The position numbers were made by a program, and so were the translations under genes. Shown piece after piece: positions 1 to 44,009 of a DNA stretch of 44,009 bases. Every line of letters starts with the position of its first letter. The first letter of the stretch is position 1. Source of the stretch: a virus; the IMG/VR virus record IMGVR_UViG_3300020213_000003, positions 1 through 44,009 of that record, one strand, 5' to 3'. The notes beneath the pieces were generated by a model, which worked only from the letters and a program-made list of their open reading frames with translations, searched no databases and had not been told where the DNA came from.

Positions 1-26
1 GGCTGGGGGTTTTGAAAATGGTGGTG
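1..26. repeat. 26-bp direct repeat, left copy
   Basis: Bases 1-26 are identical to bases 43984-44009 (starts GGCTGGGGGT, ends ATGGTGGTG). This fits a circular assembly written with a short overlap, or a short terminal redundancy. The sequence alone cannot tell these apart. Either way, the two contig ends are contiguous in the phage population. Confidence 0.9.
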
Positions 27-290
27 ATGGGGGGGGATTTTTTAAGGGGGGATCCGGATATAATAACACGCGGCGAAGGTGCCCGCCCCCGGTCGTGCTA
101 TGGCCTGCCGCGCGCGCGCGTTCCTTATACTGTCACCATTGTCTGATAACGACTTTACCCATGATCTAATATCGGACGTTGTTGTATTTGCAGGCACTTA
201 CATAACACCTTACAGCTAAGCCCCTAAGGATTAAAGGGGGCCTAGTGTTTACTGGAGTTATGACGCCAGATATACGGCTAGCGAATGGGG
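27..290. other. Non-coding region at the contig junction
   Basis: No convincing gene lies here. With 43938-44009 it forms a non-coding stretch of about 340 bp between the GIY-YIG gene and the rest of the leftward arm. It holds G-runs, a perfect TATAAT at 59-64 without a good -35 element, an alternating CG tract near 111-120, and the hairpin at 217-245. A packaging or end-processing site would be plausible here, but no cos or pac signal is recognisable. Confidence 0.5.
217..245 (-). terminator. Putative hairpin after the GIY-YIG gene
   Basis: An imperfect inverted repeat (GCCCC...GGGGC arms, with extra C and T) lies about 45 bases beyond the leftward stop at 291. There is no clear T-tract, so it is only a weak terminator candidate. 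Confidence 0.3.
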
Positions 291-764
291 TTAGACTGAG
301 CTGGCAGGGGGTTGGCTAATGGCCTGGAATGGGGTGCTTGGCTGGCTTGGTGCGACTGGTTCGCCTATACGAGACGGATGAACCCGGCCACTATCCCGCC
401 GAGCATCAATGCCAGCTATAATTCCCCTAACGCTCTCTATGGCGTCCCTCATCTGCCGTTTCCTCTGCCCCTTCTTAATTACTGCCTGCCATTTCTCCGG
501 CTTCCCATGCTTGGCCATGAACCCATCCAGCCACGTCTCTACCATCCCTTCCCGTCTAAACCATTCGCCCCGCACTGAGTAGTCGCTAAACGCCAAGTGT
601 AGCTCACGCTCTGCCGCTCCGCCCTTGTCACGTCTATAGGCCAGTACCTTAAGCTCCAGCGGGCATCCTACCTGCATTGTGCTTAGCCTCACGCCTGGAT
701 CGCCCTCAGTGATGCCTATCTTCACGTACAGGCCATCAGCGGTGCCAATCGCGTATAATCCCAT
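291..764 (-). CDS. T5orf172/MUG113-type GIY-YIG nuclease-like protein
   Basis: About 157 residues. The N-terminal 75 residues carry the pattern of the T5orf172/MUG113 branch of the GIY-YIG superfamily: GLYAIG at the start, then VKIGIT, RL..MQ.G.P, an invariant-looking E.ELH..F and a closing GEWF. The basic helical middle and Pro/Ser-rich tail have no recognised domain. The family is found widely in phages and is thought to nick DNA, but the role here is unknown. I prefer the ATG at 764 because a well-formed -10 (772-777) would place the transcript start near 765. The in-frame ATG at 770 lies only one base beyond that -10. The gene stands alone as the first leftward gene. Confidence 0.8.
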   Translation of the reverse strand: MGLYAIGTADGLYVKIGITEGDPGVRLSTMQVGCPLELKVLAYRRDKGGAAERELHLAFSDYSVRGEWFRREGMVETWLDGFMAKHGKPEKWQAVIKKGQRKRQMRDAIESVRGIIAGIDARRDSGRVHPSRIGEPVAPSQPSTPFQAISQPPASSV

Positions 765-799
765 ATACATATGTATACGACCGCTCTCTTAATTGCCAA
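763..799 (-). promoter_or_regulatory. Leftward promoter with palindromic operator-like site
   Basis: On the minus strand TTGGCA (799-794), a 16-bp spacer and TATACA (777-772) form a good sigma70-like promoter. The -10 is one half of the perfect 14-bp palindrome TATACATATGTATA at 764-777, a member of the genome-wide TWAYACA-NN-TGTRTWA family. The start codon at 764 falls about where transcription should begin, predicting a leaderless mRNA. Confidence 0.6.
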
Positions 800-834
800 G
801 CGTCGCCATCCCTACACACCCCAGAAAGATTCCC

Positions 835-862
835 TTGCGCCCCATTGCACAGTCGTTAGATT
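835..862 (+). promoter_or_regulatory. Early rightward promoter, copy 1
   Basis: TTGCGC, a 16-bp spacer and TAGATT. The whole 831-900 block (promoter, leader, ribosome-binding site CAAGGAACAG and start codon context) is a diverged copy of 1393-1459. The spacer contains ATTGCACAGTCGT, which is also found in the promoter at 13416-13444. Confidence 0.55.
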
Positions 863-894
863 CCGTCCATCGTCACCCACCAAGGAACAGTCCA

Positions 895-1065
895 GTGAAC
901 AAGCCCTTCATCGTCCAGCATCTCCCATGGGTCAAAGGCAAGAAGGAGCTTGAGCGAGTTTTGCGCGACACTCTCAAGCCGATGAATGGCCGCTATACTA
1001 CTGAAGCCGGCTCGACTGTGTGGATCGTCTCTAACTCCAAGATCGTTGGGAAGGTCCAGCCATGA
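895..1065 (+). CDS. Small early protein, unknown function
   Basis: 56 residues from a GTG start, lysine-rich in the centre (WVKGKKELERVLRDTL). I chose GTG 895 because it follows AAGGAACAG at the same spacing as the duplicated leader before the gene at 1454, while the upstream in-frame ATG at 793 lies before the promoter. The stop overlaps the next start in ATGA. It is the first gene of the rightward arm. No family recognised. Confidence 0.6.
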   Translation: MNKPFIVQHLPWVKGKKELERVLRDTLKPMNGRYTTEAGSTVWIVSNSKIVGKVQP

Positions 1066-1391
1066 CCACCCCATCCCACACTCCCGGCCCTTGGTTTTGC
1101 GCAGACTGGCTAATCGGTGACGCCAAGCGACCACAGTTGACCATTGCAAGCTCCACGGATCAGGTCGCCATCGTCCCATCCCTGTACGTCAATCGGGCTA
1201 AGGAATGGGCAGCCAACGCTCGCCTCATCGTCGCAGCTCCTGACATGCTCGCCGCTCTACTCGCCGCCCAAGCAACAGTCGAGACCCACACAGTGCGCGC
1301 CTACAAGTATGGCTGCGTCGATCGGGACGCTGAGGCGACCCTGGCAGAGATCAGCGCCGCCATTGCCAGGGCCACGGGCACCCCCGTCTAA
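1062..1391 (+). CDS. Conserved phage protein of the HTPGPW...ANARLIAAAPD type
   Basis: 109 residues. It begins with HTPGPW and carries the segment ANARLIVAAPDMLAALLAAQ, a signature shared by many small phage and prophage proteins of unknown function. The C-terminus is an alanine-rich helix. Translationally coupled to the preceding gene by a 4-base overlap. No enzymatic motif. Confidence 0.75.
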   Translation: MTTPSHTPGPWFCADWLIGDAKRPQLTIASSTDQVAIVPSLYVNRAKEWAANARLIVAAPDMLAALLAAQATVETHTVRAYKYGCVDRDAEATLAEISAAIARATGTPV

Positions 1392-1396
1392 TTCCC

Positions 1397-1424
1397 TTGC
1401 GCCATCACACCACTGTGTTAGACT
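1397..1424 (+). promoter_or_regulatory. Early rightward promoter, copy 2
   Basis: TTGCGC, a 16-bp spacer and TAGACT, the same architecture as 835-862. The spacer sequence CACCACTGTGTTAG resembles one arm of the operator-like palindrome family. The leader again ends in CCACCAAGGAACAGTCCA before the start codon. Confidence 0.55.
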
Positions 1425-1453
1425 CGCCCCATAACCCACCAAGGAACAGTCCA

Positions 1454-1732
1454 ATGAACGACACACTCCAAACAACCCTTCGCCTCTGGACCTACGATGT
1501 CCTAGGCAATGAGATGGACGGCTACGATGTAAACGACCGCTGCAATTCGCAGACGGAAGTCATCGATGGCGACATTCCGGCCCTTCACCGTGATGCCGAG
1601 GATCTGCTGGCTGAAGTCTTCCAGTTCGGGCCCCAGGTGCGTATCGACTGGACGCAAGGCGACGAATGGACCTATGAGCTTGTTAACAGCCAGACCGGGA
1701 TGCCTCTTGGCCAAATCACAGTCGGCGAGTAA
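1454..1732 (+). CDS. Acidic small early protein, unknown
   Basis: 92 residues, strongly acidic (many D and E), with no signal or membrane segment. The ATG at 1454 follows AAGGAACAG at seven bases. The in-frame ATG at 1397 lies within the promoter and is not used in this model. Acidic early proteins of this size often act as host-protein mimics, but nothing specific is recognised. Confidence 0.7.
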   Translation: MNDTLQTTLRLWTYDVLGNEMDGYDVNDRCNSQTEVIDGDIPALHRDAEDLLAEVFQFGPQVRIDWTQGDEWTYELVNSQTGMPLGQITVGE

Positions 1733-1736
1733 CCCA

Positions 1737-1853
1737 ATGCGCCTCCCCTTCACCTCATCAGCCAGCATCGCCCGCCACCTCACCCACCTTCGCCTTGCCG
1801 AACGCGCAACCCGCGCTATGGCGATCACTGACCGCTACACTAAGAAAGCCTAA
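1737..1853 (+). CDS. 38-residue basic peptide
   Basis: A 38-codon frame fits exactly between neighbours: 4 bases after the stop at 1732 and 3 bases before the ATG at 1857. The product is basic and probably helical (arginines spread through the second half, ending YTKKA). Junction spacing like that of the neighbours (AACCCA-ATG) supports it as a real gene. No family recognised. Confidence 0.5.
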   Translation: MRLPFTSSASIARHLTHLRLAERATRAMAITDRYTKKA

Positions 1854-1856
1854 CCC

Positions 1857-2129
1857 ATGCAAGCCATCCTCACAAAATACCACGGTCCCAGCAACACGCG
1901 CGGCTCCTACATGAGCGCAAAGTGTGAGGCACTTTCAATCCGTGTCAGCTATGATGACGCCATAAACTCGGACGAGAACCATATCGCCGCATGCAATGAA
2001 CTGTGCCGTCGCATGGATGAGCAAAGCGCCAAGAAGTACGGCAGCAGCGTGCCGGGAACGTGGTCCAAGCCCAAGGCCAGCGGGCAGCTCCATACTGGCG
2101 AATACGCCCACGTCTTCACGGAAGGCTAA
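1857..2129 (+). CDS. Conserved small phage protein (KAILTKY-like start)
   Basis: 90 residues. The opening MQAILTKYHGPSNTRGS matches a pattern seen at the start of many small phage proteins (an aI.TKy.gptNtRgsr.kA motif) of unknown function. The rest is hydrophilic. It lies in the run of tightly spaced early genes and shares the TAACCCATG junction with its neighbours. Confidence 0.7.
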   Translation: MQAILTKYHGPSNTRGSYMSAKCEALSIRVSYDDAINSDENHIAACNELCRRMDEQSAKKYGSSVPGTWSKPKASGQLHTGEYAHVFTEG

Positions 2130-2132
2130 CCC

Positions 2133-2327
2133 ATGCGTATCCTCAAGAACCGGACCGCCTACGTCATCCAAGGTAACTACGTCTCCCACGGATCCTCCCA
2201 CGGATGGGAGGATGAGAATGAGGAGGCCACCCTCACCGAGGGCAAGCGGAGCCTCCGGGAATACCGCGCCAATGGTCCAGGCCAGTACAGGATGATAATC
2301 CGTAGGATTCCGATCGTCCTACGCTAA
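2133..2327 (+). CDS. Small early protein, unknown
   Basis: 64 residues, begins MRILKNRTAYVI and is basic at the C-terminus (RMIIRRIPIVLR). It starts 3 bases after the preceding stop. No domain recognised. A strong hairpin follows at 2344-2370. Confidence 0.6.
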   Translation: MRILKNRTAYVIQGNYVSHGSSHGWEDENEEATLTEGKRSLREYRANGPGQYRMIIRRIPIVLR

Positions 2328-2343
2328 CCAACCCAAACCCCTG

Positions 2344-2370
2344 CCCCCTCGGACCATCGCGGTCCGGGGG
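2344..2370 (+). terminator. Strong hairpin, terminator-like
   Basis: CGGACC, loop ATCGC and GGTCCG are extended by C-run and G-run arms, giving a stem of about 10 bp directly after the gene ending at 2327. Only TTAAGG follows, so termination may be partial. A related hairpin occurs at 4581-4606, and each precedes an AGGAACCCCAG leader. Confidence 0.5.
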
Positions 2371-2408
2371 TTAAGGCAGTAGATCACAACCCTAAAGGAA
2401 CCCCAGCC

Positions 2409-2615
2409 ATGAGCACCCAGATCATCCCCACGACATCCAGCCACCCCTACTTCGTCCTCCTGATCGGCGGCCCGTGCGATGGTCTCCGGTACCAGTACGA
2501 GTCCCGCTACCAGGCCAGGAAGGCTGGCAAGGAGGCGGTGGATAGCGGAGACTGCGACGCGTTCAGCGTCCACACGGTGCCGCAGAAGGACCGCACCACC
2601 GAAGCGGAGGGCTGA
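2409..2615 (+). CDS. Small early protein, unknown (parent copy of 3057 remnant)
   Basis: 68 residues, with LLIGGPCDGLRYQYESRYQARKAGKE reminiscent of small phage 'GGPxDG' proteins. The leader CCTAAAGGAACCCCAGCC supplies the ribosome-binding site. The first 41 bases recur with one mismatch at 3057. It ends in AEG because the next gene's ribosome-binding site (GCGGAGGGCTGAGCC) is embedded in its final codons. Confidence 0.65.
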   Translation: MSTQIIPTTSSHPYFVLLIGGPCDGLRYQYESRYQARKAGKEAVDSGDCDAFSVHTVPQKDRTTEAEG

Positions 2616-2618
2616 GCC

Positions 2619-2828
2619 GTGAGTAGCAAGATCGACGCGCTAGAGGCCACCATGACATTCGCCATGGCCCACACCCAGAGGGCACATGCCCTAGAGGATG
2701 CCCTGGACGCGGCCCTCGGTGCCCACCCACCGGGCTCGCCTGGGGCGGTGGCTGCCCGCGCGACGTATGATGCGGCCTATGCCGTTTTGGACGCTGACCT
2801 GGCGCGGTTCCTTGAAGCGGAGGGCTGA
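2619..2828 (+). CDS. Small alanine-rich helical protein, unknown
   Basis: 69 residues from a GTG start with GGAGG embedded in the previous gene. Alanine-rich and predicted nearly all helical (AHALEDALDAALGAH...ATYDAAYAVLDADLARFL). It ends in EAEG through the same junction module as the gene before it. Confidence 0.6.
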   Translation: MSSKIDALEATMTFAMAHTQRAHALEDALDAALGAHPPGSPGAVAARATYDAAYAVLDADLARFLEAEG

Positions 2829-2831
2829 GCC

Positions 2832-3053
2832 ATGAGCACCTACCACAACATTACATCCATCGCGCCGATCGAGTGGGAGCAGACCTCTGACCGAGTCTAT
2901 GAAACGCAAGCCGGGGATGGGTCGCTCTGGAAGCACTGCGTCGGCGGAAAGACCGTCGAGGTGACAGACATTCACGCCACGGACTCGGCCGCCGCAGAAT
3001 CGATGCACGCTAGCGCCCTCGCGATGCTTGCCACCCTCGGCGCGGAGGGCTGA
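2832..3053 (+). CDS. Small early protein, unknown
   Basis: 73 residues, mixed composition, no recognised family. The start lies 3 bases after the previous stop, with GCGGAGGG upstream. It ends GAEG, again through the shared junction. The next start codon is the truncated duplicate at 3057. Confidence 0.6.
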   Translation: MSTYHNITSIAPIEWEQTSDRVYETQAGDGSLWKHCVGGKTVEVTDIHATDSAAAESMHASALAMLATLGAEG

Positions 3054-3056
3054 GCC

Positions 3057-3110
3057 ATGAGCACCCAGATCATCCCCACGACATCGAGCCACCCCTATCT
3101 GGGTCGCTAA
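3057..3110 (+). pseudogene. Truncated duplicate of the 2409 gene
   Basis: Bases 3057-3097 repeat 2409-2449 with one mismatch. The copy reads MSTQIIPTTSSHPYLGR and stops after 17 codons, so only the 5' end of the gene remains. It looks like a remnant of duplication or recombination at the repeated junctions, although it could still be translated as a short peptide. Confidence 0.7.
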
Positions 3111-3183
3111 CGGTCGGCACCAACTCAAGGCCTTGTCATCCAGGCTGCGCGAATCTAGCGCTAAGTGAACCCCATCCCGCCCC

Positions 3184-3204
3184 GGTCCCCTGCGTAACGG
3201 GACC
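3184..3204 (+). terminator. Hairpin before the 3242 gene
   Basis: GGTCCC, 9-base loop, GGGACC. No T-tract follows. It lies in the 131-base gap after the truncated copy and just before the AAAGGAACCCCAGCCC leader, the same arrangement as at 2344-2400. Confidence 0.35.
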
Positions 3205-3241
3205 CCAAACGCCTTCATCACCCCTAAAGGAACCCCAGCCC

Positions 3242-3487
3242 ATGCACTACCTCGCCCAGACCGCCAAAGCCGCCAACGATGACAACCTGGCACGTCGCGT
3301 CCGTATCGACGAAGTCATGGAGGGATGGACCCTGCCATGCACGGTCTATGACATCCTGGCCAGCGATGATATCGACATCGCTACAGATGAGACTCACCCC
3401 GTACTGGGCGCCCTGGGCTCCATGCCCTTGGATGAGGCGCAGCAGCTTGTAATGGGTCGCTTAGACGCGATGTCCTTCCTGGCCTAA
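3242..3487 (+). CDS. Small acidic early protein, unknown
   Basis: 81 residues, acidic in the middle (SDDIDIATDE). The ribosome-binding site is in CTAAAGGAACCCCAGCCC. No recognised domain or membrane segment. Confidence 0.6.
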   Translation: MHYLAQTAKAANDDNLARRVRIDEVMEGWTLPCTVYDILASDDIDIATDETHPVLGALGSMPLDEAQQLVMGRLDAMSFLA

Positions 3488-3517
3488 CCGAACCCCACCC
3501 AATAGGAACCCCAGCCC

Positions 3518-3748
3518 ATGAACACCGCATCCCCCTGTCGTATCATGTGCATTAATTGCAGGAGACATGCAGCTATCACGGTTGCTAGATATGTGCAATC
3601 TCAATGCGGCATGCTCCGCGCCAGCTCTAGGTCTTACTGCAAAACCCACGCGCCGCACCCCGATCATGTGCTTGTTAACGGCACAACCGACCGCGTGGAG
3701 GTTGTTGGTGACGTGAGCGCAACGCCATGGGCCTATCACCATCCATAG
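3518..3748 (+). CDS. Cysteine-rich small protein, possible zinc binding
   Basis: 76 residues with cysteines and histidines (CRIMCINCRRH early, then C, then CKTHAPH) that could form a zinc site. The leader is AATAGGAACCCCAGCCC. The 3' half and following intergenic stretch are less GC-rich than the surroundings. No family recognised. Confidence 0.55.
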   Translation: MNTASPCRIMCINCRRHAAITVARYVQSQCGMLRASSRSYCKTHAPHPDHVLVNGTTDRVEVVGDVSATPWAYHHP

Positions 3749-3789
3749 AGTCGGCTCGTGGCCACTATTAACTAATGAGGGAATAAATA

Positions 3790-4212
3790 ATGAGCGATTT
3801 CCAGCAAATGGCTTTAGACTTAGGGTTTAAATACTGGCGGGCATCAGATGCACATGGCGTTACCTGCACCAAAGAGCAGGCGGAAATATTCATCGCCAAT
3901 TTAGTCGGTGTAGAGGTGGGGATTTTGTCTAATGAAAATAAGCTGTACGACATGGCGGGAGATTCTGCCGCGACCATCGACACCAACCCCGAGACCCTCG
4001 TTGGCGCCCTCGGCGCCGTGCTGAAGGGGGTAGCCGCAGGGCAGTACAGGGAGGTATCGGAGGCTGCTGCCGTCCTAGAGGCAGTCCGTTGTGGCGACTG
4101 TCGCCACGAGTACGGAGCCCTATGGGATCGCCTCCGAGCCGCTGTCGGGCGGGCGGAAGATGGCGTGGCTCTCCCTCCTGCAGCCCATTCTCAACAATCC
4201 CCACCTAACTGA
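3790..4212 (+). CDS. Hypothetical protein with compositionally mixed halves
   Basis: 140 residues. The first 55 or so codons are AT-rich (bases 3770-3960), while the remainder is GC-rich, as if two segments of different origin were joined near base 3960. The first part ends ..NENKLYDMAGDS. The second contains CGDC and ends Pro/Gln/Ser-rich. The start has GAGGGAATAAATA upstream. Function unknown. Confidence 0.55.
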   Translation: MSDFQQMALDLGFKYWRASDAHGVTCTKEQAEIFIANLVGVEVGILSNENKLYDMAGDSAATIDTNPETLVGALGAVLKGVAAGQYREVSEAAAVLEAVRCGDCRHEYGALWDRLRAAVGRAEDGVALPPAAHSQQSPPN

Positions 4213-4374
4213 ACCCCAGCCCCCACCCTCTTGCGACCCATTCTCAACAGCGGGGGGAAGGGTGGGCGGAACTGGGTTGGGGGGTGACTTCAAAAGACAC
4301 ACAGTGATGAGACAAGCATAAGACAATTCCCACCCCCTAAGCGAACCACAGCCCATACCTACTAAGGAAATCAG
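4213..4374. other. Intergenic region with G/C-rich inverted repeat
   Basis: A 162-base gap. GCCCCCACCCT (4219-4229) can pair imperfectly with AGGGTGGGC (4259-4267). The 13-mer CCCATTCTCAACA occurs at 4184-4196 (inside the preceding gene) and 4237-4249. An AAGGAAATCAG ribosome-binding site precedes the next ATG. No gene seen. Confidence 0.45.
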
Positions 4375-4572
4375 ATGATAGGCAGAGAGATCCCCCTAAC
4401 CGATACGCAGTGCGAGGCTTATCTACAAAGCCTACTCACGGACTACGAGCACGACTACGGATCTAAGTTAAAGCCTAGTGACATCACATGTTCCGACTGC
4501 TCTGAGCGTAAAGCCTGCCCATTCGCTTATGACATGTATAATACCCGTGGCGACTGCCTAGCCTCTAGGTGA
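4375..4572 (+). CDS. Cysteine-containing small protein, unknown
   Basis: 65 residues with CSDCSERKACPF and a further C near the end, a possible small zinc-binding knuckle. Ribosome-binding site AAGGAAA. It is the last rightward gene before the leftward regulator gene, and a near-perfect hairpin follows its stop. Confidence 0.6.
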   Translation: MIGREIPLTDTQCEAYLQSLLTDYEHDYGSKLKPSDITCSDCSERKACPFAYDMYNTRGDCLASR

Positions 4573-4580
4573 ACCCCTAC

Positions 4581-4609
4581 CCCTCGGACCCTAACCAGTC
4601 CGAGGGTTT
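4581..4609 (+). terminator. Rho-independent-like terminator
   Basis: CCCTCGGAC pairs perfectly with GTCCGAGGG (9 bp, 8-base loop) and is followed by TTTCC. It lies 9 bases after the stop at 4572, so it is well placed to end the first early operon. Confidence 0.6.
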
Positions 4610-4716
4610 CCCTATCTATAGGAACCCCAGGCAATTCAGCGACCTCCTGCCCCTAGGATGTCCGCTTAGCTACCTGGGGTTTAGCACGTCTAGTGGCTAT
4701 GCTCTAGGAACCCCAA

Positions 4717-4790
4717 GTTCAGCCATTGAACTTGAAGTCTATATACCTCTTAGAGTATATATATTACTTACAGTTCAGCCATTGAACTTG
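4717..4790. repeat. Repeated hairpins in an AT-rich island
   Basis: The 18-mer GTTCAGCCATTGAACTTG occurs at 4717-4734 and 4773-4790. Each contains GTTC and GAAC arms, so each can fold. Between them TATATAC and GTATATA form another inverted repeat in an AT-rich stretch. The second copy covers the last codons and stop of the leftward winged-helix gene. This could be a terminator cluster for that gene, or iterons of a replication origin. Confidence 0.6.
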
Positions 4791-5116
4791 GGGTCGTCAT
4801 CTTGGACCAGCCAGTAGTGGTTCTTATCCCGCCCGTTCTTCCCGTTGGTCTGTCCATAGCCGATCCAGCTCTGAGCAACCAGGACCTTGATGCAGGCAGC
4901 CAGGGTAGCGCGAGCAACGCCCGACTCAGCCATTAGCAGATCGTACCCAGGGAAACAGTACCCATTCTCGTCCATGTGGCCGAGCAAGGCGTACATGACC
5001 GACCGCTGGTTCCCCGTGAGCTGACGATCCAGCCGAACCCGCTTGGCGGTGTACTCCACAAGCCTCATGCGCTCGACCCAGGCACGCTGGAAGGGGGTCA
5101 AATCAGAACGGTCCAT
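4775..5116 (-). CDS. Winged-helix DNA-binding protein (HTH_36-like)
   Basis: 113 residues. The core from about residue 33 to 90 (LTGNQRSVMYALLGHMDENGYCFPG, then LLMAESGVARATLAACIKVL) matches the winged-helix pattern of HTH_36 proteins, used by replication initiators and transcription factors. I chose ATG 5116, preceded by CTAAGGATCGCC, over the upstream 5158 start. It is the only well-supported leftward gene inside the rightward early arm. It is preceded by a 150-base leader with inverted repeats and a promoter carrying an operator-like palindrome. It may be a repressor of the early operon or an origin-binding protein. Confidence 0.75.
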   Translation of the reverse strand: MDRSDLTPFQRAWVERMRLVEYTAKRVRLDRQLTGNQRSVMYALLGHMDENGYCFPGYDLLMAESGVARATLAACIKVLVAQSWIGYGQTNGKNGRDKNHYWLVQDDDPKFNG

Positions 5117-5139
5117 GGCGATCCTTAGAGAAACGATAA

Positions 5140-5202
5140 CCCCTAGGCTCCCCTCCAAGGTGACTTACCGGACGTGTGGCGGTACAGGGAGGGGCCTAGG
5201 GG
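5140..5202. repeat. Long nested inverted repeat
   Basis: CCCCTAGGCTCCCCTCC (5140-5156) pairs with GGAGGGGCCTAGGGG (5188-5202), with a two-base bulge. The loop holds a nested TACCG/CGGTA stem. Just outside, ATAACC and GGTTAT (5216-5221) extend the symmetry. It lies immediately upstream of the winged-helix gene, in its untranslated leader if the 5274 promoter is used. It could be a binding site, RNA leader structure or cruciform at an origin. Confidence 0.65.
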
Positions 5203-5273
5203 CCATCAGAAGCTTAGGTTATGGAACCACGTCCCGGAAGTCACTCCGGGCCACCCATCAGGCAGCCCCGCCC

Positions 5274-5300
5274 TTATACAATTGTATTTGACCTTCGCAA
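5274..5300 (-). promoter_or_regulatory. Leftward promoter of the winged-helix gene with operator
   Basis: On the minus strand TTGCGA (5300-5295), a 16-bp spacer and TATAAG (5279-5274). The palindrome TTATACAATTGTATTT (5274-5289) fits the genome-wide TWAYACA-NN-TGTRTWA motif. The transcript would have a leader of about 150 bases containing the inverted repeat at 5140-5202. Confidence 0.55.
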
Positions 5301-5307
5301 GAGGCGC

Positions 5308-5322
5308 TATACGGTGGTGTAA
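5308..5322 (+). promoter_or_regulatory. Operator-like variant before the 5339 operon
   Basis: TATACGGTGGTGTAA resembles the operator at 43948-43963 with one shifted base. TATACG may be a -10, but the upstream -35 (TTGACC at 5288) is only 14 bases away. It faces the leftward promoter at 5274-5300, so the two would be divergently arranged. Confidence 0.4.
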
Positions 5323-5338
5323 CCCCCAAGGAAACCCC

Positions 5339-6172
5339 ATGACCTTCCTCTCCCAGTACCAGGAATACCAGACCAATAACCTTAGCGAGCCCCCCAATGA
5401 GGCGTACCGCTACAAGTTCCCCAACGGCTGGGGCGCCAGTGTCATCCGCAATAGTTACAGCTACGGCGGAGATAAGGGCCTGTGGGAACTCGCGGTCCTG
5501 GGCCAGGACGGCGATCTTAACTACGTCCACCCCGTGTCGGAAGGCGACGTGCGCGGGTATCAGACCGACGCTGACATCGCGGAACTCCTCAAGCAGATCA
5601 AGGAAACCATGACCTTCCTCCCAATCTTCACCGCCGACCCGGCCTCCCTGTTCTGGGCCAAAGCGTACGTCACGGATGAGGAAGAGCAGCGGACCGAGGC
5701 TGCAATCAACCACGCTGCCAGGGATGCCTTCGCCCAAGTGATGAAGAAGCATGTGGTCAAGGCGCGTGACGACGGCTGGAAGGGCTGGACCCATGAAATC
5801 AAGGTCATCGCTCCGCTGCCGTCTGAATACGAGGCGGCGCTCATGAAGGCCTACCACCATGGCCTCGCGCGGGGCGATGCCGTCATTTATGAAAAAGGAA
5901 ACCCCATGACCCGAACCTCTGACTTCATAGCGTCCCTTGAATTCGCCGGTAGTGACGGCGGGGTCACGGCCTTCCTCCGTGGGATCGTCCACTCCGCGTA
6001 CCTTGAAGGCTTTGAAGACGGCGAAAGCCATAACAACCTCAGCTACAAGTACCCGCCTATCAATACCGCATGGCGCGTTAGTGGCGCACGGGAAAGCTTG
6101 ACCGGCCTGGCTGAAACGTACTCCCGCCCGAAGGCTGGCGGGTTCACGGATGAAGCCAAGGAAACCCCATGA
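5339..6172 (+). CDS. Large early protein that looks like three fused small genes
   Basis: 277 residues from the ATG after CCCAAGGAAACCCC. The same ribosome-binding-site/start module recurs in frame at 5609 (AAGGAAACC-ATGACC) and 5906 (AAGGAAACCCC-ATGACC), and again at the next gene, 6169. Residues 1-90 (YRYKFPNGWGASVIRN, WELAVL, DVRGYQTDADI) resemble a small stand-alone phage protein family. Residues 91-189 and 190-277 show no known domain. Either the three proteins were fused by loss of stops, or internal starts also yield shorter products. Function unknown. Confidence 0.7.
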   Translation: MTFLSQYQEYQTNNLSEPPNEAYRYKFPNGWGASVIRNSYSYGGDKGLWELAVLGQDGDLNYVHPVSEGDVRGYQTDADIAELLKQIKETMTFLPIFTADPASLFWAKAYVTDEEEQRTEAAINHAARDAFAQVMKKHVVKARDDGWKGWTHEIKVIAPLPSEYEAALMKAYHHGLARGDAVIYEKGNPMTRTSDFIASLEFAGSDGGVTAFLRGIVHSAYLEGFEDGESHNNLSYKYPPINTAWRVSGARESLTGLAETYSRPKAGGFTDEAKETP

Positions 6173-6459
6173 CCTACCCCCAACGCTACGATCTTTACGA
6201 GGAATGGGACGGCGATCACTCCATCCAGACGTGGGACGACGGCACCTACGTCCTATACACCGACTGGAACGACCTAGCCAAGGCCCTAGCCGATGCCCGT
6301 TACGCGCTCGCCACCTTCAGCCAGTACAAGGTCGCCGCAGACGCCATGAAGGCGATCGACAAGGCACTGAATGGTCAGCGCCCCGCCAGTGATAAGTGTG
6401 CGTTCGATAACACTGATGACTCCGATCACATTGAGCTAGAGCATCGGGACGCGCCATGA
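6169..6459 (+). CDS. Small acidic early protein, unknown
   Basis: 96 residues, begins MTYPQRYDLYEEWDGDHS and is acidic at both ends with an alanine-rich helical centre. It starts in the ATGA overlap with the fused gene, with AAGGAAACCCC upstream. No family recognised. Confidence 0.65.
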   Translation: MTYPQRYDLYEEWDGDHSIQTWDDGTYVLYTDWNDLAKALADARYALATFSQYKVAADAMKAIDKALNGQRPASDKCAFDNTDDSDHIELEHRDAP

Positions 6460-6512
6460 CCGTCAAGATCAAGGCCGCCAAGCGCGCCGCCGAGAAAGCA
6501 AAGACCCCATGA
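6456..6512 (+). CDS. 18-residue basic micro-ORF
   Basis: MTVKIKAAKRAAEKAKTP, with ATGA overlaps at both ends (6456-6459 and 6509-6512). The lysine/alanine-rich helix and exact chaining suggest a translated coupling peptide. It may only serve to hand ribosomes to the next gene. Short length keeps confidence low. Confidence 0.35.
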   Translation: MTVKIKAAKRAAEKAKTP

Positions 6513-6829
6513 CCGACCCCATCGGCCAAGCCGCGCTGCTGCCGTGCCCGTTTTGCGGCGCAGCGACGAACGCGGAAACCGGCGTTACGCGACATGCCAT
6601 CGACTGCTGGATTTCTCTTTACTACCGCGATGGACAACGGGGCGATCATGTCGTCGCCGCCTGGAACACCCGCGCCGCCCCGCAGCCTAGCGCCATCAGT
6701 GCGCAGCCTCGCATGGGTCGATGCCGGGAGCACGCCAAGCCAGGCGGCTGTCAGCTCCATAACCTTCACTGCGGATACCCGAAGTGCGACGAATGGCCGC
6801 TGGCGCACATGAGCGGGGTCAATCCATGA
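6509..6829 (+). CDS. Lar-like restriction alleviation family protein
   Basis: 106 residues. LLPCPFCGAAT at residues 9-19, a C around residue 33 and VVAAWNTR near 49-56 are the hallmarks of the Lar_restr_allev family, a small zinc ribbon. The Rac prophage Lar protein modulates type I restriction, but most relatives are uncharacterised. The C-terminal half has a second Cys/His-rich cluster (C.EH, C..H, HCGYPKC), unlike typical short Lar proteins. ATGA overlaps on both sides. Confidence 0.7.
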   Translation: MTDPIGQAALLPCPFCGAATNAETGVTRHAIDCWISLYYRDGQRGDHVVAAWNTRAAPQPSAISAQPRMGRCREHAKPGGCQLHNLHCGYPKCDEWPLAHMSGVNP

Positions 6830-7251
6830 CCGGCAAGCACGAGAGCGAGTACGTTAACTACCGAGCAGATAGTAAAACGTTCCCAACCCGTAAATATGCC
6901 GGTTGCGACACCAACCCCATCCAAGTTCAAGGGCTAGATGCCCTTACCCCCCACTTACCCCCGGCAGACAAGGCACCGCGCACCCTTGCTGAGATCAACC
7001 GCCAAGCATTCCTGGACCGTCAGGCGCAATGGGAGACGTGGAGGACTACCTGGGACAAGGTTGCCTGGGACCATAAGGACCATTGGCGATGTGGTCCCGA
7101 CTCTCCCCCAGGAGTCGGATGGAAGCTGACCAAGCAAGGCCAGCCCGATCGCTTCTATAAGGACCGAGAGACGGCCTGGGAGCGGTGGACCGAGAAGCGC
7201 GACCAATGGCTGGCAGATGAGCCCATCCCCAAAAAGCGTAAGCCAGCCTAG
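6826..7251 (+). CDS. Tryptophan-rich hypothetical protein
   Basis: 141 residues from the ATGA overlap at 6826. Rich in tryptophan and charged residues in the second half (WETWRTTWDKVAWDHKDHW, ERWTEKRDQW), with a basic tail KKRKPA. No family recognised. It is the last gene before an operator-like region. Confidence 0.65.
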   Translation: MTGKHESEYVNYRADSKTFPTRKYAGCDTNPIQVQGLDALTPHLPPADKAPRTLAEINRQAFLDRQAQWETWRTTWDKVAWDHKDHWRCGPDSPPGVGWKLTKQGQPDRFYKDRETAWERWTEKRDQWLADEPIPKKRKPA

Positions 7252-7254
7252 GCC

Positions 7255-7304
7255 GACACACACCGGTGTAAGATTTGCATTGCCATTCATACACACCCGT
7301 GTTA
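7255..7304 (+). promoter_or_regulatory. Two operator-like sites before the 7340 gene
   Basis: ACACCGGTGT is a perfect 10-bp palindrome inside 7255-7272, and TACACACCCGTGTTA (7290-7304) matches the family motif. TTGCAT lies at 7275-7280, but no strong -10 is placed 16-18 bases after it. The next gene has a normal leader with AATAGGAGTTAATCC. Confidence 0.45.
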
Positions 7305-7339
7305 CCCTGTGACCATCACCCATGAATAGGAGTTAATCC

Positions 7340-7699
7340 ATGATCGACCAAACGAAGAAATACCGGACGCGCGACGGCAAGGATGTGCGTGTCTACGCGG
7401 TGGATGGGGCCGGCCCATATCCGGTGCATGGGGCCATATTCGGCGACGGTCAGTGGGAGGTTTCCTCTTGGGCGAAGGGCGGAGAAGGCGTCAGCGGTTC
7501 ACAGGGGCCCGACGACCTCTTCGCGGTCCGCGAAAAGCTGACGGTTTCCGGCTGGTTAAACCTTTACCGGAAAACGAGAGGGATCATCTGCGGCGGCATC
7601 CACCCCACCGAGGAAGAGGCTCGCGGCGCACGATGCGGCAATGACGCCATCGCGTGCGTTCATGTCACTCTTAAATGCGAAGAAGGAGACGGCCTGTGA
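7340..7699 (+). CDS. Conserved phage protein (YRTRDGKDVRVYAVDG type)
   Basis: 119 residues. The start KKYRTRDGKDVRVYAVDGAGPYPVHGAI and following W..SSWAKGG match a common small phage family with a TRDGR.VRIYA..G.....hGA pattern, predicted beta-rich, function unknown. The second half (EKLTVSGWLNLY) may be a separate short domain. First gene after the paired operator-like sites. Confidence 0.75.
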   Translation: MIDQTKKYRTRDGKDVRVYAVDGAGPYPVHGAIFGDGQWEVSSWAKGGEGVSGSQGPDDLFAVREKLTVSGWLNLYRKTRGIICGGIHPTEEEARGARCGNDAIACVHVTLKCEEGDGL

Positions 7700-7983
7700 C
7701 CGCTCACCCAAAATCCTTCATTGTCATCATCGACAACGGCCAGGACTACAGCGACCATACGCACTGGACCGCCCTCGTCTGCCCCACCAAGGATGACGCC
7801 ATCCGCGCCGTTGACCTGTTCCAAGAGTGGGTGCGGGTTGCTAAGGAGGAATACCTCGCCTCTGACTGCGAAAAGTACACCGCCGTGCCGCCGTTTTGGG
7901 GCAAGGAAGATCGTTATGACTTCAGCGATCCGGGGTATTACAGCGCCGCGTGGATCGAAGTTCCGGTGTGGGCCAACCCATGA
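7696..7983 (+). CDS. Hypothetical protein
   Basis: 95 residues from GTG 7696, which overlaps the preceding stop in GTGA and has GAAGGAGAC upstream. The earlier in-frame start at 7675 lies inside the previous gene. Aromatic and acidic C-terminus. No family recognised. Confidence 0.6.
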   Translation: MTAHPKSFIVIIDNGQDYSDHTHWTALVCPTKDDAIRAVDLFQEWVRVAKEEYLASDCEKYTAVPPFWGKEDRYDFSDPGYYSAAWIEVPVWANP

Positions 7984-8084
7984 CCGACCGCATCCGCTGG
8001 GCCTTATCCCGCGCCTATGGCACCAGCCCCCATGGCCAAGCCGTGCGCGACATGCTGCGGAGAATCAGCCGGAGGAACCCATGA
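7980..8084 (+). CDS. 34-residue arginine-rich small protein
   Basis: 34 codons with ATGA overlaps at both ends. Basic, with seven or so arginines, and ends MLRRISRRNP. The chained overlaps support it as a real gene. No function assigned. Confidence 0.5.
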   Translation: MTDRIRWALSRAYGTSPHGQAVRDMLRRISRRNP

Positions 8085-8248
8085 GCCGGCATAGCCCCAA
8101 ACAGATCGAGGCCGCTGCCAAGGCACACTGGGAGTATCAGGCGACACAGACATGGGACGCCTTCTTCGCTTGCAAGCCTATCCTGAAGGGTGCGTACCTA
8201 GGGGCGATGCGTCTGGCGCTTGAAGCTGCTGAGCAGGACGCCCCATGA
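8081..8248 (+). CDS. Small conserved-type phage protein
   Basis: 55 residues beginning MSRHSPKQIEAAAKAHW and ending YLGAMRLALEAAEQDAP. The pattern (I..AA.A.....W....... Y...A..AL.AAE) is common in small phage proteins of unknown function. It is preceded by CGGAGGAACCC and coupled by ATGA overlaps on both sides. Confidence 0.65.
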   Translation: MSRHSPKQIEAAAKAHWEYQATQTWDAFFACKPILKGAYLGAMRLALEAAEQDAP

Positions 8249-8361
8249 CCGACCCCGACCCAACCGGCGCCAAGTTCCTCTGCTGCCTCTTGGTCGTCTC
8301 AATCCCCGGCCTGGCATTCGGGGCTATCATCCTCCTGGGAATCTCCAAATGCTCGCACTAG
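8245..8361 (+). CDS. 38-residue single-pass membrane protein
   Basis: 38 residues with one hydrophobic segment from about residue 11 to 33 (FLCCLLVVSIPGLAFGAIIL). The start overlaps the previous stop in ATGA. Its 3' end overlaps the next membrane peptide in another frame. Possibly a holin-like or membrane-perturbing early protein. Confidence 0.5.
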   Translation: MTDPDPTGAKFLCCLLVVSIPGLAFGAIILLGISKCSH

Positions 8362-8435
8362 CCTGGGCCTGCTTCATCTTGGTTGGCGTCCTTTGTCCGC
8401 TGGCCATTTACCTGGATGACCATCATGGAAATTAA
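8349..8435 (+). CDS. 28-residue membrane peptide overlapping its neighbour
   Basis: MLALAWACFILVGVLCPLAI spans the membrane-length segment, followed by YLDDHHGN. It overlaps the previous gene by 13 bases and the next by 11. Two hydrophobic frames in succession are unlikely by chance, but the absence of a clear ribosome-binding site lowers confidence. Confidence 0.4.
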   Translation: MLALAWACFILVGVLCPLAIYLDDHHGN

Positions 8436-8649
8436 TATCAAGCATACCCCCGCTGAAGTCGCCGCGCTATTCGGCGCGATGCCCGATTATGAGCAAGCTG
8501 AGTTTTTCAACGCGCTGCATACCTACATCTCAGATGAGTACCCCGAGGGCCTGTTCGGCTTCTCGAAACAAATGGAGTACATCCGCGACAAAGCGAGCCT
8601 GACGGTGGGCGGCGATGTGACGATGCGCTTCATTGGCGGGAATTACTGA
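8425..8649 (+). CDS. Hypothetical protein
   Basis: 74 residues starting MEINIKHTPAEVAALFGAMP. I chose ATG 8425 with GGATGACC upstream. Helical in prediction and mildly acidic. No family recognised. Confidence 0.6.
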   Translation: MEINIKHTPAEVAALFGAMPDYEQAEFFNALHTYISDEYPEGLFGFSKQMEYIRDKASLTVGGDVTMRFIGGNY

Positions 8650-8650
8650 T

Positions 8651-9010
8651 ATGCGAATCTTTAATAAAGACCATAAGGTCAACTTCGTCGATCGTCACAA
8701 TACCCTCGTTGGGTTCGATAACCACCAACAATGTTGCGAGAAGTTTGGATGGTCAGTCAGCCAGTCATCCGGCGACCTGAGTTGCGTCGTGGCGTCGAAG
8801 GAAGAACTTGAGCCGTATGCGTTCGACCCCACCAGCCCACCAATCCACCAAAACGACCCAATAACGGAGGGCGGGTCTGTCAGCTTCCTGCTCGTGGCAC
8901 CAGGCATGACACCTCTCTACCTCACGCTGTTTAATCACCATAACGGCTACTACTCGCACGGGTTCCATCTGGACTGCGGCGGTAAGCTGGCCCTGGAAGG
9001 AGAACTGTAA
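8651..9010 (+). CDS. Hypothetical protein
   Basis: 119 residues from ATG 8651, right after the previous stop. A TTG 18 bases upstream is also in frame. Contains two cysteines early (QQCCEKFGW) and a histidine-rich C-terminal region (FNHHNGYYSHGFHLDCGGK). The beginning, with NFVD..NTLVGFDN...CCE, resembles small phage proteins of unknown function. The stop overlaps the next ATG in TAATG. Confidence 0.6.
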   Translation: MRIFNKDHKVNFVDRHNTLVGFDNHQQCCEKFGWSVSQSSGDLSCVVASKEELEPYAFDPTSPPIHQNDPITEGGSVSFLLVAPGMTPLYLTLFNHHNGYYSHGFHLDCGGKLALEGEL

Positions 9011-9291
9011 TGGACATTAACCTCCCCGACTTCCACCGCGAAGACCATCAGCTCCACTTCATCGGTGGCGCAGTCATCACGGCCGGTTCCACGGTCATCG
9101 TTGACCTGATCAATCCCGACGCCCCCCGTATTGTGCGAATCCTTGTGCCACTCATGGCCGACGCGCTTATCTCAGGAGCCAAGGAAGTCTACGACTACCA
9201 ACATCCCGGCCGGCACACCTGCGAAACAGGCGACTTCCTTGCTGGCATGGTAGGGGGGTTCTCAGTCACCATTTTTACATGGACAGGGTGA
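9010..9291 (+). CDS. Membrane protein with YfiM/DUF2279-like pattern
   Basis: 93 residues. Two or three hydrophobic segments (FIGGAVITAGSTVIVDLI; ILVPLMADALISGAKEVYD; FLAGMVGGFSVTIF). The order HF...G, AKE.YD and D.....G resembles the YfiM/DUF2279 family, but this is pattern resemblance only. TAATG overlap with the upstream gene suggests coupling. A role in the inner membrane is inferred. Confidence 0.6.
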   Translation: MDINLPDFHREDHQLHFIGGAVITAGSTVIVDLINPDAPRIVRILVPLMADALISGAKEVYDYQHPGRHTCETGDFLAGMVGGFSVTIFTWTG

Positions 9292-9298
9292 TGCACAT

Positions 9299-9604
9299 AT
9301 GTATGACATCGCCATGACCATGCGCTTTAGCCCACACCTTGAATACGATGACGAGCAAGGCGCCTTTCACACAGACATGCTGAGAGACGATGGTGGGTGC
9401 TGGATCAGCGCAGCCGACTTCGACGCGCTGAAGGCCGAGCGGGACCGGCTGGCGGCGGCGCTGCGGGATGCGGCGACCAGCTTGCATACAATCGCCATTG
9501 CGGCGGGCAGGGTTAATGGCGCCATGGCCGAGATGGGCGACGTGCGTGGGTACGCCCATAGCCGATGGACGGTGGCCTATGCAGCCCAAACGCACGTTGC
9601 TTAA
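9299..9604 (+). CDS. Phage protein with DALKAERDRLAAAL helix
   Basis: 101 residues. The central ISAADFDALKAERDRLAAALRDA is a coiled-coil-like segment common in small phage proteins. The start at 9299 overlaps an operator-like palindrome core (TGCACATATGTATGA, 9292-9306), and no strong ribosome-binding site precedes it. Function unknown. Confidence 0.65.
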   Translation: MYDIAMTMRFSPHLEYDDEQGAFHTDMLRDDGGCWISAADFDALKAERDRLAAALRDAATSLHTIAIAAGRVNGAMAEMGDVRGYAHSRWTVAYAAQTHVA

Positions 9605-9880
9605 CGTCAAATGGGCCGCTGCCGCTTGGGTAGACGGCCCGCTGACCAACTCCAGGTTGCTCCGTGATACCATGCTCCAAGACGGCGGGTGCGGCGGATT
9701 CCCACGGCCCGCAGTCACGTCAACGGCATCCTCCCGCCCTCTTCCAGCTCCTTAATCACATGCCCCAACTCCGCGATCTCCCGCCGCAGTGACCCCACCA
9801 ACGGGGCCGGCTTGCTCACTGGAACTCTCAGGCTCGTATGACGAGAACAGTACAATCGTTTCAGGTTGAGCAAATGGTAA
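9605..9880. other. Gap with only one weak leftward ORF
   Basis: A 350-base gap without a rightward gene. Apart from the 34-codon leftward frame at 9715-9819, I see no RNA gene or strong hairpin here. The last 75 bases hold the promoter and leader of the 9955 gene. Confidence 0.4.
9715..9819 (-). CDS. Possible 34-residue leftward protein
   Basis: A GTG-start frame giving a helical, charged peptide (SLRREIAELGHVIKELEEGGR). Its composition looks protein-like and it fills a gap in the rightward genes. It lacks a clear ribosome-binding site and promoter, so it is only a candidate. Confidence 0.3.
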   Translation of the reverse strand: MSKPAPLVGSLRREIAELGHVIKELEEGGRMPLT

Positions 9881-9924
9881 TTGACAGGGCTGCATTCCGC
9901 TTGCTATCTAACACAGGTGTATAA
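9881..9924 (+). promoter_or_regulatory. Promoter with operator before the 9955 gene
   Basis: TTGACA (9881-9886) and TATCTA (9905-9910) are separated by 18 bases. The palindrome TAACACAGGTGTATAA (9909-9924) overlaps the -10 and start region, and its TATAAG could itself be a -10. The leader has an AGGA ribosome-binding site, so this transcript is not leaderless. Confidence 0.6.
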
Positions 9925-9954
9925 GGTAAGCATCTCACCCCAGGATAAAGTGCA

Positions 9955-10254
9955 ATGAACTACATCACCGACCGCTGGGCGAACGGCCCGCTGCACTACC
10001 GCATCGCCCTTGGCCGTCGCGTCCGCGCCCAGTACCGATGGACGACGGGCTACTCCACCGCCCGCGCTGAAATCACCGTCCTGCTCCGCGACGAAACCGC
10101 CCTGGTCATCTGCTGCCAGAGTGACGATGAGGGAAACGCGGTGATGCGCGAGCTGGTTCGCGCCGGCATGACTCAGACTCCTTCCACCATCCACCTCGAC
10201 GGCGAACAACTGATGGGTGACTTTATCCACAGCGTCAACGCCGTACTCGTTTAA
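9955..10254 (+). CDS. Hypothetical protein, first gene of recombination operon
   Basis: 99 residues, beta-rich in appearance (HYRIALGRRVRAQYRW, AEITVLLRDETALVICC). It follows a promoter/operator and AGGATAAAGTGCA. No family recognised. Downstream genes encode a membrane protein and the Sak4-like ATPase. Confidence 0.65.
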   Translation: MNYITDRWANGPLHYRIALGRRVRAQYRWTTGYSTARAEITVLLRDETALVICCQSDDEGNAVMRELVRAGMTQTPSTIHLDGEQLMGDFIHSVNAVLV

Positions 10255-10265
10255 GGAAATAACCT

Positions 10266-10454
10266 ATGCTTCACATCATCATTGGCCTGACCGGCCTTCT
10301 TGCCGCGATCAGCGGCGTGGTCTGCGCGTTCTTCACGCTCACTCTCGGCTTCGGCCTGGAGGTGAAGTCGTGGAGCTGCCTCGCGCTCTTTGCGATTCTG
10401 AATGTCCTGGCGACTATCCTGGCCCGTATGTGCGCTAAGGCGGTGGCCAAGTGA
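10266..10454 (+). CDS. Small membrane protein with two hydrophobic segments
   Basis: 62 residues: residues 1-30 (MLHIIIGLTGLLAAISGVVC...) and 38-57 (LALFAILNVLATILARMC) are hydrophobic, ending in a lysine-bearing tail. Ribosome-binding site AAGGAAATAACC. Holin-like topology is possible, but its position in the early arm argues for another membrane role. Overlaps the next start by GTGA. Confidence 0.6.
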   Translation: MLHIIIGLTGLLAAISGVVCAFFTLTLGFGLEVKSWSCLALFAILNVLATILARMCAKAVAK

Positions 10455-11287
10455 GTACCTTCAAGAAAGCCACCCGTAAAGCCGTCAAGCTCAAGCTCGC
10501 CATCACTGGCCCGAGTGGTTCGGGCAAGACGTTCAGCGCACTGCGACTGGCATCTGGACTGGCTGATGGTCGCCGGATCGCGTTCATCGATACCGAGAAC
10601 GGCAGCGCGTCGCTGTATTCTGACCGGTTCGACTTCGATGTCCTCGACATCTCGCCGCCGTTCGACAATGAGAAGTTCATCGCGGCCATGACCGCTGCCA
10701 CGGACGCTGGCTATGGCGTGGTGGTGTGCGATAGCTTCAGCCTGTGCTGGGAGGGCATCCTTGCCTACAAGTCCAAGCTCGACGCACGCGGCGGCAACTC
10801 GTACACCAACTGGGCCGATGCTGGGCTGAAGTTCAAGGCCGTCCTCGACGCCTTCCTTAACGCTCCGGTCCACGTCATCTGCTGCATGCGGTCCAAGATG
10901 GATCACGTCCAGGAGAAGGACGATCGCGGCAAGACCACCATCAAGAAGGTCGGCATGGCGCCGATCATGCGCGATGGCATCGAGTACGATTTCACCACCG
11001 TCTTCGACGTGGCTATCGACCACTGCGCCGCGAGCAGCAAGGATCGTACCGGCCTGTTCCCGAACATCGCGCAGATCACCGAGGACCACGGCAAGCGTCT
11101 GCTTGAATGGGTCAACTCCGGTGCGCCCGTGATTGCCGAGCCTGACTACAAAGCCATCTGCATTGCCCTCGCGCCCAAGGTGATCGAGAAGATCGGCGCT
11201 GACCGCAAGGATGCCATCAAGGTTGAGTGCGGCGGGGATCTTAAGGCGATTGCCGAGAAGTTCCAGGCGGTGCTGGATGCCACCTGA
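10451..11287 (+). CDS. RecA-like ATP-binding protein, Sak4-type single-strand annealing family
   Basis: 278 residues from GTG. Walker A GPSGSGKT at residues 20-27 and Walker B-like VVVCDS at 90-95 in a compact RecA fold (AAA_24/phage nucleotide-binding protein). Sak4 proteins are Rad51-like annealing proteins that work with SSB. Here an exonuclease gene and an SSB gene follow within 3 kb, supporting a recombination role. The overlap with the upstream membrane gene suggests coupled translation. Confidence 0.8.
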   Translation: MSTFKKATRKAVKLKLAITGPSGSGKTFSALRLASGLADGRRIAFIDTENGSASLYSDRFDFDVLDISPPFDNEKFIAAMTAATDAGYGVVVCDSFSLCWEGILAYKSKLDARGGNSYTNWADAGLKFKAVLDAFLNAPVHVICCMRSKMDHVQEKDDRGKTTIKKVGMAPIMRDGIEYDFTTVFDVAIDHCAASSKDRTGLFPNIAQITEDHGKRLLEWVNSGAPVIAEPDYKAICIALAPKVIEKIGADRKDAIKVECGGDLKAIAEKFQAVLDAT

Positions 11288-11327
11288 ATTACTCACATGG
11301 GCTGGCATGCTCAAGGAGATGGCCAAA

Positions 11328-11537
11328 ATGAAAATCTACGAAGGCCCGCCCGACGACCATCAGGAATACCAAGCGCCCATCGACATCCCCAATGAGGAAG
11401 AGCGGGAGGAAGCTGCCCGCACCCTGGCGCTGCTGAAGGAGCTGATCCACGATCGCTGGGACCTGCGGCACCTGAAGTGGTTCCGGCCGCTGATGCGGGC
11501 GCTGATCACCCGTGCCAAGGAGCTTATCCATGAGTGA
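11328..11537 (+). CDS. Small acidic-then-basic protein between ATPase and nuclease
   Basis: 69 residues from ATG 11328, with CAAGGAG nine bases upstream. Acidic first half (DIPNEEEREEAAR) and tryptophan/arginine-rich helical second half (HDRWDLRHLKWFRPLMRAL). It overlaps the nuclease start by 8 bases. Possibly an accessory of the recombination module. No family recognised. Confidence 0.6.
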   Translation: MKIYEGPPDDHQEYQAPIDIPNEEEREEAARTLALLKELIHDRWDLRHLKWFRPLMRALITRAKELIHE

Positions 11538-12393
11538 TAACACGCTCGGACGAATCATTAATGAGCCCGAGGGCACGTACCGTAACTCTGGCGCAGTCGG
11601 CTCCAGCGAAATCAATCTGTTCATCCAAAGCGAGGAGCTATGGGTTGGGCGGAAAGCCGGTAGATACCCGCCTCGTAAGCAGACGGAGGCGCTGACCTTC
11701 GGCATCGCCGCGCATTGCTTTATCCTAGAAGGGCCGGATGTATTCCATAAGCAGTTCGCAGTTGGCGGGCCGATTAACGAGAAGACCGGCAAGCCATACG
11801 GCACTGACACCAAGGCGTTCGCGGAGTGGTCGGCGGCGCAGGGAAGGCAGTGCGTCAGCAATGGTGACTTATCGACGATCATTAAGATGTCCATTGCCGT
11901 CGCCGGTAATAAGGACGCGGTCGATGCCCTAATTGGCGACCCCGAGGTCGTCTATCGCTGTGGGTACATCAGCCCCAGTCTCATCCTTCAGTGCCGCGCA
12001 GACAAGATCAGCGAGAGCCGCCGCATCATCGCGGACCTCAAGACCACGGATAGCCTGGCGAAGTTCCGCCGATCCATCTTCGACCTTGGCTACTACCGAT
12101 CGGCCGCGCACTACCGTGAGGTTGTCCGCCTCGTCCGTGGCGATGATGAACCATTCCGGTTCGTGTTCGTCGCAGTCGAGAAGTCCCCGCCCTACGCGGT
12201 TGGCGTCTATGAGCTAGACGAGGATCTTCTTGAGCGTGGCCGCTTGGAAGTGTCCTCTGCCCTGAAGCGCATGGTCGCTGTGAAGGCAGGCGCAAGCCCG
12301 CGACGCGATCCGCCTGGGATTACCATGGTCGGGATGCCGAAGTGGATGCGTGGTGAGGCTGATGAACCGGTTAGCGTGCTGGAGGATTTCTAA
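11530..12393 (+). CDS. PD-(D/E)XK exonuclease, RecE/DUF3799-like
   Basis: 287 residues. Landmarks of the DUF3799 phage exonuclease group appear in order: SSEINLF, LTFGIAAHCFILEGPDVF, CRADKI..., IIADLKTTDSLAKF (D-x-K catalytic core), LGYYRSAAHYRE, FVFVAVEKSPPYAVGVYELD. The fold processes double-stranded ends 5' to 3' to supply single strands to an annealing protein. Its position between the Sak4-like ATPase and SSB fits that role. ATG 11530 is chosen over the longer frame start at 11512. Confidence 0.8.
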   Translation: MSDNTLGRIINEPEGTYRNSGAVGSSEINLFIQSEELWVGRKAGRYPPRKQTEALTFGIAAHCFILEGPDVFHKQFAVGGPINEKTGKPYGTDTKAFAEWSAAQGRQCVSNGDLSTIIKMSIAVAGNKDAVDALIGDPEVVYRCGYISPSLILQCRADKISESRRIIADLKTTDSLAKFRRSIFDLGYYRSAAHYREVVRLVRGDDEPFRFVFVAVEKSPPYAVGVYELDEDLLERGRLEVSSALKRMVAVKAGASPRRDPPGITMVGMPKWMRGEADEPVSVLEDF

Positions 12394-12394
12394 A

Positions 12395-12580
12395 ATGGAA
12401 AACGATTGCTATTGCGATTGCGTTTACTGTCAGCGCGCACGCTACGGGGACAAGGCCAACCCGGCCGATGTGATTGAAGCGATTAAGTCATTTGACATCT
12501 ACTGGATTGCGCAACTCATTGACCTGATCAACGAAAACAGCGCCAAACTCGGCTTTAAGGCAGTCCCCAATGACCGCTGA
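12395..12580 (+). CDS. Cysteine-rich small protein
   Basis: 61 residues with CYCDCVYCQRARYG at the N-terminus, probably a zinc knuckle, then an amphipathic helix (IYWIAQLIDLINEN). It starts two bases after the nuclease stop. Overlaps the next gene by 11 bases. Function unknown. Confidence 0.6.
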   Translation: MENDCYCDCVYCQRARYGDKANPADVIEAIKSFDIYWIAQLIDLINENSAKLGFKAVPNDR

Positions 12581-12767
12581 ATCCCGCTCGCTCAAACACA
12601 AGTATCTCTGCCCGCCCATCGTCGGCCATGACGAGGTGGTCGAGGAAGTCCTGGCCAACCCAGGTGGAAAAGACAAGCCGCGCGTCGGCATCCGCTTCGA
12701 TAACGGCGGGGTTGACTGGCAGTGGAAGGACGAGGAGGAGGCGGCCAAAATGCTGTACCGACTGTGA
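12570..12767 (+). CDS. Small hypothetical protein
   Basis: 65 residues. The segment RVGIRFDNGGVDWQWKDEEEAAKMLYRL looks like a small beta-alpha domain. Start inside the 3' end of the previous gene. No family recognised. Confidence 0.55.
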   Translation: MTAESRSLKHKYLCPPIVGHDEVVEEVLANPGGKDKPRVGIRFDNGGVDWQWKDEEEAAKMLYRL

Positions 12768-12985
12768 TCGCCGGCACAGGAGCCCTTGGTCTGGCCAAGG
12801 AATACCGCCTAGCCTCCCGACTCCGCGCATGCAACTGGCAGGACCGGGCCATCGCCATGGGGCGCAGTATCACGCCTGAGTTTTTTATGAAGTGCCAAGC
12901 CATGGCCGCTATCCATGAGCAAGAAGCGCAGTTTTGGGACGATGAAATCAACACCTTTGAGAAGGCGGCACCCGATGTCTACTGA
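12764..12985 (+). CDS. Small hypothetical protein
   Basis: 73 residues from GTG 12764 in a GTGA overlap. Earlier ATG 12722 lies inside the previous gene and gives a glycine-rich, shadow-like N-terminus, so it is rejected. Helical and methionine-rich. No family recognised. Confidence 0.55.
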   Translation: MIAGTGALGLAKEYRLASRLRACNWQDRAIAMGRSITPEFFMKCQAMAAIHEQEAQFWDDEINTFEKAAPDVY

Positions 12986-13502
12986 CGCATGTACCCAGTC
13001 ACGGCTCGCCAGCTTAGAGGCGCGCGTTGCCGGGCTGGAGGACAAGCTCCGAGAGTCCGTTAAGCAGCCGAGCGTTGACCAAACCGACCCGTTCCCAGCG
13101 CCCGCTCCCGATCCAACCGATATCCTGCGGGGCTATGGGCTGATCGTCGGCAAGGAGGATCGCCCCGTGATCCGTGAGCTGGCCCGGCGCTTCACCAAGG
13201 ATGACATGCTCGCCACCCTGGACCGTCTCAAGAAGGAGCGGCTGAAGGTGTGGGTCGGTGATCTGGCCGTGGCCCTGAATAGCCGGGAGTCCAAGCCGGA
13301 AACGCCGACGTTAGGGACGGCGATCGATGAGGCTGCGAGCCTGAAGAGACTGACCAAGATCAACGATGCAGGCACTATCCCAAGGGAGCACCAGCGAGGC
13401 GCTGCCGGTTTAGCCTTGCAAGATGCATTGCACAGTCGTATAACAATCGCCATGCTCGTACAGCGGTTCCCCTGGATGGTTACTTACACGGTGCGCGGAT
13501 GA
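12975..13502 (+). CDS. Hypothetical protein with N-terminal coiled coil
   Basis: 175 residues from ATG 12975. Residues 7-30 (SRLASLEARVAGLEDKLRES) form a short coiled coil, followed by a proline-rich linker (FPAPAPDPTD) and a helical domain (IRELARRFTKDDMLATLDRLKKERL). A linker-plus-helical domain near replication genes suggests a helicase loader or initiator accessory, but no family is recognised. A promoter-like sequence for the next gene lies near its 3' end. Confidence 0.65.
   Translation: MSTDACTQSRLASLEARVAGLEDKLRESVKQPSVDQTDPFPAPAPDPTDILRGYGLIVGKEDRPVIRELARRFTKDDMLATLDRLKKERLKVWVGDLAVALNSRESKPETPTLGTAIDEAASLKRLTKINDAGTIPREHQRGAAGLALQDALHSRITIAMLVQRFPWMVTYTVRG
13416..13444 (+). promoter_or_regulatory. 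Intragenic promoter upstream of the XRE regulator
   Basis: TTGCAA, an exact 17-bp spacer and TATAAC, inside the 3' end of the 12975 gene and 55 bases before the XRE start. The spacer contains GCACAGTC, which shares 13 bases (ATTGCACAGTCGT) with the promoter at 835-862. An in-frame ATG (13452) lies seven bases after the -10. Confidence 0.5.
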
Positions 13503-13753
13503 TCGCATGCGATACCACGCTGTTCCCACGCCGGCTCAGGGCCACGCGCCTTAGCCACCGGTTCAGCCAAGCTGACTTGGCCGCGCGGGTTGACCTCGTC
13601 AAAGGGTCCATCAGCGACTTCGAGACGGGCCGACTGCAACCGTGCTTAGACACCTTTCTCAAGCTCTCATGGAGCCTCCGCGTATGTCCACACTGGCTAC
13701 GCGGGTATCCGAACAACAACGCTAAGAAGGAATCACATGAAGAAGTCCATTAA
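13499..13753 (+). CDS. XRE/Cro-like helix-turn-helix regulator
   Basis: 84 residues. RLRATRLSHRFSQADLAARVDLVKGSISDFETGRLQPCLDTFLKLSWSL follows the Cro/CI-type HTH layout, with the SQADLAARVDLVKGSISDFE helix pair at about residues 23-42. It is short, with no peptidase or dimerisation domain, so it resembles a Cro-like factor. It is a leading candidate for the protein that recognises the repeated palindrome. ATGA overlap upstream, 17-base overlap downstream. Confidence 0.8.
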   Translation: MIACDTTLFPRRLRATRLSHRFSQADLAARVDLVKGSISDFETGRLQPCLDTFLKLSWSLRVCPHWLRGYPNNNAKKESHEEVH

Positions 13754-14063
13754 GAAGAAGTGGCTCGCCGCTTTACGGAGCGGGAAGTATGAGCAGGGGA
13801 CTGGCGCGCTGTGTGAAGACGGTAAGTACTGTTGCCTTGGCGTCCTCTGCGAGGTGCTGCCGCGACCGAAAAAGAAGTCGGTTAAGTACTTTTATAATGA
13901 AAACATAGTGCCGAATAGGCTGGCACTAAAGGCGGCTGGGTGGCCCGATGGGGATTCTGTCGCCCTTATATATAATGGGCATCGCAGGTGCGTCTCGTCC
14001 CTCAACGACAGCGCGGGTCTTTCCTTCAAGCAAATCGCCAACCTCATCGACAAGCAACTCTAA
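13737..14063 (+). CDS. Conserved phage protein (YCCLGVLC family)
   Basis: 108 residues. KKKWLAALRSGKYEQGTGAL followed by KYCCLGVLCEVL is a recurring signature of a phage protein family of unknown function. The end LNDSAGLSFKQIANLIDKQL matches that family's 'lND.g.sF..IA..I' close. Basic N-terminus. Ribosome-binding site AAGGAATCAC lies within the previous gene. Confidence 0.75.
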   Translation: MKKSIKKKWLAALRSGKYEQGTGALCEDGKYCCLGVLCEVLPRPKKKSVKYFYNENIVPNRLALKAAGWPDGDSVALIYNGHRRCVSSLNDSAGLSFKQIANLIDKQL

Positions 14064-14074
14064 GGAAGAATCAC

Positions 14075-14473
14075 ATGAGTAATTTCAGCGACATCACTAT
14101 CCACGCCCGCTTGACCCGTGACGTGGAAACGCGCGCCGTTGGCGAACACACCGTATCAAATGTTGGCGTCGCCTATGACGTTGGCTTTGGCGAAAAGGCG
14201 CACCCCGTGTTTATCGACGTGTCCGCCTGGAATAAAACCGGCGAGGCACTTGCCCGTCTGATGAAGGGCGATCAGGTCCTCCTCAATGGAGAACTGGACA
14301 TGGAAACCTGGACCGACAAGACGACCCAGCAGAAGCGGACCAAGCATGTTCTGAAGGTGTCCCGCGTTGTCTACACGAGCAAGAAGAAGGACGGCGCCGA
14401 AGCTACGCCAGCCGCCACTCGCCCGACCTCGCCTGCCGTTGCCAAGGCGTTTGACGACGAGCCACCCTTCTAA
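14075..14473 (+). CDS. ssb: Single-stranded DNA-binding protein
   Basis: 132 residues. An OB-fold SSB pattern (ARLTRDVETRAVG...SNVGVAYD, FIDVSAWNKTGEALARLMKGDQVLLNGELDMETW) and the acidic tip FDDEPPF, the usual protein-docking tail of bacterial-type SSB. ATG 14075 with AAGGAAGAATCAC. It works with the Sak4-like ATPase and DnaB helicase of this arm. Confidence 0.9.
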   Translation: MSNFSDITIHARLTRDVETRAVGEHTVSNVGVAYDVGFGEKAHPVFIDVSAWNKTGEALARLMKGDQVLLNGELDMETWTDKTTQQKRTKHVLKVSRVVYTSKKKDGAEATPAATRPTSPAVAKAFDDEPPF

Positions 14474-14474
14474 T

Positions 14475-14657
14475 ATGAACGCGGACACCTGGACGTGCGT
14501 GGCGAGAATCATTGGACGCCATAATCGCCCACGTTCCAGCCGGTCTATCGCCAACGCCTTGGGGAGAAATCCCCGAGGTATTTGGCATACCCTGCGGTCA
14601 CTGAAGGATCAGGGTAAGATCCGGCAGCTTGATGATGGTAGCTGGGTGCGCGCATGA
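14475..14657 (+). CDS. Small winged-helix-type protein
   Basis: 60 residues. SSRSIANALGRNPRGIWHTLRSLKDQGKIRQLDDGSWVR reads as a helix-turn-helix plus wing, the size of a minimal wHTH DNA-binding domain. It starts immediately after ssb. A third candidate regulator, but with no family assignment. Confidence 0.65.
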   Translation: MNADTWTCVARIIGRHNRPRSSRSIANALGRNPRGIWHTLRSLKDQGKIRQLDDGSWVRA

Positions 14658-14890
14658 TCCATGAGCATAATCCGATGACGATGCGATGTGGTCGGTGTGG
14701 AGCGCAATCAGACTGGTGTGGGTCTTATGAAGGGGAATGTGATGATAGAGTTGACGATCAACCTCAAGCCTTGCGCGAAGGCTCGTCCACGGGTGACGCG
14801 CTGGGGCTGTTACATGCCGAAGGCCTACAATTTATGGAGGGCCGCGTTCGTTGCGGAGGTGAAGCGCCAATGGGACCAGCCGCCGATTGA
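14654..14890 (+). CDS. Possible zinc-ribbon frame overlapping rusA
   Basis: 78 codons starting in an ATGA overlap. The first 30 residues (MRCGRCGAQSDWCGSYEGEC) look like a small zinc ribbon, but the rest runs out of frame through 149 bases of rusA. It may be a frameshifted or truncated gene whose real product was shorter. Confidence 0.3.
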   Translation: MIHEHNPMTMRCGRCGAQSDWCGSYEGECDDRVDDQPQALREGSSTGDALGLLHAEGLQFMEGRVRCGGEAPMGPAAD

Positions 14891-15101
14891 TGGCGCGATC
14901 AACGTGAACATCGGATTCTTTTGTACGTCGCATCGCCCTGACGTGGATAATTCAGCCGGCGCGTGTCTCGATGCGCTACAGGACGCAGGTGTGTTCGCCA
15001 ATGACCGTGCCGTCAAGCGCCTGGTGGCCCATATTTATGAGGGCAAGGCTTATAAGGAACCGTACATTCAGATTCGGATCACGCCTTTTCTTTTAGACTA
15101 A
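14742..15101 (+). CDS. rusA: RusA-family Holliday junction resolvase
   Basis: 119 residues from ATG 14742 (AAGGGG upstream). Shows INLKPCAKARPRV, then HRPDVDN (around 64-70) and LDALQDAGVFANDRAV, where the conserved aspartates of RusA endonucleases lie. Resolves branched replication and recombination intermediates before packaging. Longer in-frame starts (14688, 14727) lack good ribosome-binding sites. Confidence 0.88.
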   Translation: MIELTINLKPCAKARPRVTRWGCYMPKAYNLWRAAFVAEVKRQWDQPPIDGAINVNIGFFCTSHRPDVDNSAGACLDALQDAGVFANDRAVKRLVAHIYEGKAYKEPYIQIRITPFLLD

Positions 15102-15104
15102 CTC

Positions 15105-15120
15105 TTATACAGAGGTGTTA
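15105..15120 (+). promoter_or_regulatory. Operator/promoter before the methyltransferase-like gene
   Basis: TTATACAGAGGTGTTA fits the palindrome family. TATACA (15106-15111) would place transcription start about 15118, only a few bases before ATG 15122. The -35 is poor. The same TACAGAGGTGTTA core precedes the fibre gene at 38945 on the other strand. Confidence 0.5.
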
Positions 15121-15121
15121 T

Positions 15122-15742
15122 ATGCGCGTTCTTATTGCATGTGAATACTCGGGCCGCGTGCGTGAAGCGTTCCGCCGACTGGGCCACGAGGCATGGTCAT
15201 GCGATCTGCTGCCATCTGAGGACGGGAGTCAGTTCCATATCCAAGGGGACTGCTGGGATGTCATCGCTAACGAGGGATGGGATCTCATCGTGGCTCATCC
15301 GCCATGCACTGACCTGTCCGTCAGCGGCGCCAGGTGGTGGCCCGCAAAGCGCGCCGATGGTAGCCAGCATGCCAGCGTCCAGTTCTTCCTGCGATTCACG
15401 CAGCTAACGTGTCCTTGGGCCATTGAGAACCCGATTGGCCTGATGTCCACCCTGTACCGCAAGCCGGATCAGATCATCCAGCCGTGGCAGTTCGGGCACA
15501 GCGAGAGCAAGGCAACGTGCCTATGGCTCAATGGCCTGCCCTCCCTGACGCCGACATGCATCGTGCCCGGTCGCAAGGTGGATGGCCGAGAGCGTTGGGA
15601 TAACCAGACGGACAGTGGGCAGAACCGCCTTTCACCTAGCCCGGATCGTTGGAAGGAACGGAGCCGGACCTATCAGGGCATCGCTGACGCCATGGCCGCG
15701 CAGTGGTCATTTGCGTTGACCTCATCTAACACAGATGTATAA
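15122..15742 (+). CDS. Cytosine-C5 methyltransferase-like protein
   Basis: 206 residues. CEYSGRVREAFRRLGHEAWSCD resembles the SAM-binding motif I of C5 methyltransferases, HPPCTDLSVSGARWW the PPC catalytic loop, and AIENPIG the ENV-type motif. It is short and lacks an obvious target-recognition domain and later motifs, as in several phage proteins of this type. It may modify bases, or be a degenerate SAM-binding protein. It has its own operator-type promoter with little or no 5' leader. Confidence 0.65.
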   Translation: MRVLIACEYSGRVREAFRRLGHEAWSCDLLPSEDGSQFHIQGDCWDVIANEGWDLIVAHPPCTDLSVSGARWWPAKRADGSQHASVQFFLRFTQLTCPWAIENPIGLMSTLYRKPDQIIQPWQFGHSESKATCLWLNGLPSLTPTCIVPGRKVDGRERWDNQTDSGQNRLSPSPDRWKERSRTYQGIADAMAAQWSFALTSSNTDV

Positions 15743-15743
15743 G
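15716..15743 (+). promoter_or_regulatory. Promoter with operator giving a predicted leaderless mRNA
   Basis: TTGACC (15716-15721), a 16-bp spacer and TATAAG (15738-15743). The palindrome TAACACAGATGTATAA (15727-15742) lies in the spacer and -10. ATG 15749 is five bases after the -10, so the transcript would begin at or beside the start codon. No Shine-Dalgarno sequence is present. Confidence 0.6.
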
Positions 15744-15748
15744 ATGCC

Positions 15749-15967
15749 ATGGCAACCAAGTCCCTGACCCTAGCCGACCGAGCATTCGCATTGCTGACCA
15801 AGGATAACCGCCCTATGGACACCCCGACCCTCGCCGCCCACCTCAATCGCGGTGTCCCCGAGAAGAACCGGGCCGCGTCCTCCGAGGTGTACCGGGAGCT
15901 GGCGAATGACTCGCGGTTTACGGAGCATCGCAGCCAGGCGCTGACCACGTTTACGGTGGCCAAGTGA
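15749..15967 (+). CDS. Small winged-helix-like protein
   Basis: 72 residues. LADRAFALLTKDNRPMDTPTLAAHLNR...SSEVYRELANDSRFTEH resembles a compact winged helix or HARE-HTH-like domain. First gene of its transcription unit, with a predicted leaderless start. Gene order suggests an operon running to dnaB. Function unknown. Confidence 0.6.
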   Translation: MATKSLTLADRAFALLTKDNRPMDTPTLAAHLNRGVPEKNRAASSEVYRELANDSRFTEHRSQALTTFTVAK

Positions 15968-16266
15968 CTGATCCCAATGAAATCGTGGCGGTCATGGCGT
16001 ACACGGGGGGTGAGCTCCGGCTTCTCGATATCGTCTCTGCCCTGATTAGATCCCACGGCCTGCGCAATCCGCTAACCGATCTCCACCGTGGTCAAGTCAC
16101 GCCTGCCAGCGCGCACGACTTCCTGATCTTCGCCGGCAGGGCCACTGCGCTGGGCATCACGCCGAGCGAGGTGCTGAAGACATTGCAGGGCGATCCTCGG
16201 TTTGTTGAGACGTGGGTGGAGATGGATGAACCGGCGATTGCGGTGCCGTATTGGAGCCTGAAGTGA
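15964..16266 (+). CDS. Hypothetical protein
   Basis: 100 residues from GTG 15964 in a GTGA overlap. Helical with TPSEVLKTLQGDPRFVETW near the end, echoing the 'DxRF' end of the preceding small protein. No family recognised. Confidence 0.6.
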   Translation: MTDPNEIVAVMAYTGGELRLLDIVSALIRSHGLRNPLTDLHRGQVTPASAHDFLIFAGRATALGITPSEVLKTLQGDPRFVETWVEMDEPAIAVPYWSLK

Positions 16267-16964
16267 AGCCGTCGCTGAAGGTCATGGCGATTCCGGACCT
16301 GCACTGTCCGTTCCAGCATCGTGACGCCTTCGAGTTTCTTTCAGTGGTCGCCAAGAAGCAGAAGCCCGATGTGATACTATGCCTAGGCGACGAGGCGGAT
16401 CAGCATGCGTTGTCGCAACATACGCACGACCCCGATGGGATGTCTCCCGGCGATGAGCTGAACGCTGCCGTTAAGGCGCTGAAGCCGCTCTATCAACTGT
16501 TCCCGAACGTGAAGGTATGCACGTCTAATCACGGCGCCCGCCCGTTCCGCCGCGCCATGGAGTTCGGCATTCCTAAAGCGTACCTCAAGGATTACCGCGA
16601 GTTTATGCAGGCCCCGGCTGGCTGGGAATGGCGCGATAGGTGGGAGATTGACAATGTAGTCTATGCCCACGGCGAAGGCGTCAGTGGTGCCGAGGGCGCG
16701 TTGAAGATGGCCGTTGCCAATATGAAGCCGACCGTGATCGGCCACTTGCACGGCGATGCGGGCATCCGCTTTTGGGCCAACTCGGCCGCGCTGCTGTGGG
16801 GCATGAACGCTGGGTGGCTTGGTGATCAGCACGCCTACTCCATGGCCTATGGCAAGCACTCGCTCAAGAAGGGCATCCTTGCGTGCGGCATCGTTAATCG
16901 CGGCATGCCATTCCTTTTACCCATGGTCGTTGACCGGAATAACCGCTGGACTGGAGCAATCTAA
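16263..16964 (+). CDS. Calcineurin-like metallophosphoesterase
   Basis: 233 residues from GTG 16263. The five-block metallophosphoesterase layout is visible: DLH (PDLHCPF), GDEAD, SNHG (in place of GNHE), and GHLHG near residue 160. These bind two metal ions for phosphoester hydrolysis. The gene overlaps the RNA ligase start in TAATG, and the pairing suggests processing of nucleic-acid ends before ligation. Substrate not determinable from sequence. Confidence 0.8.
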   Translation: MKPSLKVMAIPDLHCPFQHRDAFEFLSVVAKKQKPDVILCLGDEADQHALSQHTHDPDGMSPGDELNAAVKALKPLYQLFPNVKVCTSNHGARPFRRAMEFGIPKAYLKDYREFMQAPAGWEWRDRWEIDNVVYAHGEGVSGAEGALKMAVANMKPTVIGHLHGDAGIRFWANSAALLWGMNAGWLGDQHAYSMAYGKHSLKKGILACGIVNRGMPFLLPMVVDRNNRWTGAI

Positions 16965-18052
16965 TGCTGAACACCGTCACTTTTATCCGCGAGCACGGTC
17001 TGGCGAAGATCACCGAGGATCTTGCAGTCATCGTCAAGCGCCATCCCCAGTACGGCAATCTGGTATTTTTCAAGTACAACCAGATTGAATCTCCCATGAA
17101 CCACGCCGTCGTGCAGGAATGCCGAGGACTGATTCTGGATGAGGCGAATGACTGGGCCGTCGTCAGCTACCCGTTTGGAAAGTTTTTCAACTACGGAGAC
17201 GGCAACGCCAAGGACATCGACTGGTCCACGGCCACCGTCTTTGAAAAGTTGGATGGCTCACTGATCACCATGTATTATTACGACGGAAAGTGGCAGGTTG
17301 CCAGCAACGGCACCCCTGACGCAGGCGGACCCGTGCAGGGACAGAGCATGACGTTCTGTGACCTGTGGCGACAGACGGCAGGCGACATCTGTGGCAAGCT
17401 CGACCCGGCGTATTGCTATATGTTTGAGTTAATGACGCCGCTGAATCGCGTGATTGTTCCACATGAGAAGCCCAAGTTTGCCATGCTCGGCATGCGTAAT
17501 CTCCTCACCCTGGAGGAAGAGCCACACGCGGAGTACGCGCTGCTCGCTGGAATGCCTATTGCACACTCGTATAATTTGACGACGTGGGACGAGATCACCG
17601 AGGCGGCTAAGGCCCTTAACCCCATGCAGGCGGAAGGCTACGTGGTATGCGATGCTGCCTTCAACCGCGTCAAGGTTAAGTGCCCGCAGTACGTCGCCCT
17701 GTCCCACATGAAGGACGGGTTCAGCCGGCGCAGGATGATCGAGTTGGTACGCCATAACGAGGGAGATGAGTTCCTATCCTACTTCCCCGAGTATCGCGGG
17801 CTCTTTAATGAAATCTTGGACGCATACCGAAACGTCGTGGCTGAGATTGAATCGACCTATGAGCGCATCAAGGGGCTGACGAGTCAGAAGGAGTTTGCGC
17901 TGGAAGCGACTAAGACATCCATGTCTGGCGCGCTCTTCGCCCTGAGAAATGGACGGACCACAAATGTTAAGTCGTACATTCAGGGGGTTAGCCTTGAGGC
18001 CCTGGAACGCATGTTCTCATCGACTGGCACGCACCCGATCGGACAAATATGA
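16964..18052 (+). CDS. RNA ligase (T4 Rnl1-like)
   Basis: 362 residues. The nucleotidyltransferase motif EKLDGS, with the lysine at residue 95, follows an upstream QECRGLIL block. Further conserved blocks include MFELMTPLNRVIV and VKVKCPQYV. This is the pattern of the RNA_ligase (T4 Rnl1-type) family, which seals RNA ends with ATP. Adjacent to a phosphoesterase, it may repair tRNA or other RNA cut by host defences. Confidence 0.85.
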   Translation: MLNTVTFIREHGLAKITEDLAVIVKRHPQYGNLVFFKYNQIESPMNHAVVQECRGLILDEANDWAVVSYPFGKFFNYGDGNAKDIDWSTATVFEKLDGSLITMYYYDGKWQVASNGTPDAGGPVQGQSMTFCDLWRQTAGDICGKLDPAYCYMFELMTPLNRVIVPHEKPKFAMLGMRNLLTLEEEPHAEYALLAGMPIAHSYNLTTWDEITEAAKALNPMQAEGYVVCDAAFNRVKVKCPQYVALSHMKDGFSRRRMIELVRHNEGDEFLSYFPEYRGLFNEILDAYRNVVAEIESTYERIKGLTSQKEFALEATKTSMSGALFALRNGRTTNVKSYIQGVSLEALERMFSSTGTHPIGQI

Positions 18053-18252
18053 CCTCTCCACATGAGCACCAGTTCTGGTGGGGAACGCAGCTTATCTCCA
18101 CCGGCAACTCATACATGACGGTCAAACGCTGCAATTGCGGCGAGTCTAAACTTGACTACATATCGTCAAAGGGGTCATCGTTTGATATTGAGTTGAGCCC
18201 CGACCAGCTTGAGGCAGCCATTATACACCACCGCGATAGGAGCAAGCAGTGA
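18049..18252 (+). CDS. Small hypothetical protein
   Basis: 67 residues, with RCNCGESK and HEHQFWW. Possibly metal-binding, but with too few ligands to be sure. ATGA overlaps at both ends. Function unknown. Confidence 0.55.
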   Translation: MTSPHEHQFWWGTQLISTGNSYMTVKRCNCGESKLDYISSKGSSFDIELSPDQLEAAIIHHRDRSKQ

Positions 18253-18512
18253 GCCCCACCCCCAAGAAGGCCCCGAAGCTCAACGCTGGCCAGTACGCCA
18301 AGATGATTAAGAAGTGCTTAGCCGCTGCCGAGCAGGTCAATAAGCTAACCGCCAAGATTAAGGAACAGGCCGAGGAAATCGCCACCCTCAAGGATGTCAG
18401 CGCCAGCCAAGACCAGGCTCGTCGCACTAAAGAGACGGAGCACTCCGATGAGATGCTGGCCGTCATGGCTGAGATTCGGGTGATCAAGTCCATGGTGAAG
18501 GGGTCGCCATGA
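18249..18512 (+). CDS. Coiled-coil small protein
   Basis: 87 residues from GTG. Basic N-terminus (PTPKKAPK) and a long helix (EQVNKLTAKIKEQAEEIATLKDVSAS) with heptad-like leucine and isoleucine spacing. Ends KGSP, as does the next protein, because of the shared AAGGGGTCGCC junction. Function unknown. Confidence 0.6.
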   Translation: MSPTPKKAPKLNAGQYAKMIKKCLAAAEQVNKLTAKIKEQAEEIATLKDVSASQDQARRTKETEHSDEMLAVMAEIRVIKSMVKGSP

Positions 18513-18934
18513 GCACTAAGTATGAAGCCGGGCCGGACCTTGATCACCTTATTGCAGAGACGGTGATGGGGTGGACGCTTTACCACTACGACAAGGGTGG
18601 TCGTGGCGATGAGTACTGGTCAGTAATGGACAGCGAAGGAAATCCAGTGTGTTACGAATCGCGCCAAGGCCGCTACGTGTTTGATTTTGACAGCGAGAAT
18701 GAGGCGTGGGGCTGGTTTAAGCCGAGCGCCGACATCGCCCAGGCCTGGCAGGTAGTCGAGCGCATGGCCGACCTGCGCTACGTTTTCCTCATCAAAGCGG
18801 ACGGCTATCGAGAGCCAGACAATGCGCCACGCTACACGGTGCTGTGCGCAAATCTGCCGAGGGTTGACCACGAATCCGCCCCCATGGCAATCTGCCTCGG
18901 GGCGCTTCAGGCGCTAGCGAAGGGGTCGCCCTAG
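18509..18934 (+). CDS. Phage ABA-sandwich (BC1872-type) domain protein
   Basis: 141 residues. LDHLIAETVMGWTLYHY, FKPSADIAQAWQVVERM and APMAICLGALQAL are the block signature of the BC1872/Phage_ABA_S family, small phage proteins of unknown role. The stop TAG overlaps the GTG start of dnaB. Expected to fold as an alpha-beta-alpha sandwich. Confidence 0.8.
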   Translation: MSTKYEAGPDLDHLIAETVMGWTLYHYDKGGRGDEYWSVMDSEGNPVCYESRQGRYVFDFDSENEAWGWFKPSADIAQAWQVVERMADLRYVFLIKADGYREPDNAPRYTVLCANLPRVDHESAPMAICLGALQALAKGSP

Positions 18935-20382
18935 TGCCATCCAACAAGGAATTAGAGTCCGCCGTCCTCTCCGTCATCCTCGACGGTCGGCACCGCCAGG
19001 CAGTCCATACCGCACGCGCCTCGATCACGACGCCGCTGGCATTCCATGAGCGGAACAACCGTATCGTGTGGATCGCCATCTGTGATCTGGACGACCATGG
19101 CCATGCCGTTGACGCTGGATCCGTGGCGGAACTGCTCAGTCGGCAGAAGTTCCATGACACCATTACTCGGCTGAAGCGCCTAGAGTTTGGCGAACGTGCG
19201 TCCATCCCCAAGTTCGATGATGGGTATGATGACTCTACGCTAGCGCAGTTGGGCGGGTTCGCCGTCGTGAGCGATATGGCAGCGGCGTTCGCTCCTGCCG
19301 GATCACTGCCAAGGAATGTGCTGCTCTTGGTGGATCTGTACGGCAAGCGAGTGCTGATCACGAAGCTGCGGGAGATTGCCGATAAGGCCGAGCTGACCAC
19401 GGATGGGATGCCGGCGCTGCTTGATGTGGCGGGGCAGGCTATCTTGGAGATGGGGCGCGGGGTGAATACTTCGCAGTTGTATACGGCTAAGCAGGTTTGG
19501 GATGAGACTGCGGCGCAGATGCTCGACAAGGCCAATGGCGGTGAAGCTGGCGGCGTGAAGACCGGGATTAGCGGGATGGATGCGCTCCTGACGCAGATGC
19601 GAAACGGCGGGCTCTACTTACTGGCAGCTAGACCGGGGTGCGGGAAGACAAGCGTAGCCCTTAGTATCTGCATGAACGCCTGTATGCGCGGCGATGGCGT
19701 GCTGATGTTCTCCTTGGAAGTCGATCGCACCGACCTTAACAAAAAGGTCATATCGTCACTGGCCAGCGTGGACTTCCGCGACATGGACGCTGGGCGACTG
19801 ACGCGGGAGGATCAAGCTGCGGTTGACGCGGCCGGGGCAGAGTTTGCCAAGTGGCCGTTGCAGATCATGGACAATTCCGACCTGACCATTGGCGCGCTGC
19901 GGTCTATTGTTAAGCGGCGGATCCTTGAGAAGGATGACGTTAAGCTAATTGTCATCGATCACATGGGGCTGCTCATGGGATCCAAAAAGGACCAAAATGA
20001 ATATGAAAAAGTTACAGAGATTAGCCGCACACTGAAGGTTATGTGCCGCGAGTTACGCAAGCCGATCCTCTGTCTGTCGCAGATGTCCCGTGATTCCGAG
20101 AAGGGCGATACTCCGCGTAAGCCACGCTTGAGCGACCTCCGATCCTCCGGTGCGCTGGAACAGGATGCAGACGCCGTTGTTTTCCTCCATCGTGAAGGCG
20201 GCGATGACGCCTACCGGGACATCTCGGTTCATGTGGCCAAGAATCGGTTTGGGCCGACTGGGCAGACGAGCTTGAAGTTCTCCCCCGCAACGATGACCAT
20301 TGGCGAGGATGCGCCAATCCGGTCGGGGGAACGGTTTGAGAAGATGAATAGCGAGCCTAGGCCGGGCGAGGATTTGTTCTGA
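18934..20382 (+). CDS. dnaB: Replicative DNA helicase, DnaB family
   Basis: 482 residues from GTG. N-terminal helical domain (about 1-110, LESAVLSVILDG...), then RecA-type motor: Walker A ARPGCGKTS near 231-239, FSLEVDRTDL, LIVIDHMGLL (Walker B), LSQMSRDSEKG, and LRSSGALEQDADAVVFLHRE, all standard in DnaB. A hexameric helicase that unwinds the fork. With no primase or polymerase here, it must recruit the host replisome. Its stop abuts the leftward ejection-protein gene. Confidence 0.92.
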   Translation: MPSNKELESAVLSVILDGRHRQAVHTARASITTPLAFHERNNRIVWIAICDLDDHGHAVDAGSVAELLSRQKFHDTITRLKRLEFGERASIPKFDDGYDDSTLAQLGGFAVVSDMAAAFAPAGSLPRNVLLLVDLYGKRVLITKLREIADKAELTTDGMPALLDVAGQAILEMGRGVNTSQLYTAKQVWDETAAQMLDKANGGEAGGVKTGISGMDALLTQMRNGGLYLLAARPGCGKTSVALSICMNACMRGDGVLMFSLEVDRTDLNKKVISSLASVDFRDMDAGRLTREDQAAVDAAGAEFAKWPLQIMDNSDLTIGALRSIVKRRILEKDDVKLIVIDHMGLLMGSKKDQNEYEKVTEISRTLKVMCRELRKPILCLSQMSRDSEKGDTPRKPRLSDLRSSGALEQDADAVVFLHREGGDDAYRDISVHVAKNRFGPTGQTSLKFSPATMTIGEDAPIRSGERFEKMNSEPRPGEDLF

Positions 20383-23115
20383 TCAGAGAGGCTGAACCTT
20401 TTCAAGCTCCCGCTTCGCCCTGATCCGCTTCTTCACATCCTTCAGCTCTTCGACCAGCCGGGCACCTTCCGTCCCCGGCTCTAGGGCGAACGGCACCTGA
20501 TACCAGCCAACCTCGGGGTTGCGCTTGAGCGCGTTCTGAAGCCGCTGCTGAATGGCCCGGTCCTCGTTCACACTCACAACGTTAGCGCCGGTTAACATAT
20601 CAAGTGTCTTGAGGCCAGCGCCACGGCGCTCGTCCGCCATCTTGCCGAGCGACTGAGTGACCGACGCCAACGGCTGAATGAGTCCAGTACCAGCGACCAT
20701 GTTATACGCACGGCCAAACGCCCCACCCTCGATGTTGCCAGGCAGCTTGGAATACGAGCCGTAATCAGATTCAAAGTACGGGTCGCGTCCTGACACCGCT
20801 GAATAGGCGCTCTTGATGATCGGGCTCATGGCGCCGACTACAGTCCGCTCAATCTCACGGCCAGATTCACGGATGCCGCCGCTCAGATTCGGGATGGATG
20901 ACAGGGACTCAAACGGCAAGCCGAAGCCAGAGATGTACTGGGGATCGCCATTCAGGTCCTTCCCAATTGGCATTGTCAGCCGGCCATCCATGTGCGGATA
21001 CGTCGGGCTATCGCTCTGTCCGTTCATCAGTGAGCCAAGGCCGACTGCGACAGCGGGGTTCTCGGCAAGCATCTTCGCCTGCTGCGGAATAGCCTTGAAC
21101 ATATATTGTGCGAAGGGCACGGTATCTCTGATCGCCCGGTTCAGCGTGCTGCTGTAGGCGTAATCAAACAGGCTAGCGGTAGCGACTCGCGCTGCCTCGT
21201 CCGGCGACTTCTCCTTAAGGAGATTCTTGAACAGCCCGTAGCGCATCCGGTCTTCAGCGCCGTTAACGATGGTCTGCGGCCAGTCGCGCCAGTGCCGCCA
21301 ATCCTTCAGCGTGCCAACCTTCGTCAGGTCAGCGGCCATCTGTTCGGCGGTTACAAATCCGTGGCCCATCACCCCGTGCTCGACGGCGAGGCGCATCGTC
21401 GGATCCTGAATATTCGCCAGCATCTTAGCACGGTCGCCACCGCTCGCCTTAATCGCTGCCTGAAGTGGGGCAAACTCATTCTCGCCAATCTTCATGCCAA
21501 GCGCGCGGGCACCGTCCATGAACGCGCCGACAATATCCTTGGGCGCCCTGGCAAGCTGAGCCAAAGCAACTCCGCGTGACTCTGAGTTAGACGCAACGCT
21601 GGCCACTCCGCTGACCACGTTACGCGTAGTGAATCCCGGTTTTGGGATGAAGGCGCCGCCAGTTGCGAACTGCTTAAACAGACGGTTAGCCCCAGCGAAC
21701 AGCTTAAAGACGCCCTCGCGCGGAGGGAGCCCCTTCATCGCTACCTCTAGAGCCTCGGCCGTATCCGCCTTGCCCGACTGGCGCAGTGCGTCAATCGCCC
21801 CGGTGATAGCAGAGCGGGACTCCGAATCCGATAGGGCCTTAAACTTGTCACCGAGGATGGCCTTGGCGATTGTGGCAGACTGGGTTGCGGCACCCATCTT
21901 GGCGCCGTACTGACCGGCTGTGACGGCGAGGCTATCCTTCAGGATGACGCCTGGCTCATTCAGCTTATCTGCGAAGGCGCGCGGATCGGTAATCGACCTC
22001 GGCTTAATCAGGCTGGCCATGGAGGCGTGGTGATCCCCCATTTCAGGGATCAGCTTGGACGCTTCATCAATTTCCCACTGGCGGGGAACGTAATCGAGCG
22101 GGGCAAGATCGGATGGGAGCTTGCCAAAGGAGTAGCCCTTAGTTGCTGCCCAGTCGTCTAGATTTTCAGCGGCGTTGCCAGGTATCCGAGCGACATCATC
22201 GGCATAGAGCCCCTTGACGTGCGACGCCTCATGAATCGACCCGTCAGCGGCCCGGTACATGGACGGCTGAGTCAGTACGGAATCATCAACGCCCTGCTTC
22301 CATAGGGTACGGAAGTAGTCCGACGTTTTAATCGCCGTGTCGCGTACCTGATCCTTGGTCCATTGATCCCAGGGAACCTTGGCCAGTCGGCGGTCAATAA
22401 GCGCAAGCTGATCCTGCTGCGTACCGATGCCAACCATGCCGTGGCGAACATTCAGCGGCTCAACCGTTCCCGGCGATCCGATCACGTCCTCTAGGAGGAA
22501 TTGCGCCTTGCGCTGAATGTCCTCGGGGACGCCACGTAGCGTCTCTAGCGCATAGCCCTGGGCAGCCTGAGTGGTTGACGTGCCCTTTGCCACGCCCTTC
22601 GCAATCGCCGCTGATGCCTCTGGTCCAGGCGACAGTGCGCCAGCGCCTCGCCGGATCTGATGCCCGACCTTTGACAGCCCTTCTGGCAGCCCAGGGACGG
22701 CAGCGACCGCCTTCTTTACGCCGCCGCCAATAGCCGATAGAGCCTTGGCGCTGCCGGGAATCTCCGTCGCCATCTTGGTGAATGGGACGCCGACCTTGAG
22801 CGACGCCTTGCCCGCCGTCTTGGCAGCTATCGAAGCGCCGCCAGTGAGGTAGGTCAAGGGGTCAAGCGCAATGTCAACGCCTAGGCCAGCGATGGTGCCT
22901 AGGATTGGGTTCTTCTCCCGGTCAATGCCCAGCATGGATGCGCCATCCACGTCATCTTCTGGCCGCGACAACTCAGGGATGAGATCACCGGGAAGAAATG
23001 CGTCAGTTGGATCGAGCAGGAAGTCCCCTGCCTGACGCGCTGCGCCTTCCCAATTTCCCCGGATAACGTTCTTCACTACCTGACCGGGTCTGGAGACCCA
23101 ATCGAGAAACGACAT
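20383..23115 (-). CDS. Large virion-associated / DNA-ejection protein
   Basis: 910 residues from ATG 23115, chosen because AAAAGGG lies just upstream. The alternative ATG 23148 overlaps the previous stop (TAATG). Long helical and alanine-rich stretches, a hydrophobic LTYLTGGASIAAKTAG region near the N-terminus, PGFTTRNVVSGVA (a pattern seen in large virion polyvalent-type proteins) and VPFAQYMFKAIPQQAKML. No lytic transglycosylase motif is recognised. Its place at the distal end of the structural arm fits a protein ejected with the DNA. Confidence 0.65.
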   Translation of the reverse strand: MSFLDWVSRPGQVVKNVIRGNWEGAARQAGDFLLDPTDAFLPGDLIPELSRPEDDVDGASMLGIDREKNPILGTIAGLGVDIALDPLTYLTGGASIAAKTAGKASLKVGVPFTKMATEIPGSAKALSAIGGGVKKAVAAVPGLPEGLSKVGHQIRRGAGALSPGPEASAAIAKGVAKGTSTTQAAQGYALETLRGVPEDIQRKAQFLLEDVIGSPGTVEPLNVRHGMVGIGTQQDQLALIDRRLAKVPWDQWTKDQVRDTAIKTSDYFRTLWKQGVDDSVLTQPSMYRAADGSIHEASHVKGLYADDVARIPGNAAENLDDWAATKGYSFGKLPSDLAPLDYVPRQWEIDEASKLIPEMGDHHASMASLIKPRSITDPRAFADKLNEPGVILKDSLAVTAGQYGAKMGAATQSATIAKAILGDKFKALSDSESRSAITGAIDALRQSGKADTAEALEVAMKGLPPREGVFKLFAGANRLFKQFATGGAFIPKPGFTTRNVVSGVASVASNSESRGVALAQLARAPKDIVGAFMDGARALGMKIGENEFAPLQAAIKASGGDRAKMLANIQDPTMRLAVEHGVMGHGFVTAEQMAADLTKVGTLKDWRHWRDWPQTIVNGAEDRMRYGLFKNLLKEKSPDEAARVATASLFDYAYSSTLNRAIRDTVPFAQYMFKAIPQQAKMLAENPAVAVGLGSLMNGQSDSPTYPHMDGRLTMPIGKDLNGDPQYISGFGLPFESLSSIPNLSGGIRESGREIERTVVGAMSPIIKSAYSAVSGRDPYFESDYGSYSKLPGNIEGGAFGRAYNMVAGTGLIQPLASVTQSLGKMADERRGAGLKTLDMLTGANVVSVNEDRAIQQRLQNALKRNPEVGWYQVPFALEPGTEGARLVEELKDVKKRIRAKRELEKVQPL

Positions 23116-23147
23116 GAACGCGCCCTTTTGCGGCTCAAGCATTGCCA

Positions 23148-24257
23148 TTAGCGTTGCGGACGCAGGCCGATGGACTTGCGCTTTTGGCTTTCAGACGAGA
23201 AGTTGTCCTGCATGGGCGATCCAGGAAGGAAGGCGTCGATAGTGGAACTGATCGGATGCGACAAGAAACCGGGCTCGTCCACCGACTGGCTGAGCATGTC
23301 CATAAGGGCCGCATCAACCTCATCGCGTGGAGCGCCCAGGGAAACGGCCTTGCTCTTGATACCCTCCAGCTTGGCGTTCCACTCCGGCGAGCCGTTGTCA
23401 GTGACCGATGAATTGATGCCTCGCACCAGATCCTCGATCTCAAGTTTCATGGTGGGCGACGACAAGACTTCAACCGCATCGCGCTGCGGCGCAAACGCCT
23501 GCCCGAGTTGACCGGCAGGCATCCCCGCCACCGGGCTATTCTTCGCCTGCGACATCATCTGTGCTCCAAGCGCCCTAGACTGCGGGTTCACTGACTGCAA
23601 GAGCGTGGTGGCCAACGCGAACTGCTGCTCGCCTTGGCGATCGGAACGGTCACGGTCATACCGCTTCCCCTCAGACCGCGACTTCATCAGATCAGCAGGA
23701 CTTCCGCCGAACGCCAGGAACGCGCCATCCTCAGCAGACATGCCGCCCATCGGGGCCGCGCCACCGGCACCCGGAGCGCCAGCCTGCGGCATGAATGACT
23801 TTCTCAGTTCGTTCATCAACTGAATCTGTTCGGCCTCAGCCGACGCCCTCGCCACCGTGGCAACGCGGGTATCATCGTACTGCCGGCCTTCTAGATCAGC
23901 CCGCTTATTCCCAGCGCCATACTGCAAGGTCGCCGTCGCCAGATTGTCGTCAGACTTCATGCGCCCCATGGCGTAATCGTGCTGGGCATTATCGTCAAAC
24001 GTCCCGAACCGCTTCAGTTCAGTATCCGCCCGATCGCTGTACTTCCCAGTTGACGCCAGTTGCGCATCAGCCGCGTACCGGCCAGCACCAACCTGAGCAT
24101 CAGTATTATACCGATTGTCATTCGACTGCATCTGCGCCAGATACATCCGAGCAGCCTGATCGCCATAGCGATTCTTCGCGTCAATCGCGGCCTTCTCCTG
24201 ATCATCATACTGCCAGCCCTGCGAGCCGCCCATGACGCTAGTGTTACGGAAAGGCAT
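23148..24257 (-). CDS. Probable internal virion protein
   Basis: 369 residues, rich in alanine, glutamine, aspartate and methionine. Residues 30-130 hold degenerate ADAQ.AS/GRY-like repeats. A glycine/proline-methionine patch lies at about 155-175 (GAPGAGGAAPMGG). Low-complexity helical protein between two others of the same character, as in podovirus ejection modules. Assignment by position and composition only. Confidence 0.5.
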   Translation of the reverse strand: MPFRNTSVMGGSQGWQYDDQEKAAIDAKNRYGDQAARMYLAQMQSNDNRYNTDAQVGAGRYAADAQLASTGKYSDRADTELKRFGTFDDNAQHDYAMGRMKSDDNLATATLQYGAGNKRADLEGRQYDDTRVATVARASAEAEQIQLMNELRKSFMPQAGAPGAGGAAPMGGMSAEDGAFLAFGGSPADLMKSRSEGKRYDRDRSDRQGEQQFALATTLLQSVNPQSRALGAQMMSQAKNSPVAGMPAGQLGQAFAPQRDAVEVLSSPTMKLEIEDLVRGINSSVTDNGSPEWNAKLEGIKSKAVSLGAPRDEVDAALMDMLSQSVDEPGFLSHPISSTIDAFLPGSPMQDNFSSESQKRKSIGLRPQR

Positions 24258-25334
24258 TTAGTATCCCATCGTGCGGGTGTTCCGCTGTGGTGCGATAGCG
24301 GGGCGAGGGGGCAAGCGACCGGCCAGTGGGGCGATCATTGGCGATTGAGCGAGAGAGGGGTTCTGGCCAGTACGCGCTGCGCCAGTCCTGGCGTTAGTCG
24401 CCGTCCAAGTCGGGGGACGGGCAGGCCCAGCCGATGGCGCGCCACCATAGGTGCTGCCGAAGGTCCCGCCGTCAGAAGCAACAGCGCCGCTCGTAGCGCC
24501 CAGGCTGCCAGTCCCGACGTTGTACTGCCGCCCCGGCTGATTCGGAGCGACGAATCCAGCGGACGGGCGCGCTTGCGGCCGAGGCTGAGCTTGAGGCTGA
24601 CCCACTTGGCGGAAGTCCTGGAAGCTCGGCATCCCGCCGCCCTGGCCTCCACCGCCAGCACCGCCGCCCTGCTCATAAACCGTTTCGTTCCCATACAGAT
24701 TGCTAAGATAGTTGCTCTGATTGGTAATCGCCCCTTGGCGCTGAGCGTTCATCCCGCTCATCTGAGCCAGTGCGCCGCCACGGGCAGCGTAGTTCTGCTG
24801 GCCGGCGTTCATGTCCACGTTCATGCGGGCATTCTGCATCGAGCCCTGACGGTCGGACTCCATCTCAGCCAGTGCCGACGCAAAGGCCGGATCGCCGGGT
24901 GACAGGCCACTCTGGAGTAGACGATTGACCGCCGCACCCTGGCTAGCCGCACCCTGTTCCGCACGGGCCGTGAACATGGCGTTGGTGGTCGTCTCATTGA
25001 ACGGGACATCGGCCCCCGTCGCGCGCCCGCGCATGGCTGCCATAATCTCAGCGTCCACCGGATCGTTGCGCATCTCGCCCAGGCGACCATCTGCCAGGCC
25101 GTACATCTTGTCGCGGTTGGCCTCCACACGGTCGCGCGACTCAGCCCCGCCCGGCCCACCTGCCGACGCAATGCGCCCGCTCAGGTCGAGCTGCTTAGAC
25201 ACGTACTGGTCCTGCTCACGCTGGCCACGGCGGATACCGGACATACCGACCCCGGTCTGTGGGCGGCTGGCGTAGGTCTGCTGGAGCTGGAGAAGCTGCT
25301 GGCGAAGCTGGTCGGCGGTAGGGGGATTCGGCAT
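24258..25334 (-). CDS. Low-complexity probable internal virion protein
   Basis: 358 residues. N-terminal glutamine-rich coiled coil (LRQQLLQLQQTY), alanine/methionine-rich helical middle, and a C-terminal half dominated by Gly, Pro, Ala and Gln (QGGGAGGGGQGGG, QPQAQPRPQARP). Stop abuts the next gene's start. AGGATAA ribosome-binding site. Probably an ejection or internal protein, but no homologous family recognised. Confidence 0.45.
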   Translation of the reverse strand: MPNPPTADQLRQQLLQLQQTYASRPQTGVGMSGIRRGQREQDQYVSKQLDLSGRIASAGGPGGAESRDRVEANRDKMYGLADGRLGEMRNDPVDAEIMAAMRGRATGADVPFNETTTNAMFTARAEQGAASQGAAVNRLLQSGLSPGDPAFASALAEMESDRQGSMQNARMNVDMNAGQQNYAARGGALAQMSGMNAQRQGAITNQSNYLSNLYGNETVYEQGGGAGGGGQGGGMPSFQDFRQVGQPQAQPRPQARPSAGFVAPNQPGRQYNVGTGSLGATSGAVASDGGTFGSTYGGAPSAGPARPPTWTATNARTGAARTGQNPSLAQSPMIAPLAGRLPPRPAIAPQRNTRTMGY

Positions 25335-25395
25335 GTGTTTGTTATCCTATGCTAACTTAAAAGGAGAGGTTTGCAATGGGCGGGGTGGATGACCG

Positions 25396-26523
25396 CTAGC
25401 CCTCGTAGATGATAACTCTTCCGTCTGTACCGCCCGCGCCCGCCACGGCAGGCGCCCCGCCCGAGCCACCGCCGCCGTACCATCCCCTTCTGCCACCAGC
25501 GCCGCCAAACTGAGCGACTGATGTAATGTTTCCGGTCCCATTGTAGTTCACTATCGGGCGGGTAAATGTCCCAGCCTCTCCGGGGATCCTGATCGTCGAA
25601 AAGCTAGCCATCATGTTAGCTGTAGGGTTGGTGGATCCGCTGGCCACGCCAATATACTGGCCGCGTAATGCGGTTACGGTTACTCCGTTATGAGTGACTG
25701 CCGAGTCATTGCCGACCGTCCCTGCGCCGCCGCCTGCCGCCGATCCCGCCCCTCCAGTCCCGGTCGTAACGGAGACGGTTGAAGCTGATATTTTCCCGAA
25801 GATATACGCTATTTCGCCTGCCCCGCCGCCTGCCCCGCCAAACGAGCCGCTGCCAGCGGCGGCGCTGCCACCACTGCCGCCGCACCCGCCAGCGATGACG
25901 ACTGCGGCCCATACATTAGACCCAGCGGCAAAGGTGTGGGTTCCGCTGGCGCTGTAATCAGTGCCGGTTGGATACTTGCTCATCATTAAGCTAACCAGGC
26001 CGGCGAATGCCGATGGCGTTTTATTCTCGTAGACGGACCCGGTATCAACGAGAACGTCATTGACCGCTCGCCCGGTCAGGGTTATCCCAGTCCCAAGCCC
26101 AAGATTCGTCCGGGAAGTGCCCGCGCTCGCCACGTCCGCCAGGTTACTCGCCACCGCCAGGAATGACGTAGACGCCGCCGTCGCCGCAGTTCCGAGCCCG
26201 AGATTCGTCCGTGCCGTAGCCGCGTCACTTGCCCCGGTTCCGCCATCAGCAATGGCTAGATCCGTGATGCCAGTAATGCTCCCGCCCGTAATCGCCACGC
26301 CATTCGCGTTCTGCGATGACATAGTGCCCAGGCCGGCGATAGCCGCCGTTGCCGACGCGATGGCCGTATTCGCCGCAGCCAGATCCGCCTGGGCCGCAGT
26401 GATCAGATCCGCCAGCGTCTGTGCCCGCTGGCTCAGTCGCTCAGTATCGCCCACCAATTGCTGGTAGGCGTAATCATCATCATCGCCCTGAAGGCCGGTA
26501 TTGCTTGCCCTGATCCCGGTCAC
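25396..26523 (-). CDS. Tail fibre with glycine-rich tip
   Basis: 375 residues from GTG. N-terminal coiled coil (TLADLITAAQADLAAANTAIASATAAIA), then tail-fibre repeats (DGGTGASDAATARTNLGLGT), and a C-terminal 170 residues very rich in glycine (GGCGGSGGSAAAG, GGGGSGGAPAVAGAGG) ending in GRVIIYEG. Glycine-rich tips in other phage adhesins form polyglycine sandwiches that carry receptor-binding loops. The start overlaps the nozzle-like gene (GTGA). Likely host-recognition fibre. Confidence 0.75.
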   Translation of the reverse strand: MTGIRASNTGLQGDDDDYAYQQLVGDTERLSQRAQTLADLITAAQADLAAANTAIASATAAIAGLGTMSSQNANGVAITGGSITGITDLAIADGGTGASDAATARTNLGLGTAATAASTSFLAVASNLADVASAGTSRTNLGLGTGITLTGRAVNDVLVDTGSVYENKTPSAFAGLVSLMMSKYPTGTDYSASGTHTFAAGSNVWAAVVIAGGCGGSGGSAAAGSGSFGGAGGGAGEIAYIFGKISASTVSVTTGTGGAGSAAGGGAGTVGNDSAVTHNGVTVTALRGQYIGVASGSTNPTANMMASFSTIRIPGEAGTFTRPIVNYNGTGNITSVAQFGGAGGRRGWYGGGGSGGAPAVAGAGGTDGRVIIYEG

Positions 26524-28571
26524 TCGGTCGTCTCCTGGCCCTTATTGCTCTTGTCCTGGAACTTAAACTCAGAGTCCAGTAGGCGCAGTGATCCGGCCGG
26601 GCTGAGAACCGTCAGCTTAAACTTCCACGACCGTGCCCAGTCTGAGAACAATGGGATGTTGACAAATCCATCATTCGTCGCCGTGGTCGTCAGCGACAGG
26701 GTGGCGAAGGTGGCGTTATTGGTCCATGACAGATACTTAGGGGCAATATCCGACACGGACTTAGTCCAAGGAATTGGCGTAGTCGAGAAGTCCTTATACA
26801 CTTCAACGCGCACCGTACCGGCAGCCTGCGGAATAAACTTCAGCCAGAGACACGGCGGGCTAGTCTTTTCCTCCATCCCGTCAAAGATGGTCCAGTTGGA
26901 CTCAACCACGCAGGGAATGGCGCCGACGTAGACCAATGCGCCGCTAGCCGGGGCCGTGCTCAGTGCCGTGCTCAGGGTAATGGCCGACGTGGTATTGCTT
27001 GCGACCAGGCGTTCCTGCGCCGAGGTCACATCATACAGGATGGTTCCTGCCAGGTCAGTCCCGGTGCCAGTCGGCAGGCTGCTGCCCGTGATCTGGATGA
27101 CGGTCGTGGTGCTGCCAGCGGCGACGGTGTAATCGCCGGTAGAGGCGGCAGGTACGCCATCAGATGCGCCCTCTGCATACCACGCTCGGCCGTTGGTGCT
27201 GTCAGTCACGGCGAGGCGAAGATTGCCAGTCCCGCTAGCGACTGTGACGCCGGCATCGATGCCCTGACGCCATTGGTCAATGATCCAACGATCACCAACG
27301 ATGTCATAGGTCATCGCGTGCCTGGGGACCGATCCGCCAGTAGCGACGAAATGCCAGCGGATGATTTTCTCTTTGGGATCATACACCGCAAAGAACTGGT
27401 CGGACAGGGCGGTATTCACCAGCGCCGCGACCGTGGTGTCGATCTTCTTGCTGATCCAGCGCGGACGCCCGCCCGTCATCATCCATGCGCCGTTAGCGCC
27501 CCAGCCGAATAGCGCGCCGTCGAGGCCGTAGATGCACCGCTGGTTCCAAACGCCAAACTCGCCGGCAATGGTATTCAGCTCGCCGGTGCCTGGATCGGCC
27601 TGGAAAACAAGCCGCTGGATAGAGCGAGTGCCAAACAAATAGAGATCGCCGAGGAAGTCAGACATGCCGACCAGCCTGTCGCCGCGACCATTGAGCACGT
27701 CACGCACGCGAGTGACCGCCTTGAAGCTTTCAGGGAAGCCCGCCTTGCTCCAATAGATACGGTTATTCTTTGCGTAGAACACGCCTGATGCAGCGGCGTT
27801 GGTTGACCCGGCGTAGACCGGCGTCACCGTCAGGCTGGACGTACTGGCTACCGCAGTGACCAAGTACTGCGTTGTCTCAGCGCCGAAGCGGACCATGCGC
27901 CCAACCCACAGGGTTGAGAACGCCGCCGCGCTGGTAACAGTGGCGCTATTGTTGGTGACTCCGCACGTGATCGTTCGCGAATGACCGCCGCCGATGAAAG
28001 CGTAATTGCGACATTCCGCGATAATCGAACCGGCCGGGGGCTGCTCGTGGCCGAAGTCATCATAGAGTGAAGTCAGGTCCAGCGCGGCCAGCGTGGTGTC
28101 CGAGACGTTGTAGCTGAATGAAGCAACCCCGGCGTTAGCGAGCGTTCCTACCACGTAGTACGTCGATCCAGCGGCAAGTGTCGCCTCGACTTGGATGGTG
28201 TCGCACTTGGAATCCGTTGAGCGGATGATGTCCGTCGCCGCTGCGCCAACAGTGAAGTTCAGCGTCTTGGTCGTGGAGGCCACCGTGATACTGACGGCAG
28301 CACTCGGGTTACTGCGATATGCAGCGCCAGGCGAAGTGGAATCGGTGTAGCGATACCGCACTAGGTGGACGCCTAGAGTGACGTTTCCCGCCGCGTTGGT
28401 ACCTGCGCCAAGCACGGTGGCAGGGGCGGCCATCCCAGCGTCACGGGTTGACGCCCATACGCCGTCCCATGCCTGGACACGGTTGAAATCATTCGTCGCG
28501 TAGAGGCGACCGTTGATGGTCGAGAATACGGCCGGCTTGTCCGCCTTCAGCCCGGTCTTAATGGTGGTCAT
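26520..28571 (-). CDS. Tail nozzle-like / tail tube protein
   Basis: 683 residues, beta-rich with repeated Thr/Ser/Val strands. NGRLYATNDFNRVQAWDGVW, LFGTRSIQRLVFQADPGTGE and WMMTGGRPRWISK resemble the propeller-like platform of podovirus nozzle proteins (functional analogue of T7 gp12). It comes after the adaptor-type gene and before the fibre gene, the usual podovirus tail order. ATGA overlap with the small gene upstream. Confidence 0.65.
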   Translation of the reverse strand: MTTIKTGLKADKPAVFSTINGRLYATNDFNRVQAWDGVWASTRDAGMAAPATVLGAGTNAAGNVTLGVHLVRYRYTDSTSPGAAYRSNPSAAVSITVASTTKTLNFTVGAAATDIIRSTDSKCDTIQVEATLAAGSTYYVVGTLANAGVASFSYNVSDTTLAALDLTSLYDDFGHEQPPAGSIIAECRNYAFIGGGHSRTITCGVTNNSATVTSAAAFSTLWVGRMVRFGAETTQYLVTAVASTSSLTVTPVYAGSTNAAASGVFYAKNNRIYWSKAGFPESFKAVTRVRDVLNGRGDRLVGMSDFLGDLYLFGTRSIQRLVFQADPGTGELNTIAGEFGVWNQRCIYGLDGALFGWGANGAWMMTGGRPRWISKKIDTTVAALVNTALSDQFFAVYDPKEKIIRWHFVATGGSVPRHAMTYDIVGDRWIIDQWRQGIDAGVTVASGTGNLRLAVTDSTNGRAWYAEGASDGVPAASTGDYTVAAGSTTTVIQITGSSLPTGTGTDLAGTILYDVTSAQERLVASNTTSAITLSTALSTAPASGALVYVGAIPCVVESNWTIFDGMEEKTSPPCLWLKFIPQAAGTVRVEVYKDFSTTPIPWTKSVSDIAPKYLSWTNNATFATLSLTTTATNDGFVNIPLFSDWARSWKFKLTVLSPAGSLRLLDSEFKFQDKSNKGQETTE

Positions 28572-28813
28572 AAGGGCACACTCTTAAGCTCGCCAGACGC
28601 CTTGAAGATGACGAGGAAGTTCCCGGCAACCGGGGACGAGAAGGTGCCCACCGCAGTGCCGCCATGATCAGAGAGGTAGGTCAGCCCAGGGCGACGGCGA
28701 ATCTCGCCAGTGACGTACAGGGAGATGCCGCGCGAGTTATTCCCAAGAGCAAAGCCGCTGTCAATGTCCGTGGTGTCATCACGGATTCCGTCCCACTGTT
28801 TATTTTCAGCCAT
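28568..28813 (-). CDS. Small tail-region protein
   Basis: 81 residues (NKQWDGIRDDTTDIDSGFALGNNSRG, GEIRRRPGLTYLSDHG). The composition and 'RRRPGL' segment resemble the N-terminal end of nozzle-like proteins. Because it chains into the nozzle gene by ATGA, it may be a split-off N-terminal domain of that protein. No frameshift is needed to read the two separately. Confidence 0.55.
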   Translation of the reverse strand: MAENKQWDGIRDDTTDIDSGFALGNNSRGISLYVTGEIRRRPGLTYLSDHGGTAVGTFSSPVAGNFLVIFKASGELKSVPL

Positions 28814-30300
28814 CAGGAGATCGTCGAGCCACGGAAGGGGCGGGATGAGTTGTAGGAATTGGCGCCAAGCTCACGCGACACCGGGGTCTTGTCGGCGGCG
28901 AACGCGCTATCGAGGGCCGAGACGTAGGCTTCCTTCGTCTTTTCGGACGAGCCAGCCACCGACTCGCCGCGTAGGCTCACCTGGTAATCAATAGCCCGGC
29001 GCAGCAGTACCTCGTGCATGCTGTCCCAGTCCGCAATGTCAGTGCCCGTGACCAGCTTGGCCGGACGACGGTAGTACAGGACGTTGACCGTGATCGCCTC
29101 GGTTGGCCACGGCCAGAACCAGATTTGATCGTTGGCAATCGCCCAGCCACGCGCACGGGTCTGGCCCATCTGGATGCCTGCCCGCAGGACTTGCAGGAAG
29201 GCGTTCGACATAGGCGTATCGCCCCACACCCATGAGCGGTCGAACAGGATTTGATCGATGCGCTGAAGGTCAGACGGCAGGGTGTAGGCGTGCTGCGCTA
29301 ACGAGAAGGTCGCCGCTGCGGCAGTCGCCTGGTTCCAGGCCGTGGCCAGGGTCAACTGCGTATTGGAGTCCCTGGTGGAAATCCGATAGCTCTGGCCATT
29401 GACGTACAGGGCAGCCAGCGCGGCCCAGCTCGGGAACGTCCCACCCGTCAGCGTGACCGTGGCACTAGCGTTGGTGACGGCCACCGTGCCCGTCGCGTAG
29501 GCCGCGTTCAGCTTCACTTCGCCCAGCGTGTGGTACTTTGGCCACCGCTTATCAAGCGAGATCATCTCCAGCGCGTCGTCCACCGACTCACGCTTTTCCT
29601 GGTCGGCCTTGGTGCCGTTCCGATCGCGCATCATGCGACCAGCGTAGGCCCACAGGTTGCTCGCCAGGAAGCCGCTGGTGGAGCTAACGGCGGTCAGGGT
29701 CAGGTCGGCAGCGGGACCAGTGGCGATACTCGCTGACACGGTAATTGAGCCGGTAGCGATGGTGAAGCCAGACCGCGATGCGCTGATGGTGTAGGTGCCG
29801 TCAGCCGGGAAGTAGATCGGTCCCCACAGGCCGGACGCATCTGAAGTGGTCTGCGCTAAGATGACGCTGGACGAATTGAGGATACGGACGGTAGCGCCAG
29901 CAAGGGCCGCTGCGCCGTCGAAGATACGCCCATTGGAGGCGGTCGCTGTAAACACGGCCGAGCCCCACGTACCGGCGCCAGTCCCGTCCGACGTAATGCG
30001 GAACGTCGAGGTCCAGTAGTCGTCAGGGGCCGAGGCACGAAAAATGACCAGGTCATAGGACCCAGTGGAAGCAGGGAATCCCGTCGAGCCAGAGGCCGTG
30101 ACGGAATAGAGTCCAGGGTTATTAGCCGCGCTGACTTCAGCGATGGTAATGCCAGTCGTTGACTGGTTGCCAACCCCGTCCTTTGATAGACGAATCGTAA
30201 ATGACGCCTGCGTAAGGCCCGTCACGTTGGCGCCGGCACTCCGATACGTAAACGCATCGTTGATCGTCTGAGCGACTTTAAAGTATTCAGACGCAGCCAT
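28813..30300 (-). CDS. Head-tail adaptor fused to beta-sandwich domains
   Basis: 495 residues from ATG 30300 (AAGGGAGCAC upstream). A start at 30369 gives a 23-residue extension without a ribosome-binding site. Residues 1-110 look like BppU-like or tail-baseplate beta domains (TQASFTIRLSKDG, YDLVIFRAS). Residues 130-220 contain a carboxypeptidase-regulatory-like Ig fold (SDASGLWGPIYFPADGTYTISASRSGF). The C-terminal half (DALEMISLDKRWP, LPSDLQRIDQILF, WFWPWPTEAITVNVLYYRRP) resembles an adaptor protein. The fusion is unusual. Confidence 0.6.
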   Translation of the reverse strand: MAASEYFKVAQTINDAFTYRSAGANVTGLTQASFTIRLSKDGVGNQSTTGITIAEVSAANNPGLYSVTASGSTGFPASTGSYDLVIFRASAPDDYWTSTFRITSDGTGAGTWGSAVFTATASNGRIFDGAAALAGATVRILNSSSVILAQTTSDASGLWGPIYFPADGTYTISASRSGFTIATGSITVSASIATGPAADLTLTAVSSTSGFLASNLWAYAGRMMRDRNGTKADQEKRESVDDALEMISLDKRWPKYHTLGEVKLNAAYATGTVAVTNASATVTLTGGTFPSWAALAALYVNGQSYRISTRDSNTQLTLATAWNQATAAAATFSLAQHAYTLPSDLQRIDQILFDRSWVWGDTPMSNAFLQVLRAGIQMGQTRARGWAIANDQIWFWPWPTEAITVNVLYYRRPAKLVTGTDIADWDSMHEVLLRRAIDYQVSLRGESVAGSSEKTKEAYVSALDSAFAADKTPVSRELGANSYNSSRPFRGSTIS

Positions 30301-30391
30301 GTGCTCCCTTAAAAAACAAGCAACCCTCTTCCCCGTCAGGGTGGTGGGGTCGCTCACCCACACCAGCAACCAGCACTATGTGCGGTGCAAA
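30301..30391. other. Intergenic gap between decoration-like and adaptor genes
   Basis: 91 bases. TGGG and CCCA arms around 30344-30360 may form a weak hairpin. No T-tract and no promoter-like sequence is convincing. It holds the ribosome-binding site of the adaptor gene. Confidence 0.35.
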
Positions 30392-30871
30392 TTACTCCAG
30401 ATCGAGATCCAGAACGCCGGTCGTGGCCGAGCCAATGGCGGTCGGAGCGCGGGCAATCACGGTGTCGTACGTCACGGTGGTGTCATCAACCGCACCGGCA
30501 GTCGAGTGCGTGGCGAGGCCAACACCAACAGCAACGGCGCCAGCGGTCGTGCCAGTCACGCGACCAGCGCGGGCAACCCAGGCGTAGGTGCTCAGCGCCC
30601 AGGTGGTCACGCCGCTCGGAAGCTGGGGGATGCCAGCGACAGTCCCGCGAATCGCGGCGGCACCAGTAACCGCGTCAACCACATATGTGGCAGCCGAGTC
30701 GGTCTTGAACTTACAGAAGTTGTTCGCCGCCAGCGTGATCGCCGCAGTGTCCGACACCATCAGCCGGTAAGTAACGCCGTTGGAAACAATGAGAGTGCCG
30801 ACCGATCTGGCGAACACCGCGTTAGTGGAGGTCTGCCCGATGGGCAAAGCCTGGATGACATCATAAGCCAT
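30392..30871 (-). CDS. Capsid decoration-like protein
   Basis: 159 residues from ATG 30871, which has TTAAGGAATC at proper spacing. A longer frame from 30946 would run through the terminator-like hairpin and is rejected. Beta-rich, alanine/threonine-rich, no charged core. It lies directly after the major capsid gene, where head-decoration proteins are usually encoded. No family confirmed. Confidence 0.55.
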   Translation of the reverse strand: MAYDVIQALPIGQTSTNAVFARSVGTLIVSNGVTYRLMVSDTAAITLAANNFCKFKTDSAATYVVDAVTGAAAIRGTVAGIPQLPSGVTTWALSTYAWVARAGRVTGTTAGAVAVGVGLATHSTAGAVDDTTVTYDTVIARAPTAIGSATTGVLDLDLE

Positions 30872-30895
30872 GAAAGATTCCTTAAGGTTTGATTG

Positions 30896-30937
30896 AGTAA
30901 AAAGAGAGACGATACCCGGCCCGTAGGCGACCGGGGT
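30896..30937 (-). terminator. Terminator-like hairpin after the capsid gene
   Basis: Read leftward, CCCGG and CCGGG arms (30914-30935) with inner pairing are followed by CTCTCTTTTTAC, a T-rich tail. It lies 14 bases past the capsid stop. A partial terminator here would raise capsid mRNA over downstream tail genes. Confidence 0.6.
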
Positions 30938-30949
30938 GCATTCCATTTA

Positions 30950-32155
30950 TTAGGCGAAGGTGTAGCCGACGCCCTGGTAGCGGGGCTCACACACAAGCTG
31001 ACCGATGAACTGGACGGCGGTCAGATGACCACCCTGTTCAATCGAGTGCTGCTGAGTGACCTTGAACATCTCGCCCGCGCTGCCCGTCGCACCATCGCCG
31101 CCAGCATGGCCAGCCGAGACGACAGGAACGGTCTTGAAGTACATCTTGTTGCTATTGAGCAAGTAGATGACGTTAGCAGTGCAATCCTCATCCCACGAGA
31201 CAGTGATGTTCTCATAGGGGATGAACCGACGAGGGAACATGCCGGCATTCGGGCTCTTGATCGAGTCGTCGATGATGATGCGCTGGCGCGAAGCAAGGAG
31301 CTGCTTCAGTCCAAGGTACATAACACTGGTGGTGACGCCGCAGTCGGGCATCTCATCAGAGTCATTCGCACGGCTGAGACGCTGGTTCATGTAGTCCAGG
31401 AAGTTCAGACCGTTCACGTTCCACAGTGAGCTAGCGCCGGCAGTGTCGAAGGTGGTGGACGACCAGTTGCCAATCACCGGGCTATACGCTTCAGTGATCG
31501 CGTTATCCACACCAGCAAGTCCGCCCGGAAGGGTGGTCTGACCGAAGTAGGTGGTGTTAGGCAGGGCTTCACGGTCAGCGTCAGCAATGGTGGTGCCGGT
31601 CGTGCCGGTGAGCGGGCTGTAACCGGTCGTCGAAGAGCCGTGACCGAACAGAGTCGGCAGGCCGTTAATCGGCTCGTCCGCACCGTTGGCAATCGTCGAG
31701 GCGGCAATGCCGAGGGCAGTGTTCGCGCCGCGATTACGAGTGAAGATACGGTTGCTGATCACCTTTTTGAAGTCCTTGCCCATGCGCTCAAGACGGCCTT
31801 CCGCCAGCTTGACCTTGGCCGACTCGCCGGTGTTCAGCGCCAGATCGCGATCCGACAGAACATCAGTCATGTCCATGAAGCCCCAAGGCGCACGGGCAGT
31901 GATGTAGTGCTGGCGACGGGCGAAGTTACGGGCCGCGAGGTCCGCACGCTCCGAAGCCTGGAACTCACCGACGAGGATCTTCTTCTCGAAGAAGGCGCCT
32001 TCGCCGTCGTTCTGGATGTTGCCGTTCTGCTCCATCTTTTCGAGGAGGAAGCGAACCTTTTTGGTCGCATCCCACGCACCGCGCATGAATTGCTGGGTCG
32101 TGGACTCATCCACCAAAGGCGAGAAATTAGAGGCGGGAGTAAGGCCGGTAGGCAT
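30950..32155 (-). CDS. Major capsid protein
   Basis: 401 residues. FARRQHYITARAPWGFMDMTDVLSDRDL, KVISNRIFTRNRG and VIYLLNSNKMYFKTVPVV match the layout of podovirus major capsid proteins with the HK97 fold. Position after the scaffold gene and before the decoration-like gene supports it. AAGGATTCTTT ribosome-binding site. Expected to form the icosahedral shell. Confidence 0.8.
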   Translation of the reverse strand: MPTGLTPASNFSPLVDESTTQQFMRGAWDATKKVRFLLEKMEQNGNIQNDGEGAFFEKKILVGEFQASERADLAARNFARRQHYITARAPWGFMDMTDVLSDRDLALNTGESAKVKLAEGRLERMGKDFKKVISNRIFTRNRGANTALGIAASTIANGADEPINGLPTLFGHGSSTTGYSPLTGTTGTTIADADREALPNTTYFGQTTLPGGLAGVDNAITEAYSPVIGNWSSTTFDTAGASSLWNVNGLNFLDYMNQRLSRANDSDEMPDCGVTTSVMYLGLKQLLASRQRIIIDDSIKSPNAGMFPRRFIPYENITVSWDEDCTANVIYLLNSNKMYFKTVPVVSAGHAGGDGATGSAGEMFKVTQQHSIEQGGHLTAVQFIGQLVCEPRYQGVGYTFA

Positions 32156-32164
32156 AAAGAATCC

Positions 32165-33208
32165 TTAGTGTGCTTGACGTTCGTTGTGTGATTTAATAAA
32201 CTGGATGAGTGCCATTCCCTTGAGTCCCTTGGCCGTACCGATCGAGAGCGCATCGGTTGCCACTGGCTGTGAAACCTGATCACGGCTGACCCGTGAACGT
32301 TTCTGAAGGGCTGCCTGCTGCGCCTGGGCCGTCGCCTGGACCTCTGTCGCCTTACCGATGTTTGCCCGCAGTCCTTTATTCTCGGCCTCTAGCTGGATCA
32401 GCTTAAGGGCGCCATCACGCCCGAATTGGGGCATGAGTTCCAGGAAGCGTTCGCGGTTGGCCTCCATCAGTTTCCCATTTTCAGAGAGGTACTGCTGGGC
32501 CTGCGCTCGTGCGTTCTGGTATTGCTCGAACTGGGCGAATCGCGCATCCAGGGCGCTGTCCAACATTGACGCCATATTCTGCTCGATGTACCCCTTGGGG
32601 TCACGGGCAATATCTTGGCGAACCTGTTGGTCGTTCTGCACCCACTGATTGTGAAGTTGAATATCGTCGTTTGAGATCCCGATCGACTGCGCGATACGGG
32701 TCTTAACGTCGTCATGCGATTCCTGCGGAAGCCCCTGCGTCGCGCCTTGCACGGCTGCGCTGTAGTGCTTCACCCGCTCCAATCGGCTCATGGCCGTCTG
32801 GTGGTCGGGATGCTTTGGATGCCACTGCTGGAGCTTCTGCACATCAGCTTCACGCTGGCGCTGCTCTAGAGTTGCGCGGATTTCCTCGGGCGAGGGGAGG
32901 CCTTGATAGGCTTCCACGCGCTTGCGAGCTTCGCCCAGTTCTTGGGCTTGCCGGCCATACAGAGAGCGGAGGTTGAGGAGTTGTTTAATTTCCTCGGGCT
33001 TCAACTGCGGAAGCGCCTCGCCTGTAGCTGGCAGAGAATTAGTCTGCGGTTTATCGGTTGGCAAAGATCCGGGGTTGGCATCCGCACTGAGAGTGTCAGC
33101 CGAAGCTGATTCCTGTGCTGGCGCTGCCGTTTCAGCCGGTTCGCTGATGACTGCCGGGGCAGAGTCAACGGTATCCGATGAAGCGGGCGAGTCGGTACTA
33201 TCGGGCAT
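32165..33208 (-). CDS. Scaffolding protein
   Basis: 347 residues. N-terminal 60 residues are disordered (Ser/Ala/Pro/Thr/Asp-rich), followed by long charged helices with coiled-coil character (LNLRSLYGRQAQELGEARKRVEAY; LEAENKGLRANIGKATEVQ) and a basic C-terminus with GLKGMALIQFIKSHNERQ. This is typical of procapsid scaffolds. It has an operator-type promoter and AAGGAAACACAGGAATACA leader. Translated immediately upstream of the capsid gene. Confidence 0.8.
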   Translation of the reverse strand: MPDSTDSPASSDTVDSAPAVISEPAETAAPAQESASADTLSADANPGSLPTDKPQTNSLPATGEALPQLKPEEIKQLLNLRSLYGRQAQELGEARKRVEAYQGLPSPEEIRATLEQRQREADVQKLQQWHPKHPDHQTAMSRLERVKHYSAAVQGATQGLPQESHDDVKTRIAQSIGISNDDIQLHNQWVQNDQQVRQDIARDPKGYIEQNMASMLDSALDARFAQFEQYQNARAQAQQYLSENGKLMEANRERFLELMPQFGRDGALKLIQLEAENKGLRANIGKATEVQATAQAQQAALQKRSRVSRDQVSQPVATDALSIGTAKGLKGMALIQFIKSHNERQAH

Positions 33209-33240
33209 TGTATTCCTGTGTTTCCTTAAAGCTAGCGTCT

Positions 33241-33263
33241 GTATACATATGTGTGATTATGGG
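33241..33263 (-). promoter_or_regulatory. Operator-type promoter of the scaffold/capsid operon
   Basis: The palindrome GTATACATATGTGTGA (33241-33256) differs from the site at 33829-33844 at a single base. Read leftward TATACA (33246-33241) lies 17 bases after a TTAGTC-like -35. The transcript has a proper leader with AAGGA before ATG 33208. Confidence 0.5.
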
Positions 33264-33264
33264 A

Positions 33265-33510
33265 CTAAGCGTTGGCGTACTTTCCAGAGAGGGTGATGTC
33301 CCATAGGGCGCCGATCCGGTTCCTGGCCGCCTCGGTCCTCCGGGTGCATTCCATCACTGAAATACGGCCACGGGCCAGGGTCACGAGGGCTCGCCTCCGC
33401 TTGCGGTCATATGCGCGGACCAAACGCCATACCCCGCCCCATGCTGGTCCCTTGGGGATACGGCACCGATGCCCATCGCCAGTGATCCAGATAACTGGGA
33501 TGCGACTCAC
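33265..33510 (-). CDS. Small basic protein, unknown
   Basis: 81 residues from GTG in a GTGA overlap. Very arginine-rich (RAYDRKRRRALVTLARGRI, CTRRTEAARNRIG). Possibly DNA- or RNA-binding. It is sandwiched between portal and scaffold genes. No family recognised. Confidence 0.6.
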   Translation of the reverse strand: MSRIPVIWITGDGHRCRIPKGPAWGGVWRLVRAYDRKRRRALVTLARGRISVMECTRRTEAARNRIGALWDITLSGKYANA

Positions 33511-33815
33511 GCCTTCTCCACGTTCATGCCGCGCCGCTTGGCAGCAGCCGACGCATCATTGACGTGCTCAAAGACCGCGCGCTTATCGCCACGGAACTTG
33601 GCCAACTGGGGCATGTAGCGACCACGCTTGCCAGTGATCTGGCACCGCTCGCCGGTAAAGTCGCCAAGGTCAGGCTTAACGGTCGGGCACTCGCCCTTCT
33701 CGTAGTTGGGCGGCTTCACGTGCCAGTCGCCGTGGAACACCTTGTGGGTCACTTCCCGGTCATCCAGGTAGTAGGTAACAACGCCGCCTGGGGTCCGAAT
33801 CTCGCGCTTGGCCAT
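33507..33815 (-). CDS. Small hypothetical protein with leaderless start
   Basis: 102 residues. MAKREIRTPGGVVTYYLDDREVTHKVF, then a Lys/Glu/Pro-rich middle. The start lies 12 bases after a TATAAC -10, and no Shine-Dalgarno sequence precedes it. Forms an overlapping pair with the gene downstream. Function unknown. Confidence 0.6.
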   Translation of the reverse strand: MAKREIRTPGGVVTYYLDDREVTHKVFHGDWHVKPPNYEKGECPTVKPDLGDFTGERCQITGKRGRYMPQLAKFRGDKRAVFEHVNDASAAAKRRGMNVEKA

Positions 33816-33827
33816 ATGTTAACGAGT

Positions 33828-33844
33828 GTTATACATATGTGTGA
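33828..33844 (-). promoter_or_regulatory. Operator-type promoter downstream of the portal gene
   Basis: The palindrome TTATACATATGTGTGA (33829-33844) lies against the portal stop, and its TATAAC is the -10 for the 33815 gene. A TTGCAT 13-15 bases further upstream is a loose -35. Predicted leader is about 5 bases. Confidence 0.5.
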
Positions 33845-35755
33845 TTATGCAAGCGTCGGATCGCCAGGAGGGGGAGCACCGGGAGGCCCCATAGGCATCA
33901 TGGCCATCTGCTCAAAGTGCTGCGCCAAGCCGGTCAGGCGATTGGCAGCCTCAGTCAGTCCAAGCAGCTTGTTGTACGCCGCGAGCTGGTGATAGCCCTC
34001 AGCCTTTTCGATCGGATCCATGCTCTGAAGCATGACTGTGCCGTTCTGGTTCCACAGTTCCTTCATGGCATCGATCTGCTGATCCAGGTCATGACGGCGG
34101 GCGCTGGACACCTCGATGTCGCAGTCCGATTCCTCGGCCAGATCGTCGATGGTGTAGGCGAAGGGGGCCACTTGGATGGCGCGCTCCATGGCAGCATTGA
34201 CATCCATGCCGTTTTGCAGGTAGAGCATCATCAGGCCCTCGGGGGTCGTGGCCCCGTCAGGAACCAGCGTGCCCCACTCCATCGCCGCCTGGTCGCCCAT
34301 CAGCGGTTGGATCGTCTCCGGGGTCAGCAGGAAGCCGGCCGCAAAGGTTTCCTTGCGCGCGATGTCACTATGGAAGCGGGCCACCTGATCGCGCAGGTCT
34401 TCGATGCGGTTGCGGCTATTGCGATCCTTGATCGACGCATCCTGTGCGGTGCGGGACTGAGTCTGCCCCTCGCCCGAGTAGAGGATGGCGTACAGGCCAG
34501 TCGCCTTTTCAAACAGGGTTTCAAAGAAGCTGAATGCCTGGATGGCAGCGGCGATGTAATCGTTCTTCCAGTCGAACTGCTGAAGGTAATCCCCAATCTT
34601 CGCCGTATCGCCCTGGATATCCAACTCCATGGCGTTGATGTCAGGGCCTTCCAGGATCTTGAACTTGTCATCGTCCGACAGGCCGTTGCGGTTCTGCTTC
34701 ACCACCGCCATCAGGGTGCGGAACGAGAACTTGATGCGGCCCATCATGACCGTGGCTAGGTAGTTCATGGCGCGCTGATAGCCCAGGCCAGATTCCAGCG
34801 GAGATACCGGCCAGATCGACTCAGGGTTCGGATAGAAGTCCAAGACGCTACACGGCCAAGAATCCATCTTGGGGTGGAAGAACGGAATCTCCCAGTCCAT
34901 GTCAGCGATGACTCGGCCATCGTCAGTGATCAGGTACTTGCGCGGCGATTCCTCAAGCTCAAGCGCAGCTTCCGCCATGGTCTTGTCGTCAGTCGGCAGG
35001 CCAGTGCCCTTGGCCATCGCGCGCAGCCAGTCCAAGCCGCCCTGATCATTGTGAATGCCGACGCGGGTGTAAATCTCGTAGTAGTGGATACAGTCCGCGT
35101 TCGTGTCGCGCTGCTCCCAGTCGTACTTGGCCTCAGCGTCAGATGCCCGCTTGGACGTACTGCGCGCTTCACGCACAATCTCGGCCGCGCCAGGGATGCC
35201 CTTCACTTCGTCCATCACTTCAAACTTGGGACGATACCGTTCCCGCCCGATCCATGCGACCTGATCCCACGTCTTGGCATTTGGATCAACGAGTAGATTC
35301 CGCACGCTGTCCCACTCAGTGCAGACCAAACCCTTGCGCGGGTGCATGCCAGTCCACGCCACGCCACGGCCATAGATCACTGCGTCGGTGCCGACCTGGC
35401 GGGAATGGGTCGAAAGGTCAGTCTTCTTGACCGTGTAATTGACATAGGCGCTGCGACGCTCAGAGCGAGCCATTGACTCGGGGGTAGACCACGCACGCGG
35501 AGCCGCAAGCCGATTCGGATTCGGCGGCATCAGCATCGGGACCATGATCTGAATCGCTTCCGTCGTCTTGGCGACCTTCGCCTTGAACGACGCATTCGAC
35601 ATGTTCTGGTACTCGAAATTGTAGTCGGTCGAATAGCCGTAACGCCAGACTTCCTTGCCGGACTCGTCAAAGCGTTTCTTCGCCCGCTTGGCAGCCTTCA
35701 CCCGCTTCAGCAGGATCTTGCCAGCCAGGTCGTTGGCCTCCTTGGATCCGGTCAC
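33845..35755 (-). CDS. Portal protein
   Basis: 636 residues. ANDLAGKILLKRVKAAKRAKKRFDESGKEVW, then VGTDAVIYGRGVAWTG, WDSVRNLLVDPNAKTWDQVAWIGRERY, and an acidic/amphipathic helical middle, matching podovirus portal proteins (the LVDPNAKTWDQ segment is typical). The C-terminus is Met/Pro/Gly-rich (MMPMGPPGAPPPGD). The portal forms the dodecameric DNA gate at the capsid vertex. Size and neighbours (terminase upstream, scaffold downstream) agree. Confidence 0.85.
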   Translation of the reverse strand: MTGSKEANDLAGKILLKRVKAAKRAKKRFDESGKEVWRYGYSTDYNFEYQNMSNASFKAKVAKTTEAIQIMVPMLMPPNPNRLAAPRAWSTPESMARSERRSAYVNYTVKKTDLSTHSRQVGTDAVIYGRGVAWTGMHPRKGLVCTEWDSVRNLLVDPNAKTWDQVAWIGRERYRPKFEVMDEVKGIPGAAEIVREARSTSKRASDAEAKYDWEQRDTNADCIHYYEIYTRVGIHNDQGGLDWLRAMAKGTGLPTDDKTMAEAALELEESPRKYLITDDGRVIADMDWEIPFFHPKMDSWPCSVLDFYPNPESIWPVSPLESGLGYQRAMNYLATVMMGRIKFSFRTLMAVVKQNRNGLSDDDKFKILEGPDINAMELDIQGDTAKIGDYLQQFDWKNDYIAAAIQAFSFFETLFEKATGLYAILYSGEGQTQSRTAQDASIKDRNSRNRIEDLRDQVARFHSDIARKETFAAGFLLTPETIQPLMGDQAAMEWGTLVPDGATTPEGLMMLYLQNGMDVNAAMERAIQVAPFAYTIDDLAEESDCDIEVSSARRHDLDQQIDAMKELWNQNGTVMLQSMDPIEKAEGYHQLAAYNKLLGLTEAANRLTGLAQHFEQMAMMPMGPPGAPPPGDPTLA

Positions 35756-36103
35756 TTAGGCCGGTCCAGTCAGATAGAAGACCACGACGGCGGTAAACGA
35801 TCCGCCAGCGGCAGCCTTGAGGAAGGTAAAGCGATGGTCAGCCATAGCCGGCTCGTAGTAGTCGGCACCGGCAAGAACGAACTGCCGGAGAGACCCGGCT
35901 GAGTCGCCGGCAATCATCGCCGCACGGCTGGCACCGGCCGTGTCAAGGCCGAGCACCTTCACGCCGATGACGCGGTCAAGCACCGCAGCGGCTAGGCCCG
36001 ACAGGGAGGCAAGCGTATCTGCCGCTGATGCGTTGGCTGGGATGGTCAGGGAAACGCGCAGGACAACGGTCGCTGAGACGGCTTGCTCACGGTTCAGGGT
36101 CAT
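35756..36103 (-). CDS. Small structural-region protein
   Basis: 115 residues, alanine-rich, with beta-strand pattern (AVSATVVLRVSLTIPANASAADTLASLSGLAAAVLDRV). Lies directly upstream of the portal gene with no gap. Possibly head-associated. No family recognised. Confidence 0.55.
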   Translation of the reverse strand: MTLNREQAVSATVVLRVSLTIPANASAADTLASLSGLAAAVLDRVIGVKVLGLDTAGASRAAMIAGDSAGSLRQFVLAGADYYEPAMADHRFTFLKAAAGGSFTAVVVFYLTGPA

Positions 36104-36104
36104 A

Positions 36105-36350
36105 TTAGAGTTCTTTCTGTGTGATGGCGACGGCCCCGCCCAGGTCGGCCGTCAGCTTGGCGCGAAGGTCTGAGTTGAACTTTGCCAGCGTGCGCGCGTC
36201 GCCTTCGGGCTGCGAGAGTACGGGAACGGCGTCGCCGTCCTCGTAACAGATCCACTCGCCAACGATGCCGTCGAAGATGCGGGCCACGCACTCGGGGAAC
36301 TCGCCGGCAATAGCGCCGGTGGTGTCGATGGATTTAATGCGGCGTATCAT
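36105..36350 (-). CDS. Small hypothetical protein
   Basis: 81 residues, ends LTADLGGAVAITQKEL. Mixed alpha/beta pattern. ATGA overlap with the upstream gene. No family recognised. Confidence 0.55.
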   Translation of the reverse strand: MIRRIKSIDTTGAIAGEFPECVARIFDGIVGEWICYEDGDAVPVLSQPEGDARTLAKFNSDLRAKLTADLGGAVAITQKEL

Positions 36351-36814
36351 GGGTTTCGGATCCAGGCGGAGAAGCCCTCAAGGGTCATGGTGTTTGCGAT
36401 GTTCGATAGCTGAGCCGTCAGTAGAATTGTAACGTCAGCGTCTAAGTTTGCCGTGGTGATAATCACACCGCCGCCAGCTGTTCCGAATCCAACATCGAAA
36501 CCAGCAGGCGGATGTACCTGGGAAGTCCTGGTCCTGGCCCGCGAGATATTCAGGCGCGAGGATGTGATGGCCGTACTGGTCAGCGAGGCAATATCTACGC
36601 CGCCGAACTTGAGCCGTCGCGTTACGCTGGCAGCCGCCGCGCTGGTTGTCCATAAATCCGCGATCATTAACTGGCCATTGTTCGCCAGCGCACCGGCCGG
36701 TAGCGTGATGGTCGCGAGCGTGGTTTCGACCAGCGTGCCGGTGACGCTGGCGGCGACGTTGCTGCCGGCGAGAAGGCGGTTCGGTGCCGGTTGCGGCGTC
36801 CAGATTCCGAGCAT
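36347..36814 (-). CDS. Beta-rich protein, possibly fibre-associated
   Basis: 155 residues. Begins MLGIWTPQPAPNRLLAGSN and is dominated by Ser/Thr/Ala strands (SVTGTLVETTLATITLPAGAL), a pattern seen in short fibre or head-fibre proteins. It lies in the module with the fibre-like 38945 gene. Function inferred weakly. Confidence 0.5.
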   Translation of the reverse strand: MLGIWTPQPAPNRLLAGSNVAASVTGTLVETTLATITLPAGALANNGQLMIADLWTTSAAAASVTRRLKFGGVDIASLTSTAITSSRLNISRARTRTSQVHPPAGFDVGFGTAGGGVIITTANLDADVTILLTAQLSNIANTMTLEGFSAWIRNP

Positions 36815-36817
36815 TAA

Positions 36818-37258
36818 TTAAATCTTTCCACGATGTTTGGCGATAGTTGAGAAAGTCTTATTAGCAGCCTGACGCTTAGCCGCCTTGGCCTTCACCTGAA
36901 GGACATCGCTATCCGTTTCAGCGCGCTCCATGTCCTCGCCGTAAGAAGCGGCGTCCTTCACGGCAGCACCGAGGGTGCGGATGGTTTTGATAGCCCCGAC
37001 GCCAGTGGTCCCGAAAGCGAGCCCGGCAACGATCTGAAGCAGCAGCGTCCAGTTGAATGACGGTGCATGTTGATAGTCCTCGGCCTTGGGCTGCGGCAGA
37101 GTCGGATTGTGGACGGTGGACCCGTCAGCCTGCGGGACTGAGACGCCAGTTGACGCAGTCAGTAGGGGCTTGTCGTTCGACTCGTTACGGACTGGGATGG
37201 CGCAGCCGACGATGAGTAACAGGAAGAATATCAGGAGCCAGAATAGGAACTCTTTCAC
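36818..37258 (-). CDS. Lipoprotein with second membrane segment, spanin candidate
   Basis: 146 residues from GTG. An N-terminal hydrophobic stretch and lipobox-like LIVGC (FWLLIFFLLLIVGC), then a hydrophilic region, a second hydrophobic segment (TLLLQIVAGLAFGTTGVGAI), and a charged helical tail (KDAASYGEDMERAETD). If the lipobox is used it would be a lipoprotein. With the neighbouring XhlA-like gene it may form the lysis cassette, although this topology is not standard for a spanin. Confidence 0.55.
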   Translation of the reverse strand: MKEFLFWLLIFFLLLIVGCAIPVRNESNDKPLLTASTGVSVPQADGSTVHNPTLPQPKAEDYQHAPSFNWTLLLQIVAGLAFGTTGVGAIKTIRTLGAAVKDAASYGEDMERAETDSDVLQVKAKAAKRQAANKTFSTIAKHRGKI

Positions 37259-37509
37259 TTGATCACCTGGGCCAGAAGTGCGCCGATCACGGTTAGGCCA
37301 ACCACTCCGCTGATGCCCATCAGAATACGATCGTGCAATTCCAGCTTTACCTCAATGAGGGAAACGCGCTTATCGACGCTGGCAGATTGGATCAAAAGAC
37401 GATCGAGCTTTTGGTCGATACTGTCGAGGCGCTCATCAAGCTGGATGGTGCCGCGCGATTCACGGCGAATCAGGGAGGTGGTGTCGTCATGGGGGCGATC
37501 GTAGGGCAT
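37255..37509 (-). CDS. Holin-associated XhlA-like membrane protein
   Basis: 84 residues. Long coiled coil (LDERLDSIDQKLDRLLIQSASVDKRVSLIEVKLELHDR) followed by one C-terminal membrane segment (ILMGISGVVGLTVIGALLAQVI). This coiled-coil-plus-membrane anchor arrangement is that of XhlA-type proteins, which cooperate with holins in membrane lysis. The GTGA overlap with the lipoprotein gene supports co-expression. Confidence 0.55.
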   Translation of the reverse strand: MPYDRPHDDTTSLIRRESRGTIQLDERLDSIDQKLDRLLIQSASVDKRVSLIEVKLELHDRILMGISGVVGLTVIGALLAQVIK

Positions 37510-37512
37510 GGG

Positions 37513-37686
37513 CTAGACCTTCACTGGTTCAACTTGGTACGTCGCCATCCACTGCTTGACGGCAACTACGTCGGCGGCGATTTCAGCTACGGCCTCTTCG
37601 CTCTGGCTACGGTCAGCGGCGACTTGGGCGAGGCCCATGCGGATGAGGGCGAGAGCGTTATTGAGCTGCTTGGGGGTGGGGGTCAT
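37513..37686 (-). CDS. 57-residue small protein upstream of the holin-like gene
   Basis: 57 codons from ATG 37686, with TAAGGGATCGC overlapping the fibre gene stop. Helical, alanine/valine-rich (LIRMGLAQVAADRSQSEEAVAEIAAD). The exact fit between two genes and the ribosome-binding site make it a good candidate. No family recognised. Confidence 0.55.
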   Translation of the reverse strand: MTPTPKQLNNALALIRMGLAQVAADRSQSEEAVAEIAADVVAVKQWMATYQVEPVKV

Positions 37687-37694
37687 GCGATCCC

Positions 37695-38945
37695 TTAGAC
37701 GACGCAGAGGACGCGATAGGTGGTGCCGGCCGCGTCTTTGATGGTCAAGGTGTGGGTAGCGGTTGGGGTCGCGGCTACGGCGGTATTGCCAAGCGTGAGC
37801 GCCTGCGCGCTGGCCACGGTGATGCCGCCCGATGCGGTCACTGCGCCGGTTACGGCCAGCGTGCTCGCCAGCGTGACCGCTCCGGATGACGTTATTGTCA
37901 GCGGGGTTGTATCGAGAGTTCCGGCATTGCTCGTGCGCAGACGGAACTCGCCGCCGATGCCAGTAACGTCGATGTATGAAATCGACGCCGGCCGGTGCAG
38001 TTGAATGTTAGCCGGCAAAATATCGGTGATGAGCGTGCCATCGGTCACGCGCACCGTTCCCGTGAAATTGCCCAGCACCGACCGCACATCCGACCATTGC
38101 AGCGCCGCAGTGCCGAGGGTGCGCGCGTTGTCGGTGGTGGGGGCGAGTTGGCCGGCAACGGAGACGGCGCCAGCGATGGCAACGGTGCCGGCAGAGTTGA
38201 TCCGCAGCCGCTCCACCATCGCGTCCGCGTTATTGCGAGACAGGATATAAAAGTCTGAAGTCTGCGTACCAACGCTTCCATTGGTCCACGAGGCGGTGCC
38301 CGCGCAACCCAAGGCAAATGTCGGCTTGACGACCCCGGTGGATGTCGCTTGCCAACCAACGAACCCCGAATCGTAGCCGCCAGACTGCGTATTGACCGAC
38401 CCGGCCCATCCACTCAGCGCGGTTGACGCCGATGTCGGGTCAGTGCCTCCGCTGAATGCTGCGCCGGACCAGAAGGCTAAGTTTGCATTCCGAGCCGCGA
38501 CCGAACTTGCCGACGCGTGTCCATTCACTTGCAACCGCGTCGTGCCGTCGTCGGTCGGGGCGCCGAGGAGGGTTCTGCCGGCTCGCAGCCTTACCGTCTC
38601 AGTGTAGACAGAGGCGTCCGATGATGCCTGGATGATATCTAGACTTCCGGCTGTTCCGACGGCCGGGCCGAATGTGATAAGCCGAGAAGTGTTGAGATCG
38701 AGTTGATCAAGTGTTACTTTCGATGCGCCGGTAGAAACAAGAGATCCAACAGATTCCATGCTCCGCGTCGTCCGAATAAGGCCGCTCGCCGTCAGCGCCC
38801 CCACGCCCGTGACGTTATTGCTTATGTCAACAAGGACGCCCGAGTTCTGCGTATTACCCGTAGTCCCGCTAAACTTTACGACAGCGTTGTCGGTGCTGAC
38901 CGTGGCGAGGCCGATAAGTGACTTAGTCAGGCCAGGTTCTAACAC
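37695..38945 (-). CDS. Fibre-like beta protein between terminase and lysis genes
   Basis: 416 residues from GTG. Threonine/serine/alanine-rich beta repeats (GTLDTTPLTITSSGAVTLASTLAVTGAVTASGGITVASAQALTL type), with N-terminal fibre-like repeats (STDNAVVKFSGTTGNTQNSGVLVDISNNVTGV). Resembles tail fibre or head fibre shafts. No chaperone-type tail seen. It has its own operator-type promoter, with the start six bases after the -10, so expression is separate from the terminase. Confidence 0.65.
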   Translation of the reverse strand: MLEPGLTKSLIGLATVSTDNAVVKFSGTTGNTQNSGVLVDISNNVTGVGALTASGLIRTTRSMESVGSLVSTGASKVTLDQLDLNTSRLITFGPAVGTAGSLDIIQASSDASVYTETVRLRAGRTLLGAPTDDGTTRLQVNGHASASSVAARNANLAFWSGAAFSGGTDPTSASTALSGWAGSVNTQSGGYDSGFVGWQATSTGVVKPTFALGCAGTASWTNGSVGTQTSDFYILSRNNADAMVERLRINSAGTVAIAGAVSVAGQLAPTTDNARTLGTAALQWSDVRSVLGNFTGTVRVTDGTLITDILPANIQLHRPASISYIDVTGIGGEFRLRTSNAGTLDTTPLTITSSGAVTLASTLAVTGAVTASGGITVASAQALTLGNTAVAATPTATHTLTIKDAAGTTYRVLCVV

Positions 38946-38973
38946 CTCTGTATGTTAGTGTGCAGTTGATAAC
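38940..38973 (-). promoter_or_regulatory. Operator-type promoter of the fibre-like gene
   Basis: Read leftward, a TTGCAT-type -35, 16 bases and TAACAT (38957-38952). The site TAACACCTCTGTATGTTA (38940-38957) has one extra base compared with the consensus. GTG 38945 lies six bases past the -10, so leaderless initiation is predicted. Confidence 0.5.
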
Positions 38974-38982
38974 ATGCAACCG

Positions 38983-40605
38983 TCAGCCAATGCGCAGGAA
39001 TCCCGTGCCGATGGCGTTGCGGGTGGCAGGGTGGATTTCACGCATGCGCTGGGCGGAACGGCGTAGGCGGGACTCGTGTTCGCGCTGCTCAGGCGTTATG
39101 GTGGACGGCAGCACCGCTTCCGGCTTAGACTGGCGAGACTGGGCTGCGCGCTTCACATAGCGGGGGTTCTTAGTTACTAAGTACCGAAGAGTATCCGGCC
39201 CCTCATCGTTCCGCTTAATGACGCCATTGGCCCCGGTGTACGCCGTCTCTGGCCGACCGCGATAGTTCTGAAGCTGTGTGATCAGGAGCTTGCAGCGGGG
39301 ATTGATGACGATGCGCGGGATAGCGGTCGGATCATCAGGGATGGGGTCGAACCATTCCTGGACCTGGGCCAAGGTGCTGCGATGGCTATTGGATCCATGG
39401 AGGATGCCGCCCCGTGCGATGATCCCGAACTTCTCCATGGTCTGGTAGACAAGGGATTCGATCGAACAGCCCAGGAAGGGGTCGGTCTTGTTGATGCCGT
39501 TCGGATCGGACACCAACGCTTCCAGCACCCGCCCGCCGCACCAGTCCGCGACGATCTTCAGATTGTTGGTGAAGGTCTGGCCGTCCGTCTGGAAGTAATC
39601 AACCAGCTTAAGCTGATCCGGCTCCTGTGACGTGATCGCGGCGAACAGCATACCGAATGGGTGGCTAGATCCGCCAGCGCCGCCAGGGTCGATCGACACC
39701 CACAGGTTGTCCTCGGGCTGCGGTTCGTAGTCCACCTTGAGGATGTGACGCTCTTGGCTGAACTGCTTGCCAAAGATCAGCTCCGTGTCGCCGGCCGAGG
39801 TCGTGCCATAGATGCGGATGCTGGCAGCTTTGTCCGACATGCCCTTGGCCATCTGGTCGCGCACGGCCATGGAGAAGGCGGGGTTTTCGCTAGGGTCGAT
39901 GGCGAAGTACTGAGAGACGCCGTCCACGTTCTCTTTGCAGCGGCGGCGGTACTCAAAGAACTCATCATTGACCAAGGTCGGGGTAGCGGACCACAAGATC
40001 CAGCCAGCGCCCGGCTTGCTGCCATCAGCAGCGGCAGTGCGGGCAGTGCCAAGGCGAGGCGGCAACTCATCGCCCAGGTCGGAATTGCCAACGGCCTCGT
40101 CACGAATGATGGCGTCAAACTGGAAGCCCTGGACTCGCTTCCATGACTGGGTATCGCCCGAGATCATGAAGTAAATCTTGGAGCCGTTGCACAGCTCAAT
40201 CAGGCCGGGCGCTCTGCCGCCACTGAATGGCACTTCATTGATGCGCGATATCTCCCGCTTAGGGATGATCGGCATAGCCCCGACCTTGCCCGGCAGTTGG
40301 CAGCCTACGATGAGCCTCTGACGCCATAGACCGGCAAGCTGGTTGCGAGACGGCGCGATAACCAGGATACTGACCGGGCCGAAGTTAGGGCGGGTCGGGT
40401 GACGGCCACGGGCATACATGCCACACTCAAAGACGGCGTGGTTAGTCTTACCGGATTGGTTTGGGCCTTCAATAACCCGGTTCAGAGCCAATGAGGCGAG
40501 GCATGCCGCCTGGGTCTTGGTCGGGACGTAGAAGTTCAGCGGGTCCGTGGCAAACCGCTTCTTGAGGATCGCCGCCTTCTGCTCAGGCGTCAGCTTCGCG
40601 GGCAT
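38983..40605 (-). CDS. terL: Terminase large subunit
   Basis: 540 residues. Walker A GPNQSGKT at residues 47-54, Walker B-like DAIIRDEAV, then the nuclease part with WVSIDPGGAGG (catalytic Asp) and SDPNGINKTD. These are the ATPase and RNase-H-like nuclease of phage packaging motors. The start overlaps the preceding gene's stop in TAATG, so it should be made with the small subunit. Cuts concatemers and drives DNA into the procapsid. Confidence 0.92.
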   Translation of the reverse strand: MPAKLTPEQKAAILKKRFATDPLNFYVPTKTQAACLASLALNRVIEGPNQSGKTNHAVFECGMYARGRHPTRPNFGPVSILVIAPSRNQLAGLWRQRLIVGCQLPGKVGAMPIIPKREISRINEVPFSGGRAPGLIELCNGSKIYFMISGDTQSWKRVQGFQFDAIIRDEAVGNSDLGDELPPRLGTARTAAADGSKPGAGWILWSATPTLVNDEFFEYRRRCKENVDGVSQYFAIDPSENPAFSMAVRDQMAKGMSDKAASIRIYGTTSAGDTELIFGKQFSQERHILKVDYEPQPEDNLWVSIDPGGAGGSSHPFGMLFAAITSQEPDQLKLVDYFQTDGQTFTNNLKIVADWCGGRVLEALVSDPNGINKTDPFLGCSIESLVYQTMEKFGIIARGGILHGSNSHRSTLAQVQEWFDPIPDDPTAIPRIVINPRCKLLITQLQNYRGRPETAYTGANGVIKRNDEGPDTLRYLVTKNPRYVKRAAQSRQSKPEAVLPSTITPEQREHESRLRRSAQRMREIHPATRNAIGTGFLRIG

Positions 40606-41129
40606 TACTCTTCCAGGTCCGCGTCAGTCAGGTCATCCTCGGTATTGCCCTTCCGATCCTCATGCATCTTCCACTTCTGCGCCAGGTCAGCCAGCTTCGT
40701 GCTCATCGTGGTCAGCGTCGCCAAGTGCGTGCCCTCATCCTTGCGCATCGCCGCCAGTTGCAGATTGATCGCCTCTAGCTCCTTGGTGCGCAATGTTTCG
40801 TATTTCGCCAAGGTCGTGAAGGCAGCGCATCGATCCTCGGGATCAAGGTCGGCCTGCTCGATCGATTCCCGCGCCAGGGTACAATCGTGTTCCATCGCCA
40901 CGTACCGACGCTCACGCTCCAGGAGCATTTGGACATCTGGCGTATCCGACCATCCACGGGACGAACGCTTGCAGACGCGGCCCTCGGGATCATGAATATC
41001 GGAGAAGAGCTGGAGGTTATTCATGCGAGCCGCGATACGACGGCGGACACGGGCCTGGCGCCCAATGTCGCGGATCATGCGGCCGATGACGGCTTCGTTC
41101 TTGTCGGGGGCAGCGGGGAGACTGGTCAC
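40605..41129 (-). CDS. Probable terminase small subunit
   Basis: 174 residues from GTG. Arginine-rich N-terminal helix (GRQARVRRRIAARMNN) and a long C-terminal helical region (LRTKELEAINLQLAAMRKDEG, LADLAQKWKMHEDRK) ending acidic. Size, helix content and the TAATG coupling to the large subunit make it the best TerS candidate, although no HTH motif is certain. The start lies seven bases after a -10, so it may be leaderless. Confidence 0.55.
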   Translation of the reverse strand: MTSLPAAPDKNEAVIGRMIRDIGRQARVRRRIAARMNNLQLFSDIHDPEGRVCKRSSRGWSDTPDVQMLLERERRYVAMEHDCTLARESIEQADLDPEDRCAAFTTLAKYETLRTKELEAINLQLAAMRKDEGTHLATLTTMSTKLADLAQKWKMHEDRKGNTEDDLTDADLEE

Positions 41130-41136
41130 GGCAGTA

Positions 41137-41163
41137 AGTTAACACATGTGTGTGAAATGGCAA
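41137..41163 (-). promoter_or_regulatory. Operator-type promoter of the terminase operon
   Basis: Read leftward TTGCCA, 16 bases and TAACTT (41142-41137). TAACACATGTGTGTGA (41140-41155) contains a perfect ACACATGTGT core. GTG 41129 lies seven bases after the -10, with no Shine-Dalgarno sequence. Confidence 0.55.
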
Positions 41164-41175
41164 TGGTCGATAGAA

Positions 41176-41209
41176 ACGAAGAGCCCCGGCGACATGGCCG
41201 GGGTTTCGT
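41176..41209 (-). terminator. Strong bidirectional-looking terminator
   Basis: CCCCGGC, loop GACATG and GCCGGGG form a perfect 7-bp stem. The arms extend through ACGAA and TTCGT, with three unpaired bases on one side. It stands between the leftward gene ending at 41291 and the terminase promoter, isolating the two units. Confidence 0.65.
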
Positions 41210-41290
41210 CCGGTCTCTCCCGGAGTCACGCATCAGTGCTCATCTTAGTTTCTATGGCAGCTCCTATCGCGTTGCGTCCTCGTGCCGATG

Positions 41291-41542
41291 TTATGGGCGG
41301 CAACCCCACGGTTCGATGGATACGCCTGAAGTTGGGATTCCCAAGGTGCGGCAGTCGGCAAGAAAGCCGGCCCATGCCTCGTCCAGGGATGAGGCGGTCA
41401 TCGAAGTGATCCAGTGGCCAATGGGCGCGGATCGGTAAGCGGCGTAGCCCTTTGATGCGCCCGCAGTTTTGAGGGCATACCCGGCAGTCGCGCGGGCGAG
41501 GGCGGCAGTGAGGTCAGCGTCAAGGTCGGGCGGGTTAATCAT
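41291..41542 (-). CDS. Hypothetical small protein
   Basis: 83 residues, with GYAAYRSAPIGHWITSMTASSLDEAWAGF as the most distinctive segment. ATGA overlap with the upstream gene. Last gene of its unit, before the terminator. No family recognised. Confidence 0.55.
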   Translation of the reverse strand: MINPPDLDADLTAALARATAGYALKTAGASKGYAAYRSAPIGHWITSMTASSLDEAWAGFLADCRTLGIPTSGVSIEPWGCRP

Positions 41543-41754
41543 CCGAAGATGGTCCTTTTAAGAAACTCAAAGTCATCCCGACTCGCCGGCTCGTCTGCCA
41601 CAGCCTCGGCGCCCTCACGCTTGACCAGCTCCTTCTGGATCTGGCCATGAAGGTGGGCTAACTCGCGCTTGGCATCAAGGAGGGCGTTGTCGGAAAGAAC
41701 GTCAAGCCTTGCCTCGGCAGAGACGGCAGCAATACGGGTTGCTAGGTCGGTCAT
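41539..41754 (-). CDS. Small coiled-coil protein, unknown
   Basis: 71 residues, helical (LLDAKRELAHLHGQIQKELVKREGAEAV), ending FLKRTIFG. ATGA overlaps on both sides. No family recognised. Confidence 0.55.
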   Translation of the reverse strand: MTDLATRIAAVSAEARLDVLSDNALLDAKRELAHLHGQIQKELVKREGAEAVADEPASRDDFEFLKRTIFG

Positions 41755-42071
41755 GCCAGGAGTGCCTTTGCCTTGGTCAGGGCTAAGCGCAGGACTTCCA
41801 GACGTAGGGGGGCTAGGTTGGCGTCGTCAATGGCGCGGATAGCGGTGATCAGGTCAGCGAGGTCGGAACAATGGATGCCCGCCTCATTCATGAGTGCGTC
41901 GCCGGATCCAGTGTGGCGGGCCACGAAATTGTCAGTGCGGTACGGTTCAGCCCACCCAGATACCTTAATGGGATCATTAAGCAGCAGCGTGCTCCTGGGC
42001 GGATTAAAGGTGCCTGCCCCGTCAATCAGCTCTGAGGAAATAGAATCTTTGGGGAGCTTGCGGGGAGGCAT
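41751..42071 (-). CDS. Hypothetical protein with leaderless start
   Basis: 106 residues (MPPRKLPKDSISSELIDG, TLLLNDPIKVSGWAEPY). Starts six bases after a perfect TATAAC -10 without any Shine-Dalgarno sequence. First gene of a three-gene unit. No family recognised. Confidence 0.6.
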   Translation of the reverse strand: MPPRKLPKDSISSELIDGAGTFNPPRSTLLLNDPIKVSGWAEPYRTDNFVARHTGSGDALMNEAGIHCSDLADLITAIRAIDDANLAPLRLEVLRLALTKAKALLA

Positions 42072-42077
42072 GGGGGT

Positions 42078-42111
42078 GTTATACGGGTGTGTGATGGGAG
42101 GTCAAGGGCTT
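42078..42111 (-). promoter_or_regulatory. Operator-type promoter, clearest leaderless example
   Basis: Read leftward TTGACC, a 16-bp spacer and TATAAC (42083-42078), then six bases to ATG 42071. TTATACGGGTGTGTGA (42079-42094) fits the palindrome and matches the site at 43948 at 15 of 16 bases. No ribosome-binding site. Confidence 0.65.
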
Positions 42112-42807
42112 GTTGACCATTGCCATGCGGCGGGCCAGGTCGATCGAGCTGATCATCATGGCGGTGGCGGTTGGGCTGAAGCTGGCCAATCGTGCCTCTG
42201 CCTGCTTGTCCCGTGTCAGGAGCGCGTTGTTTATCGCGCTATACCACTGGACCCCGCGATCTACCGTGATAGAGGCTTTGGCAGCGATGGCCCATGTGTC
42301 AGCCTTATGTGCGGCCACGGCTGCGTACTGCGCGATTATCGTTGCTGCGATGGAAGTTGTATAGGCATTGTCCCATGCGCTGCCAAACGAATCGACACGC
42401 TTCGCGGAAAATGCCTCCTTAGCCGCGATAAGCATCGGCGCTACGTCATCCAACCGCTCCCAGGAATCTAGCGCAAGCGAGTTTCTAAGCCCGGCTGCGT
42501 GATCCACGAGGCCGGCAAGGTCAAGCCATGTCGGAATGGAGGTGCGGACTACCCAGTCGGCAGCGAGTAGCCCTCGGGCCTGGTCGTCAGCCGCATCCGT
42601 TCCGATAAGCAGGGGGACGATTGGGAGAAGTCCCTGCCGGATATCGTCGGGGGCAGAGTCGTTGGTGCGGCGGACGTAATGCCCCATCAAAGGTGACACG
42701 CATGCCGGATGGTCCCCCCACGGCTCGCCTGCCATCTGAGAGGCAAGCTCCATGGCGCAGCATCCTTTTTCAGGGCTGGCATGACGACCCATGGTTAGGA
42801 CGGTCAC
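42079..42807 (-). CDS. Hypothetical protein with GCCAMELAS motif
   Basis: 242 residues from GTG (CCAGGAGGCC upstream). CCAMELASQMAGEPWGDHP and NDSAPDDIRQGLLPIVPLLIGT recall a bacterial/phage protein family with a conserved MELA..aGe.w.DHP block, function unknown. The rest is alanine-rich helix. The 3' end overlaps the downstream promoter. Confidence 0.65.
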   Translation of the reverse strand: MTVLTMGRHASPEKGCCAMELASQMAGEPWGDHPACVSPLMGHYVRRTNDSAPDDIRQGLLPIVPLLIGTDAADDQARGLLAADWVVRTSIPTWLDLAGLVDHAAGLRNSLALDSWERLDDVAPMLIAAKEAFSAKRVDSFGSAWDNAYTTSIAATIIAQYAAVAAHKADTWAIAAKASITVDRGVQWYSAINNALLTRDKQAEARLASFSPTATAMMISSIDLARRMAMVNKPLTSHHTPV

Positions 42808-42936
42808 TTAGGCCTCCTGGAGAGCGAGCATGGTGACCAGCATCGCCAACGCCCACCATGGGCTCCCAGTGATGATCAGCACCACGGCACAGATGGCGAG
42901 TACGCTTGAGAGGATTGCGGTGGCGATAGGCTTCAC
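42808..42936 (-). CDS. 42-residue membrane protein
   Basis: Starts in a GTGA overlap and ends exactly one base before the next GTG (TAAGTG). Two short hydrophobic runs (SSVLAICAVVLIITG; WWALAMLVTMLAL). Chained with other tiny membrane proteins in this operon. Holin or membrane modulator is possible. Confidence 0.5.
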   Translation of the reverse strand: MKPIATAILSSVLAICAVVLIITGSPWWALAMLVTMLALQEA

Positions 42937-43163
42937 TTGGACACCAAAGTGTGAATAATCTCGACGACCACTGGTTTTGAGAATGTCGCCTCCAGGATCG
43001 AGCGGACGGCTACATCATATGCGGCGCGCGCCTCGTCGATAGTGTCGAAGCGATAGTTGTAATAGCCGGTCCCGTGAGTAGTCCACCCGTACCATGCACG
43101 GAACTGGATGGTGTAATGCTTTTTGCCCAGGCCGTTCTTACGCTCAAGGATACGGGCATTCAC
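42933..43163 (-). CDS. Small hypothetical protein
   Basis: 76 residues from GTG. YTIQFRAWYGWTTHGTGYYNYRFDTIDEARAAYDVAVRSI resembles small AP2-like or WGR-like folds only loosely. Ends in LVSK through the same GTGTCCAAGTGA junction found before it. No family recognised. Confidence 0.55.
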   Translation of the reverse strand: MNARILERKNGLGKKHYTIQFRAWYGWTTHGTGYYNYRFDTIDEARAAYDVAVRSILEATFSKPVVVEIIHTLVSK

Positions 43164-43252
43164 TTGGACACCACGTAGATCGCCAGGCTGATGGCGGTGG
43201 CGTGGGTCAGGATGGTGGCGGTGAGGAATAGGCGGTGGTGGAGGGGGGTCAT
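43160..43252 (-). CDS. 30-residue membrane peptide
   Basis: Starts in an ATGA overlap and ends in a GTGA overlap. MTPLHH then about 20 hydrophobic residues (LFLTATILTHATAISLAIYV), ending VSK. One membrane span. The third tiny membrane protein in this cluster. Confidence 0.45.
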   Translation of the reverse strand: MTPLHHRLFLTATILTHATAISLAIYVVSK

Positions 43253-43443
43253 TTGATCTTCCAGCGGAATTGGATGGTGCGGTTGTCGTCTAGGTAGAAC
43301 TCGCCTGCGTTGGCTTTGACGGCTTCGCGGCGGACTAGGTCACTGCCGCTATTAGATCCGGCACAGAACATGCCGAGGGCAATGACCGAACCCATAAGGG
43401 CGAGCCCAATGCCAATCATGCACTCCGAGAGGCGGTCTTGCAT
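43249..43443 (-). CDS. Small membrane protein with hydrophobic N-terminus
   Basis: 64 residues. Hydrophobic segment (MIGIGLALMGSVIALGMFCAG) then a charged C-terminal part (RREAVKANAGEFYLDDNRTIQ). Single-pass or secreted. Part of the first leftward operon after the contig junction. Confidence 0.55.
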   Translation of the reverse strand: MQDRLSECMIGIGLALMGSVIALGMFCAGSNSGSDLVRREAVKANAGEFYLDDNRTIQFRWKIK

Positions 43444-43446
43444 GTC

Positions 43447-43659
43447 TTACTCCGGTAGGCCGAGGATTGCTCGGTTGTACTTTGAGGTGACGTGGACGTG
43501 CTCAATGTCGGCGCCGACGACGACGAGCTTGGATGCTCCGTCTGAGTAGTGCCAGGTCTGGATGGTCGGGTTAGGGCCGGGACGGAGGGCGCTGCGGGCA
43601 ATCGTGGTCCAGGTGTCGCTGGGACGGGACTTGGTGATGCGGGTGAGGGTGGGCTTCAC
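43447..43659 (-). CDS. Small hypothetical protein
   Basis: 70 residues from GTG in a GTGA overlap. Beta-rich (TIQTWHYSDGASKLVVVGADIEHVHV). No family recognised. Confidence 0.55.
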   Translation of the reverse strand: MKPTLTRITKSRPSDTWTTIARSALRPGPNPTIQTWHYSDGASKLVVVGADIEHVHVTSKYNRAILGLPE

Positions 43660-43937
43660 GGGGACTCCCTGAATGTAATGGACTGGATAGAGCTGAATGG
43701 GATCACCCAGAGATCGTTATCAATGGACATGATCGCCAGGGTGCCGGGCTTGGCGTAGCCCTGGATGGTAAGGCGGGTCGCGGTTAGCTGACGGCCTTCA
43801 GTGGAGGTGATGGTGCCGATGATGTGGCCAGCACCTTGGAAGGGGGGCTTCAGGTGGATGAAGACGCGGGCTCCCTCGCTTGGGCCTGGGGAGTCTGGTC
43901 CGGGTGGGATAAAGCCTGGTCCTGGGAGAACGGTCAT
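43656..43937 (-). CDS. Small beta-rich protein, first gene of the leftward operon
   Basis: 93 residues. A proline-rich N-terminus (GPGFIPPGPDSPGPSEG) followed by a beta-rich segment (HLKPPFQGAGHIIGTITSTEGRQLTATRL). ATG lies nine bases after a TATAAG -10, with no Shine-Dalgarno sequence. Function unknown. Confidence 0.55.
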   Translation of the reverse strand: MTVLPGPGFIPPGPDSPGPSEGARVFIHLKPPFQGAGHIIGTITSTEGRQLTATRLTIQGYAKPGTLAIMSIDNDLWVIPFSSIQSITFRESP

Positions 43938-43946
43938 GGGCTTGGT

Positions 43947-43972
43947 CTTATACGGGTGTGTTAGGTTGTAAA
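43947..43972 (-). promoter_or_regulatory. Operator-type promoter at the contig junction
   Basis: TTATACGGGTGTGTTA (43948-43963) matches the palindrome exactly. TATAAG (43952-43947) is preceded at 14 bases by TTTACA, shorter than the usual 16-18. Drives the small-gene operon from 43937. Confidence 0.55.
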
Positions 43973-43983
43973 GGGGAAAGTGG

Positions 43984-44009
43984 GGCTGGGGGTTTTGAAA
44001 ATGGTGGTG
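43984..44009. repeat. 26-bp direct repeat, right copy
   Basis: Identical to bases 1-26. Closes the genome into a circle or marks a short terminal redundancy. Confidence 0.9.

Follow-up and report, generated by a model that had tools for sequence, protein, structure and literature searches.

Palindromic sites at gene starts throughout a 44-kb phage genome: putative operators of a single dimeric regulator

The c repressor of the Streptomyces phage phiC31 recognizes around 18 conserved inverted repeats that overlap promoters throughout the genome. Other phage-type repressors, such as RstR, DicA and P22 C2, also bind operators that lie over promoters, at one or a few operators of a single switch. 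In phage P1, 22 operators of the C1 repressor are dispersed over the genome, and they are 17 bp long and asymmetric (ATTGCTCTAATAAATTT) (PMC8546580). Mycobacteriophage L5 (cluster A) carries more than 20 repressor sites, known as operators and stoperators, in promoters and short intergenic spaces; these sites are asymmetric and 13 bp long, and a monomer is predicted to bind them (PMC9283540).

The window analyzed here is one whole IMG/VR virus record of 44,009 bases. The record is classed as linear, and may therefore be incomplete. The feature shared by P1, L5 and phiC31, namely one motif at many dispersed promoters or gene starts, is present: 18 sites are found, and 16 of them are located at gene starts. 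As in P1, the arrangement is that of many dispersed operators of one repressor; unlike C1 operators, the sites are 16 bp long and have a dyad. The likeness to L5 lies in the abundance of sites at promoters over the whole genome, and the differences are the dyad and the existence of just one clear intragenic site. Palindromic, promoter-overlapping sites scattered genome-wide are also found in phiC31, whose motif is likened to ours by description only. No relative of C1 or of the phiC31 repressor was recognized in the phage genome. A small phage protein weakly matches XRE/Cro repressors of the RstR, DicA and P22 C2 kind; 18 genome-wide sites, however, set the phage apart from those systems. The logic is analogous to that of the multi-operator immunity of P1 C1, phiC31 and L5.

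Site family and site anatomy

The pattern given in a preliminary description of this DNA has 14 matches with two mismatches or fewer in the 44-kb genome, compared with 0.23 expected, and none of 100 shuffled sequences reached 14. A reverse-complement-symmetric matrix, iterated starting with 12 sites, was then used to scan the whole genome. The scan yielded 18 sites with scores between 13.8 and 23.2 (consensus TNAYACANNTGTRTNA, 16 bp). Below this set only two intragenic matches stand out, at 37323 (score 11.0) and 37964 (9.6), and the rest score 6.5 or less. When 100 random Markov-1 genomes were used as control, the mean number of matches above score 13 was 0.33 (maximum 2) versus 18 in the phage genome; above score 16, the mean was 0.05 (maximum 1) versus 17. 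Because the matrix had been trained on the sites themselves, each site was also scored with a matrix made from the other 17. Leave-one-out scores were at least 15.7 for 17 of the 18 sites, and 11.6 for the site at 5307. These analyses confirm that the palindromic site family is real. All 16 sites initially listed are genuine, with some coordinates shifted by 1–2; the list omitted the sites at 1405–1420 and 17559–17574, and the element at 13428, described as a half site, is actually a full site.

Inspection of the 18 sites revealed that AC at positions 5–6 and GT at positions 11–12 are invariant (AC-N4-GT), as is T14, while position 3 is either A or G. The AC and GT dinucleotides are complementary in every site, thus forming a dyad and not an asymmetric operator of the P1 C1 or L5 type, and both halves share the consensus GTRTNA. 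Complementarity is not conserved in the outer dyad pairs: pairing between positions 4 and 13 is found in only six sites. The coexistence of an invariant core and relaxed outer pairs suggests that the half-sites are probably contacted separately by a dimeric protein, rather than folding into a hairpin. A hairpin promoter like those used by the N4-type virion RNA polymerase was considered and rejected on the same grounds, as the stem pairing is not maintained; in addition, the longest open reading frame (921 amino acids) has no polymerase match.

Location of the sites and promoter-like features

Location was examined on a gene map based on codon usage with start choice, with a few genes added by hand; about 92% of the sequence is coding. 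Thirteen of the 18 sites are mostly non-coding, compared with 8.3% of positions expected (P = 5e-11). Equal density of matches in coding DNA, which would have refuted the initial proposal, is therefore not observed. Sixteen sites either overlap a start codon or sit at most 70 bp upstream of one. On the oriented strand, the gap to the next start ranges from −8 to +55 bp in 15 sites; the remaining gaps are 68 bp (site 7256), 157 bp (site 5274) and 474 bp (site 17559).

The following sites are on the plus strand. TCACACCACTGTGTTA (1405–1420, score 18.1) lies 33 bp upstream of gene 1454, and CTATACGGTGGTGTAA (5307–5322, score 13.8) lies 16 bp upstream of gene 5339. Gene 7340 is preceded by a doublet made of ACACACACCGGTGTAA (7256–7271, score 16.0) and ATACACACCCGTGTTA (7289–7304, score 17.2), the latter 35 bp upstream of the gene. 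ATGCACATATGTATGA (9291–9306, score 17.3) is located at the start of gene 9299, for which an alternative, leaderless start exists at 9314. TAACACAGGTGTATAA (9909–9924), an exact match to the pattern, is found 30 bp upstream of gene 9955. TTGCACAGTCGTATAA (13428–13443, score 17.7) lies within the end of gene 12975–13502, 55 bp upstream of a gene for an XRE-type protein. TTATACAGAGGTGTTA (15105–15120, score 20.6) is just 1 bp upstream of a methyltransferase-like gene (15122), and TAACACAGATGTATAA (15727–15742), another exact match with the highest score in the genome (23.2), is 6 bp upstream of gene 15749.

On the minus strand, ATATACATATGTATAC (763–778, score 19.05) overlaps the start of a GIY-YIG-like gene (291–770; gap −8), and TTATACAATTGTATTT (5274–5289, score 20.5) occupies the divergent region between an HTH_36 gene and gene 5339. 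The latter site is far from the leftward HTH_36 gene, yet only 33 bp from site 5307. GTATACATATGTGTGA (33241–33256, score 19.4) is 32 bp upstream of gene 33208, the first gene before the capsid gene and the opening gene of the capsid operon. TTATACATATGTGTGA (33829–33844, score 23.0) is 13 bp upstream of gene 33815, and TAACACCTCTGTATGT (38940–38955, score 16.8) overlaps the GTG start of gene 37695–38945. Further right, TAACACATGTGTGTGA (41140–41155, score 20.6) lies 10 bp upstream of gene 40605–41129, which is the gene upstream of the terminase gene; TTATACGGGTGTGTGA (42079–42094, score 18.9) lies 7 bp upstream of gene 41751–42071; and TTATACGGGTGTGTTA (43948–43963, score 19.7) lies 10 bp upstream of gene 43656–43937. 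Like 13428, sites 15727 and 42079 are inside the 3' end of the preceding gene, just upstream of the next start.

The only clear intragenic site without a nearby start is TTGCACACTCGTATAA (17559–17574, score 16.9), which is found within an RNA ligase gene and might be either a roadblock site or a chance occurrence. Orientation is ambiguous for this site and for those at 763 and 5274. No strong site was detected by the genome scan between 17.6 and 33.2 kb, a region made of the downstream parts of two long converging operons. The genes behind the sites include small early-type genes, the methyltransferase-like gene, the pre-terminase gene, the capsid operon and the genes near the right end that run leftward. 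The idea that the sites precede early and late transcription units on both strands is thus borne out.

Only two pairs of sites are close to each other (5274/5307 and 7256/7289), and the members of both pairs are exactly 33 bp apart. When 33-bp partners were searched at single sites, none was found except beside 33241. This partner (33208–33223, minus strand) is weak, with a score of 4.5–5.8 that ranks roughly 22–27 among 44,000 positions, and is located at the start of gene 32165–33208. It is nonetheless the strongest weak partner near any single site, and the chance of finding it at exactly 33 bp is about 0.02 by our own estimate. The doublets suggest cooperative binding of two dimers, for which 33 bp (three helical turns plus a little) would be a natural spacing, with both bound to the same side of the helix.

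In the direction of the downstream gene, the near half of the site is GTATAA in 8 of 18 sites and GTGTTA in five; in the far half, GTGTGA and GTGTTA predominate. Exact GTATAA is found in the upstream half of one site only (Fisher P = 0.018). Furthermore, a −35-like hexamer with at least 4 of the 6 bases of TTGACA is present 15–18 bp upstream in 7 of 18 sites, compared with 13% expected (P = 0.006). Both the GTATAA asymmetry and the −35-like hexamers suggest that many of the sites probably belong to promoters. The proposal that the TATAA half serves as a −10 hexamer in most sites is supported only in part: it would apply to the eight sites with GTATAA, but the remaining ten or so have GTGTTA or GTGTAA in the gene-side half, or a −10 elsewhere. 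Resemblance to sigma-70 promoters is partial: T is found at position 6 of the −10 element in almost no site, and few sites have a complete TATAAT. Between positions 1 and 20000, there are 2 consensus pairs of the classic sigma-70 type, fewer than in shuffled sequences (9.4).

Nine sites are so near the start codon that a transcript would have almost no leader (for instance, at starts 42071, 15749, 9314 and 43937). This prediction assumes that transcripts start 6–8 nt after the −10-like half, at the start codon or a few bases before it. A Shine-Dalgarno core was found in one of nine starts with close sites and in five of six with distant sites (Fisher P = 0.011), as expected if transcription begins at the site. 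The test is supportive only: the sample is small, starts 764 and 9314 were chosen among alternatives, and part of the Shine-Dalgarno position is taken up by the site itself when the two are close.

Lineage specificity and candidate regulators

Searches with the portal, capsid and terminase proteins detected a single close relative, IMGVR_UViG_3300020219_000091, a 19-kb record around 97.5% identical (96–99.5% in aligned blocks). The five late sites with a counterpart there (33241, 33829, 38940, 41140 and 42079) are unchanged, and so is the weak partner at 33208. Hence, loss of sites in close relatives is not seen, although the sole relative is too similar for a strong test: changes were found in 0 of 80 site bases and in 13 of 600 flank bases, a difference that is not significant and that is expected at such similarity. 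Beyond this record, searches with portal, capsid, terminase, HTH_36 and XRE proteins yielded just three distant terminases, and the site family is absent from those relatives. Portal, terminase and capsid searches gave no match among phage records, portal and HTH_36 searches gave none among plasmid records, and scans of bacterial and archaeal genomes detected no relative.

The possibility that the motif is baggage of the methyltransferase module was discarded. In 80 loci (1.03 Mb) from phages that share the methyltransferase only, 20 matches above score 11 were found, which is the chance rate, while the phage under study has 18 matches above 13 in 44 kb. Whole-record scans of 91 virus records with at least one exact site, most of them AT-rich, did not reveal a comparable excess for their length over a reversed-pattern control. 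Altogether, a chance rate in unrelated phages and the lack of the family in distant relatives indicate that, as far as the collections searched show, the site family is specific to this phage lineage.

The leading candidate regulators are two helix-turn-helix proteins. One is a winged-helix protein encoded on the minus strand (4775–5116) with a match to Pfam HTH_36 (E = 7e-8) and to PHROG replication-initiation and DNA-binding families. The open reading frame reaches as far as 5158 if TTG is taken as the start codon. This gene runs leftward within the rightward arm, divergently, and adjoins the 5274/5307 doublet; a leftward gene in the rightward arm beside a doublet is a usual place for a prophage repressor. 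The other is an XRE/Cro-type protein of 84 amino acids (13499–13753, plus strand), with HTH_31/HTH_3 matches near the cut-off and matches to the RstR and DicA subfamilies below NCBI cut-offs; its sequence also resembles the P22 C2, HipB and ICEBs1 Xre chains. A weaker candidate is a winged-helix-like protein of 60 amino acids (14475–14657, plus strand, with approximate start) whose only matches are weak, of the HTH and LexA-DNA-binding type. AlphaFold models of the HTH_36 and XRE candidates have low confidence (pLDDT 55 and 45, respectively), too poor for a fold search. No fold type is singled out by the motif, as the core ACANNTGT also fits winged helices of the CopY type. Nothing recognizable as an integrase, a partition gene or a known lysogeny repressor turned up among the proteins scanned, all from a linear and possibly incomplete record, and a lysogenic role is thus hypothetical.

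Possible functions of the sites

The established part of these observations comprises the site family, its placement, its promoter-like features and the 33-bp pairing. The explanation that we favor, with reasonable though not full confidence, is that the 18 sites are operators at which one dimeric DNA-binding protein, probably phage-encoded, represses the core promoters of nearly all units. Control of the whole genome by one phage regulator, as initially proposed, is supported in part: one motif precedes units on both strands, both early-type and structural, and its dyad and variable flanks are those of a dimer operator. A bound dimer would cover the −10 region and the start point, thus excluding RNA polymerase, and early and structural genes would be shut together as if by a prophage-type master repressor. 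Paired sites before some units may bind two dimers cooperatively. The HTH_36 protein, encoded at a CI-like position by the doublet, and the Cro/RstR-like XRE protein, with a site before its gene, may compete for the same sites. Binding, repression, the identity of the protein and the lifestyle are what we infer from this picture. An extended version, which we regard as unlikely, is a lineage-private switch in which both proteins compete in a CI/Cro-like manner for 16-bp operators at every promoter, both early and late, with leaderless transcripts that begin at the operator, in a phage maintained without integrase.

Several of the same observations admit another explanation. The motif might serve mainly as a promoter sequence peculiar to the phage, recognized by a modified host polymerase or by some phage factor that escaped detection, in which upstream TNACAC and downstream GTATAA are closely followed by the start codon and the dyad is incidental. 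The preference for GTATAA in the direction of the gene (8 versus 1), the short distances to starts that lack a Shine-Dalgarno sequence, and the scarcity of classic sigma-70 pairs are all in its favor. An incidental dyad is, however, difficult to reconcile with the invariant AC/GT of both halves; besides, five sites carry GTGTTA downstream, site 15105 is reversed, a promoter has no need of 33-bp doublets, and the proteins scanned included no recognizable RNA polymerase or sigma factor. One site can also be promoter and operator at once. Altogether, we consider this explanation improbable as the main function of the motif.

Some phages make use of host repressors, and a host regulator of the CopY/BlaI or LexA type might bind the sites, thus permitting the phage to sense the state of the host. 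The core ACANNTGT, with ACA-NN-TGT geometry, indeed matches that of the CopR-CopY operator TACANNTGTA (PMC7253601). Operators of the CopY/BlaI type are not known as a phage genome-wide system, and none of the candidate regulators in the phage matches the CopY/BlaI family (Penicillinase_R) in Pfam. Two helix-turn-helix genes of the phage are themselves preceded by sites; control by the host seems quite unlikely. Still less credible is that the sites are iteron-like elements for replication or partition, bound by the HTH_36 protein. The matches of this protein to PHROG replication-initiation families would fit such a role, but the sites are mostly single rather than clustered, they span 43 kb, and they go with gene starts.

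Nothing closely related to the phage was found in the public phage collection searched. If the operator interpretation is true, the sites map around 15 promoters and predict where transcripts start and which genes are leaderless, and one protein could switch nearly all promoters, early and late, most likely off together. An independent, palindromic example would thus join P1, L5 and phiC31 in the small set of phages in which one operator type governs the whole genome.

Genes bordered by or containing operator-like sites

The methyltransferase-like gene at 15122-15742 (PHROG 757) has members of the family of 16-bp palindromic, operator-like sites on either side, at 15105..15120 (+) and 15727..15742 (+). 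At least 599 stretches related to this gene were detected in viral contigs, with identity up to 65%; the sites are not carried along with the gene. Another operator-like site, at 17559, falls within the gene for a T4 Rnl1-type RNA ligase (16964-18052), which adjoins a phosphoesterase gene.

Promoter content and layout

Sigma-70 consensus pairs are rarer than expected in positions 1-20000 (2, compared with a mean of 9.4 in shuffles), as if stray promoters were avoided. This interval includes a weak match to the restriction alleviation protein Lar (6509-6829). Two operons converge at 20382/20383, the helicase operon running rightward and the structural one leftward, and their stop codons abut with zero gap.

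A divergent gene

Comparison with L002, a 19-kb relative, suggests that 37695-38945 is a fast-changing or swapped gene because identity to its counterpart is only ~55%, against 97-99% in the rest of L002.
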